This document shows, in pieces, positions 1-64,000 of a stretch of DNA of 64,000 nucleotides (its first letter is position 1; each line of letters opens with the position of its first letter). Source of the DNA: Carboxylicivirga marina. Lineage in GTDB: Bacteria; Bacteroidota; Bacteroidia; Bacteroidales; Marinilabiliaceae. Location of the stretch: positions 1 to 64,000 of the forward strand of contig NZ_JAENRR010000029.1 of the NCBI RefSeq assembly GCF_016612505.1, in the 5' to 3' direction. Position numbers and translations under genes: made by a program. The notes under the pieces were generated by a model. That model saw only the letters and a program-made list of their open reading frames with translations, had not been told where the DNA came from and ran no database searches.

Positions 1-250
1 CCCGAAGACAACAAAATCTTCAGGCTAATAGAAATGCAGCTTTCAAGTGCTGCCTAATAGACATGGGAAATGTCAGTTATATTTAATCTTGTTGAGATGA
101 TAAATAGCTATGATTGATGCCAGCGGCATCATATGTTTATAGAACATGTCATAATTCATAAAACCAACTCCAGCGGAGTTGAATTGTATTGATGGAGCAG
201 AGTATGACGCATACTATTGAATCCATAAGCTCTTGCATCTCACACCGATT
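1..250. repeat. Cluster of short REP-like palindromes
   Basis: No gene is seen here. Two hairpins share a CC-AGC-GG core: GATGCC-AGC-GGCATC at 116-130 and CAACTCC-AGC-GGAGTTG at 165-181. They are about 50 bp apart and each is followed by a related AT-rich tail (ATATGTTTATAGAAC and AATTGTATTGATGGA). Further left, GAAGA/TCTTC and GCAGC/GCTGC hairpins alternate with the tails GGCTAATAGAAA and GCCTAATAGACA. Different stems on a constant loop and tail are typical of repetitive extragenic palindromes. Membership of a named family is not established. Confidence 0.6.
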
Positions 251-376
251 ATACCGATTAAACATTAAAATGAGCCTTATTTCACTTCGCTTATAAAACT
301 CAATTAATGTAATATCGGCATTAACCAATGTAATTAGCAAAACGGCTTAAGGCGCGTTTTGTAATACATTTGGTAT
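251..376 (-). repeat. MITE-like structured repeat, copy A
   Basis: This is a 126 bp element whose ends are ATACCGATT (251-259) and ATTTGGTAT (368-376), imperfect terminal inverted repeats. About 85 bp starting at 251 match the reverse complement of copy D (62867-62992) with only about three differences. The other half resembles copy C instead. The right-hand hairpin stem is CAAAAC/GTTTTG. The short open frame crossing it (149-340, minus) is not a gene. Confidence 0.75.
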
Positions 377-521
377 TATTCAATAAAATGAGCCGTATCT
401 CTAACTGCGATTGGCTAAGTCTCTTTATTGATGTATCAGCATTTACTCCCGTTTGATACGGGACAAGCTATTGTAATTTCAAAGTTTCTGAAAAAGTCTC
501 ACTTTGAAAAAGAATTGGTAT
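372..521 (-). repeat. MITE-like structured repeat, copy B, with nested insert
   Basis: This degenerate copy abuts copy A head to tail. It keeps the ATGAGCC segment, the split core CATTTAC...ATTGTAA and the terminal AATTGGTAT at 513-521. Its right hairpin is TTTCAAAGT/ACTTTGAAA. About 23 bp interrupt the core at 447-469 and contain the palindrome CCCGT-TTGAT-ACGGG (448-462), absent from the other copies. The left boundary is uncertain. Confidence 0.6.
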
Positions 522-546
522 CATATAACCAACAGGCATTTACAAC

Positions 547-572
547 AAACGCAGCCTTTTAAAGCTGCGTTT
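547..572 (-). terminator. Stem-loop ending the TlpA operon
   Basis: A perfect 9-bp inverted repeat, AAACGCAGC at 547-555 and GCTGCGTTT at 564-572 with an 8-nt loop, lies about 28 bp past the stop codon of the last TlpA-like gene. On the minus strand the stem ends in GTTTGTTG, so the U-tract is weak. It is the most likely 3' end of the sigma/SusCD/TlpA transcript. Confidence 0.55.
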
Positions 573-600
573 ATTATATATCTATTACAGAGAAGGTTAT

Positions 601-1938
601 TTAAATACCCTCTAATTTATTTAAATAACTTTTTAATGCTTCAGGTTTATCAGCTCTTAACATGTGTGCATCATGTATTTTTCCTTGTGGATCCAGAAGA
701 ATAAAGCGCGGTTGACTCCAAACTTTAAAAAACTCGTCAAAAGCATCATTTCGACCTATATACCATTGATGACCAGGTATTTTATGCTTTTCTACATACC
801 CGGTAAAATATGAGAATTTCATATCAGTATTCAGTCCCAAAAACACAATGTTGTTATCTTTATATTCCTTCTTCAATTCTTCAAGGTATGGAAATTGGGC
901 TATGCAGGCGCCACACCAGGTTGCCCAAAGATCTATATAAACATATTTACCTTTAAATTCGTTAAGAAGTCTTGTCTGCCCATTGGCATCCTGAAATTTA
1001 AATTCCGGCACCTCACTCCCTTTGGACATTTTCTTATACACATCCAACTTCTTATTAAACTTATCCAGCAATGTTTGATTATCTACAGTTTCCGTGTAGA
1101 GTTGAAAAATATCATCGCCTTTATCAATTCCGGCATAGGCAATATAGGCGTCAACAGCTGCATGTATAAAATTCTGCTTGATGTAGCTATCATTAATATT
1201 TTCCTCAAGCCATTTTATTTTTATACCTGTACCATAATCCCAGCTATGGTTTTTATAATCGGGTTCGTCTTGTTGATACAAGGCGGTGATACATCTATCG
1301 ATTGCATCTGGTGCCGGCCTAAAACGGTAAGACTGTTTATTTTGCTCCCGAAGGAACTGCTTTAATATTGAATGCCCTTCCTTTGACAACTTCTGCTGAC
1401 TACTGAAATACTTAATGATTGCTATCCTCCACCTTAAATAGTTTCTGTTTTGCGTTAACATTTCTGCACAATGCTTTAGCTCAGGTTTAGAATTAACAAG
1501 TCTGGCATACGATTCTGCTGCCTTATCAAAAGCTTTCATAAAATCGGCCAGTGGGGATTGATACAGCTCCGACGGAATAGCAATTGGTGTCCTTTCATTA
1601 AGGAACGCATTGACATTTGCCTGATCGCCTTCAAAATATATTTCCTGAGCACTCTTTCTGGTAATTCTCACATGATTTCCCGGCTCCAGATAAATTTCCT
1701 TCGCTATAGCTCCTACTTCTACCACCGCAAAACAAGGCGCTGTAATAACATCCAGATCAATTGTCGCTACACCAGTTGAATCTTTAAACAAATCAAATCG
1801 TTGATTTAACACATTAACATAAAGACGACTTTTAAATTCACCAACAATTAATTCAACTTTGGTTGACTTTGAAGGTGTATTACAACTGTACATTGCAAAG
1901 ACTGAAACAAGTAATAGCAGGGTTCTTAACGCATTCAT
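601..1938 (-). CDS. TlpA-like thiol-disulfide lipoprotein, paralogue 5 (CGAC)
   Basis: A 445-residue lipoprotein with lipid-attachment Cys19, so it should sit in the periplasm or on a membrane. Residues about 25-310 form the variable N-terminal region seen in Bacteroidetes TlpA proteins. The C-terminal 130 residues are a thioredoxin fold with WATWCGAC (C342 and C345) and a cis-proline loop SQPRF. It should carry out thiol-disulfide exchange on an exported partner; the partner is unknown. It is the last of five tandem paralogues and is closest in sequence to the next two upstream, sharing motifs such as AQFPYL/EQFPYL and the C-terminal LEGI. A 156-bp gap separates it from the preceding gene, wider than elsewhere in the array. 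The fold is certain; the role is inferred. Confidence 0.9.
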   Translation of the reverse strand: MNALRTLLLLVSVFAMYSCNTPSKSTKVELIVGEFKSRLYVNVLNQRFDLFKDSTGVATIDLDVITAPCFAVVEVGAIAKEIYLEPGNHVRITRKSAQEIYFEGDQANVNAFLNERTPIAIPSELYQSPLADFMKAFDKAAESYARLVNSKPELKHCAEMLTQNRNYLRWRIAIIKYFSSQQKLSKEGHSILKQFLREQNKQSYRFRPAPDAIDRCITALYQQDEPDYKNHSWDYGTGIKIKWLEENINDSYIKQNFIHAAVDAYIAYAGIDKGDDIFQLYTETVDNQTLLDKFNKKLDVYKKMSKGSEVPEFKFQDANGQTRLLNEFKGKYVYIDLWATWCGACIAQFPYLEELKKEYKDNNIVFLGLNTDMKFSYFTGYVEKHKIPGHQWYIGRNDAFDEFFKVWSQPRFILLDPQGKIHDAHMLRADKPEALKSYLNKLEGI

Positions 1939-2094
1939 AAATTATCAATTTACTACACATAACCAAATATGCGTATAAGTTTATTTTTTATTAATAGTAC
2001 TTTTAACTGTCCGTTTCTCAAGCAATGAAACACCTATTCTGATGATTTTCACACCTATTTATAATTTTGAATTTGATTCCCGAACAGTATACTG

Positions 2095-3429
2095 TTAAAT
2101 ACCTTCCAGTTGATCAAGGTAGCTTTTTAATGCTTCCGTATTATCCGGTCTTAACATGTGCGCATCGTAAATTCTTCCTTGTGGATCCAGAAGAATAAAG
2201 CGCGGTTGGCTTGCAATGTGGAAGAACTCACTAAAGATCTTATCTTGTCCTACATACCACTGCTCACCTTCTAACTTGTGTTTCTCAACATAGTTGGTAA
2301 AAGACTTAAGCTTTCTATCGTTATTGACTCCCAGGAAGACGATGTTATTATGCTTATATTCCTTCTTCAATTCTTTTAAGTAGGGGAATTGTTCGATACA
2401 GTGGCCACACCAGGTTGCCCACAGGTCAATGTATACATATTTGCCTTTAAATTCTTCAAGTGATCTTGATTGCCCATTGGCATCCTGGAATTTAAATTCA
2501 GGCACCGGACTCCCTTTGACTATATTTTTAAACTCATTTACCTTCTTATCAAATTTATCCAGTAAAGTTTTATCATCTACCGTTGCCTTGTAGGCTTTAA
2601 AAATTTCGCCACCTTTATTAGTACCGGCATAGGTGATGTACAAGTCAACAGCCGTATGTATAAAATGCTGCTTAATGGTTCTATCATTGATATTTTTATT
2701 CAGCCAATTTAGTTTTAGAGTAGTTCCTTTATCCCAGCTGTATGATCTGTAATTCGGTTCATCTTGTTTGTACAAAGCGGTGATACATCTGTTTATTGCA
2801 TCTGGAGAAGACGTAAAACGAGAAGACTGTGCATCTTGTTCCTGAAGAAACTGTAATAATCGTGCATATTCTTCCTTAGACAAACTAGGCTTTGCTGCAA
2901 AATACTTAATGATAGCAACTGTCCAATGATCGTAATATTTATTTTCCTTTAGCATTGAGGCGCAAGTAGCTAATTCGGATTTTGAATTCACCAATTCGGC
3001 ATACTTTTCTGTGGCCCTATCAAAGGCTTGCATAAATTCGGGCAGAGCTAAACTATACATTTCCTCTGTAAAGGGAAGTGGTGCACGTTCATTAAGAAAG
3101 GTATTAACCTCTGCCTGATCACCTTCATAACGAATATCCCCAGGACCATTATACTTAACCACAATATGATTACCCGGCTCCAAATATATTTGTTTTGTCA
3201 CTCCGAATTTGACATTTGCAAAACATGGTTCCGTAATATGGTTCAACTCAATTTTGGCAAATCCTTCTGAGTCTTGAAACAAGTCATGTTGTTCATTAAG
3301 TGCAGTAAGATATAAGCGACTTTTGAGGTCACCAACATGTAGTTCTACTGTTGTTGTTTTAGGTGCGTTACTGCAACTGTATGCTCCAATTAGTGCAATA
3401 AGTAGTACGAGTATGTTTAAGTTTTTCAT
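2095..3429 (-). CDS. TlpA-like thiol-disulfide lipoprotein, paralogue 4 (CGHC)
   Basis: A 444-residue lipoprotein (Cys19) with the same architecture as its neighbours: a variable N-terminal region, then a C-terminal thioredoxin domain with WATWCGHC (C341, C344) and SQPRF. CGHC is the dipeptide typical of oxidising protein disulfide isomerases, whereas the neighbouring copies carry GA, GK, GP and TP. It is highly similar to the copy at 601-1938 over most of its length, including stretches in the N-terminal half such as AFDRATE versus AFDKAAE, so these two are recent duplicates. The 170-bp gap upstream holds GC-rich hairpins. Whether it oxidises, reduces or isomerises disulfides cannot be read from sequence. 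Confidence 0.9.
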   Translation of the reverse strand: MKNLNILVLLIALIGAYSCSNAPKTTTVELHVGDLKSRLYLTALNEQHDLFQDSEGFAKIELNHITEPCFANVKFGVTKQIYLEPGNHIVVKYNGPGDIRYEGDQAEVNTFLNERAPLPFTEEMYSLALPEFMQAFDRATEKYAELVNSKSELATCASMLKENKYYDHWTVAIIKYFAAKPSLSKEEYARLLQFLQEQDAQSSRFTSSPDAINRCITALYKQDEPNYRSYSWDKGTTLKLNWLNKNINDRTIKQHFIHTAVDLYITYAGTNKGGEIFKAYKATVDDKTLLDKFDKKVNEFKNIVKGSPVPEFKFQDANGQSRSLEEFKGKYVYIDLWATWCGHCIEQFPYLKELKKEYKHNNIVFLGVNNDRKLKSFTNYVEKHKLEGEQWYVGQDKIFSEFFHIASQPRFILLDPQGRIYDAHMLRPDNTEALKSYLDQLEGI

Positions 3430-3501
3430 TTTCTCTTTTAATTCGAGTCAAGGGTAAGTATAATTATTCTTGAAACCTTTAAGCTGATATTGCCCCCACC
3501 C

Positions 3502-3542
3502 CCACGCCTTTGGCGTGGTACTCCCCCCTGCCACAATGGCAG
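3502..3542. repeat. Two GC-rich hairpins between TlpA genes
   Basis: CCACGCC-TTT-GGCGTGG (3502-3518) and CTGCCA-CAA-TGGCAG (3528-3542) stand side by side in a C-rich tract that contrasts sharply with the surrounding AT-rich DNA. They lie between two co-directional genes. They may be an REP-type repeat, an mRNA-stability element or a partial attenuator. No U-tract follows on the minus strand, so a terminator is unlikely. Confidence 0.6.
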
Positions 3543-3599
3543 AGGGAAGAGGATTTTTATCTTGTATGAATTGTCTTCGTTTTGGATACACGCTGATTA

Positions 3600-4943
3600 C
3601 TAAATACCTTCCAGTTGATCGAAGTAGCTGGTAATTTGATCCATTTGATCCGCTCTAGGCATATAAGAATCGTATATTTTACCTTCGCGATCCAGTAAAA
3701 TAAAACGTGGCTGACCAACAATATTGAAGAAATCATAAAACTCGGTATTCTGACCTAAATACCATTGCTCGCCATGCATATTGTTTTCCTTCATATAGTT
3801 AATCATTATGGCATGTGTTCTATCATTATTAAGACCAACAAACGCAATATTATTGTTTTTATATTTTTCCTTTAGTTCTTTTAAATACGGGAATTGAGCC
3901 ACACACTTACCACACCAGGTAGCCCATAAATCAATATAGATGTATTTACCTTTAAACTCTTCAAAACTTCTTTGTTCACCATTCACATCAATGTATTTGA
4001 AGTCAGGGCAAACTCTTCCTTTCTGAATTTTATTCAACTCGTCGAACTTGGTATTAAACTCGTCCAGGAAAGCTTTTTTAGTAACGGTTTCTCGATAATA
4101 TTTATAAAAATCTTTGCCTTTATCAACACCATTATAAGTCAAGTATTGCATCATCATAGAGTGGGTGAAGTGCTGCTTAATATCAGTATCAGTGATGTTG
4201 TTATCTAACCAATTAAGTTTGCTTTCTGTACCTTCATCCCACTGAATATCTCTAGAAGATTTATTAAATCCGTGCAAACCTAAAAGTTTAATACCTCTAT
4301 CTATGGCATCAATTGAGTTTCTGCAGTTAAAAGCTGTTGCATTTTGCGTTTGTAAAAATTGAAGAATAAAGGCCAGCTCCTCTTTTGATAAATGATCATT
4401 TCGCTCGGTATACTTAATAATAGCAACACGCCATATCGTATATATCCGATTTTGTATCAAAACAGATGCAGCATCTTTTAACTCAGGTTTTGAAGCAATA
4501 AGCTCTGAATAGCCTTCTATCGCCTTATCAAAAGCTTTCTTAAAATCTGCTATCGAACCATCATAATCTTCTGAATTGATACCCATTGGAACTCGCTCCA
4601 AAAGAAAAGCGTTCACTGCTGATTGATCCCCATCATAGCTGAATTCTCTCTTCTCACCAATCTTCACTTTGACATAATCCCCAGGCTCGATATAGATATA
4701 CTTAACTACACTTCCGATATGCACCAAAGCTAAACAAGGTTCATCAATCATATCGAGATTTACTTTAGCAATACCTTCCTTATCCCTTTCTAACTCGATA
4801 GAGGTTTCCAGGATATCCAGTAGTAATCTTCCTCCATTTTCTCCAGCATCATCAACCTCAATGATGGTTTCCTTTGGCACATTGTTACAGCTATACATCG
4901 TAATAACGGCCAGTAACAGTACTATAAACTTTAAATTCTTCAT
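3600..4943 (-). CDS. TlpA-like thiol-disulfide lipoprotein, paralogue 3 (CGKC)
   Basis: A 447-residue lipoprotein (lipobox ending at Cys19) with a C-terminal thioredoxin domain carrying WATWCGKC (C344, C347) and cis-Pro motif GQPRF. The C-terminal domain is close to paralogues 4 and 5 (FPYLKELKE, FILLD, terminal DQLEGI), while the N-terminal 300 residues are more diverged. Its start lies 27 bp after the stop of the upstream copy, so it is cotranscribed with it. The basic residue in the redox dipeptide differs from every other copy. Function is limited to thiol-disulfide exchange on an exported partner. Confidence 0.9.
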   Translation of the reverse strand: MKNLKFIVLLLAVITMYSCNNVPKETIIEVDDAGENGGRLLLDILETSIELERDKEGIAKVNLDMIDEPCLALVHIGSVVKYIYIEPGDYVKVKIGEKREFSYDGDQSAVNAFLLERVPMGINSEDYDGSIADFKKAFDKAIEGYSELIASKPELKDAASVLIQNRIYTIWRVAIIKYTERNDHLSKEELAFILQFLQTQNATAFNCRNSIDAIDRGIKLLGLHGFNKSSRDIQWDEGTESKLNWLDNNITDTDIKQHFTHSMMMQYLTYNGVDKGKDFYKYYRETVTKKAFLDEFNTKFDELNKIQKGRVCPDFKYIDVNGEQRSFEEFKGKYIYIDLWATWCGKCVAQFPYLKELKEKYKNNNIAFVGLNNDRTHAIMINYMKENNMHGEQWYLGQNTEFYDFFNIVGQPRFILLDREGKIYDSYMPRADQMDQITSYFDQLEGI

Positions 4944-4970
4944 TGTTTATATACTTAAAATATTTAATAA

Positions 4971-6311
4971 CTATAACAGCGTTCTCAACATATCCTTTAA
5001 CTTTGGATCAGATGGACGCGGTGCATTGGAATCCACGATATTTCCATCGGCATCAATCAAAATAAAACGTGGAATGGATTTGGAGTCGTAAGCCTTAGAA
5101 AAATCTCTGTTGCCATCAAAATTTAATTGCACGCCACCCATTTTCTGACTTTCTAACATTGCTTTCCACTTCTTTACATCCTTATCCATTGATATGCTAA
5201 CAAATACGATGTTTTTTCCTTCCAGTTCGTGTTCCAAAGCTTTGATGTATGGGATCTCTTTACAACAAGGCCCGCACCAGGTTGCCCAAAGGTCAATGTA
5301 TACCGCTTTACCTTTAAAATCCGTTAAGCTCACCATATTGCCATCCACATCGGGGTAATTGAATATTGGTGAAGGCTGTCCTTTTGCTAATCTTGTTTTT
5401 TCTTCAATTAGGAGAGCAAACTCCTTTTTCATTAGTTCATCAGTCACGTTCTGATTGTAAAAATTAATCAATTCGCCTCCACTACTCACACTGTATTCTT
5501 GAATGTAATCAGTGGCGAAATGATTGATCAGGCCGTTAATCAGTTTCTCATTCGTGAAGTGGGAAACAATGTAATGAACCGTTTGAACAATATTTTTATG
5601 AACATCTACTTCTTGTCCGTTAGTAGCAAATATTTTAGAAGCAGCACCAGCCATCGTCTTGTACTCATCCAGAAAGCAAAATTTCTCATTGGACTTCAAG
5701 CAACCCATAATGTAATCCTCTATGACAGGTGTAAAAGTTAAATTAGCATCCTTGTACTTACGATACTTGTAATAGGCCAGGAATGTTTGCAGGGCAGAAA
5801 ATCTAAGACGTTGTCCTTCCACCACAGTAAACACTTTATTCAAATCCTGAGCTTCTAATTCAGCTATTTGCCCATTTATAAAACCTTCCAATCCCTCGGT
5901 AAACTCCTCTTCAGTAAAAATAAAATATTTCTCAGTATACCGATAATTAGAACGGGCATTCAGATAATTGTTTTCCACTCTATTATCGCCGCTACCAGTA
6001 AGCCTTTGAAGTGGATCTTTTGTTGTAAAGTTGGGTTTTGCGGTGAAAACAGCCCCTGGCGTCAGAAACAATTCCTTAGACATTTTCTTTACTTTCACAC
6101 GGCAATAGGTCGGATAGTTAACTTCCGGAACTACAACCGAAAGCTCTCCTTCTTCATTTTCTACAAAATTGTAATTTTTATCGTTATAAACGATACAAGC
6201 CTGATCTTTTCCACATTCACTTGGATCTAAGGTAATGCTAACGGTGGTGCTCTTTTGGCAGGCAAAAAAAAGCGGCAATACTAGTACTATTAGATATTTA
6301 GCTAAATTCAT
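4971..6311 (-). CDS. TlpA-like thiol-disulfide lipoprotein, paralogue 2 (CGPC)
   Basis: A 446-residue lipoprotein (FFAC, Cys18) with a C-terminal thioredoxin domain. The active site is WCGPCCKEIPY (C346, C349), the dipeptide of thioredoxin itself, with an extra cysteine directly after the motif. The cis-Pro loop is SIPRF. Together with the 6316-7653 copy it forms a second subgroup that shares KEIPYI and RPSDPK near the C-terminus and differs from the three downstream copies. Only 4 bp separate it from the upstream gene, implying translational coupling. The CGPC motif suggests a reducing role as in TlpA/ResA, but the N-terminal partner domain is unrecognised. Confidence 0.9.
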   Translation of the reverse strand: MNLAKYLIVLVLPLFFACQKSTTVSITLDPSECGKDQACIVYNDKNYNFVENEEGELSVVVPEVNYPTYCRVKVKKMSKELFLTPGAVFTAKPNFTTKDPLQRLTGSGDNRVENNYLNARSNYRYTEKYFIFTEEEFTEGLEGFINGQIAELEAQDLNKVFTVVEGQRLRFSALQTFLAYYKYRKYKDANLTFTPVIEDYIMGCLKSNEKFCFLDEYKTMAGAASKIFATNGQEVDVHKNIVQTVHYIVSHFTNEKLINGLINHFATDYIQEYSVSSGGELINFYNQNVTDELMKKEFALLIEEKTRLAKGQPSPIFNYPDVDGNMVSLTDFKGKAVYIDLWATWCGPCCKEIPYIKALEHELEGKNIVFVSISMDKDVKKWKAMLESQKMGGVQLNFDGNRDFSKAYDSKSIPRFILIDADGNIVDSNAPRPSDPKLKDMLRTLL

Positions 6312-6315
6312 TGGA

Positions 6316-7653
6316 CTAGTTTTTTAATAAGTTCGTTAATAAAGTGCGTGTTTTAGGATCGGATGGTCGTGAACAAACTGCATTTAACATTTCACCATCT
6401 TTACCAATCAAAACAAAACGAGGTATACTGGTTATATTTAGAAAGTTTGCAAATTCTACATTACCACCTTCATTGACCTGAATACCTTGTAAATTATCCT
6501 TTACTACTTTGTTTTTCCATTTTTCAACATCCTCATCTCGCGAAATTCCCACAAAAACAATGTCCTGACCATGGAATTCTTTCTCCAGTTCCTGTATATA
6601 TGGGATTTCCTTTACACAAGGAGTACACCAGGTGGCCCAAAGATCGATGTACACATATTTACCTTTAAAATCAGATAAAGACACTTCTTTATCATCGATG
6701 GACTTAAATGTCCAGTTTGGCACTTTATTACCTGGCTCAAGGTGCTCCCATTTCGCATACAAGGTATTTAGTTTCTCCAATTCCTCGGGATTTGTTATCT
6801 TGGTTCTGGCCAACTCCACCACTGGCTTCACCCCATTCACGCCTACATATTTTATATGTCTGCCTATATAGTAATTGATCATCTGATCTTTGCCTCCATC
6901 GCGCTCAACAGTATTTACGGTCATCTTAATGACAGCTTCTATATACTCGTCATAACCCCACGGCTCATCTAATTTTCTAACAGCCAAAAACGGTATGGCA
7001 GCACCTGCATAGTCCTGATAAGTAGGTGTCATTACACCCTTCTTGCTAAGCAGGTCAGTCACAAACTGAATGCTTGCATCGTCATCACCCAGCTCTTTTA
7101 CATTAGGTAAGTTCTTTAACCAGCTCATAAACTTGATGCCACCCAAATAGGTAAAATTGGTTTCTTGCAGAGCATTAAAAACATCACCTAAATCATGACT
7201 GTGTAATTCTTCTATATTCTGCTTAATAATCGCTCTCACTTTAGCAATGGCTTCCGTTACACCATCGGTACTTAACAATTCAGCCTGTGCTACTTTTCTG
7301 GCATTTAAATATTCAGCATATGCAGCATTATCACCGGTGTGTTGTGCATCCGTTTTTGACAATATTATGACTTGTGAGCTACCTGCTGACACGTAAGCAT
7401 TTTTCATTTTACCTCCGGCATGATAACGCACTGTAAAAGGCGTTTCAAAACCTGTCACATCCAAGTTAAATTCTTTATTCTCATTAAACTCAACTTCAAC
7501 TCGTTCTTTCTCTACCTGTATGAAAGGGAGATAAACACCTTCTTCACCTTTAATTATTTTAAAAGTTGTTGGCTGTGGTGTACATCCCACTCCCATCATA
7601 GCTATTAAAGCAAAGATGGTCAGTATGTTTAATTGCTTGATAATTGTTTTCAT
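6316..7653 (-). CDS. TlpA-like thiol-disulfide lipoprotein, paralogue 1 (CTPC)
   Basis: First of the five-gene redox array: 445 residues with lipobox GVGC (Cys24). The C-terminal thioredoxin domain carries WATWCTPCVKEIPY (C343, C346) and SIPRF. CTPC occurs in several TlpA-type reductases. Residues about 30-300 are a low-similarity region of the DUF4369/AhpC-TSA type often found in Bacteroidetes TlpA proteins. It starts 19 bp after the PKD-like gene ends, placing the whole redox array in the SusC/SusD operon. The specific substrate is unknown. Confidence 0.9.
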   Translation of the reverse strand: MKTIIKQLNILTIFALIAMMGVGCTPQPTTFKIIKGEEGVYLPFIQVEKERVEVEFNENKEFNLDVTGFETPFTVRYHAGGKMKNAYVSAGSSQVIILSKTDAQHTGDNAAYAEYLNARKVAQAELLSTDGVTEAIAKVRAIIKQNIEELHSHDLGDVFNALQETNFTYLGGIKFMSWLKNLPNVKELGDDDASIQFVTDLLSKKGVMTPTYQDYAGAAIPFLAVRKLDEPWGYDEYIEAVIKMTVNTVERDGGKDQMINYYIGRHIKYVGVNGVKPVVELARTKITNPEELEKLNTLYAKWEHLEPGNKVPNWTFKSIDDKEVSLSDFKGKYVYIDLWATWCTPCVKEIPYIQELEKEFHGQDIVFVGISRDEDVEKWKNKVVKDNLQGIQVNEGGNVEFANFLNITSIPRFVLIGKDGEMLNAVCSRPSDPKTRTLLTNLLKN

Positions 7654-7672
7654 TATATGTCTTTAAGTGTTT

Positions 7673-9184
7673 TTATTTAGTTTTGTAAAATACATTCACG
7701 GGTTTATAAGCAATGCCTTCGTATTTATTTACCAATTGCATGCTTAGGATATCGTATACATACACACAGCCAGACATTTCGCCTAAGGCAGGATTATTAA
7801 CGCCTAAATACATCAGCGATAAATCTTCGCTGTATTCCATGCAGGTAATTTCTAATCCTGCATCTAACTCAAGCACTGTATCATCGATAGTAGGCAGGGG
7901 CTCATTTGAATTTTTAGTAGCGTACCATTGGTACACTTTATTATCGTTAAAATAATAGACTCGATTGTATTTTAAGTTGTATTTTAAATCAGTGCTTTCA
8001 TCAATACTTAATTCCTCTGCCTGTTCATATACATAATAACCGTTAACCTTGGTTGCATAATTATGCTGTAGTAACACCACATAAACCTGGTTACTATTAT
8101 CTTCTTTGCCACGGCCAATCACAAATAAATTATCATAAGAATCTCCTGTTCCTTTAGAGACGATGTTAACAATATCTATTCCTGCATTATTGAAAAGGGC
8201 TCCGGAGTTGTTATAGGCAGCAGAACCTGAGTCTCCCATGTAATAGACAACATCATTTTCGGTATCGGCAGCATACAATAGACAGTTATAGAATGGCTCC
8301 CTATCTTGTCCGAAATAAATATTGTATTCGTTACTATGCACAATGGAGTAGTTTACACTGTTTTCTAGTCGTACGGTTTCAAATACCTCGTTAAAACTGC
8401 TCGAATAACCATAAACGCGTCCATCAGCTGATAAGATATAGTTATCGTTCCATTGGCGATCACCCATGACGCCATCTCTGATATGTTGCCGTCCTGTTAG
8501 TTTAAGCGGTGAGAAACCCGGAAACTTACCCCCATAGGCTTCTTCGCTAATAACTGTTAAGGTTCGACTATCGAGCATCCAAATAGTGCCATTCTCCTGG
8601 GTGCTGATACTAATTCGCTCTTCGGTAAAATCCATATCAACTGCCTTGGACAAAGTGTAGCCTGTATTAATTTTTGAAAACACACCTATTTCAAAAGCGG
8701 CTTCTAGTCCTTCTTCTTCCTCTTCAGGTGTCAGGACTTTAAGAAACGACAAATCAGATTGCCCTTGCACATTGGTACCTAATACAATAAGTCCTTCCTG
8801 ATAGGGTGTAACCACATTAACAGTGTAATCCTGAATAATTCCACCATCATCGTTTGTTACCTTTAAGCGTATATGGTGAGTTCCCAAACCTATAAACTGG
8901 TAGCTTAACACAGCCTCCTCACTTATTACTTCCAACTCCTCATCTTCAATCAGAGCCCATTCGTAAATAAGTTCCTGACTTCCGAATGTTTGGGTTGCCT
9001 GCGGATCGATGGTAACATACTCACCTATTCCAATATTAAATTCCGTTTTATCGGTTTCCACTTCTATTAATGGCACTTCCTTATTAGCTAAAGTCGTATC
9101 GTCCTTAAAACAACCCGATACAATAAGGATGATTCCGAATACCAATACAATTTGTTTTGCTATATATTTGATATTTTTTTTCAT
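7673..9184 (-). CDS. PKD-like family lipoprotein
   Basis: A 503-residue lipoprotein starting at the ATG at 9184 (MKKNIKYIAK) with lipobox VSGC (Cys25). Upstream in-frame codons would add a 16-residue stretch unlike a signal peptide. After the signal, about 90 residues form an Ig/PKD-like fold (FGSQELIYEWALI...HHIRLKVTNDDGG). The rest resembles a beta-propeller-like surface lipoprotein with repeated hydrophobic strands. Bacteroidetes SusC/SusD operons often pair this family with DUF4843 lipoproteins, as here. It probably assists SusCD in binding cargo at the cell surface; no catalytic motif is visible. Confidence 0.8.
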   Translation of the reverse strand: MKKNIKYIAKQIVLVFGIILIVSGCFKDDTTLANKEVPLIEVETDKTEFNIGIGEYVTIDPQATQTFGSQELIYEWALIEDEELEVISEEAVLSYQFIGLGTHHIRLKVTNDDGGIIQDYTVNVVTPYQEGLIVLGTNVQGQSDLSFLKVLTPEEEEEGLEAAFEIGVFSKINTGYTLSKAVDMDFTEERISISTQENGTIWMLDSRTLTVISEEAYGGKFPGFSPLKLTGRQHIRDGVMGDRQWNDNYILSADGRVYGYSSSFNEVFETVRLENSVNYSIVHSNEYNIYFGQDREPFYNCLLYAADTENDVVYYMGDSGSAAYNNSGALFNNAGIDIVNIVSKGTGDSYDNLFVIGRGKEDNSNQVYVVLLQHNYATKVNGYYVYEQAEELSIDESTDLKYNLKYNRVYYFNDNKVYQWYATKNSNEPLPTIDDTVLELDAGLEITCMEYSEDLSLMYLGVNNPALGEMSGCVYVYDILSMQLVNKYEGIAYKPVNVFYKTK

Positions 9185-9237
9185 TGATGTCATAATTAAA
9201 TGATTAATCATTGATGCTTTACAATGCTGCACACTCG

Positions 9238-10029
9238 TTAATTATCCCAGGTATCCGGATGAGGAACTGATACTCCATCGGTAGGGTTGTCCTGATAGTG
9301 CTGATAAAGATCCAGGAATACATAGTTAATGAACACTTTTTTATAGAACTTATAGAAAGGTTCACCTGGATAGATGTAATCGCCATCAATATTATCCACA
9401 TCAATGTAATAGCCGTAATCGCGGATAATATCTGCGTAAATAGTTGGCACTTTGTTTTCCATAGCTCGGAACAACTCAAAGAATTTACCTAGCAGAGCTG
9501 GTGAATAAGGGCCGAAAACCCTATCTACCCAAAAGTCGGGTTGTCCCACTAAACCATAAAAAGAAACCTTCAAGGTATCGCTCATCATGGGACGGAAATG
9601 CTCATTTTCTTCAAGAATCAAAACCAAATCATAAATCGTATCGTCTTCTTCATTTCCTGGCTGTACCATAAAAGTAAGAGGGAGCTGCGCTTGCACCTCA
9701 TCCTTACCCATTAAAGCTTCTCCAATGGTGAAATTAATCCCTTCTACAGCCGTTGAACGTTCTGAGTCGATGCGGTATTGCACCGGACGTTCACCAGCTT
9801 TTGGTGTACCCAACATCTGCAAGGGCAGTGAAAAATCAAGAACACTACCGCCTTCAGGCCCAAACGAAGCATAGAGGCTATCTGGTGCTTCTTCATCCAA
9901 GGTATTAAAGTACACACCATCTTTCTGATTTACATCGTAAAACTGCAAATCCTGTTCACAAGCTGTGAATAAAAAGGCAAAGGCCGTTAATAGCCAAGCC
10001 GAAAATTGATATATATATTGTTGTTTCAT
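9238..10029 (-). CDS. DUF4843 domain lipoprotein
   Basis: A 263-residue lipoprotein (FLFTAC, Cys24). The early segment DLQFYDVNQKDGVYFNT and the later strand-rich region match the DUF4843 family, which sits directly after SusD in many Bacteroidetes uptake operons. Mature protein is likely beta-sandwich-like and surface exposed. The gene lies 36 bp after SusD and 53 bp before the PKD-like gene. The function of DUF4843 is not known; a SusE/SusF-like accessory binding role is a reasonable inference only. Confidence 0.8.
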   Translation of the reverse strand: MKQQYIYQFSAWLLTAFAFLFTACEQDLQFYDVNQKDGVYFNTLDEEAPDSLYASFGPEGGSVLDFSLPLQMLGTPKAGERPVQYRIDSERSTAVEGINFTIGEALMGKDEVQAQLPLTFMVQPGNEEDDTIYDLVLILEENEHFRPMMSDTLKVSFYGLVGQPDFWVDRVFGPYSPALLGKFFELFRAMENKVPTIYADIIRDYGYYIDVDNIDGDYIYPGEPFYKFYKKVFINYVFLDLYQHYQDNPTDGVSVPHPDTWDN

Positions 10030-10065
10030 TTTGTAACAGTTAAATTAAATGCTATTCCATTATAG

Positions 10066-11457
10066 TTAACGGTAGGATAATTCATCATATGGAATTGGTA
10101 AGGTGTAAATAGCATCGCCATTTACTTCACCAATAGGGCTATCAATGATTCGGTTATCGCGCTTCATGCTAAACCAGTTTTGGCCTTCACCGATCAGTTC
10201 TTTTGCATATTCCGTCTTAATATCTTCAAGAGTCACATTCTGCACAGGCTCCCTATCGGCAAACTTGCTTAGGCCACGTGCCTCAAGTAAGGTATCAAAG
10301 TAAAGGCGTGACTGTTCCGGGTTGCTTACCACCAATGCTTCTGCCGCAATAAGTAACATTTCGGGGTAACGCAGCATACTCAGACCTAATTCAGGATAAT
10401 CTGGCAAATCCAGTGGATCATTGGATAAATCCCGATTCACCATTTTTTTCAACTGCACCTTTGTTTCAGCATCCTGAAACCAGGCATCGTTTCGGGTATC
10501 TTCAGCAATAAACATATCTTTAACACTGGCCTGCACATACAAACTACTTGCTCCCAAATACAAAGAGCTAATATTCCTTTGTGAATAAACACCCCATATG
10601 CTTTCTATGCCATTAATACGTCCAGCTACCAGATTTTCCATCTCCAAGGTCGTATTAACCAATGAAAACTTACCAGAGTTAATCACTTTTTCAGCGTATA
10701 ATAGGGCCTTACCCATGTCCCCTTTCATCCAATACACTCTGGCCAGAGTAGCTTGAGCTGCATGCAGGTTAAAGTGTGTCTCTCGTGCGTATAGAAAACC
10801 CTCACCACTGATACTTGTAGCATCTCGCGGATAATCGGCGAATATTTCTGTATCGTAGGCAAGCAACTGTTCAGCTTCCAATAAATCATTAATTACCTTT
10901 TCATATACCTCTTCCACTGAGTAAAATGGAATCTGATTTAAGGTGTAGTTTTCAGCATAGGGTATAGCCCTGCTTTTTAAATCAGAATTGGATCGGATAT
11001 CAACTGCAAACAAACGCAATAAATCGAAATGAATAAAAGCTCGCACACCTAATGCTTCGCCACGCACCAAATCATAATTGATATCATCAAAATCTTTGTC
11101 AGCATTGTCAAGCAAACTATTCACCTGACCAAGCAAAGTGTAGGCGTCTGTCCATGCTTTATTCATCTGCATTTGCACATTGGCATCACTCGAATACTCA
11201 TAAGACATAAATTTCTCGTACTCTCCCCCATACTCATAATACTGAGCCAGCACATCGGGCACTACTTGAAAAAAACGGCCATACAAAAAGTCTTCTTGCA
11301 TTTGTGAATAGATACCGTACATGGCGTCTTCAAATCCTTCCACATCTTCAAATAATTCCTCCGCTGCAATCTCGGATTTTGGTGTTATGTCCAGTAAATT
11401 CTCACAGGATGTGAAGAGTAATAATAGACCTGATATGATATATAAACTATATTTCAT
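10066..11457 (-). CDS. SusD/RagB-type outer-membrane binding lipoprotein
   Basis: A 463-residue SusD-family protein. The start is the ATG at 11457 (MKYSLYIISG), because it directly precedes a lipoprotein signal with Cys18 and lies 10 bp after the SusC stop; a longer frame would overlap SusC by 65 bp. The N-terminal CENLLDITPKSEI and the helical TPR-like body with ALGVRAFIHFDLLRLFA are family hallmarks, as is ARGLSKF near the C-terminus. It should form the lid over the adjacent SusC barrel. The ligand is unknown, and the absence of any glycoside hydrolase nearby argues against assuming a glycan. Confidence 0.93.
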   Translation of the reverse strand: MKYSLYIISGLLLLFTSCENLLDITPKSEIAAEELFEDVEGFEDAMYGIYSQMQEDFLYGRFFQVVPDVLAQYYEYGGEYEKFMSYEYSSDANVQMQMNKAWTDAYTLLGQVNSLLDNADKDFDDINYDLVRGEALGVRAFIHFDLLRLFAVDIRSNSDLKSRAIPYAENYTLNQIPFYSVEEVYEKVINDLLEAEQLLAYDTEIFADYPRDATSISGEGFLYARETHFNLHAAQATLARVYWMKGDMGKALLYAEKVINSGKFSLVNTTLEMENLVAGRINGIESIWGVYSQRNISSLYLGASSLYVQASVKDMFIAEDTRNDAWFQDAETKVQLKKMVNRDLSNDPLDLPDYPELGLSMLRYPEMLLIAAEALVVSNPEQSRLYFDTLLEARGLSKFADREPVQNVTLEDIKTEYAKELIGEGQNWFSMKRDNRIIDSPIGEVNGDAIYTLPIPYDELSYR

Positions 11458-11467
11458 GATTTTAGGA

Positions 11468-14400
11468 TTAAAATGTTGGACTAAAGGTGAAATCGAAGCT
11501 TCTGGCGAATGGGTAGCTTGTTCCTCGCTCAAACTTAACAGTCGATAGGCGAGCTATGTCATTTAAACCAAAACCAAGCCTTAGTTTCTTAAAACCAATC
11601 TTGCTCAAGGCGCCTGGCTTGAAATCGTAAGCTAAATTGATTCTGGACAAATGGATTTCATTTTTGGTTTGTACATACCTCGATGAATGGAATTTTGTGT
11701 TGTTAAATTCAGGAATTCCTCTAAAAGCAGTAACATCACCTGGTTGTTTCCAGCGTTCACTATAAGCCCTTCGATCAACGTTCTGGCGAGGGTTCACATA
11801 TTCTACCTTATTGGCTAAGGTTCCATTGTATATTTCTCCACCATAGGTATAAGAAGTTGCCAGCATTAAAGTGAAACCTTTGTATTTTAAATTAGAGGTC
11901 ATAGCACCTCTCAGGAGTGGATTGGTATCACCATAGGCTACTTTATCTTGTGGGTTATAATCAAAGGTATAGTCGCCATTACGCGTAATAAATATTTCCT
12001 GCCCTGTGGCTGGATCAATACCTGCCGACATCACTGTGTAAATAGCTGAACTGGATTCGCCTTCGTTAAATAGGACAACTGGTGCGTCAGACCCTGTTGA
12101 ACTGGCATTGGCACTTTCATTCTGAGAACGCAAGGCATCACTTAACTTGGTTATGGTATTGCCATTATAACCACCATTAATGGTTAAGCGCCACATTAAG
12201 TCTTTCTTCTTAATAACAACACCTGACAGGGAATATTCATAACCCCAGTTCTTCATCTCACCCAGGTTCGTTTTGGCATTACGAATTCCATTGGATGGTG
12301 GTAAACTCAAAGCAATTAACATATCTTTAGTATGTTGCTCGTAATAGTTAAATTGTAAGTCCAGACGATTTTTAAATAGTGATGCATTCATCCCCACATT
12401 ATAATCGTAGGTTGTTTGCCAGGTTAAATCCGGGTTTCCTAATGTAATAGGTAGTGCCCCCAAACTATAATGATAGCTGTAACGGTTATCGTATTCATAG
12501 GTTGTTAAGGACATGTAGGATGGGAAGTTGACACTACCCGTTACCCCTAAAGATAAACGCAATCGTAATATGTTGACCCATGATACACGGAACCAGTTCT
12601 CATTATGGATATTATAACCACCCCCAAGTGACCAGAAAGGTGCATAGCGATTATTTTTACCAAATTGAGAAGAACCACTTACCCGGTAATTCACATCGGC
12701 AAAGTAGCGATTACGAAAACTATAATTCACATTACCAAACCATCCGATGGTCACATCGCGACTTTCCTCTCCTACCGGCTGACCACTCTGAGGGTACTCA
12801 GAGGCAAAACCCAGGTCATTCAAACGATCTTTGGCGAAACCGACACCTACAACGCCAAAGCCTCTATCGGAACTGGAATTGTAGTTCGCCCCTCCACGTA
12901 GAGAAAGGATGGTACCCTTCGAACCAAATCGGAAATTATAGTTACCAACAACCTGACCACCTATCGTATTGGATTCTCCTCCATTGATAGAATACCGACC
13001 TTTTGGCTGGCCATAAGCCGTTTCGTAAAAATCAACAGAATTTGGTGAAGTAAAATTATCAGATCTTGAATCACCCACCGTATAATTGATATTTCCTGTT
13101 ACAAAGAAATTATCATTTACGGTCCATCGTCCGGCCAAAGAGTTTTGAATACTTTTACTTTTTGATTTTTCAAAAGAGCTTGTATTCATGGCATCATATA
13201 AAGGATTAATTGTTTCCCCTTGTGTTTCCCCATTGTGGTAAAAATAAATGTACTGATCATACTCACCTTGCGCATTGGTAAAAGGGGTGTAAGGATTCAT
13301 CTGCACATAGTTAGAGAAACGTCCATAAGGTGAATCCTTGCTGTTGGTCTGCATGATATTGGTACGCCAGTTCAGGCTTAACTTATCATTTAAGCGATAG
13401 TTAAAATTAAAGCCCAGACCATAATTGTAACGGTGGTCACCCTTCATCACCCCATATTGCTGATTAAAGTTTCCATTTATACCATAAAACATTTTTTCAC
13501 CACCACCGCTTACAGCCAGTGAGTGGGTAAATGAATAAGCGTTTCGTATAGGCTGCGCCATCCAGTCATAGTCACCGCCTTTACTTACAGTTTGATGTTT
13601 ATTCAGGTAAGTTTGATCATAGCGTCCATCGCTCGACTCATACAGACCGGCCAAGCGCTCAAACTCCAACTTCTCTTCCGCATTGGTAAAGTCAAAGGAT
13701 GTTAAATCGGCAAACTGCATTTTAGGTACGAAATTATAGCGGGCTCTCACTTCTTTGGTTGTGTTCTTCTTACGCTGAATCACAATCACCCCATTGGCAG
13801 CACGCTCTCCATACAAAGCTGTAGCAGATGCATCTTTCAAAATGTCAGCACGTTCAATATCATTGATGTCCATGTCGTACAACATTTGCATGTTCGCTTC
13901 AACGCCATCAATCACAATCAAAGGGGCATTTAAACCCTGTTCACCCTCTGATGCCAGTGATGTTGTACCACGTATAACCAATTCTGGTATGTGGTTAGGG
14001 TTAGAACCCATAGCAGGCTGTTCCACCATGTACATACCCGGAGTTAGGGTTACTAAAGCATCAAATACATTGGTATTGGATACTTCCAATAAATCTTCAC
14101 TTTTTATGCTGGTAACAGAACCTGTATTACTGCTTTTACTTTGTTCAAAAAATCCATTGACAACGACCTCGTCAAGCCCTTCATCCTTTGTTTCGAGATA
14201 AATAGTCACACTCTTTTTTGTAAATTCAGAAATATCAACTTCTTTCGCTTCATATCCAATAAAGGAAAAAACAATTTTCTTTGCATTACCAGAAACAGAT
14301 ATTTCAAAATTACCATCAAAATCGCTTATACCACCACCAAAAGTACCTGAGGCATATACATTCACCCCAGGTATCACTTCGCTTGTTTTTCCATCAAGAA

Positions 14401-14791
14401 CAGTTCCTTTGATAATAACTTTATCTGGTTGCTGCTGGTCTTCTTTTGAAATAATTACATAATTATCTTCAAACTTATAGGTCAAAGCCTGATCAAGTAA
14501 GGCTAATTCGAGAACATCTTTAATGCTTTCATTCTTCACATTAATTGTAACTGGCTTTGTACCACTTAACAAATCATCGTTGTACACAAAATACACTCCT
14601 GTTTGCTCCTTAATAGTCTGAAAGACATTTTTAAGCAATTCTTTTTTGACGCTTAAAGTAACTTTCTTTTCCAATGAATTCTGGGCAGATGCATTCCAAA
14701 TAAAAAACATGCTGCATACAAAAAATGCAACAGTCTTTAATTTGTATGAATTTGACCTTGAGGAAAAATTTAACAATTTTCTCAGCTTCAT
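11468..14791 (-). CDS. SusC/RagA TonB-dependent transporter with STN domain
   Basis: A 1107-residue outer-membrane transporter. The order is a signal peptide (cut after ASA, about residue 37), an STN secretin/TonB N-terminal domain (about 42-117), a carboxypeptidase-regulatory-like domain (about 125-205), the TonB box DEVVVNG, a plug (about 215-345, LKDASATALYGERAANGVI) and a barrel ending in an aromatic residue (FSPTF). The STN domain is the part that signals to FecR-type anti-sigma factors, and such a gene lies immediately upstream. With the SusD at 10066-11457 it forms the import complex of this operon. Cargo is unknown. Confidence 0.95.
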   Translation of the reverse strand: MKLRKLLNFSSRSNSYKLKTVAFFVCSMFFIWNASAQNSLEKKVTLSVKKELLKNVFQTIKEQTGVYFVYNDDLLSGTKPVTINVKNESIKDVLELALLDQALTYKFEDNYVIISKEDQQQPDKVIIKGTVLDGKTSEVIPGVNVYASGTFGGGISDFDGNFEISVSGNAKKIVFSFIGYEAKEVDISEFTKKSVTIYLETKDEGLDEVVVNGFFEQSKSSNTGSVTSIKSEDLLEVSNTNVFDALVTLTPGMYMVEQPAMGSNPNHIPELVIRGTTSLASEGEQGLNAPLIVIDGVEANMQMLYDMDINDIERADILKDASATALYGERAANGVIVIQRKKNTTKEVRARYNFVPKMQFADLTSFDFTNAEEKLEFERLAGLYESSDGRYDQTYLNKHQTVSKGGDYDWMAQPIRNAYSFTHSLAVSGGGEKMFYGINGNFNQQYGVMKGDHRYNYGLGFNFNYRLNDKLSLNWRTNIMQTNSKDSPYGRFSNYVQMNPYTPFTNAQGEYDQYIYFYHNGETQGETINPLYDAMNTSSFEKSKSKSIQNSLAGRWTVNDNFFVTGNINYTVGDSRSDNFTSPNSVDFYETAYGQPKGRYSINGGESNTIGGQVVGNYNFRFGSKGTILSLRGGANYNSSSDRGFGVVGVGFAKDRLNDLGFASEYPQSGQPVGEESRDVTIGWFGNVNYSFRNRYFADVNYRVSGSSQFGKNNRYAPFWSLGGGYNIHNENWFRVSWVNILRLRLSLGVTGSVNFPSYMSLTTYEYDNRYSYHYSLGALPITLGNPDLTWQTTYDYNVGMNASLFKNRLDLQFNYYEQHTKDMLIALSLPPSNGIRNAKTNLGEMKNWGYEYSLSGVVIKKKDLMWRLTINGGYNGNTITKLSDALRSQNESANASSTGSDAPVVLFNEGESSSAIYTVMSAGIDPATGQEIFITRNGDYTFDYNPQDKVAYGDTNPLLRGAMTSNLKYKGFTLMLATSYTYGGEIYNGTLANKVEYVNPRQNVDRRAYSERWKQPGDVTAFRGIPEFNNTKFHSSRYVQTKNEIHLSRINLAYDFKPGALSKIGFKKLRLGFGLNDIARLSTVKFERGTSYPFARSFDFTFSPTF

Positions 14792-14846
14792 AATTTATAC
14801 AATAGATTTTATTTCAAAAAAAGATAGTATTCCCTACCTGATTATT

Positions 14847-16034
14847 TTATTCTTGCTTTACCCTTATTCCTGAATCTGAAATTTCAAAATAAACACCGCA
14901 GGTGTGTTCTATCCTGTTTAAAATTATTTCGATATCGTCCTTACTTTCAACAGCTCCAGTAAAACGAAGCTCTTTGAGGACAATATGGTCATAAGTAATG
15001 GACACATCATACCAACGAGCTAATTTTCGTAAGATGTAATCCAGATTCTGATTATCGAACTCAAACACACCTTTTGTCCAACTAATATAAAAATTCGGGT
15101 CAACCTCCTGACTAACAATATGTTTATTGACATCGAATATTAAAGACTGTTCCCCAGGCTTCAATATTACTGCCTCTTTATTATTAGCCACCTTCACAGC
15201 TCCCTCTACCAGTGTAACAGCACTATAGTCATCGTCATAATAATCCGACACATTAAACTCGGTACCTAATACTTCAACAAGACCTTTGGAGGTATGAACT
15301 TTAAAAGGACTATTTTCGTTTTTAGCTACTTCAAAATATCCTTCTCCGTGCAAATGAACTTCTCTTGATTCCCGACCAAACTGAACTGGAAATTTCAATG
15401 AACTCTTCGAGTTTAACCAAACTTTTGTACCATCACTTAATACAATACTATAACGTCCGCCAATTGGCACCTCCAGTGTATTGTACATTATTTCCTCTAT
15501 AGGATCTTCATTATTGTTGTAGGCCAGTACATCATCTGTACGATTCTCAATTTTCACACCATTACTTTCTGTTATGAAATCCTGCTGCAAATTATTGACA
15601 TCCACCTGAGAACCATCAGCTAAAGTCAAAAGAACCGTTTCTTTTTGGGTATTCTTAACTTCTACTTTTGAAGCTAATCCCGAACTGTTAGCGCCATTTT
15701 TATTCAACAAAACAACTGTAGTTGTAATAAGTATAGGTAAGACAATAGCAGCGACATATTTGATAAATGTCTTAAGCTCAATGCGACGACCTTTAGGGCT
15801 TAGCTTTGGCTCAATGGACTCCCATTTAGCTTGCGAATCGTATTTACTATATTTTTCGAATGAGTTGTGAATATTGTCTTCTCTTACAATATCGTTATAT
15901 CGCTCCTGATTTACCTCAGATTTATTTAGCCAATCTGAGAAACTATCAAGCTCTTTATCAGTTGCCTGACCCGAGTGATTTCGACCAATCAGATTACCTA
16001 ACCTTAACGCTTTTATGACTTTGTTCATTTCCAT
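14847..16034 (-). CDS. FecR-type anti-sigma factor
   Basis: A 395-residue inner-membrane regulator from the ATG at 16034 (MEMNKVIK); 16028 is equally possible. The cytoplasmic N-terminal region (about 1-90) binds the sigma factor, one membrane segment follows (about 91-111, YVAAIVLPILITTTVVLL), then the periplasmic FecR domain with GGRYSIVLSDGTKVWLNSKS and VHLHGEGYFEVA, and a C-terminal DUF4974-type region (ISWTKGVFEFDN). In this family the STN domain of the partner transporter signals to FecR, which then releases the sigma factor. The SusC gene starts 55 bp downstream and has the matching STN domain. Confidence 0.93.
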   Translation of the reverse strand: MEMNKVIKALRLGNLIGRNHSGQATDKELDSFSDWLNKSEVNQERYNDIVREDNIHNSFEKYSKYDSQAKWESIEPKLSPKGRRIELKTFIKYVAAIVLPILITTTVVLLNKNGANSSGLASKVEVKNTQKETVLLTLADGSQVDVNNLQQDFITESNGVKIENRTDDVLAYNNNEDPIEEIMYNTLEVPIGGRYSIVLSDGTKVWLNSKSSLKFPVQFGRESREVHLHGEGYFEVAKNENSPFKVHTSKGLVEVLGTEFNVSDYYDDDYSAVTLVEGAVKVANNKEAVILKPGEQSLIFDVNKHIVSQEVDPNFYISWTKGVFEFDNQNLDYILRKLARWYDVSITYDHIVLKELRFTGAVESKDDIEIILNRIEHTCGVYFEISDSGIRVKQE

Positions 16035-16216
16035 CTCATATAGTAAAACAGTCATCCATTACTTTTGGGGTACATTAGATGTCATATATTTCTATTTTTT
16101 TTCTTTCTTCACACTTAACTACTGATATTAAAAATACCTAAGCAGTTCACATATATCTTAATGTTTGAATTAGGTGTCACTATTCAGCTTCTTTTATCAA
16201 CAAGAACATTAGCTTA

Positions 16217-16780
16217 TTAAACCGATAAAAAACTTATAATCAACCGAATATTTTTCAATTTCGAACGAAGAATCTTGTATGCTCTTTTTTTGTGAGTTTT
16301 GACTGTTTCCGTTCCTATTTCTAATTGACTTGCAATCTCCTCATTCTTTAGTCCTTTAAGACTTAAATAAAGAACCTGTTTGGCTTTTGTTCCTAATGTT
16401 TCAATCTGCTCATAAAGCTCGGCATGCACTTCTTCTTTAACTATTTTGTCATAAAAGAACTCATGTGAAGTCATTTCTTTTAATTGTGCATCAACATGCT
16501 TTACCCTTACCTGCTTATGCTTTAAGTGATTAATACACTGATTTCTTATCGTACTGTATAAATAGCCCTTAATCATTTCAATTGATGCAAATTGCTCACA
16601 TCGCTCCCAATATTTTATAAAAGACTCTTGTACTACATCATCTAAAATATCAGAACTAAGATCGAAATTATCAGCAAATGAACGAAACAACTTGTAATAT
16701 TTTAAATAGAACGATTTAAAAGCGTTTTTATCCCCTTGCTGTAATTCATTAATTATATGTGCTTCATTGTCTTTAGTCAT
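16217..16780 (-). CDS. ECF-type RNA polymerase sigma factor
   Basis: A 187-residue sigma factor, taking the ATG at 16780 (MTKDNEAHI) as start; an in-frame TTG at 16819 would add 13 residues that do not resemble the family. Region 2 covers about 12-80 (DVVQESFIKYWERC) and region 4 covers about 120-180 with the helix-turn-helix LKGLKNEEIASQLEIGTETV. It belongs to the Bacteroidetes FecI-like group that pairs with FecR proteins. It should direct transcription of the SusC-to-TlpA operon when released. The 182-bp gap to FecR is longer than usual for a coupled pair, so FecR may have an extra promoter. Confidence 0.93.
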   Translation of the reverse strand: MTKDNEAHIINELQQGDKNAFKSFYLKYYKLFRSFADNFDLSSDILDDVVQESFIKYWERCEQFASIEMIKGYLYSTIRNQCINHLKHKQVRVKHVDAQLKEMTSHEFFYDKIVKEEVHAELYEQIETLGTKAKQVLYLSLKGLKNEEIASQLEIGTETVKTHKKRAYKILRSKLKNIRLIISFLSV

Positions 16781-16877
16781 CAATGAACGTAAATTACAAC
16801 TATATTTTCCCGTATTCAATTATTTCCCAACGGTAAAAGTAGGTAAATTATTACATTAATCTGACTGTAAAAAATAG

Positions 16878-16885
16878 CAAACCTA
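16878..16885 (-). promoter_or_regulatory. Possible -7 box for the sigma gene
   Basis: On the minus strand this reads TAGGTTTG, matching the Bacteroidetes -7 consensus TAnnTTTG, about 98 bp before the sigma-factor ATG. No good TTTG -33 element sits at the usual distance, so the call is weak. Confidence 0.3.
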
Positions 16886-17022
16886 GATCTTTAAAACGCA
16901 ATTCACTTGATAAGCGTTACGCAAATACCATGTATTAATGATATTGCACCAAGCATAATGTAGTAATTAAGTGCTGATATTGATTATTAGATCTCTTTAT
17001 TAATGAACCTAATCACATCTGA

Positions 17023-17053
17023 TTTGTCAACTCCTTAAGTCTTGCTACTTTTG
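17023..17053 (+). promoter_or_regulatory. Bacteroidetes-type promoter of the aldo/keto reductase
   Basis: TTTG at 17023-17026 and TACTTTTG at 17046-17053 are separated by 19 bp, a full match to the Bacteroidetes primary sigma consensus TTTG-N19-21-TAnnTTTG. Transcription should start near 17060, leaving a leader of about 24 nt before the ATG at 17084. Confidence 0.8.
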
Positions 17054-17083
17054 CGGGCTATAATTAATCTCAGGAATCTAATC

Positions 17084-18214
17084 ATGGAATACAGGCGTTT
17101 CGGTAAAACCAACAAACACATCAGTGCCATCACATTAGGAGGTATGCGATTTTCAAAAGTATGGGAAGAGCCACGCACAGATATCCCGAGAGAAACGCAG
17201 GAGCATTGCAATCAAATTGTTGATTTAGCTATTAAATATGGCATCAATCATTTTGAGACAGCACATGGCTACGTTAAGAGTGAAACCGTTTTTGGTCGTA
17301 CTTTAAATCAGGAATTGAACATCGACCGCTCATCTTATTTCCTGATGACCAAAGGCAACCCTAAAACGGCAGATGAAACACGTCGATTGGTGAAAGAGCA
17401 ACTAAGAACACTACAAACTGATTATCTGGATTTTTATGGCTGGCATGGCATCAACACGCCGGAGTTGCTAACTTCTTCGTGCAAAACAGGAGGAGCTGTT
17501 GAGGAACTGCTCAAGATGAAAGAAGAAGGAATTATTAAACATGTTGGCTTTAGCACGCATGGTTCCCTTGAAACCATTCAACAAGCTATATCAACGGATC
17601 TATTTGAGTTTGTTAACCTCCATTACTATTATTTCTATCAGCGTAATGAAGCGGCCTTGCAATTGGCAAAAAAGAAGGACATAGGTGTGTTTATAATCTC
17701 ACCAAATGACAAAGGAGGGCAACTTTATAAAGCACCTGAAAAAATAAGAAAAGCAATTCCACATGCCACTCCCATTCAATGGAATGCGCGTTTTTGTTTA
17801 AATAACGAAGCCATCCATACGCTATCTTTTGGTATGACCGAAGCGGCACATTTTGATGAGATGAACGGCATCTTCACTTCATCTAACAAGGAAGCCGATA
17901 AAATTGCTTTGAACGACCTTAATGATATGATTAATGACGACCCTTATGCTTCGTTTGATGCCTATACTCTAAACAACGACCCGTCTGACTTGGACATTCC
18001 ATTATTACTCCACTGGCGAAAGCTGTGGAAATGTTACGATTTGCTTGACTTTGCTCGCTATCGCTACAAGGAGCTAAAAACACCAAACCATTGGGTGCCT
18101 GGTGTTTTTGCAACAAAAGAGGCCATTGATAAAATTGATTTCTCAAAAGTACCGAAGCACCTGCCCTTAAAAGAAATGCTTAACGAGCTACATGCTGCGT
18201 TCTACTATAAATAA
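17084..18214 (+). CDS. Aldo/keto reductase
   Basis: A 376-residue cytoplasmic TIM-barrel NAD(P)H-dependent oxidoreductase that reduces aldehydes or ketones; the substrate is unknown. The start is the ATG at 17084 (MEYRRFGKTN), just downstream of a strong promoter; an earlier in-frame TTG at 17042 precedes the -7 box. The catalytic tetrad positions hold E58 (where many members have Asp), Y63, K90 and H121. Glu in GINHFETAHGY is normal for one aldo/keto reductase subgroup. The C-terminal region after residue 280 extends past the barrel but lacks the clustered cysteines of ferredoxin-fused versions. It is a single gene, convergent with the GH2 gene 11 bp away. Confidence 0.9.
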   Translation: MEYRRFGKTNKHISAITLGGMRFSKVWEEPRTDIPRETQEHCNQIVDLAIKYGINHFETAHGYVKSETVFGRTLNQELNIDRSSYFLMTKGNPKTADETRRLVKEQLRTLQTDYLDFYGWHGINTPELLTSSCKTGGAVEELLKMKEEGIIKHVGFSTHGSLETIQQAISTDLFEFVNLHYYYFYQRNEAALQLAKKKDIGVFIISPNDKGGQLYKAPEKIRKAIPHATPIQWNARFCLNNEAIHTLSFGMTEAAHFDEMNGIFTSSNKEADKIALNDLNDMINDDPYASFDAYTLNNDPSDLDIPLLLHWRKLWKCYDLLDFARYRYKELKTPNHWVPGVFATKEAIDKIDFSKVPKHLPLKEMLNELHAAFYYK

Positions 18215-18225
18215 TAAAATCATAT

Positions 18226-20058
18226 CTACTCAGACTCCCCTAATTCAGAATAAAACTTCTGAAGTGTGAAGAATGCCTTTTTTCGATTACCTGTTTCTGA
18301 GATTAAGCCTTTACGGTTCCATCCATTTTGATAAGGTATCAGCATTCGACGTGGCGAGCGAAAATCTGCTAAAATCCATGGTGTTATACCGCTCAACTGT
18401 GGGATTTTAGCCAATGTAGGCAAGGTTTCGCGATACAATAAATCCTGAAACTCCTCACTCCATCTCGTCAGACTATCAGCATGAAAACCCTGTAAAGCAC
18501 CGGCTCCAAATTCTGAGATAATAATTGGTTTATCCATATCAATCTCCCAACGAATATTTTTAATATTCTCAATGTCACCACCATACCAGCCATAATACTG
18601 ATTAAAACTTAACACATCAACCACATCAGCAAACTTATCTTCCACCACCATACTGTTCGGATTCTCTTGTTTACCATGGTCCTCAAGTGCAGCACTTATA
18701 AGCCTTGTATCATCGAGTCTTCGGGTTGTTTCGGCCAGTTTAGATAAGAATTCGAATCGTGCATTACTTTGAGGCGTTTCATTGGCCATTGACCAGATGA
18801 TTACTGAAGCTCTGTTTTTATCTCTTGAAATCAACTCTTTTAACTGTGTCTCCGCTTTTTTATATGTTTCGGTATTATCCCACTGAATGGTCCAGTAAAC
18901 CGGATTTTCTTCCCAAACCAGAAGTCCCAGTTCATCGGCCAGACGAACCATATTCTCATTGTGAGGATAGTGAGCCAAACGCACAAAATTACACCCTAGC
19001 TCTTTGGCCCAACCCAACAATATTTTAGCATCTTCCATTGAGTAAGCACGGCCACCGCGCATCACATTCTCCTCATGAATGCAGATGCCTTTCAAAAACA
19101 CTTTGTCACCATTCAATAGTATATCTGAGCCTTGCGTACTTATTTGTCGAAAACCAATTTTATCAGTAATCGCATCACTATCGCTCTCAATATTTACTTC
19201 GTATAATTTCGGATTGGTATCACTCCAGTAATCAAGTTTTCTAACAGGTATTGACACTTCAACCTTACCATTGGCATTGCTTGTAAATCCTTTGTTTATC
19301 TTAAGTTCAGGTATTTTCACATGCACTTTGGCATTGGCATTTTCTTTACCATTAAGTTGAATATATCCTTTTAACAACTTGTTATTCTCCTTATCCAGCT
19401 GAATACTGTAATCTTCAATAAAAGTCTTGCTAAGTGCATAAACAGTGACATCGCGCGTTATACCACCATAATTCCACCAATCGGTATTCAAAGTGGGCAC
19501 CTCATCGGCAGCTCTTTTGTTATCAACACGCACAACTACAAAATTATCTTTTGCCCTTAACACATGTGTCATTTCAAAATTAAAAGGTGTGAACCCTCCT
19601 TTGTGGGTCCCAAGTTTCTTTCCATTGACATAAACGTCAGCTCGATAGTTAACTGCTCCAAAATGCAAATAATATCGTTTGGAGTTATCGTAATCATCCA
19701 CATCAAAAGACTTTTTATACCATAGTGTTCCTTCGTAATAAAACAATTTCTCTTCTTGCGAATTCCAATCTCCTGGAACCAGCATACTTGGTGATGCATC
19801 AAAGTCATATTCCACCAAATCCATCTTATCTTTCGGCTTCATATTTAGATAAAAAGCGCCTGCTCCCGGATTTTCAGAACCATCATGGGGTTGCCAACGA
19901 TAATTATAATAACCAGTCTCATACATATCGACAATATAATGCCAACGACCATTAAGGCTCATGCCTTTTCGCAAATAATTATTATGAAGAAGGTTACCAG
20001 AAAACAGTAATGGTAAGTTAAGAATTAAAATCAGTGATGTAATTGCTAGTTTTCTCAT
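18226..20058 (-). CDS. GH2 glycoside hydrolase, beta-glucuronidase-like
   Basis: A 610-residue secreted enzyme (signal peptide about 1-20). Domains are a jelly-roll sugar-binding domain (about 35-210), an Ig-like domain (about 211-305) and a TIM barrel (about 310-605). The acid/base is E427 in IIWSMANE and the nucleophile is E516 in IISEFGAGA. Near the C-terminus WNRKGL contains the N-x-K pattern (N581, K583) that recognises the uronate carboxylate in beta-glucuronidases. This makes a beta-glucuronidase, or a related uronidase, the best guess over beta-galactosidase. It stands apart from the sulfatase locus and has no SusCD partner next to it. A monocistronic unit is likely. Confidence 0.88.
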   Translation of the reverse strand: MRKLAITSLILILNLPLLFSGNLLHNNYLRKGMSLNGRWHYIVDMYETGYYNYRWQPHDGSENPGAGAFYLNMKPKDKMDLVEYDFDASPSMLVPGDWNSQEEKLFYYEGTLWYKKSFDVDDYDNSKRYYLHFGAVNYRADVYVNGKKLGTHKGGFTPFNFEMTHVLRAKDNFVVVRVDNKRAADEVPTLNTDWWNYGGITRDVTVYALSKTFIEDYSIQLDKENNKLLKGYIQLNGKENANAKVHVKIPELKINKGFTSNANGKVEVSIPVRKLDYWSDTNPKLYEVNIESDSDAITDKIGFRQISTQGSDILLNGDKVFLKGICIHEENVMRGGRAYSMEDAKILLGWAKELGCNFVRLAHYPHNENMVRLADELGLLVWEENPVYWTIQWDNTETYKKAETQLKELISRDKNRASVIIWSMANETPQSNARFEFLSKLAETTRRLDDTRLISAALEDHGKQENPNSMVVEDKFADVVDVLSFNQYYGWYGGDIENIKNIRWEIDMDKPIIISEFGAGALQGFHADSLTRWSEEFQDLLYRETLPTLAKIPQLSGITPWILADFRSPRRMLIPYQNGWNRKGLISETGNRKKAFFTLQKFYSELGESE

Positions 20059-20167
20059 ATTGGCATCATTTTAATCAATTCACCAATATAGTTAATTACA
20101 CTTTATAACTGTCAAGTTTAAAACTCATTTTTGCAGAGATGAGTCATTCATAAGAAATATGATTACG

Positions 20168-21967
20168 CTAGTTTTGCGTCTCTAATGAAAAGCTAATTTT
20201 ACTTCCTTTTCCAGTGCTTGATTCTATTTTCAGTTGATGACCATGCTTTTCAGCAAACTCATTACAAAGAAACAAGCCTAAACCGGTACCTTTTTCACCA
20301 CTGGTGCCTGGCTGAGAACTCATCACTCCTTCGGCTAAAGCCATCTTCAATCGCTTCTCATCAAAGCCAATTCCGTTATCGATGACTGAAACTTCAGTTA
20401 ACATTTTGCCTTTCTCATTGGTTTTCTTAGTGCATTTAACCTCAACAACACTGTTTTTATCACTATATTTAATGGCATTCATCAACAGATTCCTCACCAT
20501 TATTGAAATCATATTACAATCAGCCAACACCAGATATTGTTTCTCGTTTTCAAATCTGACTTTAATACTTTTATGAGATGCACTAATATTGACATTATTG
20601 ATCTCAGACTGAATAATATCTTCGAGCTTACATACTGTTGGTGAAAACTTAATATCATCGGTCTGAAGCTTAGACCACTCTAATAAATTATTTAAGAGCT
20701 TCAGGTAATTTTCCATCTCATTATTAATCAAACCTATATAATCTTTCCTTTCACTATCTTTCAATTCGTCATAGTTAAGGTCCAGGATATTTGAAATACC
20801 CAGCATACCGGAGAAAGGACTTAGCAGGTCATGCGAGATAATTCTGAATAGTTTATCCTTTGTACTATTCAATTTTTCAAGTTCCTGCGTTTTTTGAGCT
20901 AATAACTTATTTTGTTGACGCTTCTGTTTTTCACTCCTATAAAGTAAAATTAAAATGGTAAGCGTAATAATAAAGCCGGCAATAAAAGCCACAACGGTCA
21001 TCTTTTGCTTACCTATCACCTTATTCTTTTCATGAAGCACCAGTTCTTTTGAATTTATCTCATCCCGTTGTTCAAGAAGAATCCTTCTATTATTCTCAAT
21101 TTCTTCGCTCGAAAATTTCAGTTCATATTTCAACAGGCTCAAACTATCTTGAAAGGCTGCAAGGTCTTTCTTACTGTTTACCACTTCTTCATTCTGAGAA
21201 CTCAGTTTATCAGAAAGAACCGCACTTTTATTTTGTAGTTGGTTAAGCTCTTGTTTTTGCTGATTCATCGTTTTTGCATATTCAACTATCTCTTTCTTAT
21301 AGTTGTTTATCTCTTTTTCAGATGAGTCAATCAACTGATTAGCACTATCAATATCGGCCTTGAGGTAATGTAGTTGTTTTTCAGTATCTACAAGCTTCTC
21401 TTGCGCCTGAAGGTAAAGTTCTTTAACATCCACCTCTGTGCCTCCCATCAATTCAATCTCTTTTTTTATGCTAATATTTCGTTGATAAATATTTCCCTTG
21501 TTAATTTCGAATAAGATATTTCCATCTGGTGTGTCATAGATATTAAACAAGATATTGCGGGGATTCGGATAATTTATGCACACCAATATAATATCTTTGC
21601 CTTTTGTCATCTCAAATATGGCATCGTAGTACTTTTGCTTATCGTCGCCAACAACCACCATGCAGCACTGGTTGTAGTTGCTTTTGACACTCTTATCAAC
21701 CTTTAGCTTAATCTTCTTATCATTGATTTTAAGCGTTGATTCAATTGCTTTGAATTCATGAACAAGTGATTCTTCTTCAGTCAGTAATGCGATATTGTAG
21801 GTTGGCAGGCTCCTTTGCATTTCTGATGAAGAAAGCCTGGCAAAATTAAAAGTATAGGCCCCGACAAGTTCACTTCGTTCAATTTCCTGAGCCCGTATAT
21901 CCATTGCTCCATTAACGATAAACAGCAGCATCATAATAACTATATGACAGAATTTCTTTTTATACAT
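20168..21967 (-). CDS. Sensor histidine kinase with YfiR-like input domain
   Basis: A 599-residue membrane kinase. After a signal peptide (about 1-26), residues about 30-170 form a YfiR-like (DUF4154) periplasmic domain with the ending INKGNIYQRNISIKKEI. A long coiled coil follows (about 183-320), then one membrane helix (about 324-343), a HisKA domain with phospho-acceptor H379 in FRIISHDLLSPF and an HATPase domain with DNGIGF and GTGLGLFLC. There is no receiver domain and no response regulator gene next to it, so its partner lies elsewhere. It starts 154 bp after the TonB-dependent receptor and may sense that receptor or its ligand. Confidence 0.9.
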   Translation of the reverse strand: MYKKKFCHIVIMMLLFIVNGAMDIRAQEIERSELVGAYTFNFARLSSSEMQRSLPTYNIALLTEEESLVHEFKAIESTLKINDKKIKLKVDKSVKSNYNQCCMVVVGDDKQKYYDAIFEMTKGKDIILVCINYPNPRNILFNIYDTPDGNILFEINKGNIYQRNISIKKEIELMGGTEVDVKELYLQAQEKLVDTEKQLHYLKADIDSANQLIDSSEKEINNYKKEIVEYAKTMNQQKQELNQLQNKSAVLSDKLSSQNEEVVNSKKDLAAFQDSLSLLKYELKFSSEEIENNRRILLEQRDEINSKELVLHEKNKVIGKQKMTVVAFIAGFIITLTILILLYRSEKQKRQQNKLLAQKTQELEKLNSTKDKLFRIISHDLLSPFSGMLGISNILDLNYDELKDSERKDYIGLINNEMENYLKLLNNLLEWSKLQTDDIKFSPTVCKLEDIIQSEINNVNISASHKSIKVRFENEKQYLVLADCNMISIMVRNLLMNAIKYSDKNSVVEVKCTKKTNEKGKMLTEVSVIDNGIGFDEKRLKMALAEGVMSSQPGTSGEKGTGLGLFLCNEFAEKHGHQLKIESSTGKGSKISFSLETQN

Positions 21968-22121
21968 CTGCTATATTCATCTATTATTGATTAAGGGAAC
22001 TCTCATTTTTACTATTATTTTGCCCGAGGAAATTTTTCTGAACTTCAATATCGTGATAATAAATAGATATTGACCTGATTAACAACCTCAAACAGCTTTT
22101 ATTGCCTATAAATTTAACAAC

Positions 22122-24443
22122 TTAAATCTTTTCAGAATCTCGATTAAACATTTTTGTTGGCTGTTTCCATATCAAATTAATCAGAAATATTCTGCCTGGC
22201 TGTGGATGATAGGCCGGAATTAATCCTTCCGGATTTATGTTCGTTTCGAAATTATAGTCTTCGGCATACGCTGAGCCAGTCTCTCTTCCCATCCCATAGA
22301 ACTGTTCATCTAATAAGTTGTTCACCACAAGCTGCAATTTTAAATTAGGAATAATATTGTATGAAAGAGCCATGTTCACTTTCATATAAGAAGGAGCATA
22401 TCCACCTTCATAGGTTTGTATCCATCTGTTTTCTTCCGGGGCCTTGCGCTTACCAACCCAATTCAGACGTATATCACTTGTTAACCTATCGTTCAAAAAC
22501 AACGCATTCAAACCAGCATTTACTTTATGTTTGGATGTACGGTTAATGGCATACATCCCCTCTTTATTAAGGCCAACAAGGTAATTATAGTTCGAATAAT
22601 AACGTAATTGCTTATGTAACTGCCATGATAAGTCGACCGATAAGCCTGTAATGGTTATTTGGTCTATATTTTCAAATCGTTCGCCCGATAACGATGTTGG
22701 GTCGCTAACTTTACCAATCAACTCATCTACTTCTGAAAGAAAGGTGTTTGCTTTTATTGACAAGCGCTCGTTTAACATCATACTCCTCAATTCCAGTTCA
22801 TAAGTGTGAATCTTTTGGGGAGAAAGGTTTGGATTCCCTCTAAATTCATTGCTTAATTCAAAAATACTGGGCTGCCTAAACGCTTTTCCGTACAGCAATT
22901 TCACACCAAAATATTCCGATGGATTATAATCAAATGTCATTCTGGGGTTAAGAATACTACCAAATTCGGAACTATAATCGTATCGCAAGCCAACAGAATA
23001 ACTCATCTTTTTCCATTGCTTATCCCATAAGCCAAAAACAGCCACTTCATTAACCGTAAATAAAGGATATGATTTGGGTACATTTAAACTACCATCCTCC
23101 TTTATGGCTTCATCCCACGATGAAGGAGTTGAATTTTTATCATTTGGATAAGTTCCTAGCGAAACTATACGATCGCTTTTACGACTGATACTCCCTTTCA
23201 GTCCTAATGAAAAGTGACTATTATTATCAAAATCCCAAATCAAACGTTCTTCTATATATGCCTGATAAGAATAGGCCCCATAGCTTTTCCGAAGGTTTGG
23301 AAATCGGTATAAGTATTTAAATCCTCCGTCAGGAATAATGTTAGTACCTCTGAACACAAGCGATGAATGAACTTGTAATTTACTTCCAACATCGGTTGTA
23401 TTATTAAAATAGGTATGAAAATTTCGATAATGCGATGTATTCTCCTTATCGATTAAATCATATTCGTAAGCCACAATGGTTGGACCATATGCGCGGATGT
23501 AATCACTGTAAAAAACTCCTATTGTTGAATTTTTATAATGCAGTTTACCTCTTAATGAAAAGCTCGACTGAGTTGTATTAAATCCTTCAGGAATGGTTTT
23601 ACCTCCATACGATGTATTTGGCTGATCATACAGCATATCACCTTCGTAATTGTAATCTGTGGTGAAATATGCCGGGTATCGATGATTTTTAAAATACGAA
23701 CCAGGATCATACCGATTAAGCCCCATATCACCTTTTGAAAACATACTATGTACAGCCATTGACAGATGTAGCGATTCTCCAAGCTTAGACCCTATCAAAA
23801 CATCAGCACCACGAGTATTGTCTGAGCCTACAAATGACTTCACCACTACTGTTTCATGATTCGATTTTGTAATTAAATGGATAATACCAGTAAATGCCTG
23901 AGCACCATAAACAACCGAACCCGGCCCCTGCACTATTTCAATCCGTTCAATATCGATTAACATATTTTCATAGGTCCACAAATAAGACCAATTAAAACTA
24001 ATGTTGTTTTGTACAATACCATCGACCATTACCAACACTTCTGAATTTCCAACTTCACCAATTCCACGATTCATATTATGTGTTGGATATTCGCCATTAC
24101 CTTCATTGTAGAGCATAAAATCAAAGCCCGGAATATCCTGACAAACATCAACCAATGTTTGATATCCACGATCTTCAATCATCTTTTGGGTAATAACTGT
24201 AATGTTGGAAGGCGACTTTGTTACCTCCACCTCTTTTATAGATCCTGTGATGGTTTTTAATTGCGATAATTCCATCAAAGAGTATTGATAAGTTTGTTTA
24301 ATCCTCACACTATCTTGCCCTGCCACTCTCACAGCGCACATAGCAACCAGCATTAAAAAAAGATATCTTGACTGTCTCAAAACAACAGTAACATCAACAA
24401 CACAGCCTCTCAGCAGACGCTTATAAAGCGAATATTTCTTCAT
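22122..24443 (-). CDS. TonB-dependent outer-membrane receptor
   Basis: A 773-residue receptor of the general siderophore/vitamin type, shorter than SusC and without an N-terminal carboxypeptidase-like domain. The signal is long (cut near AGQDS, about residue 43), so an internal start is possible. The plug covers about 75-190 (VLVMVDGIVQNN, IERIEIVQGPGSVVYGAQAFTGIIHLITK) and the rest is barrel, with late strands such as LKLQLVVNNLLDEQFYGMG. No SusD follows. It is paired with a YfiR-like sensor kinase on the same strand. The ligand (metal chelate, vitamin or other) cannot be named. Confidence 0.92.
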   Translation of the reverse strand: MKKYSLYKRLLRGCVVDVTVVLRQSRYLFLMLVAMCAVRVAGQDSVRIKQTYQYSLMELSQLKTITGSIKEVEVTKSPSNITVITQKMIEDRGYQTLVDVCQDIPGFDFMLYNEGNGEYPTHNMNRGIGEVGNSEVLVMVDGIVQNNISFNWSYLWTYENMLIDIERIEIVQGPGSVVYGAQAFTGIIHLITKSNHETVVVKSFVGSDNTRGADVLIGSKLGESLHLSMAVHSMFSKGDMGLNRYDPGSYFKNHRYPAYFTTDYNYEGDMLYDQPNTSYGGKTIPEGFNTTQSSFSLRGKLHYKNSTIGVFYSDYIRAYGPTIVAYEYDLIDKENTSHYRNFHTYFNNTTDVGSKLQVHSSLVFRGTNIIPDGGFKYLYRFPNLRKSYGAYSYQAYIEERLIWDFDNNSHFSLGLKGSISRKSDRIVSLGTYPNDKNSTPSSWDEAIKEDGSLNVPKSYPLFTVNEVAVFGLWDKQWKKMSYSVGLRYDYSSEFGSILNPRMTFDYNPSEYFGVKLLYGKAFRQPSIFELSNEFRGNPNLSPQKIHTYELELRSMMLNERLSIKANTFLSEVDELIGKVSDPTSLSGERFENIDQITITGLSVDLSWQLHKQLRYYSNYNYLVGLNKEGMYAINRTSKHKVNAGLNALFLNDRLTSDIRLNWVGKRKAPEENRWIQTYEGGYAPSYMKVNMALSYNIIPNLKLQLVVNNLLDEQFYGMGRETGSAYAEDYNFETNINPEGLIPAYHPQPGRIFLINLIWKQPTKMFNRDSEKI

Positions 24444-24779
24444 TCAAAATTACGATAAAAGAAAACTATAGGACACACGAATTAAGTGAAAATTAACTAA
24501 GCTACAAAATTAAAATACAGTAATATACACTCCTAAAAAAATTAGATTAACGCTGTGTATTGTTATCATGTATCAAATAACGGCCATATACTACCTACCT
24601 GGATTCTCAAATTAATTCGTATTCCAATTACTAGCATCCATCAGCTCAAAAAACTATGGCATTAATCAATCAGAATTTATATTTTAGTATTGACTAAGCG
24701 AAATAAAACAATGACCCGTACATTGCATTACTCACAATCAAAAATTCAAAACCAGGCTTATAGCCTTTAATTTTCTAGC
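24444..24779. other. Divergent intergenic region
   Basis: This 336-bp AT-rich gap lies between the minus-strand receptor and the plus-strand GIDE gene. A possible minus-strand -7 box, TAATTTTG (24505-24512), lies 61 bp before the receptor ATG but lacks a clear -33 partner. No gene, RNA or strong hairpin was seen. Confidence 0.4.
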
Positions 24780-25541
24780 ATGAACGAACCAATCGTTATT
24801 ATCATCATTACGGTCATTGTAGTTATTTTTATCCTAGCGATATTCTTTAGTAAAAAAGCCATCATAAAGCGCAAACTCAAAAAAGCCGAACTAAAGAAAC
24901 TTTCTCAATTTAGAAATGGCGATACAGCAAAAATAGTCGGTCAGGTTGAGCTAGTGGACCAAGCGTTGACAGCTCCATTATCAGGCCGTAAATGTGCGTA
25001 TTATTATGCGCATGTTGAACAGGAGGTTTCATCTGGGAAAAACTCTCGCTGGAAAACTTTGATCGAGGAAGAAGTATCAGGCGAGTACCTTATTCGTGAT
25101 GGCAGCGAATGCGCCTATATAAGTAGCAAACATGTCAAAAGCTACATTGTGCAAGATAGAAAATTCAGATCGGGATTTATGAATGATGCCAGTCAGGCCC
25201 TTGAGCGCTACCTGAACAACAAAGGCTATGAAAGTGAGAATATGTTGGGCTTTAACAAAACATTGCGTTACAAGGAAGGCATATTAGAGGCAGGCGAAAC
25301 TATAGCGGTTTTTGGTTGTGGGCAATGGAAGAGTGCTTCGGAACTTGGATTACCTGAGGAACTGGGACAGGTACTAGCCATTAACGACCCGGATGAAGGT
25401 ACTGTTTACTTAAGCGACGACCCCGATACGACTAAAAATACAGCCAAAGCTAATACCATAAATCAATCAGATAATTATGGGCAGGCAGACAGTCGTTATT
25501 TTCAGAAAACAAGCGAGAGTAAATATTTTAAGAAGTCTTAA
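24780..25541 (+). CDS. GIDE-domain membrane protein
   Basis: A 253-residue protein with one N-terminal membrane helix (about 4-23, IVIIIITVIVVIFILAIFF), a short basic stretch and then a GIDE-like domain. The domain features are a repeated beta-rich core, SGRKCAYYYAHVEQEV, a central strand pair around GEYLIRDGSECAYI, and late ETIAVFGCGQW. In eukaryotes the domain occurs in mitochondrial MUL1-type E3 ligases next to a RING finger. No RING is present here, so no ligase activity should be assumed. The C-terminal 45 residues are polar and probably disordered. The role in bacteria is unknown. Confidence 0.75.
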   Translation: MNEPIVIIIITVIVVIFILAIFFSKKAIIKRKLKKAELKKLSQFRNGDTAKIVGQVELVDQALTAPLSGRKCAYYYAHVEQEVSSGKNSRWKTLIEEEVSGEYLIRDGSECAYISSKHVKSYIVQDRKFRSGFMNDASQALERYLNNKGYESENMLGFNKTLRYKEGILEAGETIAVFGCGQWKSASELGLPEELGQVLAINDPDEGTVYLSDDPDTTKNTAKANTINQSDNYGQADSRYFQKTSESKYFKKS

Positions 25542-25593
25542 ATTCCCTCACTCTTTTCATCAACGTGTGATAATTTCAATTTGTAATTATAAC

Positions 25594-25628
25594 AAAAAGA
25601 GGAAATCCATGAATGGATTTCCCCTTTA
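25594..25628. terminator. Bidirectional terminator between convergent genes
   Basis: The inverted repeat GGAAATCCAT-GA-ATGGATTTCC is flanked by an A-run on the left (AAAAAGA) and CCTTTAT on the right. It lies between the stop of the GIDE gene and that of the cold-shock gene and can serve both transcripts. Confidence 0.75.
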
Positions 25629-25657
25629 TAGTACAGTAATAAAAAGTTATATAGTAA

Positions 25658-25846
25658 TTATATTACTTTCACATTAACAGCATTAAGGCCTTTTTTACCT
25701 TCTTGTAGATCAAATTCTACTTCGTCACCTTCACGGATTTCATCAATTAATCCTGTAACGTGTACAAAATGCTCTTTACCATTCTCTTCAGTGATAAAGC
25801 CGAAACCTTTTGAGTCATTGAAGAATTTTACTTTTCCTTTATTCAT
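25658..25846 (-). CDS. Cold-shock domain protein
   Basis: A 62-residue single cold-shock domain, a nucleic-acid chaperone that melts RNA structure. RNP1 is seen as SKGFGFI and RNP2 as EHFVHV; the rest follows the five-strand OB fold. It is slightly shorter than E. coli CspA, which is normal for Bacteroidetes versions. It has its own promoter (25877-25906) and terminator (25594-25628). Confidence 0.96.
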   Translation of the reverse strand: MNKGKVKFFNDSKGFGFITEENGKEHFVHVTGLIDEIREGDEVEFDLQEGKKGLNAVNVKVI

Positions 25847-26189
25847 CTTACTTTAATTGAAATAATAATAATGCATCAAAAGTAAATTAATAATCTGGTT
25901 TTCAAACATTTTTATTGAAATAATATTATATCATACACAATTTAACAAACAATTCAGGCAAACAACCAATCACAATACAACTCTATATCGATTTGATTTT
26001 CAATCCCTAACACACCCTTTAGAACACCGACTCATCTGATAAAAACTTGTAAATGATATTAGTCAAATACTCTGTAATCCTCCACAATGACCTTTAAGCT
26101 TATCTAAGTGAATTGTAATCATTACAACAAAATCGTTGTCTAGGTAATCAGAGCATTTGCTTAAATTTCTCACTTAGCCGCATTGTGTG
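25847..26189. other. Intergenic region after the sulfatase/GH operon
   Basis: This 343-bp gap holds the cold-shock promoter at its left. Further right are two overlapping, mutually exclusive palindromes: TTGTAAT-C-ATTACAA (26113-26127) and ACAAC-AAAATC-GTTGT (26124-26139). They lie about 50-75 bp past the GH5 stop and may mark the 3' end of the long operon, although no U-tract follows. No gene was seen. Confidence 0.4.
25877..25906 (-). promoter_or_regulatory. Promoter of the cold-shock gene
   Basis: On the minus strand TTTG (25903-25906) is followed after 18 bp by TACTTTTG (25877-25884), close to the Bacteroidetes consensus. The predicted start near 25870 leaves a short leader of about 24 nt. 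Confidence 0.7.
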
Positions 26190-27266
26190 CTATTGTTTAG
26201 AATTTATTATTACCTCAATAATTTCAGGGAACAAGCACTGATAATTTTTGCGATTGATTAGAGCAAACTCATGAGGATAACCATTATCCCACCAGATGGG
26301 GCAAATACCTCTTTTTATACAAGCCTTCGTATAATACTCGGCATGCCGCATGCGATCCCGGATATTTTCATTGTTCACTGTACCCCACTCTCCCATTATA
26401 ACGGGAATACCTTTTGATAGATAATGTTCAACTAATCTATCCAATTCCCTATCCAAAGCTACTTTATCCTCATCTGCCCCCCAGTCTTTGCGAGTTTTTT
26501 CGAGGCACAACTTCCAAGGGTAATAATTATGTATCGATACAATAAGGTTTTTATCGTCGGGCAATTGAAAATCATTTAAAGCATTTGGTATCGATGAAGC
26601 CGCATAAGGTGATATCATCAGATAACGATCTTTGTTTTTCTTGCCTGTAGTTCTGATGGCATCCACGCATACCTGATGAAATTGATTGAGGCAATCACGA
26701 CTTTCAGCACTACCGCCATTCCACTCTTCAGGTGTATTCTTCAACCTTACTTCATTTAAGGTTTCAAATAGGAGTTTCTCAGGATAATTCTTAAAATACT
26801 CAGCTATTTGTGTCCATACGAGCCTCAGTTGTTTTTTCACACTCTCACACTCCTTATAGGTCGCGATTACCCATTCTTCATCATGATGAATATTGATAAT
26901 CACGTACATGTCATTATCCAAGCCATAATTCACAACCTCTTCCACTCGATGTAACCAAGCTGGCTCAATTTGATATTCAGGACCATCTCCAATATGGTAT
27001 TGCCAGGTCACCGGCACTCTTAGCGTATTAAAACCCTTTTCTTTTATAACATTAATAAGCTCCCTAGTGGCTTTAGGATTGGCCCAGGCTGTTTCATCTT
27101 TCCCTTTAGAATCAAGTGTATTTCCAAGATTCCAGCCTACGCCCATATCACGTACAAATTGCATGTGTTTGTTATTCTGAATTTCAAAACCTGCTAGTGT
27201 ATTTTCCTGAGCATGGCTCAATAAAAAACTAAGAGTTATAATTAATGATAAGCTTAATGTTTTCAT
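26190..27266 (-). CDS. GH5 endo-beta-1,4-glucanase (GH5_4-like)
   Basis: A 358-residue secreted enzyme (signal peptide about 1-19) made almost entirely of one TIM barrel. GVGWNLGNTLD near the N-terminus, acid/base E172 in FETLNEVR and nucleophile E293 in VIMGEWG match clan GH-A family 5. The wording of these motifs fits subfamily 4, which includes endo-beta-1,4-glucanases and xyloglucanases. It is the last gene of the long operon, 25 bp after a sulfatase. It lacks a lipobox and T9SS tail, so a periplasmic location is likely, acting on imported oligosaccharides. The subfamily needs a profile search. Confidence 0.88.
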   Translation of the reverse strand: MKTLSLSLIITLSFLLSHAQENTLAGFEIQNNKHMQFVRDMGVGWNLGNTLDSKGKDETAWANPKATRELINVIKEKGFNTLRVPVTWQYHIGDGPEYQIEPAWLHRVEEVVNYGLDNDMYVIINIHHDEEWVIATYKECESVKKQLRLVWTQIAEYFKNYPEKLLFETLNEVRLKNTPEEWNGGSAESRDCLNQFHQVCVDAIRTTGKKNKDRYLMISPYAASSIPNALNDFQLPDDKNLIVSIHNYYPWKLCLEKTRKDWGADEDKVALDRELDRLVEHYLSKGIPVIMGEWGTVNNENIRDRMRHAEYYTKACIKRGICPIWWDNGYPHEFALINRKNYQCLFPEIIEVIINSKQ

Positions 27267-27291
27267 GAGAAATAGGTTCTAAGAATGTCGT

Positions 27292-28764
27292 TTAGTAGGT
27301 ATTTGGTTTAACAAACTCACCCGTTGATACTTTCCATTGTTCAAGGTAGTCTTTCATCTCTTTCACCACCTCAGGGTGTTGTTCAGCCACATTATCCATT
27401 TCATAAGGATCAGTATCATGATCGTACAAAAACTCATGGCCTAATTCGGTTACTATTAAACGAAAGCGCGATCCACTCACCGCTTGTGCCTGCCATATTT
27501 CTGAGATGGCATACTTACGCACGGATTCGATTTTACCAGACAATACAGGCACAATACTTTTGCCATTCTGCGCCGTTTTCTCAGGCTTTTTAATACCTGC
27601 TATTTCAAAGGCAGTCGGCACTAAATCCATTAATTCAACTGGCATATCTGAAACCACATCTCTTTGAAAATGCTTTGGATAACTTATAATTAATGATGCC
27701 AGCAACGACTCTTCAAACAAAGAACCCTTACCGTCGATACCATGGTTGCCAAGGAAAATAGAATGATCAGAAAAGAAAACGATCACGGTATTGTCATACA
27801 AGCCACTTTCTTTTAGTTGTTCTACCAGGTTCCCAATCATCTTATCCATAAACATCACATTAGCTACTTCCCCTTCACGCCTGCGTGCCAGGTTTTCTGC
27901 ATTGGGTAGTTTACCATGCGAGTACTTGGTTAATAATTCGGGCACTTCATGCCCAAAGCTATTGGTTTTAGCGGCAGGAATATCAATTGCTTTAGCGGCT
28001 TGTTGATATTGAGTAGGTGCATCATACGGATCGTGCGGCAAACAGAAGTTAAACCACAAGAAGAAAGGTTTTTCAGCATCCTTTTGAGTCTCCAACCAGT
28101 TTTCACCTACCATGGTGGTGTAACCATCCAGGTAATGCACATCATCATCCATGGTGCTATGACTGTACCACGACCAGCCGCCCTGTTTGTTATCATCCAG
28201 AAACTGCTCATACTTACCTTCATCTTTAAGAAATTGAATGAACACATCTTGCTTTCCATACGGCTTTTTGAGGTTTAGTTTTTTCCACAACTGATAACGC
28301 TCACCTGTAGCTTTGGCATAATCAAAACCATAACTCAACAAGGCCTCTTCTTTTGACTGCTTAAAGGATTTTGGTCGCATATGGGTTTTTCCAATATAGG
28401 CTGTAGTGTAGCCATGTTCCTGAAGAACCTGCGGAAAGGTCCATACATCTTCTGGCAGTAATTTTCGATGTCCGTTACGGTAAAAACCTAATTCATGAGG
28501 ATACAGATTGGTTAATAATCCATTTCGGGAAGGTGCACACATTGGCGCTTGACAAACTGAGTTCTTAAAATAAACACCATCACTTGCCAATTGGTCTAGA
28601 TTTGGTGTAATGCCAAAGCCATCCCCACATTTATTCATAAAGCGAGGCATTAAATCATCGCATTCGATAAACAAAATATTCGGACCTTTTTTGGCCAAAA
28701 CTTCTCCAATATTTAGTAGTAATACTGCTATTAAGAAGGTGAATAAATAACTATTTCTCATCAT
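27292..28764 (-). CDS. Sulfatase (type I, formylglycine), CAPSR
   Basis: A 490-residue secreted type I sulfatase (signal about 1-24). The maturation motif is CAPSRNG with C76, which must be converted to formylglycine; an upstream DD pair (ECDDL) and FFSDHS supply metal ligands. The substrate-binding half is unlike the other sulfatases here, and the C-terminus (FLYDHDTDPYEMDNVAEQH) is the usual family end. It lies between a GH3 and the GH5 gene. The sulfated position it cleaves cannot be read from sequence. A second in-frame ATG follows at once (28761). Confidence 0.93.
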   Translation of the reverse strand: MMRNSYLFTFLIAVLLLNIGEVLAKKGPNILFIECDDLMPRFMNKCGDGFGITPNLDQLASDGVYFKNSVCQAPMCAPSRNGLLTNLYPHELGFYRNGHRKLLPEDVWTFPQVLQEHGYTTAYIGKTHMRPKSFKQSKEEALLSYGFDYAKATGERYQLWKKLNLKKPYGKQDVFIQFLKDEGKYEQFLDDNKQGGWSWYSHSTMDDDVHYLDGYTTMVGENWLETQKDAEKPFFLWFNFCLPHDPYDAPTQYQQAAKAIDIPAAKTNSFGHEVPELLTKYSHGKLPNAENLARRREGEVANVMFMDKMIGNLVEQLKESGLYDNTVIVFFSDHSIFLGNHGIDGKGSLFEESLLASLIISYPKHFQRDVVSDMPVELMDLVPTAFEIAGIKKPEKTAQNGKSIVPVLSGKIESVRKYAISEIWQAQAVSGSRFRLIVTELGHEFLYDHDTDPYEMDNVAEQHPEVVKEMKDYLEQWKVSTGEFVKPNTY

Positions 28765-28801
28765 TAATCATTTTTTATTTTTTTTCAAAAACCTCAACTT
28801 C

Positions 28802-31051
28802 CTATTCAAAACAAAAAGAGTCAGAAAGTACATGTAGCGAGTTTCCTCCAACAAAGACGTTAAAAACACCAGGCTCCAACACCTTTTTATTATCGTTATT
28901 ATAGAATGTGAGCTGTGAAGCCTTGATGTTAAATTCAATTACGCGTGACTCATTAGCTAACAAAGTCACCTTTTGATAATCCTTCAACTCCTTTACAGGC
29001 CGAGTAAGACTGGCTGTTTGATCCTGCAGGTACAATTGTACTATCTCTGTTCCTTTTCGGCTGCCTGTATTGGTTAGGGTAACATTCATCTTTATATTAC
29101 CCGCATCATTCATTGTCGTATCCGAAAGCAGCAAATTGGAATAATCAAAACTAGTATAGGTCAGTCCATAACCAAAAGGAAAGGCTGGTAAAAATCCAGC
29201 ATCCAGATAATGGCTTTTATTCCCAAGTGAACTTTGCCAGGCGCCAACCGGAATATCATCCATATGAACGAACGATTCCTTATCGGCCGGACGGCCAGTA
29301 TTCTTTTGATTATAATAGATAGGTAACTGTCCTGCACTTTTCGGCCAAGTGATAGGTAATCTACCCCCTGGCTCTCTACTGCCTGTCAATACATCATACA
29401 ATGCTGGCCCTCCAAGCGTACCCGGATGCCAGGCCATCATAACAGCATCAACAAAAGGCAATACTGCTGAAATATTAATCGGTCGCCCCGCCATAATCAC
29501 CAATACAATTGGTTTGCCGGTTTGGCTTAGCTCATAGAGTAATTCTTCCTGAACACCAGGCAAACGAATATCGGCACGGCTATGTGCCTCGCCCGACAAG
29601 ATGGCCTCCTCGCCACCTACAAATACAATCACATCTGACTTTTTAGCCTTAGCTACTGTCGCTTGAAACTGTTTCTTTGAGTTATCGCGACTGTATTCTA
29701 ATCCATTGATAAATTGCGTAGATGCATTTTGTTCAAAAGCATCTTTAACAGTGACAGTCCGTGCCTTGTCACCATCAAAGGTCCAGGTACCTAACTGATC
29801 ATGCGGTGCATCGGCTAAAGGTCCGGTTAATAAAATCTTCTGTTCAGCTTTTAATGGCAATAAGTTGTTATCGTTTTTAAGCAGAACAAAGCTATTCACT
29901 GCGGCATCATAGGCCGCCTTCATACTTTCTTCGGCATACATCTGACCAGGGTGATTATCGGGTATATATGGAGCTTTAAATAATCCCAATTGTATCTTTA
30001 CTCTTAAAATATTCCGAACCATATCATCTAAAACATCCATACTCACCTCTCCAGTTTCAATGAGTTGCTTTAAATGATTCTGATATGCAGCACTGGTCAT
30101 TTCCATGTCTAAACCCGCCATGGCGGATAGTTTGCCGGCTTCCTTTTCATTGGCTGCAAAGCCATGTGGTATCATTTCTGTTACCGAATTCCAGTCACTC
30201 ACTACAAAACCATTAAAGCCCAGCTGGTCGCGTAGTATATCCCGTAAGATAAATTTATTTCCTGTTGCCGGAACACCGTTTACATCATTAAATGAAGACA
30301 TGATGGTGGCAGCTCCTGCATCTATAGCTGCCTTAAATGGAGGTAGATATATGTTTTGCATTTCAGCATTATGAATCACCGCCGAATTGTAATCACGGCC
30401 GCCAATGGCCGCTCCATAAGCTAAAAAATGCTTGGCACAAGCTGCCATAGAGCGTGGGTCTGATAAACTATCCCCTTGGAAACCTCTGATGTATGCTTTG
30501 GCCAAAATCGATGCTAAATACGGATCTTCCCCCGGCGACTCGGCCACTCTTCCCCAACGGCTATCACGAGCAATGTCAAGCATGGGAGCAAAAGTCCAGC
30601 GAATACCTTGCGATGAAGCCTCAAGGGCTGAAACCCGGGCACAGTCATAAGCTGTTTGCTCATCCCAACTGGCTGCTAAACCAATAGGAATGGGGAAGAT
30701 GGTTTTAAAACCGTGAATCACATCACGGGCAAAAATAAGTGGAATACCCAATCGACTCTCTTCAACAGCGATACCTTGCAACTCCTTGACATATTCAACA
30801 TTCATCACATTGAGTACGCTGCCTACCTGTCCATCACGAACGGCTTGTTTAAATTCCTCAGACAATGCCCCTTTTACTCGACTTGACGTACCTCTTAATG
30901 CTGTTTGACCTATTTTATCGTCAATGGTCATTTGGGCCAATAACTTTTCAATCTGCTGCTCCTCTTGATTAATCTTTTTAGGTGCGCAGCATACCATTAA
31001 AAAACATGCTGTAACTAAAACCAATCTTGTTGCCAATCTATTCGTTTTCAT
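28802..31051 (-). CDS. GH3 beta-glucosidase-like lipoprotein
   Basis: A 749-residue exo-acting enzyme with an N-terminal lipoprotein-like signal (MVCCAP). It has the three-domain GH3 plan: a TIM barrel (about 30-370) with nucleophile D286 in FVVSDWNSV, an alpha/beta sandwich (about 390-600, FVGGEEAILSGEAHSR) and a C-terminal fibronectin-III-like domain (about 655-745). KHF and the active-site SDW signature fit beta-glucosidases, although beta-xylosidases share the fold. It would release terminal glucose or xylose from oligosaccharides made by the GH5 and GH9 enzymes. It lies between a sulfatase and the CE4 gene. Confidence 0.92.
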   Translation of the reverse strand: MKTNRLATRLVLVTACFLMVCCAPKKINQEEQQIEKLLAQMTIDDKIGQTALRGTSSRVKGALSEEFKQAVRDGQVGSVLNVMNVEYVKELQGIAVEESRLGIPLIFARDVIHGFKTIFPIPIGLAASWDEQTAYDCARVSALEASSQGIRWTFAPMLDIARDSRWGRVAESPGEDPYLASILAKAYIRGFQGDSLSDPRSMAACAKHFLAYGAAIGGRDYNSAVIHNAEMQNIYLPPFKAAIDAGAATIMSSFNDVNGVPATGNKFILRDILRDQLGFNGFVVSDWNSVTEMIPHGFAANEKEAGKLSAMAGLDMEMTSAAYQNHLKQLIETGEVSMDVLDDMVRNILRVKIQLGLFKAPYIPDNHPGQMYAEESMKAAYDAAVNSFVLLKNDNNLLPLKAEQKILLTGPLADAPHDQLGTWTFDGDKARTVTVKDAFEQNASTQFINGLEYSRDNSKKQFQATVAKAKKSDVIVFVGGEEAILSGEAHSRADIRLPGVQEELLYELSQTGKPIVLVIMAGRPINISAVLPFVDAVMMAWHPGTLGGPALYDVLTGSREPGGRLPITWPKSAGQLPIYYNQKNTGRPADKESFVHMDDIPVGAWQSSLGNKSHYLDAGFLPAFPFGYGLTYTSFDYSNLLLSDTTMNDAGNIKMNVTLTNTGSRKGTEIVQLYLQDQTASLTRPVKELKDYQKVTLLANESRVIEFNIKASQLTFYNNDNKKVLEPGVFNVFVGGNSLHVLSDSFCFE

Positions 31052-31084
31052 AATCCTTTGGTTTATGATGTCAATCCTTAACTA

Positions 31085-31720
31085 TTAACCATCAGCTCTA
31101 AGTGCTTCAAAACTATAACCCATGCCTTTCCAAATCGGTATCAAATGTTTTAATGCTTCTAAGGTGTGAGTTCGTTCATGACATAAAATGACAAGCTTAT
31201 CTCCATGCAAGTCACTTAAATTGTCAACAATCATTTCAACTTCCACCTCTGGTTTAGCATCCCGAGCATAAGCATTAATTTTATAGCTGGTCATTCCAAG
31301 GCTATCCACTAATTCATCTATAAAGATATTACTTTTTAAAAATGGTGCTCTAAAGGTTGAGGGCTCATAGTTGAGTTGCTGTTTGTACAAATTCTGAAAA
31401 GTGATTAACTCTTCCCTCACATCTGCTTCTGATAATTCCGTTAAATCCTTATGCGTCAATCCATGATTTCCAACCTGGTGCCCTTTGCTTAGAACTTTTT
31501 TACAAAGAGCGATTTGAAGCTCAGCTTTCTTCCCCATATGGTAAAATGTAGCTTTCACATTGTATTGGTCAAATAACTCCAGAAATTGTTTTGTTAATGC
31601 TCCAGATGGTCCGTCATCTATTGTCAGGTAGATTGTTTTTTGCTTTGTATTTGTTCCGTCTGCTGCAAAAACATTGTATAGACTTAAAAGAAATACAGTA
31701 AATATTATAAGTCGATTCAT
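31085..31720 (-). CDS. Polysaccharide deacetylase (CE4/NodB)
   Basis: A 211-residue secreted protein (signal about 1-20) covering just the NodB homology domain. Motif 1 is TIDDGP (D35, D36), motif 2 is NHGLTH (H86 and H90, metal ligands), motif 3 is FRAPF (R124) and motif 5 includes LCHERTH. All metal and catalytic residues appear intact. Family members remove N- or O-acetyl groups from chitin-type sugars, peptidoglycan or xylan. Its place between GH3 and a clan GH-A hydrolase suggests the target polysaccharide is acetylated. Confidence 0.9.
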   Translation of the reverse strand: MNRLIIFTVFLLSLYNVFAADGTNTKQKTIYLTIDDGPSGALTKQFLELFDQYNVKATFYHMGKKAELQIALCKKVLSKGHQVGNHGLTHKDLTELSEADVREELITFQNLYKQQLNYEPSTFRAPFLKSNIFIDELVDSLGMTSYKINAYARDAKPEVEVEMIVDNLSDLHGDKLVILCHERTHTLEALKHLIPIWKGMGYSFEALRADG

Positions 31721-31751
31721 GGCTAATATTTTATCAATCCTATTCTATCCC

Positions 31752-33452
31752 CTAATCAATCAGCAACTTAAACGACTGAATATCACTATCAACATTCATC
31801 TGGCAAACATAAATACCAGGAGGTGTATCAAGCAAATATCTTTGTTTAGTTGATGTAACTTTATTCTCAAAACAAAGTTTTCCATTCAAATCCCATAGTT
31901 GTATTGATGCATTGGAGAATGGCTTATTTATTTTCACCTCTAAATGCCCCAAGGTCTTATCGAAATATGTACTGGTCAGTGATTCATCATTCTTTAACTC
32001 ATCAACGCTTGTAAAAACCTTATTTACTTTAATAACAGTCAAAGAAAAAGGAGGTAAATCAATTTGCTGATTGGCCGTAAAAGTATTCTTCGATATACCG
32101 CTTCCTTCAAAAACTGGTGAATCATACACATTGCTGCACGTAAGCTGATTAATTTCTGCTGTTTCATCTGACAACAAGTGCCGAATATCAACATTCGTAA
32201 CTGCATGTTCATGAATATTCAGGAGTACCAGCTGCTCACTGTTTTGATTAATAAATTGCAGACCCTGAATGGCACCTACACCTGCAACAGCCTCTGGATT
32301 ATTTGATATATCAACCGAACGCCGATAAAGACACTCATCGGCAGCCTGATAAAGATAAGCTAAGGCAATAGCAACAGGCCCTGCTTCCATTTGATCCTTG
32401 TTAATAACATCCGGATGATTGGTGACATGATGATACATCAGGTTAGTGATTTTCTCACCCAATTTAAGCCATTGCATGGTATAAGCTGCAGCTCTCAATC
32501 CTGATGCCCATGAGCCTGGGGTGTTATCTTTCGTTGCGCCATATTCGGTCAACCACAACTCGAAGTCATCAGGCACCATGGCATAATCATCTGATTTTTC
32601 AAGAGGATATTGAATCCCTTCGGCAATAGCTATTTTTGCTGTTTGCACATTCGTCACAGCTGTTTGATCTCCATAGTAAGTGCTTAAATAATGGTGTTGC
32701 ACCACTCCATGTATCATACCTGCTAATTCGGATTCATTTTTCAAGCCATTAAAAATTGTATTATTCCAATTATCTCTTGATGAGCTTCCTCCTTTCGTTG
32801 TAATCATCAGTATTTTCATATCTGGATATACCTGCCTGATATGTTGACAGATTACCTTCGAATGCTGAAGATACAATTCCGGATTGGCAGCATAGATAGC
32901 GGCATGTTCATTGTCAAAGTAAAACTCATTCCCCAGCTCAACCACTTCGGGTAGCTGCCCGGCCTGCTGAAAGGCTTGAAGAGCTGCCAACATATCATCA
33001 ACCTTTAGCAGCAAAGTATTTTCACTTATCAAAGTGGCTTCATCGGCTTCATATGAAACACCTGTGATGGGTGTTGGCCTTGCCATATTGACCACATAAA
33101 TTAATTTAACCCCCTCATCAATTCCATTGACCACCATGGGAATGGTAAAGGGCGTTTTGCCGCCACTTTTTGTTCCTTCGATAAAGGTTCCGGTGCGCCA
33201 ATCCCAATAGTTAGCTTGTGTACCTGCCGGATACCGAATTACACCAGCTTGCGATTCACTCACCAATGACAGAAATGCTTCATCGGTCCATGATGGCCCT
33301 TCTGTTGAGCGCCCATTATACCCCATTGTTAATTGCTCAGACCGCATAAAATCAGTATTGAGATGAAGCTGAACCTGAGTATACCCTGAAATGGAAACAG
33401 TCATTAATAATAAATGAAGCCAAAGCATTTTATTCTTCAACAGTTTTTTCAT
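31752..33452 (-). CDS. Clan GH-A glycoside hydrolase with T9SS tail, family unclear
   Basis: A 566-residue secreted protein: signal (about 1-25), TIM barrel (about 30-380), beta-sandwich (about 385-480) and C-terminal T9SS sorting domain (about 490-566, IQLWDLNGKLCFEN, PPGIYVCQMN). The barrel has a clan GH-A active site: acid/base E176 in VVELGNEFYF and nucleophile E303 in LWLTEYG. IRYPAGTQANYWDW resembles GH51/GH79/GH39-type enzymes, but no family fits well by eye. The beta-sandwich fused to the barrel is also typical of those families. T9SS sorting places it on the cell surface or outside. It starts 18 bp after the GH9-like gene. Confidence 0.75.
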   Translation of the reverse strand: MKKLLKNKMLWLHLLLMTVSISGYTQVQLHLNTDFMRSEQLTMGYNGRSTEGPSWTDEAFLSLVSESQAGVIRYPAGTQANYWDWRTGTFIEGTKSGGKTPFTIPMVVNGIDEGVKLIYVVNMARPTPITGVSYEADEATLISENTLLLKVDDMLAALQAFQQAGQLPEVVELGNEFYFDNEHAAIYAANPELYLQHSKVICQHIRQVYPDMKILMITTKGGSSSRDNWNNTIFNGLKNESELAGMIHGVVQHHYLSTYYGDQTAVTNVQTAKIAIAEGIQYPLEKSDDYAMVPDDFELWLTEYGATKDNTPGSWASGLRAAAYTMQWLKLGEKITNLMYHHVTNHPDVINKDQMEAGPVAIALAYLYQAADECLYRRSVDISNNPEAVAGVGAIQGLQFINQNSEQLVLLNIHEHAVTNVDIRHLLSDETAEINQLTCSNVYDSPVFEGSGISKNTFTANQQIDLPPFSLTVIKVNKVFTSVDELKNDESLTSTYFDKTLGHLEVKINKPFSNASIQLWDLNGKLCFENKVTSTKQRYLLDTPPGIYVCQMNVDSDIQSFKLLID

Positions 33453-33470
33453 AGAGTCATTTTAAATTTA

Positions 33471-36323
33471 CTACCGTTTCACCACCTTCATTATTTTTCG
33501 ATAATCCTTATGCACTACTTCCACCAGATACACACCAGCACTTAGATCTGTTCCAAGTTGAAGTCCCTGAGGAGAAACCTGTTTTAAATGCTTTATTAAT
33601 TTTCCACTTAAGGAGCGCACGATAATCTCTACATTACCCAAGTCATAGGTTGTGGCAATTGAAAAAGAATGTGAAAAAGGATTGGGATATGCACGAACTT
33701 CCAGACTATTGTCTGTGTGAGGTATTGATAGAGATATATCTCCATTATAAGCCTTAGGTGTTCCGCTTTGTTGCGTACCTTTGTCTATCCAGTGAATCGA
33801 CAAATCGGTCCCATCATTATTATAGCCATTACGAACATAAAGGTGATCATCCCCAAAAGCAGTAGTCGACGTAGTCACATCACTAAATTGATCGAGTGTA
33901 CCTAAACTACCATGTCGTAAAACCAAACCGATAGTATTAGTATTAAGATGTATACCTCCATGGCTAAAATCGGCTGATATGCCATGTGCATCTTCAAAGT
34001 CAGTCAAATCACGGGTGACAATTACATAACCATATGGCTCGATCGTTCCGCTCATTAGCTTGCGTCCATTATAACCAGGATAACTAGCACTTGTATTATA
34101 ATGCTCCAAATAAATATTTTCAAGACTGATGGTTTTATTGCTTGTATTGTAAATCTCTACAAAAGAGGCATTGGGTGTGGCATGGCTGTTCACTTCATTA
34201 ATTTTTAAATCACCATCAAGAGGAGCTTCAGGCTCTGAAACGATATCTGAATAACTATTAAAACGGCTCAACATGTAAAACAGCGTACTTGAAATGGGCA
34301 CCACACTCTCGCCAGTCTGGTATTTTTCGAAGCTCTGAATAAAACTTGTCCCATCATTTGTAAAACCCGGTAGAATCGCACCAAGTCCATCTTCATATGA
34401 ACGCTTGAAAAAATTAACCGATGGCGTGATGGTTTCATCCCCTAAACCAACAATGTATGAAGTCGCATAAGGGTTATATCCTGTCAAATGGTTAAATGCC
34501 GCAAGAGCTATTTCAAAGGCCTTTTCATTATTTAGGTAATCAGCATACCCAAGCATATTATAGGCCAGCCGGGCTACTTGAATAGTATTACCAAAATCCG
34601 TTGTTCTGTCAATTGGATGTTGCGGGAAACCAAACGGACTCATAGGTTTGGCAGACCAGAAATCCAAAAAGGTTTCCATCACCCAGGTCACACGCTCACG
34701 CATACCTTGGGTGCGCGCAATGTTGTAATAGCGGCATAATGAAGGGATAGAGCCATTATCCAGCTCTGCATAGGTATTCCCTGTTTCTGAAGGCCATTTT
34801 GTGCCGTCTTCTTTTGTAAAAATACCATTCTTAAATTTAGCCGCATTAAACATCTCATCGGCCTTATTAAAGTACTTCGTTTCTCCGGTAGCATAAGCCA
34901 TTTCAACGGCTGCTCCCAATAAATCAACGGATTGTCCTTTAAAGCTTTTACCGATATTTTCGTCAACCAAAAGTTCATTGTTAATGACAAAATCCCAGGC
35001 TAATTCAGCGGTTGACAAAGCCTCTGCCGCTATGTCGGGTTCAGAATCTTTAAAAACCTGATAGGCCAGCGCCAAAGCCTTAGCAATACGGGCTGAGTTA
35101 TAGGCATCCACATTGGTAACCCAATAATAATATATGCGAGGAGGTGTCGTTTCTCGAATCCTTCCGGCAGGCCAACTCCCGTCCTTGTTATGTGTGCGAA
35201 AAATATGCTCTAAACCATATTTAATCTCATCCTCAAGAGCCAGTTTATCATCCAAATTAGTTGTATGGAAATGCCCCAGGCACATATCGGCAATGGCCTT
35301 GGCGGTTCGACCCATCTTTGAATCCCGTGAATGGGCATCAAACCATCCATATGGAGGTACATCATACGTGCCTGTCACCGTAAATTCCTCAGTGCCATTA
35401 TTATCAAAAACAGTTGCCTCGTTGATGGTTTGCGTCTCAGGATAAAAGTGATTGTATTTCCAAAATCCGTTAAAAAAATCGCTATACCTAAGTGTTCCGC
35501 CTTTATTATACTTAATCTCAAAATAAATATCATTCCCTATAAGCATATTGGTGACCAAGCCATTGGCCTGAATTTGATAATGACCTTCGGTACTTAATCC
35601 ACTTACATCGGCCACATAGTAGTATTGCCCCCAGGTAGAGGTAGCAGTCCATTTGGTCATGGTACCGGTCAGTACCGATGTTTGAGAATGTGCATCAACA
35701 ACATTAAAAGTGGGCGCCCCCAGTTCTGTATTGGATATAAGCAAAGCTTCTTTTTTGTGATGTGGCTTCCAACCTAACTGAGGTACTACTAATGCCTCCT
35801 GATAACTATCTTTGATGGGGGCAATATGGAATTGCTGTGCTTCCTTAGCTACATAACTTTGCTGCACGCCAGCTCCTACTGAACTGTAAAAATTATAATA
35901 CGCCACATCCGGGTTAGGGTCTATTACTGCTGGCACTTCATCAATGGCTGACAAGGCTAATCCTGATTTGACATTTAGGATGCGATAAAAACCATCCGTT
36001 TTTATCAAGGTCCATTTTTGATGTTCCTGTGTACTCCAGGGTTCTGTTAAAACCTTTTCATCTGCCAAAAGTGAAGCATTTTTAACAGCTAAAACCTCAT
36101 TACTTGCAATATTTACAATACGGAATGTTTCATCTCCATTATCTAATATATGCCATTCGCTTTTTGCTCTGTTGTAAACAAATTTTGAATTAGCCGAGGT
36201 ATTGGCATTTAAATACCTTCCGGTACTACGCGTTTCAATTGAATAGGGTTGTATTGACTGAAATTGACCAAATACGTCAATGAAAGACAGTAATCCTAAT
36301 AGTATGTATATATGTTTGTGCAT
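33471..36323 (-). CDS. Atypical GH9-like protein with ricin-type, LTD and T9SS domains
   Basis: A 950-residue secreted protein; the start is the ATG at 36323 because the codon before it is TTG. Order: signal (about 1-19), a ricin-type beta-trefoil (about 25-168), an Ig-like domain (about 180-270), an (alpha/alpha)6 GH9-like barrel (about 275-690), a lamin-tail domain (about 706-840) and a T9SS tail (about 868-950, PNPFSHSFSI). The barrel resembles GH9 (TGYNPYATSYIVG near the end), but the usual DAGDYGKY is replaced by FDAHSRDSKMGR (D329, D334). A glutamate (E672) stands where the GH9 acid is expected. It may be a divergent hydrolase or a binding protein. It lies 10 bp after a sulfatase. Confidence 0.75.
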   Translation of the reverse strand: MHKHIYILLGLLSFIDVFGQFQSIQPYSIETRSTGRYLNANTSANSKFVYNRAKSEWHILDNGDETFRIVNIASNEVLAVKNASLLADEKVLTEPWSTQEHQKWTLIKTDGFYRILNVKSGLALSAIDEVPAVIDPNPDVAYYNFYSSVGAGVQQSYVAKEAQQFHIAPIKDSYQEALVVPQLGWKPHHKKEALLISNTELGAPTFNVVDAHSQTSVLTGTMTKWTATSTWGQYYYVADVSGLSTEGHYQIQANGLVTNMLIGNDIYFEIKYNKGGTLRYSDFFNGFWKYNHFYPETQTINEATVFDNNGTEEFTVTGTYDVPPYGWFDAHSRDSKMGRTAKAIADMCLGHFHTTNLDDKLALEDEIKYGLEHIFRTHNKDGSWPAGRIRETTPPRIYYYWVTNVDAYNSARIAKALALAYQVFKDSEPDIAAEALSTAELAWDFVINNELLVDENIGKSFKGQSVDLLGAAVEMAYATGETKYFNKADEMFNAAKFKNGIFTKEDGTKWPSETGNTYAELDNGSIPSLCRYYNIARTQGMRERVTWVMETFLDFWSAKPMSPFGFPQHPIDRTTDFGNTIQVARLAYNMLGYADYLNNEKAFEIALAAFNHLTGYNPYATSYIVGLGDETITPSVNFFKRSYEDGLGAILPGFTNDGTSFIQSFEKYQTGESVVPISSTLFYMLSRFNSYSDIVSEPEAPLDGDLKINEVNSHATPNASFVEIYNTSNKTISLENIYLEHYNTSASYPGYNGRKLMSGTIEPYGYVIVTRDLTDFEDAHGISADFSHGGIHLNTNTIGLVLRHGSLGTLDQFSDVTTSTTAFGDDHLYVRNGYNNDGTDLSIHWIDKGTQQSGTPKAYNGDISLSIPHTDNSLEVRAYPNPFSHSFSIATTYDLGNVEIIVRSLSGKLIKHLKQVSPQGLQLGTDLSAGVYLVEVVHKDYRKIMKVVKR

Positions 36324-36333
36324 CAATTCAGGT

Positions 36334-37791
36334 CTATTTTTTCTTTTCTACAGCTTCATTAAAGAACACTTTTGACTTTTCCACCATTGACTTTCTTACC
36401 TCAGAATAGACAGCATCTCCTATCAGGTTTTTAGTTTCCAGAGGATCCTTCTGATAGTCATAAAGCTCTTCATCATCAATTAGTGAAGCATCATAAACTT
36501 GCCCCGAACGGAAATGCTCTGACATCCAAACAGTGTATCTGTAACGCGTATCCCGGAAAGTGTAACCCATACGATCAGGCCATCTGGTAAATTGACTAAC
36601 TGCCATGGGTTTCACCTCAGTTCTATCTCCATTCATTATGGGCTCTAAACTAAGTCCATCGATGTAATTTGGTGTTTTAACATTGGCTAAATCACAGATG
36701 GTAGGAAACACATCAACAAATTCAGTTGGAGCATTGGTTGTTCCGACATACTTATCGTCCAAAGCGATAACAAGGGGTGAGCGGGTAGCCTGTTCAAAAT
36801 TGGTGTGCTTGCACCACATATTATGATCACCCAGGTGCCAGCCATGATCACCCCACACAACGATTAGGGTGTTCTCACGTATACCTAATTTATCTAATTC
36901 ATCAATTACCAGGCCTATCTGTTTATCGATAAAAGAAACACAGGCATAGTATCCATGTATCAGTTCCTTTTGCTTTTCAATGGAAATTGGCACATCAAAG
37001 TCCTTTGGCACATCTTCATACTGGCTGCGTACTTCCCAGCCTGGTTGATAAGCATAGTCCGGTGAACCTTCGGCTTTTTCGGTAAATGAAGCTGTTTTTA
37101 TTTTGCTGCGGTCATATAAGTCCCAATATTTTTTAGGTGCAGCAAAAGGCAAATGAGGTTTATGAAAGCCCACAGCCAGAAAAAAAGGTTCATCATCAGA
37201 AGCCAGTTGTCGCATTAACTCAATTCCATCCAGTGCCATTCGACCGTCCATAGTTGTGGAATCAGCCACATCAGCACACTCAGTTGATACCCTTCTTGTT
37301 TCTTTCATGTATCCCCCTCCAACTACACTTGAGCCTTCCGCTTCCAAATAGGGTATTGACCATGATAAGGAATCATGCTTCTCATCCACCGATCGTTTAT
37401 CAAACACTTTTCCAATAGCAGCTGTCTGATAGCCTTTGGAATGAAAATACTGTGGTAAAGTCACAATGTCTGGCTGCTTATCGCGAATAAATGTTTTTAA
37501 GTCCCATATCTGGGTATAATCCGGGCGTTTACCAGTTAAGATACTAGCCCGCGTTGGGGCACAAACAGCTTGCTGACAATGGTTATTATCAAAAACAAAT
37601 CCTGTTTGAGCCAGTTTATCAAGATGGGGAGTATAAATTGTTTTATCCCCATACAATCCACCGATGGGTTTTAAATCATCTACCGCAATAAATAGGACGT
37701 TTCGTTTCTTCGATAATACACCTGCTTGTGATGGCATACTAATGCCAAAAACAAGCAAAAGCAATACTACTTTAATATTTTTCATTCTCAT
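36334..37791 (-). CDS. Sulfatase, iduronate-2-sulfatase-like, CAPTR
   Basis: A 485-residue type I sulfatase. The ATG at 37791 (MRMKNIKV) is taken as start; an upstream TTG at 37809 is less likely and the ATG at 37785 is possible. Signal about 1-24. The maturation motif is CAPTRAS (C77), with VDDLKP before it and WGDHGWHLGDHNMWCKHTNFEQ later, a wording typical of iduronate-2-sulfatase-like enzymes. It is a close paralogue of the sulfatase at 40977-42989 but lacks its C-terminal module. Resemblance to iduronate sulfatases does not prove that substrate. It is followed within 10 bp by the GH9-like gene. Confidence 0.92.
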   Translation of the reverse strand: MRMKNIKVVLLLLVFGISMPSQAGVLSKKRNVLFIAVDDLKPIGGLYGDKTIYTPHLDKLAQTGFVFDNNHCQQAVCAPTRASILTGKRPDYTQIWDLKTFIRDKQPDIVTLPQYFHSKGYQTAAIGKVFDKRSVDEKHDSLSWSIPYLEAEGSSVVGGGYMKETRRVSTECADVADSTTMDGRMALDGIELMRQLASDDEPFFLAVGFHKPHLPFAAPKKYWDLYDRSKIKTASFTEKAEGSPDYAYQPGWEVRSQYEDVPKDFDVPISIEKQKELIHGYYACVSFIDKQIGLVIDELDKLGIRENTLIVVWGDHGWHLGDHNMWCKHTNFEQATRSPLVIALDDKYVGTTNAPTEFVDVFPTICDLANVKTPNYIDGLSLEPIMNGDRTEVKPMAVSQFTRWPDRMGYTFRDTRYRYTVWMSEHFRSGQVYDASLIDDEELYDYQKDPLETKNLIGDAVYSEVRKSMVEKSKVFFNEAVEKKK

Positions 37792-37879
37792 ACTTTTACA
37801 TTTTTTCAATGCCTAATTCCGTTGCTCAATTGATTATAAATATCTACTCTGAAGCAGCCTATAAACATTCCTTTCACAG

Positions 37880-39343
37880 CTAATCCCATTTGCTCTTTTT
37901 ATTATCTGGCTTGAAATAAGCATCTACGGACACCCGCCAATCAATAATTTCTTTTTTTAATGAATCGGCAATATATGCGTGCGTCTCAATCAGGTTATTT
38001 TCTTCCTGGGGATCGTTTTCCAGGTTATACAATTCCATGTACCCTTTTTTATAAAAGTCGATAAGTTTGTAAGGACCCTTACGCACTGCAGAGCTGTAGT
38101 AATCGCCAGTACGTGCTGGTCGTGCCATGGCATTATGCCAAAAAATTGAACGATCAGGAACCGGGTTAGGTTCATTATCGAATAAAGATTTAAAGCTGAC
38201 TCCATCTAAATGTTGCTGTGGTTGTAGATCTGCACCCACCATTTCCAACAATGTGGGGTACAAGTCGGCACCCGTTATCACAACATCACTGCTTGTTCCC
38301 CGTTTCTGTTTTTGGGGCCATTTTATCAACAATGGAACACGCACTCCTCCTTCATATAAATGCCCCTTACCTGCTCGTAAGGGATAATTCGATGTGGCCA
38401 ACAATCGCTCTTCAGTGCCTGTATTGGACAAGCCTCCATTATCCGAAAAGAAAACGATAATGGTATTATCAGCGATATTCATTTCCTCCAATGCAAGCAT
38501 GACTTGCTGAAGACTCTCATCAACACTCTTGACCATGCCGGCATATGTCGCATTATCCTGACGCATTTTGCTTAAGCCATGGCTTTCCTTTATATATTCC
38601 GGATGTTCAAATGTATGTTTCTCAATCTTGCGCTGATAGTAGTTCACATCTTCGTCCTTTGCTTCGATTGGCTCATGCACAGCATAATGAGAAAGCATGG
38701 CAAAAAAAGGCACATCTGGCATAGCATCTACGTGCTTTTCAATACAGTTTATGGTTTCGTGGGTTAAACGATCACTCAAATACTCCCCTTCTTCTCCCTC
38801 TTCGAGACCAACTATGGGTATGGTAAACTGGTGATGTGGCGGTTCATTATAAGGATAAAAATAGGAAATAGGAGCACCTGCTTTACCCCCTCCTATGTTT
38901 ACATCAAACCCTTGATTATCGGGCATGCTTGGCCCACCCATACTTAAATGCCATTTACCGGTAAAGAAAGTAGCATATCCCGTCTCTTTTAGCGCTTCAG
39001 CAATGGTGAATTCCTCCAGCTTCATTTTACCCGGCCCTGGCCTTTTAATACGAGCGGGGTACTTGCCTGTTAATATGGAATAACGCGAAGGCACGCAACG
39101 AGGATGAGTAACATATGCATTGGTAAATTGGATACTCTCAGTCGCCAATTTGTCAATATTCGGTGTTTCGTAGACTGATGAACCATTATAGGCCACATCC
39201 ATCCACCCCATATCATCCACCAGAAAAAATAATATATTTGGTTGTTTTTCCTGAGAATCAGGCGTGTTCGCTGTTATTTCTGTCATTAATAAGAAGCAGC
39301 TTACCAGAAAAAGTGAAATGAGCTTGTTCATAGAGTTTTTCAT
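37880..39343 (-). CDS. Sulfatase, CVPSR group, first copy
   Basis: A 487-residue secreted arylsulfatase-A-like sulfatase (signal about 1-25; alternative start 39331). It has LVDDMGWMDV, the maturation motif RCVPSRYS (C83) and FFSDNGGLSNTG, followed by LRAGKGHLYEGGVRVPL. It is a clear paralogue of the sulfatase at 56554-58023: both share the THPRCVPSRYS and PARxxxPGPG segments. The duplicates stand at opposite ends of the operon, suggesting they act on different linkages or at different stages. Exact regiospecificity is unknown. Confidence 0.93.
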   Translation of the reverse strand: MKNSMNKLISLFLVSCFLLMTEITANTPDSQEKQPNILFFLVDDMGWMDVAYNGSSVYETPNIDKLATESIQFTNAYVTHPRCVPSRYSILTGKYPARIKRPGPGKMKLEEFTIAEALKETGYATFFTGKWHLSMGGPSMPDNQGFDVNIGGGKAGAPISYFYPYNEPPHHQFTIPIVGLEEGEEGEYLSDRLTHETINCIEKHVDAMPDVPFFAMLSHYAVHEPIEAKDEDVNYYQRKIEKHTFEHPEYIKESHGLSKMRQDNATYAGMVKSVDESLQQVMLALEEMNIADNTIIVFFSDNGGLSNTGTEERLLATSNYPLRAGKGHLYEGGVRVPLLIKWPQKQKRGTSSDVVITGADLYPTLLEMVGADLQPQQHLDGVSFKSLFDNEPNPVPDRSIFWHNAMARPARTGDYYSSAVRKGPYKLIDFYKKGYMELYNLENDPQEENNLIETHAYIADSLKKEIIDWRVSVDAYFKPDNKKSKWD

Positions 39344-39402
39344 TTACAAAAATGGGGATGAAGCAACCTCCACCCCCACTTCCTAGATTATTATCTTAAA
39401 AT

Positions 39403-39419
39403 TGCATTGTATCAATGCA
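39403..39419 (-). other. Intercistronic hairpin between sulfatase genes
   Basis: TGCATTG-TAT-CAATGCA sits in the 88-bp gap, one of the longer ones in the operon. On the minus strand it is followed by AATTTTAAG, too weak to be a clear terminator; RNA processing or stabilisation is possible. Confidence 0.35.
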
Positions 39420-39431
39420 GCATGATTTTCA

Positions 39432-40949
39432 TTAATACTGATCTGAATGACGATAATCGCCATAAGGATTCTTCACGGTACGTTTTAATGGAATATTCAT
39501 TCCCTGAGTTTCTTCCAACCAACCATATAAATCAGAAGCCAACTGTTTAGCTACCTCAGCATACTCTGGATTACCCATCAGATTGTATTTCTCCTCAGGA
39601 TCGTTAATAATATCATATAATTCGTTCTGATCCCAGATACCCTGGTAACGCATGTACTTATACTGGTCGGTACGAACACCAAATACGGTTGGTGTCATTG
39701 GGAAATCATACTCCCAGAAATACTCATAATAAACACGTGTTCTCCAATCGGTTTCATCCCCCTGAAGCAACTGAACAAATGACTTTCCAGGCATATAATC
39801 CGGTTTCTTTAATCCGGCTACTTCAAGAATCGTTGGTGCCACGTCCACATTTTGCACCATACGCTCTATGTTTTTTCCCCCTTTAAAAATTTCAGGACAA
39901 CGCACCAACATTGGCACTTTAACTGATTCCTCGTAGAAGTGACGTTTATCGATCAAACCATGTTCACCCCAACTAAAGCCATTATCACCCATATAAATCA
40001 CTAAGGTTGATTCGTCTAATCCATTTTCTCTTAACCAACCCATCACCGAACCAATACTTTCGTCAACGCCGAGCAATGTCTCACAATATTTCTGAAGATT
40101 GCCATCGAAAGTGCCATTCGTACCATGGTACATATAATCAACTCCGTGCCAGCTATGACGTTGCTGTTTAACCCACTCAGGCCATTTCAGGTCTTTATAC
40201 TCTTCACCAATGGTCTGTGTATAGGTTGAAGGCTTTTCAATCGTTTTTCCATCATAAACACCATCATGTCGTTTGGCTGGCTTAAATAAGGCATGCACCG
40301 CCTTATGCGACAAATACATGAAAAATGGTTTTTCTTGATCACGCTCATCCAACCACTCTAAGGCGTGTTCGGTCAATAAGTCAGTGACATAAGTATCGTC
40401 ATCGTACTGAACTCGTTCACCATTAATATTTAAATTAGGCGCATAGTAATCGCCTTGTCCCTTAAAGCTTTCCCAATGGTCAAATCCCGGACGTGGATCA
40501 TCATGCTCATCACCCATGTGCCATTTCCCAAAGAAACCTGTCTGGTAACCGGCTTTCTGCAGATATTGTGGAAAATAAATAAGATTTCCAGGATCGGGTG
40601 CATGGTTATCAACCAATGTGTGTACATGTGAGTATTGCCCGGTAAGGATACTTGCTCTACTAGGGGAACATAAAGAAGTAGTGACGAAGGCATTTTTCAT
40701 ATAAGCCCCTTCACTGGCCAATTTATCCATTTCTGGCGTTTCTAACCAAGGTACTTTACCGGTAAATCCCATATAATCATAACGATGGTCATCGGTTAGG
40801 ATAAAAATGACATTCCGCCTTTGCTTGCCATCTTTAAGTGTTTCTAATTGAAGATTGGTTTCACTAGTCTCTTCTTTCGAACAATTAGGTTTGCAACTAC
40901 TCAATATGGCAACTGCTAGCATCAATATGGGATAGAAATAATGTCTCAT
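39432..40949 (-). CDS. Sulfatase, CSPSR, N-acetylglucosamine-6-sulfatase-like wording
   Basis: A 505-residue lipoprotein sulfatase (LSSC, Cys19). Core features are LTDDHRYDYMG, the maturation motif CSPSRAS (C94) and YMGDNGFSWGEHGLIDKRHFYEESVKVP. The last 100 residues (YYEYFWEYDFPMTPTVFGVRT) have the DUF4976-type ending seen in N-acetylglucosamine-6-sulfatase and mucin-sulfatase relatives. That relationship suggests a 6-O-sulfated hexose, which would also suit a glucan, but this is inference. It is distinct in sequence from the other seven sulfatases of the window. Confidence 0.92.
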   Translation of the reverse strand: MRHYFYPILMLAVAILSSCKPNCSKEETSETNLQLETLKDGKQRRNVIFILTDDHRYDYMGFTGKVPWLETPEMDKLASEGAYMKNAFVTTSLCSPSRASILTGQYSHVHTLVDNHAPDPGNLIYFPQYLQKAGYQTGFFGKWHMGDEHDDPRPGFDHWESFKGQGDYYAPNLNINGERVQYDDDTYVTDLLTEHALEWLDERDQEKPFFMYLSHKAVHALFKPAKRHDGVYDGKTIEKPSTYTQTIGEEYKDLKWPEWVKQQRHSWHGVDYMYHGTNGTFDGNLQKYCETLLGVDESIGSVMGWLRENGLDESTLVIYMGDNGFSWGEHGLIDKRHFYEESVKVPMLVRCPEIFKGGKNIERMVQNVDVAPTILEVAGLKKPDYMPGKSFVQLLQGDETDWRTRVYYEYFWEYDFPMTPTVFGVRTDQYKYMRYQGIWDQNELYDIINDPEEKYNLMGNPEYAEVAKQLASDLYGWLEETQGMNIPLKRTVKNPYGDYRHSDQY

Positions 40950-40976
40950 GCTTATCTTTTTATGCGAGGTTTATAT

Positions 40977-42989
40977 TTATTTAATCTCAGTTCTTAGTCC
41001 CCATATGTGATACTCTCCTGTGCCTGTAAATGATAATTTTACTGGATAGGTGCCATCCTTCTCGACTGTAAACCTTATTATTTGCTCCTTTTTGCCGTTG
41101 CTGGCAGGTAGTTTTCTTGTGATGCGATAGTTGTCTACGGGACCAAGGTTGATTTTCATCTCCGGCCCTTTACTATACAGCTTCAATACCAATGTGGTGC
41201 CTGCCTTTAATTCCAAACCCTTTTTGTATTTCATCTGTAAGTCCCATGAATTTTCTCCCAGCGCCTCAACATTGGCTACTAAAACCTCATTCTCGATGGT
41301 GAAATCAGCTTTGGCTCCTTTACGCTCAATCGTTCCCCAGTTATCGTCAAAAGTAGTTCCTATTTCAATAGTGGGTTTATTTCCAATAGTGGATTTATTT
41401 TCCACCTTCGACTTATTTTCTGTTGCTGATGAGGTAGAAGAAGTTTTTAATTCGCTGTTTTGCTGTATCACAAAGTCAATAAATACCTGTACCAACTGCC
41501 TCTTAACGGTTTCATATTTAGCCTTGTTGTATAAATTAGTTGTCTCCAATTCATCCATCTGGTAATCATATAATTCACCGGCAACAATTTCATCACCTCT
41601 TAATGGTTTAGAGGTATTCCAACCATCCTTCATCCATAGGGTTAATCGAAAACGATCGCTTCGGATGGAATATCCTTTTTTCTTACCTCGGTTGAATTGA
41701 CTTACCGCTACTGGTTTTACCATTTCATCATTATCCTTAAAGGCAGGAACCAAACTAAGCCCTTGTAATTGACTAGGTGTTTTAAGGCCTGATAATTCGC
41801 ATAAGGTTGGGAAAACATCAATAAACTCAGCAGGGTGGGCATAAGTACCGGCCTCAAAACCTGGCGCAGTTATAATTAAAGGCACGCGCGTTGCCTGCTC
41901 AAAATTAGAGTGCTTGCACCACATTGAATGATCGCCCAAATGCCAGCCATGATCACCCCAAAGCACCACCACTGTATTCTTATCCAGACCTGTTTCTTTT
42001 AACTTGGCCATCACTTTACCCACTTGCGCATCAATGTAGGAGATAGCTGCATAGTACCCATGGATTAGTTCCTTCTGCTTATCATCAGGCAACTCCATTG
42101 TATTTATATCAGTAAACGAACTCAATGGAGGAATATCGGTATAGCTCTGTAGCTCACCTGAATTGTGATACGCCATATTAACTCCATCCTTAACCGGATA
42201 TGGATACTTCGCTAATTCTATTTCATCGCGCTTATATAACTCCCAATACTTGGTAGGGGCAGCAAATGGTAAATGAGGTCGTTTAAAACCTACTCCTAAA
42301 AAGAAGGGTTTGCTCTTTTCCTTTGAAAACTGATCAATGTATTTAATCGCATTGTTGGCGATCTGCCCATCAATATAGGCCTCATCGGGCACATCAGCCA
42401 TTTCAACCGATGGTTTAAAACGATCTGATACGTATTTGTGCACGTTAACACCTTTCTTACGAGCCTCGGCTTCCAAAGCGTGTACCTTTTCTTTACGGTC
42501 TTTTAAGGCATAATACGACAAGCCAGGTTCGCCATATTCTGCAGGGTAAATATATTTCGAACTTTCTTTATAAGGGATACTCCAGGATGGCTTATCGTAT
42601 TCCTTATCAACACAACGAGGATCATAGATTTTACCTACTGCCACCGTTTCGTATCCATTATTTTTAAAAAATTCGGGCATGGCCAATATATCAGGATTGA
42701 CATCGCGCATGCGTGTTTTTAAATCCCATACACCCGTATAGTCAGGTCGCATCCCGGTCATTATGCTGGCTCGTGATGGTCCACACACCGCTTGCTGACA
42801 ATGTGCATTGGTAAATATTACGCCTGAGTTTGCTAATTCATCCATGTGCGGAGTCACCATAAAATCAGCTCCATAACTACCTGTTAAAGGTTTCATGTCG
42901 TCAATAGCGATAAACAATACATTGGGGCGCTCTTGTGCATTTAAATTAAACGCAATCGTTAGAACAATTAAGGAAATCCATTTCTTCAT
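40977..42989 (-). CDS. Sulfatase with extra C-terminal beta-sandwich module, CGPSR
   Basis: A 670-residue secreted protein (signal about 1-19), about 180 residues longer than a usual single-domain sulfatase. The catalytic part (about 20-510) is iduronate-2-sulfatase-like, with IDDMKPLTGSYG, the maturation motif CGPSRAS (C69) and WGDHGWHLGDHSMWCKH. A polar linker (about 515-544) with three NKS/NKP-type repeats leads to a C-terminal module (about 545-670; WDLQMKYKKGLELKAGTTLVLKLYS, EYHIWGLRTEIK) that reads like a beta-sandwich carbohydrate-binding module. No known CBM family could be assigned. The module may tether the enzyme to polymer. Confidence 0.9.
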   Translation of the reverse strand: MKKWISLIVLTIAFNLNAQERPNVLFIAIDDMKPLTGSYGADFMVTPHMDELANSGVIFTNAHCQQAVCGPSRASIMTGMRPDYTGVWDLKTRMRDVNPDILAMPEFFKNNGYETVAVGKIYDPRCVDKEYDKPSWSIPYKESSKYIYPAEYGEPGLSYYALKDRKEKVHALEAEARKKGVNVHKYVSDRFKPSVEMADVPDEAYIDGQIANNAIKYIDQFSKEKSKPFFLGVGFKRPHLPFAAPTKYWELYKRDEIELAKYPYPVKDGVNMAYHNSGELQSYTDIPPLSSFTDINTMELPDDKQKELIHGYYAAISYIDAQVGKVMAKLKETGLDKNTVVVLWGDHGWHLGDHSMWCKHSNFEQATRVPLIITAPGFEAGTYAHPAEFIDVFPTLCELSGLKTPSQLQGLSLVPAFKDNDEMVKPVAVSQFNRGKKKGYSIRSDRFRLTLWMKDGWNTSKPLRGDEIVAGELYDYQMDELETTNLYNKAKYETVKRQLVQVFIDFVIQQNSELKTSSTSSATENKSKVENKSTIGNKPTIEIGTTFDDNWGTIERKGAKADFTIENEVLVANVEALGENSWDLQMKYKKGLELKAGTTLVLKLYSKGPEMKINLGPVDNYRITRKLPASNGKKEQIIRFTVEKDGTYPVKLSFTGTGEYHIWGLRTEIK

Positions 42990-43020
42990 ATCGTTGTATA
43001 TTTCTTTTATTCTATTTTTT

Positions 43021-44499
43021 TTAATCCTCTAAGCCGTCGTGCTCCAATGCTATATTGTATTGAAAATCACTATGCAATATTGCATGTAAACGATCAACAA
43101 CATGGGTATATGCAGCCTGCTCTGCCACATTCACTTCTTCTTTACTATCCAGTGAATGATCGTATAAAGCCCGGGCAATTACCTCATTGTTATTGACACT
43201 CAGAAGCTCGGTATAACTATACTGTAATGTTTTAATTGTATAGGCATTTCGGTTATTAATCAAAACATAATCCTTTCCTTCCAAACCGTGATCTTTAAGC
43301 AAGGGAAGCATACTGGTACCATCCAATTGCTCAGGTGCATTATCTAATTGGCAGAGTTCTACCAGAGTTGGATACAGATCAACCAACTCAACCAAAGCCT
43401 GTGTATTGCCATTGCCGTTAATTGTTGGCGATGCAATAATCAATGGCACTTGTGTTGATGTTAAATGGTAGGTCCATTTCCCCCACTGCCCGTGTTCCTG
43501 CAAATTAAATCCATGGTCGGCTACCAACACAACAATGGTATTTTTATCCAACTCTAACTCCTCGAGTTTAAGTAGTATTTGACCAATTAATGCATCAACA
43601 TAACTAACAGTGGCATAATACCCATGAATTAGTGAGATGGCCATTTCATCGTTCAGTCTCTCATCTAGTGGAGGAATACCTGTATACTGCCTCAGCTCAT
43701 GTGATGCAAAACGCAAAGCCTCAGGTTCAGAAGCAGCTGCCTTATTATTTAGCGGTTGATTTACCTCTGTCCGCTTATAATTTTCCCAATGACGTGCCGG
43801 CGCATTGAAAGGTAAATGGGGACTTATAAATCCTGCAGTTAATAAAAATGGTTGATGAGTATCCTTTAACTTTTCTAAGTCCTTAAGTACTTTTTTTGTC
43901 ATCAAGCCATCAATATATGCTGAATCAGGCACATCAGCTTTTTCAAATGCAGGACCACGATTGGTAGCTTTATATATTCCGGCATTATCAGCATTGAGGT
44001 AATCGCGCCATAATGATTCCCACCAATCAGTGGGCTTTAGTCCTTCAGGGTTTTCATCAAAAGCATAAGGGCGCCACACTTCATCCCAATCACTCATGCG
44101 ATCATCCAGATGATGATATATTTTACCATTAGAGATGGTTGTATAGCCATTTTGCTTAAATAATTGAGGCAATGTTATTACCCCGGCTGCATCATTCTGA
44201 ACGAATGTTTTATAATCTCGAAACCGATGTTGAGTTGGCCGCAAACCAGTAAGCATACTAGCACGTGAGGCACCACACACGGCTACATTACAATAGGCAT
44301 TGTTAAACTGTACACCTTTGGCTGCCAGGGCATCAATATTAGGTGATTGAATATGCTCTTGTCCATAACAAGCCAACTCAGGCCTTAAGTCATCCATGTA
44401 CAAAAGCAAGACATTTGGTTTTTCAGCCACCTTGTTACACGATAATAACAAGGTGATTAAAAAACCTAGCAAACCTACTCTGTATATCAAATTACCCAT
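43021..44499 (-). CDS. Divergent sulfatase with CGASR maturation motif
   Basis: A 492-residue lipoprotein sulfatase (LLSC, Cys21) of the iduronate-2-sulfatase-like group. The maturation motif is CGASRAS (C75), with Ala77 in place of the usual Pro. Anaerobic maturases tolerate C-x-P/A-x-R, so activity is still plausible. The later metal/substrate segment also differs: VADHGFNLQEHGQWGKWTYH, where relatives have GWHLGDHxMWCKHxNF. DD and DHG metal ligands remain. It sits between the module-bearing sulfatase and the CTPSR sulfatase. Either a changed substrate or a changed maturation preference could explain it. Confidence 0.88.
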   Translation of the reverse strand: MGNLIYRVGLLGFLITLLLSCNKVAEKPNVLLLYMDDLRPELACYGQEHIQSPNIDALAAKGVQFNNAYCNVAVCGASRASMLTGLRPTQHRFRDYKTFVQNDAAGVITLPQLFKQNGYTTISNGKIYHHLDDRMSDWDEVWRPYAFDENPEGLKPTDWWESLWRDYLNADNAGIYKATNRGPAFEKADVPDSAYIDGLMTKKVLKDLEKLKDTHQPFLLTAGFISPHLPFNAPARHWENYKRTEVNQPLNNKAAASEPEALRFASHELRQYTGIPPLDERLNDEMAISLIHGYYATVSYVDALIGQILLKLEELELDKNTIVVLVADHGFNLQEHGQWGKWTYHLTSTQVPLIIASPTINGNGNTQALVELVDLYPTLVELCQLDNAPEQLDGTSMLPLLKDHGLEGKDYVLINNRNAYTIKTLQYSYTELLSVNNNEVIARALYDHSLDSKEEVNVAEQAAYTHVVDRLHAILHSDFQYNIALEHDGLED

Positions 44500-44517
44500 T
44501 TTTTTATGGCTATGTAC

Positions 44518-46128
44518 TTAGTCTGTTTTTAACTCACCAAAATTTCCAGGAATATTCCTGATGTGTTTTTTTAACTCATCCTGCATTTCCTGCAAAACCT
44601 TTTGATACTCTTCTGAACCAGCCAGGTTATTTTGCTCACCTGGATCAGCCTCTAAATCATAGAGCTGATCAGCCATTGCATAAGATGGATAACGTTGTGA
44701 AGCTGGAAATTCAGCATCACCTCCACCTGGTATTATCTGTACATGGCCAAAAGGTAAGGTAGGATCCGTATTATTTGGCTCTTTGCCTCTGATGGCTAAC
44801 TTCTTATTATAAGCTTCCAGAATTTCAACACGCTCTTCATCGGTGATATCCTTCACCCATTGCGGATATCTTAAAGCGATGTACTTGTATTTTCCTTTCC
44901 TAACACCTCGGGTGTATCCAATTTCAAAATACATGGATTCATGCATGTTGCTTTTCTTTCCTTCTAACTCATTCAAAAAGCTTTTGCCATCCATTTCTTT
45001 CATATCAGTGCTGGCATTGACCATATCCATGATGGTCGGTAAAAAGTCAACGTTCGACACCAACTTATCACTAACACTTCCACCCTTAAATCCTCCACTC
45101 TTCCATATCACACTTGGATTAGCAGTTGCTCCCTGGTAAACCGATCCTTTGGCATATTGCCCATGATCGTTAAAAAAGAAAATGATGGTATTGTCGAACT
45201 TTCCTTGCTCTTTCAATGATTGAATCAGTGCACCAAGAGCATCATCCATCCACAGTATATTGGCTGTTTTATTATTAACCGGCAAATCCGCTTTTTTCAA
45301 ACGCGTTGGGATGGTCGATTGCTTCGGTAAAACATCTGGCACTTTATCTAATCTCCCAGTTGGAATAATGTGTCGATCGGCATTCCACGAACGATTGGCA
45401 GCAGTTGGCCCATGCGGCAATGTGGTTGCAAAATACAAAAAGAAAGGATCGTCATTGGTTTGTTCAATAAAATTGATTGCTGCCTCTGCTGACCAATCCA
45501 GGTTATGCACTGCAATGCTCATAGGCCCATTGAAATCCGGATTTTCATAATACAAACCTTCAGCATAATCGAAACCATTTTTCAAATATGCCTCTTGGGT
45601 TAGTTTGTAGTTATTACGCTGCTGTTCCAATACCCTGTAATCACTGGTATCGGCCGTTAAAGGCACTTTTTTCCAAGCTTCTACTTCGTAGACATGATTT
45701 TTTCCGGTAGCACCGGTAAAATAGCCTTCGCTCTGAAGTATACTTGCCATGTTTGCCTCACCCGGCATGATGTGCGTATTCCATTCAACCACACGCTGAT
45801 TATCATTTTTCTTAACTTGTTTAAGAAATTCAGGGTTAGTGGCTCTACTGGCATATTTGCCTGTTAACACATTGAAACGACTTGGTGTACACACGGTAGC
45901 ACTCACATGTTGTCCCATCATGATCACTCCCTCATTAGCTAACATATCCAGATTCGGCGTCAGGTTTTTCCCTTTACCTTCAGGCAGGAAATTAAACATA
46001 TCGCGCGTCATATCATCAGCCACAAAGAACACAATATTGGGTCGTGACTCTTCTTTTTTATGCTGATTACAAGCTGTAGTTGCTAACTGAAAGATCGCCA
46101 AAAATATAATTACAAAGTTCTTCTTCAT
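44518..46128 (-). CDS. Sulfatase, CTPSR
   Basis: A 536-residue lipoprotein sulfatase (TTAC, Cys20). VADDMTRDMF, the maturation motif CTPSRFN (C80) and FFNDHGQYAKGSVYQGATA identify it. Its insert around residues 120-160 and the long C-terminal region set it apart from all the other sulfatases here. It starts 3 bp after the GH9 stop and is followed after 18 bp by the next sulfatase, so it is tightly coupled in the operon. Substrate position is unknown. Confidence 0.92.
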   Translation of the reverse strand: MKKNFVIIFLAIFQLATTACNQHKKEESRPNIVFFVADDMTRDMFNFLPEGKGKNLTPNLDMLANEGVIMMGQHVSATVCTPSRFNVLTGKYASRATNPEFLKQVKKNDNQRVVEWNTHIMPGEANMASILQSEGYFTGATGKNHVYEVEAWKKVPLTADTSDYRVLEQQRNNYKLTQEAYLKNGFDYAEGLYYENPDFNGPMSIAVHNLDWSAEAAINFIEQTNDDPFFLYFATTLPHGPTAANRSWNADRHIIPTGRLDKVPDVLPKQSTIPTRLKKADLPVNNKTANILWMDDALGALIQSLKEQGKFDNTIIFFFNDHGQYAKGSVYQGATANPSVIWKSGGFKGGSVSDKLVSNVDFLPTIMDMVNASTDMKEMDGKSFLNELEGKKSNMHESMYFEIGYTRGVRKGKYKYIALRYPQWVKDITDEERVEILEAYNKKLAIRGKEPNNTDPTLPFGHVQIIPGGGDAEFPASQRYPSYAMADQLYDLEADPGEQNNLAGSEEYQKVLQEMQDELKKHIRNIPGNFGELKTD

Positions 46129-46131
46129 TAC

Positions 46132-47835
46132 TTATTGGTTTGAATAAATAGCATCGAGACCTAATACAACAAATACAGCTGGAGCATTCCAATTAATAGC
46201 CACCTCATTGGTTGAATAACTACAAACTTTATCGACATAACTCATAGCAGGTAGTTTTGTACCATAGGTTTCTTCACCACAGTCACCCTGTACTGTATTC
46301 GTTGGTCCTCCAGAAAGCAATCCGGGAATAGGTGCTTCTATGCCATCAGCCTCACAGCGTCTGTCATGCAAGAACATCACTCTATTTTTTCCATAACCAC
46401 TTATAAAGCATTTATCTAATGGATTAGCTCCTAATACATATGACACACATGCATCGGCTACTTGAAGGTATTTTTTATCACCGCTTATCAGGTAAGCATT
46501 GATCAATAACATACCGTCATTCATCACTTCACCATTACTTCCCCATGGAAATTTGACGATTGAAATTTTATATGCTGAATTATCATATTGGCCGAATAAT
46601 TTATCGGCAATTCTTGTAATATGTTTCTCTGCTTTCTTAACATGCAAATCGTCAGCACTGTCTTTATCTGCCAAAATGCTTAACAAGGCAAGGCTGTTAA
46701 CACGTCGCCACTCCGGACGCATAAATTGTTGCTCCTCAAAGTTGATGTGTTTCTTATACTTCTTATCACCTGTCGTCAGGTATAATTCTGAAGCCGCCCA
46801 AAACCATTCGTCAGTGATATGTTTATCATCATACTGACCGGTTTTAATATCCTTTGGTTGAACATACAAGACTGCAGGATTAGCTTTACACCAGTTCCAG
46901 GCCATTTCAGCAGCCTTAACACATTTCTCCGACAACTGCTTAAGTTCCTTATTTTCATTCTTTAAAATGCGTGCTGCTTTTGACATGGTAGCTGCAAAAT
47001 CAAGCGTAGCAGCCGTTGTTTTCATCACCACATATCTGTCAGCCTTATCTTTTACAGGCATAATCATTCCGCAAAAGGACTTAGTGGTCAGCTTGTGATA
47101 CACTCCCCCATCATTGGAATCTTGCATGGTCAACATCCATTTTAGATTAACCAATGTCTCATCCAGTATATCCGCTGTATTATTACCTGATTCAGGAATG
47201 TTGCTATTTACCGTTTTTAAATGTTCAGAAAAAAGTTCATAGGCATGTAACAAGGTGTAGGTGGTAATACTTGAATTGACAATATACTTCCCGTAATCTC
47301 CTGCATCGTACCAGCCTCCAGGAGATACAATAGTACTTTGCTCAGGACGCTTGCTACTTGCTGCAGAAGCATGTATAATTACTTTATCATCCGGATGACC
47401 TGCTTCACGCGCATAAATTCCCGCATGTTTCTCAAGTATTGGTTCACTGGCCCTGGCCATGTAATAAGATTTTAACAAGTCAATACCTACTTTATTATAG
47501 GCTTTATTGTCAATTACAAATTCAATCTCCTGTTGAAGATCAGCCATCACTAATTGATACTTACCATTGCTATTCAATTCACTGACATCTGCCACGGTCA
47601 CCTTTGTTCCGGAATATTCCCATGCCTTAGCTTTACCTGTTTTAGAAAGCAATACCTCATCGCCCTTCTCGTCTAATACTTTAAATTCGGCATTAGCTAA
47701 TTCGGCAGGTAGAAATACATGTTTAACCGATTGAGGCTGGTAGGCATATTGGTTCAAATGTTGAGCATGAGCTGTAAAAAAACAAGTGCTTATGATTACT
47801 AGTATAGCTGTGATGTAAACGAACGACTTATACAT
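46132..47835 (-). CDS. GH9 endo-beta-1,4-glucanase
   Basis: A 567-residue secreted enzyme (signal about 1-24). An Ig-like domain (about 27-110) precedes the (alpha/alpha)6 barrel (about 115-565), the usual layout of bacterial GH9 cellulases. The catalytic base pair is in GGWYDAGDYGKY (D177, D180) and the acid is E544 in YSTNEVAINWNAP; HDRR is also present. Everything needed for inverting hydrolysis of beta-1,4-glucan looks intact. There is no lipobox or T9SS tail, so it may be periplasmic. It follows a GH3 and leads six sulfatases, linking glucan cleavage to desulfation. Confidence 0.93.
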   Translation of the reverse strand: MYKSFVYITAILVIISTCFFTAHAQHLNQYAYQPQSVKHVFLPAELANAEFKVLDEKGDEVLLSKTGKAKAWEYSGTKVTVADVSELNSNGKYQLVMADLQQEIEFVIDNKAYNKVGIDLLKSYYMARASEPILEKHAGIYAREAGHPDDKVIIHASAASSKRPEQSTIVSPGGWYDAGDYGKYIVNSSITTYTLLHAYELFSEHLKTVNSNIPESGNNTADILDETLVNLKWMLTMQDSNDGGVYHKLTTKSFCGMIMPVKDKADRYVVMKTTAATLDFAATMSKAARILKNENKELKQLSEKCVKAAEMAWNWCKANPAVLYVQPKDIKTGQYDDKHITDEWFWAASELYLTTGDKKYKKHINFEEQQFMRPEWRRVNSLALLSILADKDSADDLHVKKAEKHITRIADKLFGQYDNSAYKISIVKFPWGSNGEVMNDGMLLINAYLISGDKKYLQVADACVSYVLGANPLDKCFISGYGKNRVMFLHDRRCEADGIEAPIPGLLSGGPTNTVQGDCGEETYGTKLPAMSYVDKVCSYSTNEVAINWNAPAVFVVLGLDAIYSNQ

Positions 47836-47925
47836 ATTTCCAGAATTATTTTAATACTAATATTATATTTTAAGCTGTTAAGATTAAAAGAATGGGAAAC
47901 CAATCGTCTGCCCATCCTGAATAAT

Positions 47926-50244
47926 TTATTTAACAGAAAACGATACCTTCAATAGATCCTTATCAGCAGATGATGCGCCTACCATTGCTACAAATTCCCC
48001 GGCATCAATGGTTGGTTTAAAACCTGCATCTAAATATTCTAACATGTCGGGTGTAATTGTAAACGAAACTTTTTTAGTTTCACCGCCTTTTAATGAAATA
48101 CGCTTGTAAGCTTTCAACTCTTTAACTGGTCTTGTAATTGGGCAGTACTTATCATTCAGGTATAACTGCACAACCTCTACCCCATCACGTTCAGATGTAT
48201 TGCTTACCTCAACATTCAGTGTTAAAGTCTCATTGCTGGCTATTACTTGCTTATCCAACTTTAAATTGTTGTATTCGAATGACGCATAACTTAAACCGTG
48301 ACCAAAAGGAAACAATGGCGTTGACTCGGAATCAACATACTTATGAAAATAATGTGTTGGTTTGTGGTTATAAACAGCCAGTTGATGTCCAACGCTTCTT
48401 GGTATGGTGATTGGCAATTTGGCCGATGGATTCACCTCTCCATAAATAATTTGAGCTAAGGCCTCGCCTCCTTTGCAACCTGGCTCCCAGGCTTCAATAA
48501 TAGCCGGAATGTTGTCGGCAATCCACTCTGTTCCTAAAGGACGTCCATTAACAAAAACCACAATAGTAGGTGTCCCCGAACGATATACGCTCTCAACCAC
48601 TTCTTGCTGAAGTCCGAATAATTCGATACTTGAACGCCCTGAGTTTTCACCACAAGTTTTATTGCTCCAATTCCATCGGAAAGAATTTTCGCCAACCACA
48701 ACTATCGCTAATTCGGCCTTTTTAGCACGGTGATAAGCTGTTTTCACATCGCTTGCCGACATGTTTCTTAAATCGCTTCCCACATCGAGGAAGTCGAAGG
48801 CACAATCAGCATCGGCTTGTTGCAGTCCTTCCAGTACTGTTGTGAAATTATCTTGTGGCTGTGGCCAGGTCCAGTCACCTAAAATGGTTTCGTTATTAGC
48901 ATTTGGCCCGGTTACAAATATGCGTTTGTATTGCCCTTTCTGTATGGGTAAAATATTTTCGTTCTTTAACAGGATGATTGATTTTTGAGCGGCCTCAAGC
49001 GCCGTGGCCTGATGTTGTGCATTAAATAGAACAGCTTCTGTTTCTTTGGTATCTACAAAACGTTTTTCGAATAAGCCCAGTTTAAACTTTGCTTCCAGCA
49101 ACCTACGCACGCTTTGATCGATTCGTTCTTCTGTTAATCTTCCTTCTTTAACCAGTTCAATGATTGGCTCGATAAAATCTGGCCCATGCATGTGCATGTC
49201 CATGCCAGCATCAACAGTTTGATAACATGCTTCTTTTTGATTTTCAGCTACGAAATGACGGGTGGCCAGACGCTCAATATCCATCCAGTCACTGACAATA
49301 AAACCTTCAAAGCCCATTTCGTTACGAAGCACTTCGCTCATCATCCATTTATCGGCATGACAAGGCACGCCATTTAGTTCGTTATGAGCCGTCATGACCG
49401 AGAATACACCCGCATCTACAGCTGCTTGATAAGAAGGTAAGTGAATTTCGCGAATGGTGCGCTCAGATAAATCTGTGGGAGCACCATTTAAACCATTAAT
49501 GGATTCGCTACCTGCAATGAGGTGCTTAGCGCAGGCAATAACATTAAAGCTATCGGCATAAACAGTATTTTGCAAGCCTTCAATCATGGCAACGCCCATA
49601 TCTGATACTAAAAGTGGGTCTTCTCCAAAGGTTTCGCCAACCCGGCCCCAACGGGGTTCGCGTGCCACATCAATATTGGGCGTAAATGTCCAGGCAGCCC
49701 CGGTCATTCGCATTTCTTTAGCGGTTTGAACAGATAGTTTTTTCACCAGGGTGGTGTCCCATGAACTGGCCAGTCCAATAGGGGTAGGATATACAGTGGC
49801 ACCATTAACCAATGCTGTTCCATGTATGGCATCAATACCAATGAGCAATGGGATTTGCAAACGGCTTTTCAACGCCAATGTTTGTAGATAGTTGGCTTCT
49901 TCTACATCCACAACGTGTAAGAATGAGCCAATCTGACCTTCTTCAACCAACTTTACAACATCACTGGAGTGCAAGTCGGGATAAAAACCATGTGCATCAC
50001 TCTTCTCCATCTCCTCTTTCGTGAGGTTTTGCTCAGCCTTTTTCATGTGATCAAGACCTACATACTGACACATCTGCGCTACTTTTTCTTCTAATGTCAT
50101 GCGTTCCATCAAGTCGTTAACACGCACCGCAATGGAGTTACCAGCGTCCAGATAGGCGGGTGAATCACTCGTTTCACTTGTCGTTTGACAACTGAAAAAG
50201 GCAAGGCCTAGGCACAACAATAAAATATATCGTAAATACAACAT
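47926..50244 (-). CDS. GH3 beta-glucosidase-like lipoprotein
   Basis: A 772-residue lipoprotein, starting at the ATG at 50244 (MLYLRYILLL) with Cys19; a longer frame adds residues unlike a signal. GH3 plan: TIM barrel (about 35-410) with nucleophile D319 in GFIVSDWMDIE, a sandwich domain with ENSFRWNWSNKTCGENSGR, and a C-terminal fibronectin-III-like domain. Only moderately similar to the other GH3, so the two are not recent duplicates and may take different termini. First enzyme after SusD, from which it is separated by a strong stem-loop. Confidence 0.92.
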   Translation of the reverse strand: MLYLRYILLLCLGLAFFSCQTTSETSDSPAYLDAGNSIAVRVNDLMERMTLEEKVAQMCQYVGLDHMKKAEQNLTKEEMEKSDAHGFYPDLHSSDVVKLVEEGQIGSFLHVVDVEEANYLQTLALKSRLQIPLLIGIDAIHGTALVNGATVYPTPIGLASSWDTTLVKKLSVQTAKEMRMTGAAWTFTPNIDVAREPRWGRVGETFGEDPLLVSDMGVAMIEGLQNTVYADSFNVIACAKHLIAGSESINGLNGAPTDLSERTIREIHLPSYQAAVDAGVFSVMTAHNELNGVPCHADKWMMSEVLRNEMGFEGFIVSDWMDIERLATRHFVAENQKEACYQTVDAGMDMHMHGPDFIEPIIELVKEGRLTEERIDQSVRRLLEAKFKLGLFEKRFVDTKETEAVLFNAQHQATALEAAQKSIILLKNENILPIQKGQYKRIFVTGPNANNETILGDWTWPQPQDNFTTVLEGLQQADADCAFDFLDVGSDLRNMSASDVKTAYHRAKKAELAIVVVGENSFRWNWSNKTCGENSGRSSIELFGLQQEVVESVYRSGTPTIVVFVNGRPLGTEWIADNIPAIIEAWEPGCKGGEALAQIIYGEVNPSAKLPITIPRSVGHQLAVYNHKPTHYFHKYVDSESTPLFPFGHGLSYASFEYNNLKLDKQVIASNETLTLNVEVSNTSERDGVEVVQLYLNDKYCPITRPVKELKAYKRISLKGGETKKVSFTITPDMLEYLDAGFKPTIDAGEFVAMVGASSADKDLLKVSFSVK

Positions 50245-50280
50245 GGGCAATGTTTTAAAAATAAGTAAGGATGTAAGGTA

Positions 50281-50307
50281 TCCTCCTCTCAATAGATGAG
50301 AGGAGGA
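50281..50307 (-). other. Strong stem-loop between susD and GH3
   Basis: TCCTCCTCTC and GAGAGGAGGA form a perfect 10-bp stem with a 7-nt loop, 24 bp past the SusD stop. No U-tract follows on the minus strand. It may protect the SusC/SusD mRNA 3' end after processing, or lower expression of downstream enzymes relative to SusCD. Confidence 0.6.
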
Positions 50308-50330
50308 ATTATATTAGGTATTTTTATTAA

Positions 50331-51953
50331 TTAGTAACCAGGATTCTGATCTTCGATTCCAATGGCGTTATTTGATTGAATTACTGTTGCCGGAATTGGC
50401 AATAACAAGTTTCTTTCGACGCTTGAAGCATCAGTAGGGAAATAAAAGTCATTCGCAGATTTAAAAATTCCAGATCCATAAATAGACTGCCCTTCAGGAG
50501 ACTTTATATAATCTAAATTATCATTGTGTGCATTAAAAATCTTCGTCAAATAATCAACACCTCGTCTTCTGGCGTCGAACCAAGTATGCAACTCGCCCAC
50601 GAACTCGACTAAACGTTCATCCATGATGGCGTCCGTCAAATCTTCTTTACTTGTAAAGTCGGCTGCAGTATAATCAGCAGGCAAACCTGTATTACCGCTA
50701 TTACGGCTTCTCTCTCTAATATCATTCAAATAGTCAATAGCAGTTTGGGACAAAGGATTGATCTCATTTTCAGCCTCAGCAGCAATCAGATACATTTCTG
50801 CCAAACGACAAACGATAAAATTATTACCTGCTGTGTTTCTATTTAATGAACCTGGATCATTCCACTTGTTGATACCTGGATAAAACAGGTAACTTGTAGC
50901 TTTGTCATTAATTTTAGTACCTTTTTTAATAGGGTAAGTTATGGCAGTTGTTCCTCCATAACGGTTCCATGTTGTTAACGCACCAAGATTCATACGAGCA
51001 TCTTCAACACCACCTACAGCAGCTAACATCCGGTCATAGGGTGCTCGCAATACGATGATACGTCCCCAAGCTTCCAAACTAGCACCTTCTGTAGTCTTGT
51101 GAGGTCCTTTAATATTTGGGAAAGCACAACCGCCATCAGGTACTGTCGCAAAAGCTAACTCAAAAATTGACTCTGAAGAGAATTCCTTCGACAAATCAAA
51201 CAGGTCATCAAAATTTGGCACTAAACTATATTTTGTAGACGTAATTACTTCTACGGCATAATCACGAGCTTTAGTCCAATCCTCAACAGCATTAGTCTCA
51301 CTAGCTATGCGAAGGTATAATTTGGCCAGAAACGCTTTAGCTGCCCACTTTGATGGCATCGCACTAACTTCTTGAGCCTCATACAAAAATCCCCAGGCCT
51401 CTATTAAATCTTTCTCAATTTGTTGAAATACAGCTTCCTTTGTTGCTCTTGGCACATGAGATTCTTCCTCACTCAGAATTGGTTCCAAAACCAAAGGTGT
51501 TCCGCCGTACATTCTCACCAAGTTAAAATAACTGACTGCTCTTGAAAACAAAGCAACACCTCTGGCATTTTTAGCGATATCAGTTTCTGGTACAGAATCG
51601 GTTGTTGAAATCACAAAATTGGCCGAGGCAATCGTTTCATACATGCCATCATAGGTTTTATCAATCCAGGCTGTACCAGGAGTCACCTTCATCTGAGCTA
51701 ACGGTTTAGCTGAGTTTGCACCAGCTCTTCTTCCTGTTAAACCGGAATGAAAACCAAGAACCTGATGTAATTGAGCACTGTAATAATTATATGATCCAAA
51801 AGACTTAAGAACTCCCAGAACCACCGCATTTGCCGATTCCGGCGTTGCGTAGATATCTTCCACTGTTCTGGTATCATATACCTCCTCTTCCAACATGTTT
51901 TCACAAGAAGAAAAAGTTAATAACGCGATTATTATATATATAAAATTTTTCAT
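50331..51953 (-). CDS. SusD-type glycan-binding lipoprotein
   Basis: A 540-residue SusD-family lipoprotein from the ATG at 51953 (MKNFIYIIIA, Cys17); an upstream in-frame start at 51977 gives no signal peptide. Family marks are CENMLEEEVYDTRT, the TPR-rich helical body (ARGVALFSRAVSYFNLVRMYGG) and a C-terminal MDERLVEFVGELHTWFDARR. It caps the adjacent SusC and should bind the target glycan at the cell surface. It starts 46 bp after SusC. The ligand is inferred from the locus, not from its own sequence. Confidence 0.94.
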   Translation of the reverse strand: MKNFIYIIIALLTFSSCENMLEEEVYDTRTVEDIYATPESANAVVLGVLKSFGSYNYYSAQLHQVLGFHSGLTGRRAGANSAKPLAQMKVTPGTAWIDKTYDGMYETIASANFVISTTDSVPETDIAKNARGVALFSRAVSYFNLVRMYGGTPLVLEPILSEEESHVPRATKEAVFQQIEKDLIEAWGFLYEAQEVSAMPSKWAAKAFLAKLYLRIASETNAVEDWTKARDYAVEVITSTKYSLVPNFDDLFDLSKEFSSESIFELAFATVPDGGCAFPNIKGPHKTTEGASLEAWGRIIVLRAPYDRMLAAVGGVEDARMNLGALTTWNRYGGTTAITYPIKKGTKINDKATSYLFYPGINKWNDPGSLNRNTAGNNFIVCRLAEMYLIAAEAENEINPLSQTAIDYLNDIRERSRNSGNTGLPADYTAADFTSKEDLTDAIMDERLVEFVGELHTWFDARRRGVDYLTKIFNAHNDNLDYIKSPEGQSIYGSGIFKSANDFYFPTDASSVERNLLLPIPATVIQSNNAIGIEDQNPGY

Positions 51954-51999
51954 TTGCTTACAATTTTCTTTTACCATTAATCAAGTGAATAATAGCTCA

Positions 52000-54900
52000 T
52001 TAAAAAATGATATTTACACCTCCAACATACGAACGAACCGCAGGGAATGAGTTCATATCAATACCTACTTTTCGTGGATTACCTCTAAATGCATCCACTT
52101 CCGGATCAAAACCTGAATAATCCGTTATAGTAAGCAAGTTAGCTCCTGTTGCAAATACCTTAACACTCTGTATAAAACTCACGCTTGGTTTAAATGTGTA
52201 AGATAATGTGACGTTACTTAGTTTAAGGAACGATGCATCTTCCACCCAGCGATCAGTATAAACTGCCGAGAAGGTATTGCTTTGATAATCTAAACGAGGA
52301 TGTGTATTGCTAGGAGCATCACTTCTCCAGGCATTCACATAGGCATCTTCTATTTTGTTGGTTGCTGAAATGTGGAAATTATTTGAACGTGCATAATTGG
52401 CATTAAACACATCTCTTCCTTTTACTCCTGTAAACAAGAAGTTAAGGTTAAAGCCCTTGTAATCAACCGAACCTGTTATACCATAAACAAAGTCAGGGTT
52501 TGGATCTCCAATAATTGTTTGATCCTGGTCATCGATATTACCATCAGGTGCATCAGGAATACCATCACCATCAGTATCAACTGTTAATTGATCAACAAAC
52601 TTGATATTTCCTACAGGTAATGCTTCGCCATAATAAGTTGGTAGATCACCGCTATCAACATCTTCCTGCTGAATAATACCATCGGTTTGGTAACCATAGA
52701 ATACTCCTACAGCTTCTCCTTCTCTAAAAATATTAACAGGCGCTTTAATCTCCTCATTATTACCAATTTGCTCACCAAAGTAGGTTACGCCTCCCATGTC
52801 AAGAATCTCATTACGATTTAATGAGAAGTTTCCTCCTAAATTGATTTTCCAATCACTGTTTTGAAGCAAGGTAGCATTTAAACTCAATTCAATACCTCTG
52901 TTCTGAACTGACCCAAGATTAATCCATTGGTAAGCATATCCTGCCGATGCAGGCAATGTTACTCGCTGCAACTGATTTTTACTGTATTTGTCGTAAGCGT
53001 CAATCGTTAAAGTATAACGCTGTTCCATAAAACCGAAGTCTAATCCTAGGTTAATTTGTTCTGAAGTTTCCCAGGTTAAATTTGGATTCCCAAGTTGGCC
53101 AGGTACCAATATTTTTTGTGGATTTCCATTATCATCTGGCTGAGTGGCAAAATTAAATGTACTACGTGTGGCATAAGCAGGTACATTACTACTTCCCACT
53201 TGTCCCCATCCAGCACGAACTTTTAGATTAGAGAAAACGTTTAAGTTTTTCACAAAACTCTCTTCACTTACTCTATATGCCGTAGAGAAAGATGGGAAGA
53301 AAGCGCCCTTCATGCCTTCACCTAATTTATTCGAGTAATCCTGACGACCAGTAGCAGTTACATTCACTTTTCCTTTGTAACTATAATTCATTCTGAATAG
53401 CAAAGACTGGTATTTAATGTTCTGTCGGGTTGTATAATCAATCACCTGAACTGCACCACCATGCATAGCATCTGATTCTAAAAAGTCATCAATAAAAAAT
53501 GTTGAAGTTAGTTTATAACGATCCAATATTTTTTGATCTGCAGTTCCACCGATTGTTCCATTAAAACGGTGCTTGTCAAAATTGTAATTAAACTTCACCA
53601 ATAAATCAGCTACCCAGTGGAAACTTTCAGTTCCAAACTTCTCGCCTAATCCACCTACTTCTTCTCCTCTTCTGATTCCGCGTCCGAAATAACGAGAGCG
53701 CGCTTTATTTTTATAATCCGAACCTAATCTTCCTTCTAACTTGATATTCTTATGCAAGTCGTAGTTTAACGCGATCTTTGACACAAACAAGTTTTCAATC
53801 CCCTTATCTGTATGGTCATTTATCCAGTTTTCAGGAGAATTGAACATCTCATCCGGATCAAAATTTCCTTCCTCATCTACAGCTACATTTTCCAATGGTT
53901 GAGAATAAACAATAGAACCAACCATCGATCTGTTACCACCAAGTATCTCAGTCCCTACGGTCATGTCATTCTCTATACGTGCTGCATTAAAGTTGGTCGT
54001 TAACTTCAATTTATCTGTAATCATGCGGTTATTATTTAATCGCATATCGTACTTTGTAAAACCAGTACTTTTAATAACACCATCTGAATTCAAATAACCC
54101 ATCGAAAAGAAAGTATTTGACTTCTCATCAGCTTTAGCAAAAGAGATACGATGATTCTGAGTAAATGCTGGCTCAAAAAATTCCTCCTGCCAATCGCGAG
54201 GTCTGATCTCTACGGTATCAGGATAGGTATAACTAATATCCCCAACCATTCCGTCAGCGACCCATTCCAATGAATCCATTTCATTCATATAGTCAGCATA
54301 CATATTCCCATCCATCATAGGTAATTTCCTATTCACCTCTGAGAAACTGAAACTATTGCTATACGTAATGGTTCCCTTTTTACCCTTCTTACCTTTCTTA
54401 GTTGTTATTAAGATAACGCCATTAGCACCACGGGCACCATAAATAGCAGTCGCAGATGCATCCTTTAGGATTTCCATGTTCTCGATATCCTCTGGAGATA
54501 AGAAAGCAAATGGGTTACTGGCTGCCATTCCAACTGTACTTGATGCACCTGAAACATCACCTTCGGTATCAAGAATCATTCCATCAACCACATATAAAGG
54601 CTGTGTGCTTCCTGACATGGATCCATTACCCCGAACCTGAATATCAATTGCACCACCTGGAACACCTGAAGCATTTCTCACATATACACCAGCTGCGCGT
54701 CCTTGAATTAATTGATCAACAGAAGGCATACCTGTTTCTCCTGCGTTTTTAAATGACACCGAGGCAACACTACCTGTCAAGTCACTTTTTTTCATTTCTC
54801 CATACCCCACAACAACAACTTCATCCAGATCAGTCATATCCTCTCTTAATATTACTTTGAGAGAAGATTTACCTTGTGAACTTACTTCCTGGCTTGTAAA

Positions 54901-55128
54901 ACCGATGAATGAAAACACCAACACATCACTATCGGTTTGTGTTTTTAGTGTAAAATCACCATTCAAGTCGGTAATAGTACCAATTGTTGTTCCTTTTATG
55001 GCTATAGATACACCTGGCAGGCTAGCGCCAGATTCATCTGTAACATTACCTGTTATAGTTTTGCCTCCCTGAGCATAACTCAAAGCTGAAACAAACAGGA
55101 CTAATAATCCTAACAGTACTTTTTTCAT
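52000..55128 (-). CDS. SusC-type TonB-dependent glycan transporter
   Basis: A 1042-residue outer-membrane transporter: signal (about 1-19), carboxypeptidase-regulatory-like domain (about 22-95), TonB box DLDEVVVVGYG, plug (about 115-245, LKDASATAIYGARGANGVILI) and barrel. It has no STN domain, which fits control by the hybrid two-component regulator rather than by a sigma/anti-sigma pair, in contrast to the SusC at 11468-14791. The acidic segment DTDGDGIPDAPDG may bind calcium. With the SusD below it forms the import complex of the sulfatase-rich locus. Confidence 0.95.
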   Translation of the reverse strand: MKKVLLGLLVLFVSALSYAQGGKTITGNVTDESGASLPGVSIAIKGTTIGTITDLNGDFTLKTQTDSDVLVFSFIGFTSQEVSSQGKSSLKVILREDMTDLDEVVVVGYGEMKKSDLTGSVASVSFKNAGETGMPSVDQLIQGRAAGVYVRNASGVPGGAIDIQVRGNGSMSGSTQPLYVVDGMILDTEGDVSGASSTVGMAASNPFAFLSPEDIENMEILKDASATAIYGARGANGVILITTKKGKKGKKGTITYSNSFSFSEVNRKLPMMDGNMYADYMNEMDSLEWVADGMVGDISYTYPDTVEIRPRDWQEEFFEPAFTQNHRISFAKADEKSNTFFSMGYLNSDGVIKSTGFTKYDMRLNNNRMITDKLKLTTNFNAARIENDMTVGTEILGGNRSMVGSIVYSQPLENVAVDEEGNFDPDEMFNSPENWINDHTDKGIENLFVSKIALNYDLHKNIKLEGRLGSDYKNKARSRYFGRGIRRGEEVGGLGEKFGTESFHWVADLLVKFNYNFDKHRFNGTIGGTADQKILDRYKLTSTFFIDDFLESDAMHGGAVQVIDYTTRQNIKYQSLLFRMNYSYKGKVNVTATGRQDYSNKLGEGMKGAFFPSFSTAYRVSEESFVKNLNVFSNLKVRAGWGQVGSSNVPAYATRSTFNFATQPDDNGNPQKILVPGQLGNPNLTWETSEQINLGLDFGFMEQRYTLTIDAYDKYSKNQLQRVTLPASAGYAYQWINLGSVQNRGIELSLNATLLQNSDWKINLGGNFSLNRNEILDMGGVTYFGEQIGNNEEIKAPVNIFREGEAVGVFYGYQTDGIIQQEDVDSGDLPTYYGEALPVGNIKFVDQLTVDTDGDGIPDAPDGNIDDQDQTIIGDPNPDFVYGITGSVDYKGFNLNFLFTGVKGRDVFNANYARSNNFHISATNKIEDAYVNAWRSDAPSNTHPRLDYQSNTFSAVYTDRWVEDASFLKLSNVTLSYTFKPSVSFIQSVKVFATGANLLTITDYSGFDPEVDAFRGNPRKVGIDMNSFPAVRSYVGGVNIIF

Positions 55129-55300
55129 AAAACTTTATTATTAACGTTTAATTTTACACTGCAATGATACAGGGTTAATTGTTAAAATATGTTTTAAAAA
55201 TCGTTCATTAAAGGTGTAACATTGATTCAACCCCACATTCAACACAAGTTATAACCAACTAATATCCTGCCAACTAGCTAAATTCAAACATTTCACCCTC

Positions 55301-56494
55301 TCAGTTATTAACGATTAATTTAAAATGCCTTGATGTTGTTCCTTTTCTATTTATCATACGAATAAGGTAAAGGCCTTTTTTAAGGTGTGCTACACGAAAT
55401 GAGTTATTGATTAAACGAATATCCTGAACTTGCCCACTTATTGAAAAACATTGCACATCCATCAACTCATCACCACCATATATATAAACAATATCTTTTG
55501 CTGGATTAGGTCCTATTCTTACATGGTTAACTTTTGTATCCAATACTGATGTTGTTATACCATCAGGCCACACTTTAAATCTGTTGATGTTTAGTTGTGA
55601 TTGACCGGTATAAACCTCATATCCGGCATTAATGGCCTTCATCCAGGTATCATCCTGCGCAATATTATTCAAAGCAAGACCTAAGTATGGTTCTGGGATA
55701 TTGGCATACTGCACATAGTCCCTGGTAGTTGTGATTAATTCTTTTACTTTCATCCTTAAAAGAGGTGGCGCCCCATTATTACCATAAGGAATCAACTTAA
55801 TGTGCGCTTTATTATCCTTATCCTCTTTTCCTACAAAAAACTTGTAACGAACTGCATAGGTATAAGTATGGTTATCAATTATGATTTCAAAAGGCTTTAA
55901 GCTGCCATCGGTATTTCGTGCAAAAAAGTAGATGATACCATTCTTTACTTCAGGCTGGTCATCTAATCCGTCACTAAAATTGAAGCTTTGAGCTTTCACA
56001 ACCAAATCGTAATCACGTTCGGCCGAAACGGGCTTACTATCTCTGTTACCATACATGTCAAAAATAAAATTGATGGATGCCATCCACTTGTCATTATCAT
56101 CAGTTGCGTTGGTTTGACTACACACCCATTCTATTTCCATTGTCTCCGGAATATCTTTGATTAAAACAGGCATACCGGTAATGTCAAATTCACCCGGATG
56201 CCGTTGTCCTCCGTATTGTGAACCGCCAATTTTAATATTGGGATAGCCATCCATTCCACTGCCGCCTATATCACTATAGTCCAAATAATAGTGACCTCCC
56301 TTTTCATGATTATAATCTGAAGGGCAATAGTGCATTGTACCTCCAACACCATCGCTCATTCCCAGGGCATATGACGATACAGGTGCTATATTGCCACTAA
56401 CAGTAATTAATTCACTTTCGAGGCAGGAATGCTGAGCATTGAGTTTCAAAACCAAAAAAAGTGCTAACAGGGAAGTAATCGTTCTCATCACCAT
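55301..56494 (-). CDS. GH12-like beta-jelly-roll protein with T9SS tail
   Basis: A 397-residue secreted protein: signal (about 1-20; alternative start 56488), GH12-like jelly roll (about 30-312) and T9SS tail (about 323-397, VRIGPNPAKDIVYIYGG). Alignment by eye to GH12 gives GYPNIKIGGSQYGG, TGMPVLIKDIPETMEIEW, NFIFDMYGN and AGYEVYTGQSQLNINRF, all in the right order. E293 fits the acid/base. At the nucleophile strand, where GH12 has xEIMIWL, this protein has YDLVVKA, so D163 replaces the glutamate. It may be a surface glucan-binding protein or an altered enzyme. It precedes SusC. Confidence 0.65.
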   Translation of the reverse strand: MVMRTITSLLALFLVLKLNAQHSCLESELITVSGNIAPVSSYALGMSDGVGGTMHYCPSDYNHEKGGHYYLDYSDIGGSGMDGYPNIKIGGSQYGGQRHPGEFDITGMPVLIKDIPETMEIEWVCSQTNATDDNDKWMASINFIFDMYGNRDSKPVSAERDYDLVVKAQSFNFSDGLDDQPEVKNGIIYFFARNTDGSLKPFEIIIDNHTYTYAVRYKFFVGKEDKDNKAHIKLIPYGNNGAPPLLRMKVKELITTTRDYVQYANIPEPYLGLALNNIAQDDTWMKAINAGYEVYTGQSQLNINRFKVWPDGITTSVLDTKVNHVRIGPNPAKDIVYIYGGDELMDVQCFSISGQVQDIRLINNSFRVAHLKKGLYLIRMINRKGTTSRHFKLIVNN

Positions 56495-56515
56495 CGTTTT
56501 TGATATAAGCTGATC

Positions 56516-56550
56516 AAAAAAGCGAATTACTACATGAGCAATTCGCTTTT
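56516..56550 (-). terminator. Rho-independent terminator after the first sulfatase
   Basis: A perfect 11-bp stem (AAAAGCGAATT / AATTCGCTTTT, 11-nt loop) begins 3 bp past the sulfatase stop and runs into six T residues on the minus strand. It ends only 21 bp before the ATG of the GH12-like gene, so it must act as a partial terminator or the next gene must have a promoter inside the sulfatase. Confidence 0.85.
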
Positions 56551-56553
56551 AAT

Positions 56554-58023
56554 TTACTTTTTAATGTATGCATTAACATCTAATCGCCATTGATGGAGCT
56601 CCTCCAGTAATGCCTGAGTTAGATCCGGCATCTGCTCCGACAAATCATTCTTTTCTTCAGTATCCTCTTCAATATTATAGAGTTCTACAATATCTTGATC
56701 ATAAAACTCAATTAATTTGTAAGGTCCCTTTCTGATGGCTGTACTGTTTGAGTCGCCGGTTGCATGTGGACGATCAACTGGCGAGTGCCAAAAAACAGCA
56801 CGTTCCGGATTTGGATCCTGCTGCTCTTTTAATGCCCACACAACACTTTCTCCATCTAAATGCGCTTGAGGCAATGGCTCTAAACCAACCATTTCAAGGA
56901 TGGTAGGAAAGAAATCATTACCGGTTACCAAAGCATTACTCTGCATGCCTTTTTTTGTAATACCCGGCCATTTTACAATCATTGGCTCCCGCACACCACC
57001 TTCGTATAAATGCCCTTTACCTGCCCTAAGAGGGTAATTGGATGTGGCCACTCTTCTGGGGTTAAAACCTCGATTCGATAAGCCTCCATTATCCGAGAAG
57101 AAAATAATAATGGTATTATCCAATTGTCCCAGCTGCTTTAAGGTTTCGGTAATACGTCCTAAGCTTTCGTCCATACTATAAACCATACCAGCATAAGTCG
57201 CATTATCCTGATGCATCTTTGTTGTACCTGTTCCCTCTTCAATAAACGGCTCACCGGTGTAGGTCATGCTCTTCTTCTTGGCCTCGAACTTGTCGACGTG
57301 TTCTTGCTTGGCTTCAATGGGCTCATGAACGGCATAATGTGAAACATACGCAAAAAATGGTTTTTCCGGATGTGTTGCCTGATGATTATTCAAAAACTGA
57401 ATTGTTTCATCTGTAATTCTATCCGTAAGATATTCCCCATCGGGTGCGTCATCTAGTCCTTCAATAGGTTTCTTTTTTGTTGTCCGGTGACTCTCATTAT
57501 AAGGTGCAAAAAATGAGATAGGCGATCCGGCATGCCCGCCAGCGACATTTATATCAAAACCTACATCTTCAGGCATTGTGCCCGAGAATGCTAAATGCCA
57601 TTTACCCGCAAAAAAAGTGGTATAACCACCTGCTCGCATAGCATCAGCAATGGTCACTTCGTCAGCTTCCAGTCGTGCTTCATCACCCGGATAAACACCT
57701 TTCGTTGGATTTAATTTTCCTTCACCTGGACCTGGCATTTGAGCCCTGGCGGGATAACGACCAGTTACTAAAGAATAACGTGAAGGCACACATCTTGGGT
57801 GTGTTGCATAAGCGTTATTAAAACGTACGCCTTCATTAGCCAATTGATCAATATTGGGAGTTTCATAAAATGGAGAACCATTATAGCCTACGTCCATCCA
57901 TCCTAAATCATCTACCAGAAAGAATAAGACGTTAGGCTTTTTCGCTTGTTTTGATTTAGTACTATTTGTGCACGATAATAACCCAAATGTTATAACCAAT
58001 GCTAAAAAAATATTGCGTTTCAT
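56554..58023 (-). CDS. Sulfatase, CVPSR group, second copy
   Basis: A 489-residue lipoprotein sulfatase (LLSC, Cys18), first gene of the minus-strand run and divergent from the hybrid regulator. LVDDLGWMDVGYNG, the maturation motif RCVPSRYS (C78) and FFSDNGGLSNRG, then LRAGKGHLYEGGVREP, make it a paralogue of 37880-39343. It has a longer insert after the PGPG segment (KLNPTKGVYPGDEARLE). A strong terminator follows directly, so its level may be set apart from the rest of the operon. Regiospecificity is unknown. Confidence 0.93.
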   Translation of the reverse strand: MKRNIFLALVITFGLLSCTNSTKSKQAKKPNVLFFLVDDLGWMDVGYNGSPFYETPNIDQLANEGVRFNNAYATHPRCVPSRYSLVTGRYPARAQMPGPGEGKLNPTKGVYPGDEARLEADEVTIADAMRAGGYTTFFAGKWHLAFSGTMPEDVGFDINVAGGHAGSPISFFAPYNESHRTTKKKPIEGLDDAPDGEYLTDRITDETIQFLNNHQATHPEKPFFAYVSHYAVHEPIEAKQEHVDKFEAKKKSMTYTGEPFIEEGTGTTKMHQDNATYAGMVYSMDESLGRITETLKQLGQLDNTIIIFFSDNGGLSNRGFNPRRVATSNYPLRAGKGHLYEGGVREPMIVKWPGITKKGMQSNALVTGNDFFPTILEMVGLEPLPQAHLDGESVVWALKEQQDPNPERAVFWHSPVDRPHATGDSNSTAIRKGPYKLIEFYDQDIVELYNIEEDTEEKNDLSEQMPDLTQALLEELHQWRLDVNAYIKK

Positions 58024-58308
58024 TACTATATCAATTTTAAATTAACGTTACAAACTAAATTCAATTTCATGTGGCTCAATGTAGTTTGATATAAGATCAA
58101 AGGCATGCTAGGAATTGTTCTATTAAGGTAGAAAAATGATTCGCAGGTGTCAGAGTACTATTACAATCAAAGAATATTTAAAGGGTAACATACAGCACTT
58201 TTTATAAGAAGGCATTGTTAATGCTAAAAAACTATCGTAATACTAATGAAACAGTGCATAGATTAGTAAAAAACACTTATTTTTAGCTACCCGAAAAAAA
58301 AATGCTAC

Positions 58309-61300
58309 ATGCACAATAACAAACTATTCATTCCGACAGTTATCCTGTTACTTCTCTTCACCTCTTTTCCTGATCTAATTGGACAAGAAAAATTAAAATT
58401 TAAACAACTATCAGTTGAGGAAGGTATTAAAAACAGTCGGGTAGTTGATCTCACACAAGACGGTGATGGGTTTATGTGGTTTGCAACCCATGATGGCGTA
58501 GATAAATTTAATGGCACTGACTTTAAACACTACTCACTATCCTATCCAGCAGATCACACCATTAAAGATGATATTGTTAATTGCCTGGAATTATCACCTG
58601 TATATCATATCCTATGCGGCACTAAAAATGGTAATCTTTTTGGATACAATAAGAAAAGAGACAAATTCGAGAAACTATTGCCCAATGCCAAACATGAGAA
58701 AATATATAACATAAACTCAATTCTTTCAGTGAATAGGAAGGAGATCTGGATTGGCGCCACATCCGGTTTCTTTCATTATAATATTACAACACAAGAACTA
58801 ACTCCGATTACTGGTATTTCATCCAGAGTCAATAGTATTAGTTCCATATCTGACAAATCACTTTTAATCGGCACACTATCGGGACTTTATCAAATCAACA
58901 CAACAACAAAAGCCATTGAAAACATCCATATTCGTTCACAGCTCTTGAGTCAACTCAACCAACAAGACATTATGGTTACTTATAAAAGCGATAAGCATCT
59001 TTTGTTGGGAACAAGAAATTCAGAAGCATATAAATTCAAAATTGATTCCGACTCCATCAGATTTATTACCAAAGAAACGCTTGTGGATTCGGACAACAGA
59101 AGACCAATATACGACATCAAGCTTAGCCCGGATAAACAGAGCTATACAATTGCCATTGATGGTTACGGCCTGGTCTTTACCGATCTTGATCTTAAGCAAA
59201 CCAATACGTACTTTGCCGATAACACGGAAGGAAGTTTAACAACCAATGGCCTTTATCAGGTACATTATAGTTCCGACAATATATTGTGGTTAGCTACCTA
59301 TGGTGGTGGTATTATTATGTCTGACCCAAATAAGAAGAAATTTAAAGTCGCCAAAAAAGTTCCCTTCAACTCAAATAGCATTCGTAATAATATAGTTAAT
59401 GCAGTTCTTGAGTACAAAAACAGCATTTGGTTTGGTACAAAAGATGGCATAAGTATATATTATCCTTCAACTGACAAGTGGAAACATCTACCACCCTTAT
59501 CTCGTTCGGTTAAAAGGCCATTTCAGGTGATGTCCATGTGTCTTGGCGAAGATGGATCAATTTGGGTAGCGACCTACGGACGAGGTCTTATTAAAATTAA
59601 CCCCCAAACGTTTCAACGCGAACAAATTTACAAAGCCAGTAAAGGTTGGAAACGCACACAAACAAATCACCTGTATCAGGTGATAAAAGATGCCGAAGGC
59701 CGAATATGGTCCGGTGGCATCTGGGGTGGAGTCACCATCATTGATGAAAGTCGACAACGAGTGGATAAAATTGACATCACCAATGTCAGGTCACTTCACG
59801 AAGAAAATGAATTGATATATATCGGAACCCTTTTCGGTTTATTCATTATTGACAAACAAACACTTAAAATAACGCGCCCCACGAACAACACCCTACTTTC
59901 CAGTCGAATAATAAGCATGTGTAAGCATCCTTCAAAAGAACTTCTATATGTCGGAACCGATGTGCACGGTCTTCATATCTGGGATCTGGAAACAGATAGT
60001 TTAGCACCAGTTAAGAGCTCCAATAGCTTACCAACAAACTTTGTACGCAGTATCATATTTGACAATCAAGAACAATTATGGGTGAGTAGTACAGGTGGAC
60101 TGTCGTTGTACAACGATTCAAATATGCGTTATGATACGTATAATATTCGTGATGGACTGCCGAACACTGAATTTTCTGAAAACGCAGCCATCAAACACTC
60201 TTCCGGCCAATTAATATTTGGCGGTTCACGAGGTGTATCGTGGTTTTATCCAAAGGATATCACCAAGTCAAAACAGGTGGTTAAACCTATTTTAACAAGT
60301 TTTGAAATGTTTGGCCAAACGGTTCAAATCAGCAACGATGGTCCACTCAATGAGCACATTAATTTACAAGAGAAGATTCATCTGGCGCACAACCAAAATT
60401 CATTGAGTTTTAGGTTTGGCAGTATTTGTTACACCAACCCGCAGAATGTCAGCTACAAATGGAAACTGGAAGGATTTGAGGATAATTGGAATGGCCCGTC
60501 CAACACAAGGGAAGCTATCTACTCCAAATTACCTCCTGGTAATTTCATCTTTAAAGTAATGGTGAGCAACGATGATGGTGTTTGGCAGGATGAAGTTAAA
60601 ACACTGACACTGAAGATCGATAAACCATTTTGGAAAACACCCCTAGCCTATGTTTTATATGGCATCATTCTCATCATATTGATTTTACTCAATATGCACT
60701 ACTACCATACGATAGTTCAGGACAGGCATTATGCCGAAAAGCAACAATTCTTTATTTCCATTGCCCACGACCTGCGCACGCCTCTTTCATTGATTAAGCT
60801 ACCCATAGAAAAGATGCTTGAGAAAATGAATAGCAATGAACTAGAAGGTTATAATATTAAACTGGTAAAGCGTAATGTTGATCGCCTGACCAACATGGTG
60901 AATCAATTACTTGATTTTCAGAAAGCCGACTTGAAAAAGATGCAATTACAGGTTGAGTTAACACAATTTGAACACTTTATCAGGGAACGCATTGACACCT
61001 TTTCCCCTTTATCGACAGAGAAAAACATCAGCATTGATATGAGTTTCAAAGATGATGGATGTGAATTATGGCTAGACCGCATCAAAGTGGAGAAAATAAT
61101 GTTTAACCTCTTGTCTAACGCATTTAAATATACCGACGTGGATGGTTCAATTAAAATCAGAACCAAAACGGATAACAAATATGCCATTATTGAAGTGGAA
61201 GATACCGGTGAAGGTATTCCTTCCAATCAACAGAAAAAAATATTTCAACGTTATTACAGGGCATCAAATGCTATTAACTCAAGAGAAGTAGGTAGCGGAG

Positions 61301-62262
61301 TAGGATTGATGTTAACCAAACAGTTGGTTGAGTTACATGGAGGCTTGATTGACTTTGTAAGTGTCGAAAAAGTGGGTTCTATATTTACCATCAAATTACC
61401 TCTTGGAGATGCCCACTTTTCGGAAGAGCACATCAGGCAGGAAGAAACAGAAAAAAGTGAGTTGATCCCGATTGTTGCAACACAAGCTCCAACTGTTTTA
61501 GAAGAAACCGAAGGCCCTAAACTATTGATTGTAGAAGATCATCCAGAGCTATTGGAAAGTCTTCAGGCTGAATTAGCTGGCCAATACCAGGTATATACCG
61601 CCGCAGATGGTGCAGAAGGATTATCAGTGGCTATGAAAGAGTTGCCCGATATTGTTATATCTGATGTGATGATGCCAAAAATGAATGGACACCAGTTGTG
61701 TACGAGATTGAAGAACGAAATATCAACCTGTCACATTCCTATTATTTTACTTACGGCACTTGATTCGCCTGAATACAAACGCGAAGGGCTGGAGTATGGT
61801 GCTGATGCCTATCTTGAAAAGCCTTTTGATATTCAATTAGTCAAAACTCAAATCAAAAACCTACTTAAGAACAGGCAGCTTTTAAAAGGTAAATTTCTTG
61901 AACCTTCAACTCAGGTTGAAGACGTATCACCAACCAACACCGACCAGGTATTTTTAAATGACATCAAAGATTTAATTATTAACAACATTGATAGCGAAAA
62001 GCTAACCGTTGAGTTTATTGCTTCTGAATTAGGAATGAGTCGCCCAGTTCTTTATCGTAAAATTAAATCACTTACAGACTTGTCGCCCCAACAGTTCCTG
62101 ATGACGGTTAAACTAAAAGAGGCCATTCGCATTATGAAGGAAGAGGGCCATAACATTAGTGAAACAGCCTATCGGGTTGGCTTTACCGATCCGAAATATT
62201 TTAGCCAGACCTTTAAAAAATATTTTAAAGTTACGCCAAGTCAGTATTTAAAGGACAATTAA
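58309..62262 (+). CDS. Hybrid two-component system regulator (HTCS)
   Basis: A 1317-residue one-protein sensor and regulator of the Bacteroidetes HTCS type. Order: signal (about 1-25), two seven-bladed Reg_prop propellers (about 30-680), a Y_Y_Y domain (about 700-770), one membrane helix (about 780-800), HisKA with H820 in SIAHDLRTPL, HATPase (about 930-1040, GSGVGLMLTKQLVELHGG), a receiver with D1119 in VISDVMMPKMNG and an AraC-type DNA-binding domain (about 1215-1317). These proteins bind oligosaccharides in the periplasm and activate the adjacent locus. It is divergent from the sulfatase/SusCD genes, 285 bp away, the usual position. Confidence 0.95.
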   Translation: MHNNKLFIPTVILLLLFTSFPDLIGQEKLKFKQLSVEEGIKNSRVVDLTQDGDGFMWFATHDGVDKFNGTDFKHYSLSYPADHTIKDDIVNCLELSPVYHILCGTKNGNLFGYNKKRDKFEKLLPNAKHEKIYNINSILSVNRKEIWIGATSGFFHYNITTQELTPITGISSRVNSISSISDKSLLIGTLSGLYQINTTTKAIENIHIRSQLLSQLNQQDIMVTYKSDKHLLLGTRNSEAYKFKIDSDSIRFITKETLVDSDNRRPIYDIKLSPDKQSYTIAIDGYGLVFTDLDLKQTNTYFADNTEGSLTTNGLYQVHYSSDNILWLATYGGGIIMSDPNKKKFKVAKKVPFNSNSIRNNIVNAVLEYKNSIWFGTKDGISIYYPSTDKWKHLPPLSRSVKRPFQVMSMCLGEDGSIWVATYGRGLIKINPQTFQREQIYKASKGWKRTQTNHLYQVIKDAEGRIWSGGIWGGVTIIDESRQRVDKIDITNVRSLHEENELIYIGTLFGLFIIDKQTLKITRPTNNTLLSSRIISMCKHPSKELLYVGTDVHGLHIWDLETDSLAPVKSSNSLPTNFVRSIIFDNQEQLWVSSTGGLSLYNDSNMRYDTYNIRDGLPNTEFSENAAIKHSSGQLIFGGSRGVSWFYPKDITKSKQVVKPILTSFEMFGQTVQISNDGPLNEHINLQEKIHLAHNQNSLSFRFGSICYTNPQNVSYKWKLEGFEDNWNGPSNTREAIYSKLPPGNFIFKVMVSNDDGVWQDEVKTLTLKIDKPFWKTPLAYVLYGIILIILILLNMHYYHTIVQDRHYAEKQQFFISIAHDLRTPLSLIKLPIEKMLEKMNSNELEGYNIKLVKRNVDRLTNMVNQLLDFQKADLKKMQLQVELTQFEHFIRERIDTFSPLSTEKNISIDMSFKDDGCELWLDRIKVEKIMFNLLSNAFKYTDVDGSIKIRTKTDNKYAIIEVEDTGEGIPSNQQKKIFQRYYRASNAINSREVGSGVGLMLTKQLVELHGGLIDFVSVEKVGSIFTIKLPLGDAHFSEEHIRQEETEKSELIPIVATQAPTVLEETEGPKLLIVEDHPELLESLQAELAGQYQVYTAADGAEGLSVAMKELPDIVISDVMMPKMNGHQLCTRLKNEISTCHIPIILLTALDSPEYKREGLEYGADAYLEKPFDIQLVKTQIKNLLKNRQLLKGKFLEPSTQVEDVSPTNTDQVFLNDIKDLIINNIDSEKLTVEFIASELGMSRPVLYRKIKSLTDLSPQQFLMTVKLKEAIRIMKEEGHNISETAYRVGFTDPKYFSQTFKKYFKVTPSQYLKDN

Positions 62263-62275
62263 TATAATTCTAATA

Positions 62276-62390
62276 ATACCAATTGTACTTCAAAATGCGC
62301 TTAAAGCCATTTTGCTCGTTACAATGGTAAATGCCAATACATAATCAAAGCGCCTTGATTTTAAGGTGCATTTTGATTAGTAAACGGTAT
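62276..62390 (+). repeat. MITE-like structured repeat, copy C
   Basis: A 115 bp element from ATACCAATT (62276-62284) to AAACGGTAT (62382-62390), in the opposite orientation to copies A and B. The core AATGGTAAATGCCAATA is kept. One hairpin has the stem CAAAATG/CATTTTG, and the other pairs AATCAAAGCGCC with GGTGCATTTTGATT with a few mismatches. It begins 13 bp after the HTCS stop, so the hairpin may also end that transcript. Confidence 0.7.
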
Positions 62391-62866
62391 AATTAGTGGT
62401 AGCAATTTTGCAGTTGACATTCGCCAGAATAAAAATTCAATCCTTATACTGTAAACCAATGATGAATTTGGATAATAGCCTATGAGCCATAATCATAGAC
62501 CAGGTATTTAACTTAAGTGTCGGCCTATTTCCAACTCACTAGTGGGAATAACAACACTGTGTAATACCTCCAGAAAAACCAGGATAATGCTCGCCATTGA
62601 ATGCAGGGAAATCGCTTTTAACTTTATTCTAGTAAAAGCTGTGAATCAAACGACCTCAGCAACGTAGATTGGGTACCCAGTTTCATAAGTAAAGGAATGA
62701 ATTGAAAAGCGTGAATGCCTTAAAAAATAAACAACCACGAACAAAAATTTGGCACCAAGCTGCAAATCTTTAAATTATTGCGAAAAATGAAGACAGTATC
62801 AAACTTGTTTGAATAATGTTGAATAGAGCAATAATCAAGCATTAATATTTCCCGAAATGATGAATT
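62391..62866. other. Intergenic stretch without recognisable gene
   Basis: These 476 bp lie between repeat copies C and D. Short frames exist on both strands but none has a good start, codon pattern or recognisable motif. A minus-strand frame beginning MKLGTQSTLL lasts only about 20 codons. A decayed gene remnant is possible but cannot be shown. Confidence 0.5.
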
Positions 62867-62992
62867 ATACCAATTGTTTTTCAAAGTGTGCCTAAGCGAA
62901 GCTTTGAAATTACAATGGTAAATGCCGATATTACATTAATTGAGTTTTATAAGCGAAGTGAAATAAGGCTCACTTTAATGTTTAATCGGTAT
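62867..62992 (+). repeat. MITE-like structured repeat, copy D
   Basis: A 126 bp element from ATACCAATT (62867-62875) to AATCGGTAT (62984-62992), exactly as long as copy A and its near-identical inverted partner over about 85 bp. Hairpin stems are TCAAAG/CTTTGA and AAGTGA/TCACTT around the core AATGGTAAATGCCGATATT. Confidence 0.75.
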
Positions 62993-63096
62993 AACAGCAT
63001 CCTTTGTAATCATTTGCATACAATTGAATGACATTCCTGAATCATTTCCTACCCTTATTGAACGATTCCTCGTACTTTAACAGATTTTACAGCTCG

Positions 63097-63104
63097 TATT
63101 TTTG
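63097..63104 (+). promoter_or_regulatory. Possible -7 box of the GH95-like gene
   Basis: TATTTTTG matches TAnnTTTG and lies 28 bp before the ATG at 63132. The -33 element is poor (TTTA at 63076-63079, 17 bp away), so activator dependence is possible. Confidence 0.45.
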
Positions 63105-63131
63105 CCTTTATCGATATTAATTCAATCGTTT

Positions 63132-64000
63132 ATGAATAAAATTTGTATGAACAGAAAGTATTTAGGAATGATGGTGGCTTCTTTGCTGCTTGTCTTAGGC
63201 TTTATTAACGGTTTCGCCAACGATACTATTAAAACCAATACAGAGCCCATTTATGAACTATGGGAACGTGAGCCTGTACCTCATCTCATCATAGAAACCG
63301 AAGCTGATGTAAGAGGAAATAAACTTAAATACTTTCCCTACGATGAAGCTTGGGAACAATGGTCTTATCCCATTGGCAACGGGTACATGGGCGCCAACAT
63401 ATTTGGCCGAACAGATGTTGAGCGCATTCAACTGACGGAAAAGACCTTGTTCAACACAGGTCTTTATGGCCTGGGTGGCCTGACAAGTTTTGCGGAAGTC
63501 GATATCCATTTTAACCATAAGGATGTGGAGGACTATAAGCGCTCACTCAACCTGAATGAAGCAATTGGACACGTTAGTTATCTGTCGGATGGTGTTAGGC
63601 ATACTCGCGAAATGTTTATCAGCTATCCTGATCAGGTGATGATAATTAATCTCAAGGCGGACAAGCCGGGCGCACTCTCATTCAAACTCGCACCTCAGAT
63701 TCCCTATTTGAATAGCTTGCGTGTGGCTGACAAAAAAACTGGTACTGTAGTCGCAAAGGGCAACGAAATTATCCTTTCCGGCACTCTGCCTAACGAAGGG
63801 AATAATTTTGAAGCGCAATTCAGGATACTTAACGATGGAGGCACACTTACTGCAGAAGGTGGTTCAATTAAAGTTGAAGGGGCAAACAACGTTTCAATTC
63901 TCATAGCTACAGGAACCAACTACAAACTCTCCTCAGAAGTCTTTCTGAACAATAATCGCATTAAACTCGATCCAAGTAAATCACCGCATGAGCGCCTTAG
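63132..64000 (+). CDS. GH95-type glycoside hydrolase, N-terminal part (cut by window edge)
   Basis: An open frame of 289 codons from the ATG at 63132 (MNKICMNRKY; 63147 is an alternative) to the right edge without a stop. A signal peptide (about 1-29) is followed by the GH95 N-terminal beta-sandwich domain: YPIGNGYMGANIFGRTDVER and IQLTEKTLFN match the family's opening motif, and HTREMFISYPDQVMII follows. GH95 enzymes remove alpha-L-fucose or alpha-L-galactose; the catalytic barrel lies beyond the window. It stands just downstream of the HTCS on the same strand and is probably part of the same polysaccharide locus, implying a fucosylated or galactosylated side chain. Confidence 0.85.
   Translation, partial: MNKICMNRKYLGMMVASLLLVLGFINGFANDTIKTNTEPIYELWEREPVPHLIIETEADVRGNKLKYFPYDEAWEQWSYPIGNGYMGANIFGRTDVERIQLTEKTLFNTGLYGLGGLTSFAEVDIHFNHKDVEDYKRSLNLNEAIGHVSYLSDGVRHTREMFISYPDQVMIINLKADKPGALSFKLAPQIPYLNSLRVADKKTGTVVAKGNEIILSGTLPNEGNNFEAQFRILNDGGTLTAEGGSIKVEGANNVSILIATGTNYKLSSEVFLNNNRIKLDPSKSPHERL

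Follow-up and report, generated by a model that had tools for sequence, protein, structure and literature searches.

A candidate locus for a sulfated beta-1,4-glucan-type polymer in Carboxylicivirga marina

A stretch of 64,000 nt of the Carboxylicivirga marina contig NZ_JAENRR010000029.1 (the window) carries, from position 26190 onward, a PUL whose probable target is a polymer built on a beta-1,4-glucan-type backbone and decorated with sulfate, acetyl and perhaps fucosyl groups. A sulfated glucan of red algae and a sulfated xylofucoglucan of brown algae are candidates for this polymer. A beta-1,4-glucan-type target gains support from a BoGH9A-like GH9 enzyme, an endoglucanase-like GH5, the GH94 enzymes of relatives, and a core of genes that is present in 12 genomes.

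Genes of the locus

Enzymes, SusC, SusD and sulfatases form a block of 18 minus-strand genes (26190-58023; Table 1). An earlier note on this DNA had placed the whole set on one strand, which holds for these 18 genes; the HTCS and GH95 genes lie on the plus strand. All 20 proteins of 26190-64000 were scanned with Pfam. The scan agrees with the note on one SusC/SusD pair, an HTCS, GH5, GH9, two GH3, a CE4-type protein and eight sulfatases, as well as on a GH95 gene just past the block, which is complete once read beyond the window end. The contig (C128) stops at 65702, 1.7 kb beyond the window, and rightward extension ends there. With one SusC/SusD pair, clustered carbohydrate enzymes and a divergent HTCS, the locus has the composition that defines a PUL in Bacteroidota.

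Table 1. Features of the locus (window positions)
Feature	Position	Strand	Profile match or other basis
GH5, endo-beta-1,4-glucanase type, signal peptide-like N-terminus	26190..27266	-	PF00150 216 bits
S1 sulfatase S27292, motif CAPSR	27292..28764	-	PF00884
GH3 beta-glucosidase, BglX type	28802..31051	-	PF00933/PF01915; NCBIfam BglX 714 bits
CE4-type polysaccharide deacetylase	31085..31720	-	PF01522 92 bits
Orphan X31752, T9SS tail	31752..33452	-	TIGR04183 tail; without Pfam match
Divergent GH9-like protein, ricin-B lectin + LTD + T9SS tail	33471..36326	-	PF00759 81 bits, PF14200, PF00932, PF18962
S1 sulfatase S36334, motif CAPTR	36334..37809	-	PF00884
S1 sulfatase S37880, motif CVPSR	37880..39343	-	PF00884
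S1 sulfatase S39432, motif CSPSR, lipobox-like N-terminus	39432..40949	-	PF00884; PDB neighbours S1_11-like
S1 sulfatase S40977, motif CGPSR, C-terminal extension	40977..42989	-	PF00884
S1 sulfatase S43021, motif CGASR, lipobox-like N-terminus	43021..44499	-	PF00884
S1 sulfatase S44518, motif CTPSR	44518..46128	-	PF00884
GH9, endo-beta-1,4-glucanase type, DAGD + NE motifs intact	46132..47835	-	PF00759 267 bits
GH3 beta-glycosidase (GH3b), lipobox-like N-terminus	47926..50292	-	PF00933/PF01915
SusD-like glycan-binding lipoprotein	50331..51977	-	PF07980/PF14322
SusC-like TonB-dependent importer	52000..55128	-	TIGR04056 830 bits
Orphan protein, T9SS tail	55301..56494	-	Pfam: T9SS tail alone
S1 sulfatase S56554, motif CVPSR, lipobox-like N-terminus	56554..58023	-	PF00884 214 bits
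HTCS, divergent	58309..62262	+	Reg_prop, Y_Y_Y, HisKA, Response_reg, HTH_18
GH95 alpha-L-fucosidase (or L-galactosidase)	63102..64000, continues to contig base 65588	+	PF22124 420 bits

The GH5 protein, which we take to belong to subfamily GH5_4, finds its best PDB matches in a GH5 endoglucanase (6gl2/6gl0, 419 bits). For the GH9 protein, the nearest solved structure is the xyloglucanase BoGH9A (355 bits; the runner-up scores 240). The BglX-type GH3 exceeds the NCBIfam BglX cut-off of 666 bits, and the top NCBIfam match of GH3b is a flavobacterial beta-xylosidase, at a score under the cut-off of the xylosidase model itself. The GH9-like protein of the earlier note retains its PF00759 match, and one Glu aligns with the GH9 acid position. 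However, DAHSRD occupies the position of DAGD, both here and in genomes G401 and G467; the two-Asp DAGD and the C-terminal acid Glu of GH9 are thus not found together in this protein, whose top PDB match is weak (40 bits).

Two proteins with T9SS tails are orphans. Aside from the sorting tail (TIGR04183), X31752 has no clear match in Pfam or the PDB. Its close homologs are in G415 and G467 (71 family genomes searched), N175, E176 and E303 are invariant across five homologs, and its profile gives weak matches to an endo-beta-1,4-galactanase (E 0.006-0.007). From its G-N-E and T-E positions we infer a resemblance to clan GH-A hydrolases. The second orphan (55301-56494), with homologs in G401, G399, G397 and G467, is probably the protein described previously as GH12-like. 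That identity is not supported: for five homologs, Pfam at E<=10 returns only the T9SS tail, and a PDB profile search yields no GH12 and no other GH or enzyme match. No GH12 was found in X31752 either. A class-level search with the full second orphan matched 187 of 395 genomes; these matches are not used as evidence since those listed, other than the protein itself, fall in its C-terminal part (residues 231-397), for the most part in the T9SS tail. Single-sequence structure predictions of the two orphans have low confidence (pLDDT 33 and 36, the latter for the second). The two orphans and the DAGD-less GH9-like protein count against the reading preferred here.

The C-x-P/A-x-R motif is intact in all eight PF00884 proteins, which assigns them to the S1 formylglycine type; judged by sequence, they represent five types. 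S36334 is 44% identical to S40977, and S37880 is 53% identical to S56554. S39432, the one sulfatase of the eight for which PDB neighbours were sought, has a mucin-desulfating sulfatase (287 bits) and a GlcNAc-6-sulfatase (276 bits) as top matches. In favour of a glucan-type target, it most closely resembles enzymes that remove sulfate from O6 of gluco-configured sugars. The S1_11 sulfatases BT4656 and BT3177 (PMC10154612) are its closest described counterparts: S39432 can be aligned with the GlcNAc-6-sulfatase chain over the catalytic and C-terminal parts, with Asp-Lys-Arg at the aligned site. Its placement as S1_11-like is by PDB neighbours. Two points weigh on the other side: its His-bearing stretch is not alike, and S1_11 enzymes also act on L-galactose-6-sulfate.

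Conservation of the GH9-sulfatase core

Looking for the same gene set in other genomes, as the earlier note had advised, revealed a conserved core. Within the family set (71 genomes, C. marina included), 12 carry an ortholog of the GH9 gene (at least 53% identity), and all 12 also carry S39432 (at least 79%). The two genes share a contig in 11 of these genomes; in G410 they are on two contigs, with the break inside the operon. The order GH3, GH9, S44518, S40977, S39432, followed by an S56554- or S37880-type sulfatase, is kept in 12/12 loci from 5 genera. S44518 adjoins GH9 in each of them and in a second G401 copy as well. Orthologs of GH3b are 66-80% identical in the 11 other loci, and S39432 is 79-99% identical in the 11 other family genomes. 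In addition, G404 has a 90% S39432 fragment. Since this fragment reaches the contig end, a contig break is a simpler cause than decay of the locus, which was considered for G404 and rejected; G404 is scored as lacking GH9 in the count of 12/71. The HTCS adjoins the operon start in 11/12 loci, the exception being G415, where the contig begins at GH3.

Outside this core, conservation varies. SusD and SusC are 88% and 85% identical in G467, and 30% and 41% in G401. The GH5 ortholog of G401 is in two pieces (89% and 82%). S27292 has a 93% match in G401 and 39-40% relatives in G425 and G415, the CE4-type protein has homologs within the loci of G401 (69%), G425 and G415 (both 46%), and S43021 is also present in the loci of G401, G397, G399 and G467. 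In G425 and G406, genes for an MFS transporter and a GH94 enzyme are inserted between S44518 and S40977; in G410 the C-terminus of a GH94 immediately precedes S40977. The G425 GH94 scores 1340 bits as a cellobiose phosphorylase versus 488 as a chitobiose phosphorylase, a comparison made with this protein, the G406 GH94 being assigned by Pfam.

The genome contains 112 PF00884 matches in 5.65 Mb, and an even spread would give ~0.6 per 32 kb, versus the eight in the locus. Because sulfatases cluster, the conserved linkage of GH9 with sulfatases is a better test than this expectation. Among 80 fetched control GH9 loci, sulfatases accompany 3/3 orthologs (4-5 each) and 3/77 non-orthologs (1-2 each), although 35 of the 80 loci are shorter than 21 kb, so that sulfatases may sit past their ends. 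Outside the family, S39432 homologs (61-68%) occur in four genomes, at 5 places (393 genomes searched). No ORF resembling the window GH9 by BLAST lies near them in the fetched stretches, one of which is just 4 kb; S39432 by itself is therefore no marker of a glucan. Related SusC/SusD pairs (SusD 28-33%) in G416, G414, G401 (contig C41) and G425 (contig C78) likewise have no GH9 match in the fetched stretches, in which many ORFs were compared with window genes only rather than scanned with Pfam.

The target polymer and related systems

In the pathway we propose, for which the polymer, the order of steps, the cell locations and all activities are predictions, the HTCS would sense an oligosaccharide and turn on the divergent operon. 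Secreted GH5 and GH9, together with the T9SS-tailed GH9-like protein and the two orphans, would open the chain, and the fragments would be imported via SusC/SusD. The substituents would then be stripped off by the S1 sulfatases, of five types, together with fucosidases and the CE4-type esterase, leaving a bare cellobiose-type product that the GH3 enzymes could convert to sugars. In some relatives, this product may instead be processed by the MFS carrier and cellobiose phosphorylase.

Signatures of carrageenan, agar, ulvan and GAG systems are the galactanases GH16, GH82 and GH86, ulvan lyases, and PL8/GH88. None of these is present among the 20 scanned proteins of 26190-64000; for GH16, GH88 and PL families the absence had been noted before. 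Chitosan/GAG, carrageenan, ulvan and plain xyloglucan targets have been set aside on gene content. A target containing GlcNAc or glucosamine (sulfated chitin/chitosan-like or GAG-like), in which S39432 would remove GlcNAc 6-sulfate and the CE4-type enzyme would de-N-acetylate, is very improbable: the locus has a CE4-type gene, glucosaminidases are known within GH9, and a GlcNAc-6-sulfatase is among the best PDB matches of S39432, but the GH94 in the G425 operon matches cellobiose rather than chitobiose phosphorylases, the GH9 is nearest to a xyloglucanase, and the 20 window proteins scanned include no GH18, GH20, GH88 or PL. A single simple polymer would hardly call for as many as eight sulfatases, and relatives of S39432 are found away from GH9. 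Both facts would fit two pathways under one regulator, in which the beta-glucanases attack plain cellulose, xyloglucan or mixed-linkage glucan while the sulfatases serve a second, sulfated polymer of the same wall. Such an arrangement is improbable given that the sulfatases are interleaved with GH9 and GH3 (and, in relatives, with GH94) around a single SusC/SusD pair in an order kept in 12 genomes of 5 genera, and that none of the 20 scanned window proteins is a lyase or galactanase characteristic of some other sulfated polymer.

Xyloglucan PULs combine a GH5/GH9 endo-xyloglucanase with a GH31 alpha-xylosidase; the genes of the Bacteroides ovatus xyloglucan PUL include BoGH5A, BoGH9A and GH3. 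The present locus resembles the latter in its GH5, GH9, GH3 and SusC/SusD, and its GH9 is nearest to BoGH9A, yet no GH31 occurs among the proteins scanned, in the window or in relatives. Moreover, a plain xyloglucan system needs no eight sulfatases, CE4-type esterase or T9SS-tailed orphans. The earlier proposal of a sulfated glucan or xyloglucan-like target gains, for a sulfated beta-1,4-glucan type, from the BoGH9A likeness, the endoglucanase-like GH5, GH94 and conservation. A xyloglucan-like character may still apply: GH31 is missing among the proteins scanned, but GH10 occurs in or beside the locus in G399, G397 and G467.

Beside the locus in relatives lie GH29, GH95, acetylesterase or GH10 genes. 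Beyond the equivalent HTCS, G401 has two GH29 and one GH95 plus acetylesterases, and two further GH29 genes are near its second GH9-sulfatase pair. Fucosylation, also suggested earlier, is plausible but weaker, since GH95 is the only fucosidase family in the window and none is found among the 18 operon genes; in a fucoidan/FCSP PUL, GH29/GH95 fucosidases (or fucanases) and sulfatases would be the main enzymes. Xylose is hinted at by GH10 genes, which lie in side clusters in G399 and G397 and, in G467, where the locus ends. Instead of a sulfated cellulose-like homopolymer, the backbone could then be a mixed one with glucose as just one component (glucose/xylose, or that of a brown-algal sulfated xylofucoglucan), with GH9 and GH5 cutting at glucose and GH10 in xylose stretches. 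The fucosidases and acetylesterases of G401 and the beta-xylosidase match of GH3b would suit such a sulfated heteropolysaccharide, and PMC6298971 mentions both xyloglucans and xylofucoglucans, in sulfated form, among the substrates that algae provide. Nevertheless, we regard it as unlikely, though with some chance of being right: the Pfam scan shows no GH31, GH43 or GH115 in the window locus, GH10 is missing there too, and the operon-embedded GH94 points to cellobiose.

A mainly beta-1,4-linked sulfated glucan has been reported from Kappaphycus (in passages of PMC7997180 and PMC5460208), a point in favour of the beta-1,4-glucan-type backbone that is the preferred reading for the locus. Marine Flavobacteriia PULs for FCSP and sulfated beta-xylan share with it S1 sulfatases, SusC/D and GH29/GH95, as well as GH10 in the xylan type, but their main enzymes, in the part of PMC6298971 that describes them, are fucosidases and xylanases, in contrast to GH9, GH5, GH3 and the relatives' cellobiose phosphorylase. 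Sulfated alpha-mannan PULs (GH92 plus sulfatases; same part of PMC6298971) likewise pair a neutral-backbone hydrolase family with sulfatases, and differ in backbone and enzyme families. For Latescibacteria, sulfatases with GH29/GH95 have been proposed in silico to act on sulfated xylofucoglucan; that part of PMC4454575 is a genome inventory, with few GH5/GH9 genes and without a locus of such composition. Apart from this proposal, the open literature yielded no experimentally known degrader of sulfated algal beta-glucan. Nor, in agreement with the earlier note, did it turn up a published locus with this gene content (supplements lay outside the search).

A bolder claim, which we put forward only tentatively, is that this could be the first defined locus for a mainly beta-1,4-linked, probably 6-O-sulfated algal glucan, with the two orphans as founders of new CAZyme families and a cellobiose phosphorylase in relatives. 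If so, the locus would supply enzymes to detect and sequence sulfated beta-glucans, and there would be algal carbon that ordinary cellulases miss. The core is also carried by Carboxylicivirga mesophila JCM 18290, a named strain for direct substrate tests.

Layout and conservation of the locus

The locus is a real, conserved polysaccharide utilization locus (PUL) of unusual composition. Based on ORFs and Pfam matches, 18 genes form a single run at window 26190-58023, adjoined by genes for a hybrid two-component sensor/regulator (HTCS) and a GH95 enzyme. The earlier note had placed the genes up to the HTCS on one strand; this holds for the 18, all minus, but not for the HTCS gene, which is plus, as is the GH95 gene. 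Its count of eight sulfatases is borne out, since every one contains PF00884 and the C-x-P/A-x-R motif. Rightward extension of the locus, also proposed there, recovers the remainder of GH95, the sole long ORF beyond the window, but the contig stops at base 65702.

Genes of the locus by rising window coordinate; S1 sulfatases (S-numbers) are named by their start coordinate
Feature	Coordinates	Strand
GH5	26190-27266	-
Sulfatase S27292		-
GH3a	28802-31051	-
CE4-type deacetylase		-
Orphan X31752	31752-33452	-
GH9-like protein	33471-36326	-
Six sulfatases: S36334, S37880, S39432, S40977, S43021, S44518		-
GH9	46132-47835	-
GH3b	47926-50292	-
SusD, then SusC	50331-51977, then 52000-55128	-
Second orphan	55301-56494	-
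Sulfatase S56554		-
HTCS	58309-62262	+
GH95	from 63102	+

The core of the gene set does recur, as a search suggested in the earlier note revealed. A GH9 ortholog (53% identity or more) is found in 12 of 71 family genomes, the window's own included, and S39432 accompanies it at 79% or more in all 12. The two genes share one contig in 11 of these; in G410 (G-numbers denote the genomes compared) the operon is divided between two contig ends. The order GH3, GH9, S44518, S40977, S39432 and an S56554- or S37880-type sulfatase is retained in 12/12. SusC/SusD are in place in 11; the contig of the remaining genome, G415, begins at GH3, and candidate pairs lie on two other short contigs (60/55% and 37/33%). 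In G404, S39432 is represented by a fragment at a contig edge (90%), and there is no GH9 ortholog.

A wider, GH9-based search of genome contigs confirmed at least 583 relatives, and the best 80 of these were examined. Of these 80, three (56-59% identity; two Carboxylicivirga, one Bacteroidales) contain the same operon. Loci L052, L053 and L054 were matched to G407, G405 and G399, and each was counted once. As a linkage control, an HMM built from the eight window sulfatases was run over these best 80 loci (E<=1e-10). A sulfatase is present in six: 4-5 in each of the three orthologs, and 1-2 each in 3 of the 77 others. Control loci shorter than 21 kb number 35; among the 45 longer ones, five have a sulfatase, the three orthologs included.

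Enzymes and orphan proteins

GH9 retains the GH9 motifs, and its best match among solved structures is the xyloglucanase BoGH9A (355 bits; runner-up 240). The nearest solved structures to GH5 are the GH5 endoglucanases 6gl2/6gl0 (419 bits), which we take to be a Zobellia GH5_4 enzyme. GH3a surpasses the NCBIfam cut-off for BglX; GH3b is above no NCBIfam cut-off, and its top match is a β-xylosidase model. The GH9-like protein, with 81 bits in Pfam and 40 bits for its best PDB match, shows DAHSRD where DAGD would be expected, a replacement identical in G401 and G467. These features mark it as a conserved, divergent protein and not a typical GH9.

Both orphans carry T9SS tails, and no other Pfam family was above cut-off with either the single sequences or five-member sets. 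PF11790 weakly matches one member of the X31752 set (E 0.0027), and the X31752 profile weakly matches an endo-β-1,4-galactanase (E 0.006-0.007). The invariant positions of X31752, Asn175-Glu176 and Glu303, are consistent by pattern with a retaining hydrolase of clan GH-A.

Pairwise identity sorts the sulfatases into about five types: one formed by S36334, S40977 and S43021 (33-44% identity), another by S37880 and S56554 (53%), and S27292, S39432 and S44518, each on its own. S39432 is the most conserved enzyme in the comparisons made. In the PDB it scores best with a mucin-desulfating sulfatase (287 bits), then with a GlcNAc-6-sulfatase (276 bits) and, lower down, with an exo-L-galactose-6-sulfatase (222 bits) and a GH78-linked sulfatase (220 bits). 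At the site aligned with what we take to be the triad-forming residues of S1_11, it has Asp-Lys-Arg, and its His-bearing stretch is different; this pattern may provide a lead on specificity. S1_11 enzymes are described as recognising O4 via an Asp/Arg pair and O3 via a His; the N-acetyl pocket is missing in about half, mainly aquatic, and in these the same triad serves for L-galactose (PMC10154612). Across the 5.65 Mb genome, PF00884 matches number 112; these include fragments, and one scores below the family cut-off.

The probable substrate

The substrate is probably sulfated, with a β-1,4-glucan-type backbone. In G425 and G406, the interval between S44518 and S40977 contains genes for an MFS sugar transporter and GH94. 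The G425 GH94 scores 1340 bits with cellobiose phosphorylases versus 488 with chitobiose phosphorylase. G410 has a GH94 C-terminus ahead of S40977 at a contig start, and an NrtR/AraR-type regulator domain past S44518 at the other contig end. GH94 is absent from the window locus. It has matches somewhere in all 13 genomes searched, strong and full-length in 12, including the window's genome; the strong matches in G410 are C-terminal pieces of 102 positions. The operon GH94 of the relatives is the strongest single argument for a β-1,4-glucose product.

Side clusters next to the locus in relatives contain further enzymes. Within 20 kb past the HTCS, G401 has two GH29, a GH95 (only 21% identical to the window GH95), two sulfatases, SASA- and CE2-type esterases and a CE4-GDSL fusion. 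In G399 the cluster comprises sulfatases, an esterase, a GDSL protein, GH10 and homologs of the second orphan (59%) and, distantly, of X31752 (20%); that of G397 comprises sulfatases, SASA and GDSL proteins, GH5, GH10 and, as in G399, homologs of both orphans. In G467 an esterase is inside the locus and GH10 is at its end. These esterases, together with GH29, GH95 and GH10, support a substrate that would carry acetyl groups and perhaps fucose and xylose. A mixed glucose/xylose backbone, for example that of a sulfated xylofucoglucan, is considered rather unlikely. Sulfated xylofucoglucans and xyloglucans are named as algal substrates (PMC6298971), and Latescibacteria have been proposed in silico as sulfated xylofucoglucan transformers (PMC4454575). 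For the β-1,4-glucan-type backbone, a sulfated glucan from Kappaphycus alvarezii is described as about 180 residues long and 64% sulfated on 1,4-linked units (PMC7997180), and as having about 8% 1,3 links (PMC5460208). A literature search found no published PUL of matching composition; a Carboxylicivirga species with 106 sulfatases is described in a survey of Marinilabiliales PULs whose main text leaves GH9 unmentioned (PMC12325347).

Importer history and neighboring genes

The closest genome at this locus is G401. Outside 46057-56548, most proteins are 87-99% identical to those of G401 (CE4, 69%; GH5, 82-89%), and DNA identity is 90-91% on either side. Inside, DNA identity drops to 71-75% in the pieces that align, which exclude SusD and most of SusC; these two proteins share only 30-41% identity. 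The SusC/SusD stretch (50328-54843) is 80.6% identical in DNA to that of G467, another genus (proteins: SusC 85%, SusD 88%), and the remaining pieces aligned to G467 are 65-78% identical. Thus high identity to G467 and low identity to G401 indicate that the importer pair is a cassette with a history separate from most of the locus.

G401 also contains a second GH9-S44518 pair (L187, contig C50, 10801-14123; 73% and 81% identical to that of the window). Two GH29, a SASA esterase and other sulfatase-like genes surround it, and a transposase gene is nearby. In G467, genes for a transposase and for a group II intron reverse transcriptase adjoin the locus at its far end (L192, contig C77, 2449-5536). 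Very long sulfatases (1257-1336 aa) occur near the locus in G406, G399, G403 and G410 and on a separate G467 contig (L170:5330-9103, L171:1109-5089, L173:16-3789, L190:12022-15993, L176:5335-9345); all five, when scanned, have a T9SS tail, and three have chitobiase-C/Fn3-associated domains. Elsewhere in the window, five tandem ORFs of 444-447 aa lie at 601-7653; of these, 601-1938 was scanned and is redoxin/thioredoxin-like. The same strand carries, upstream of the five, a separate SusC/SusD, a FecR gene and, by eye, a sigma-factor-like ORF.
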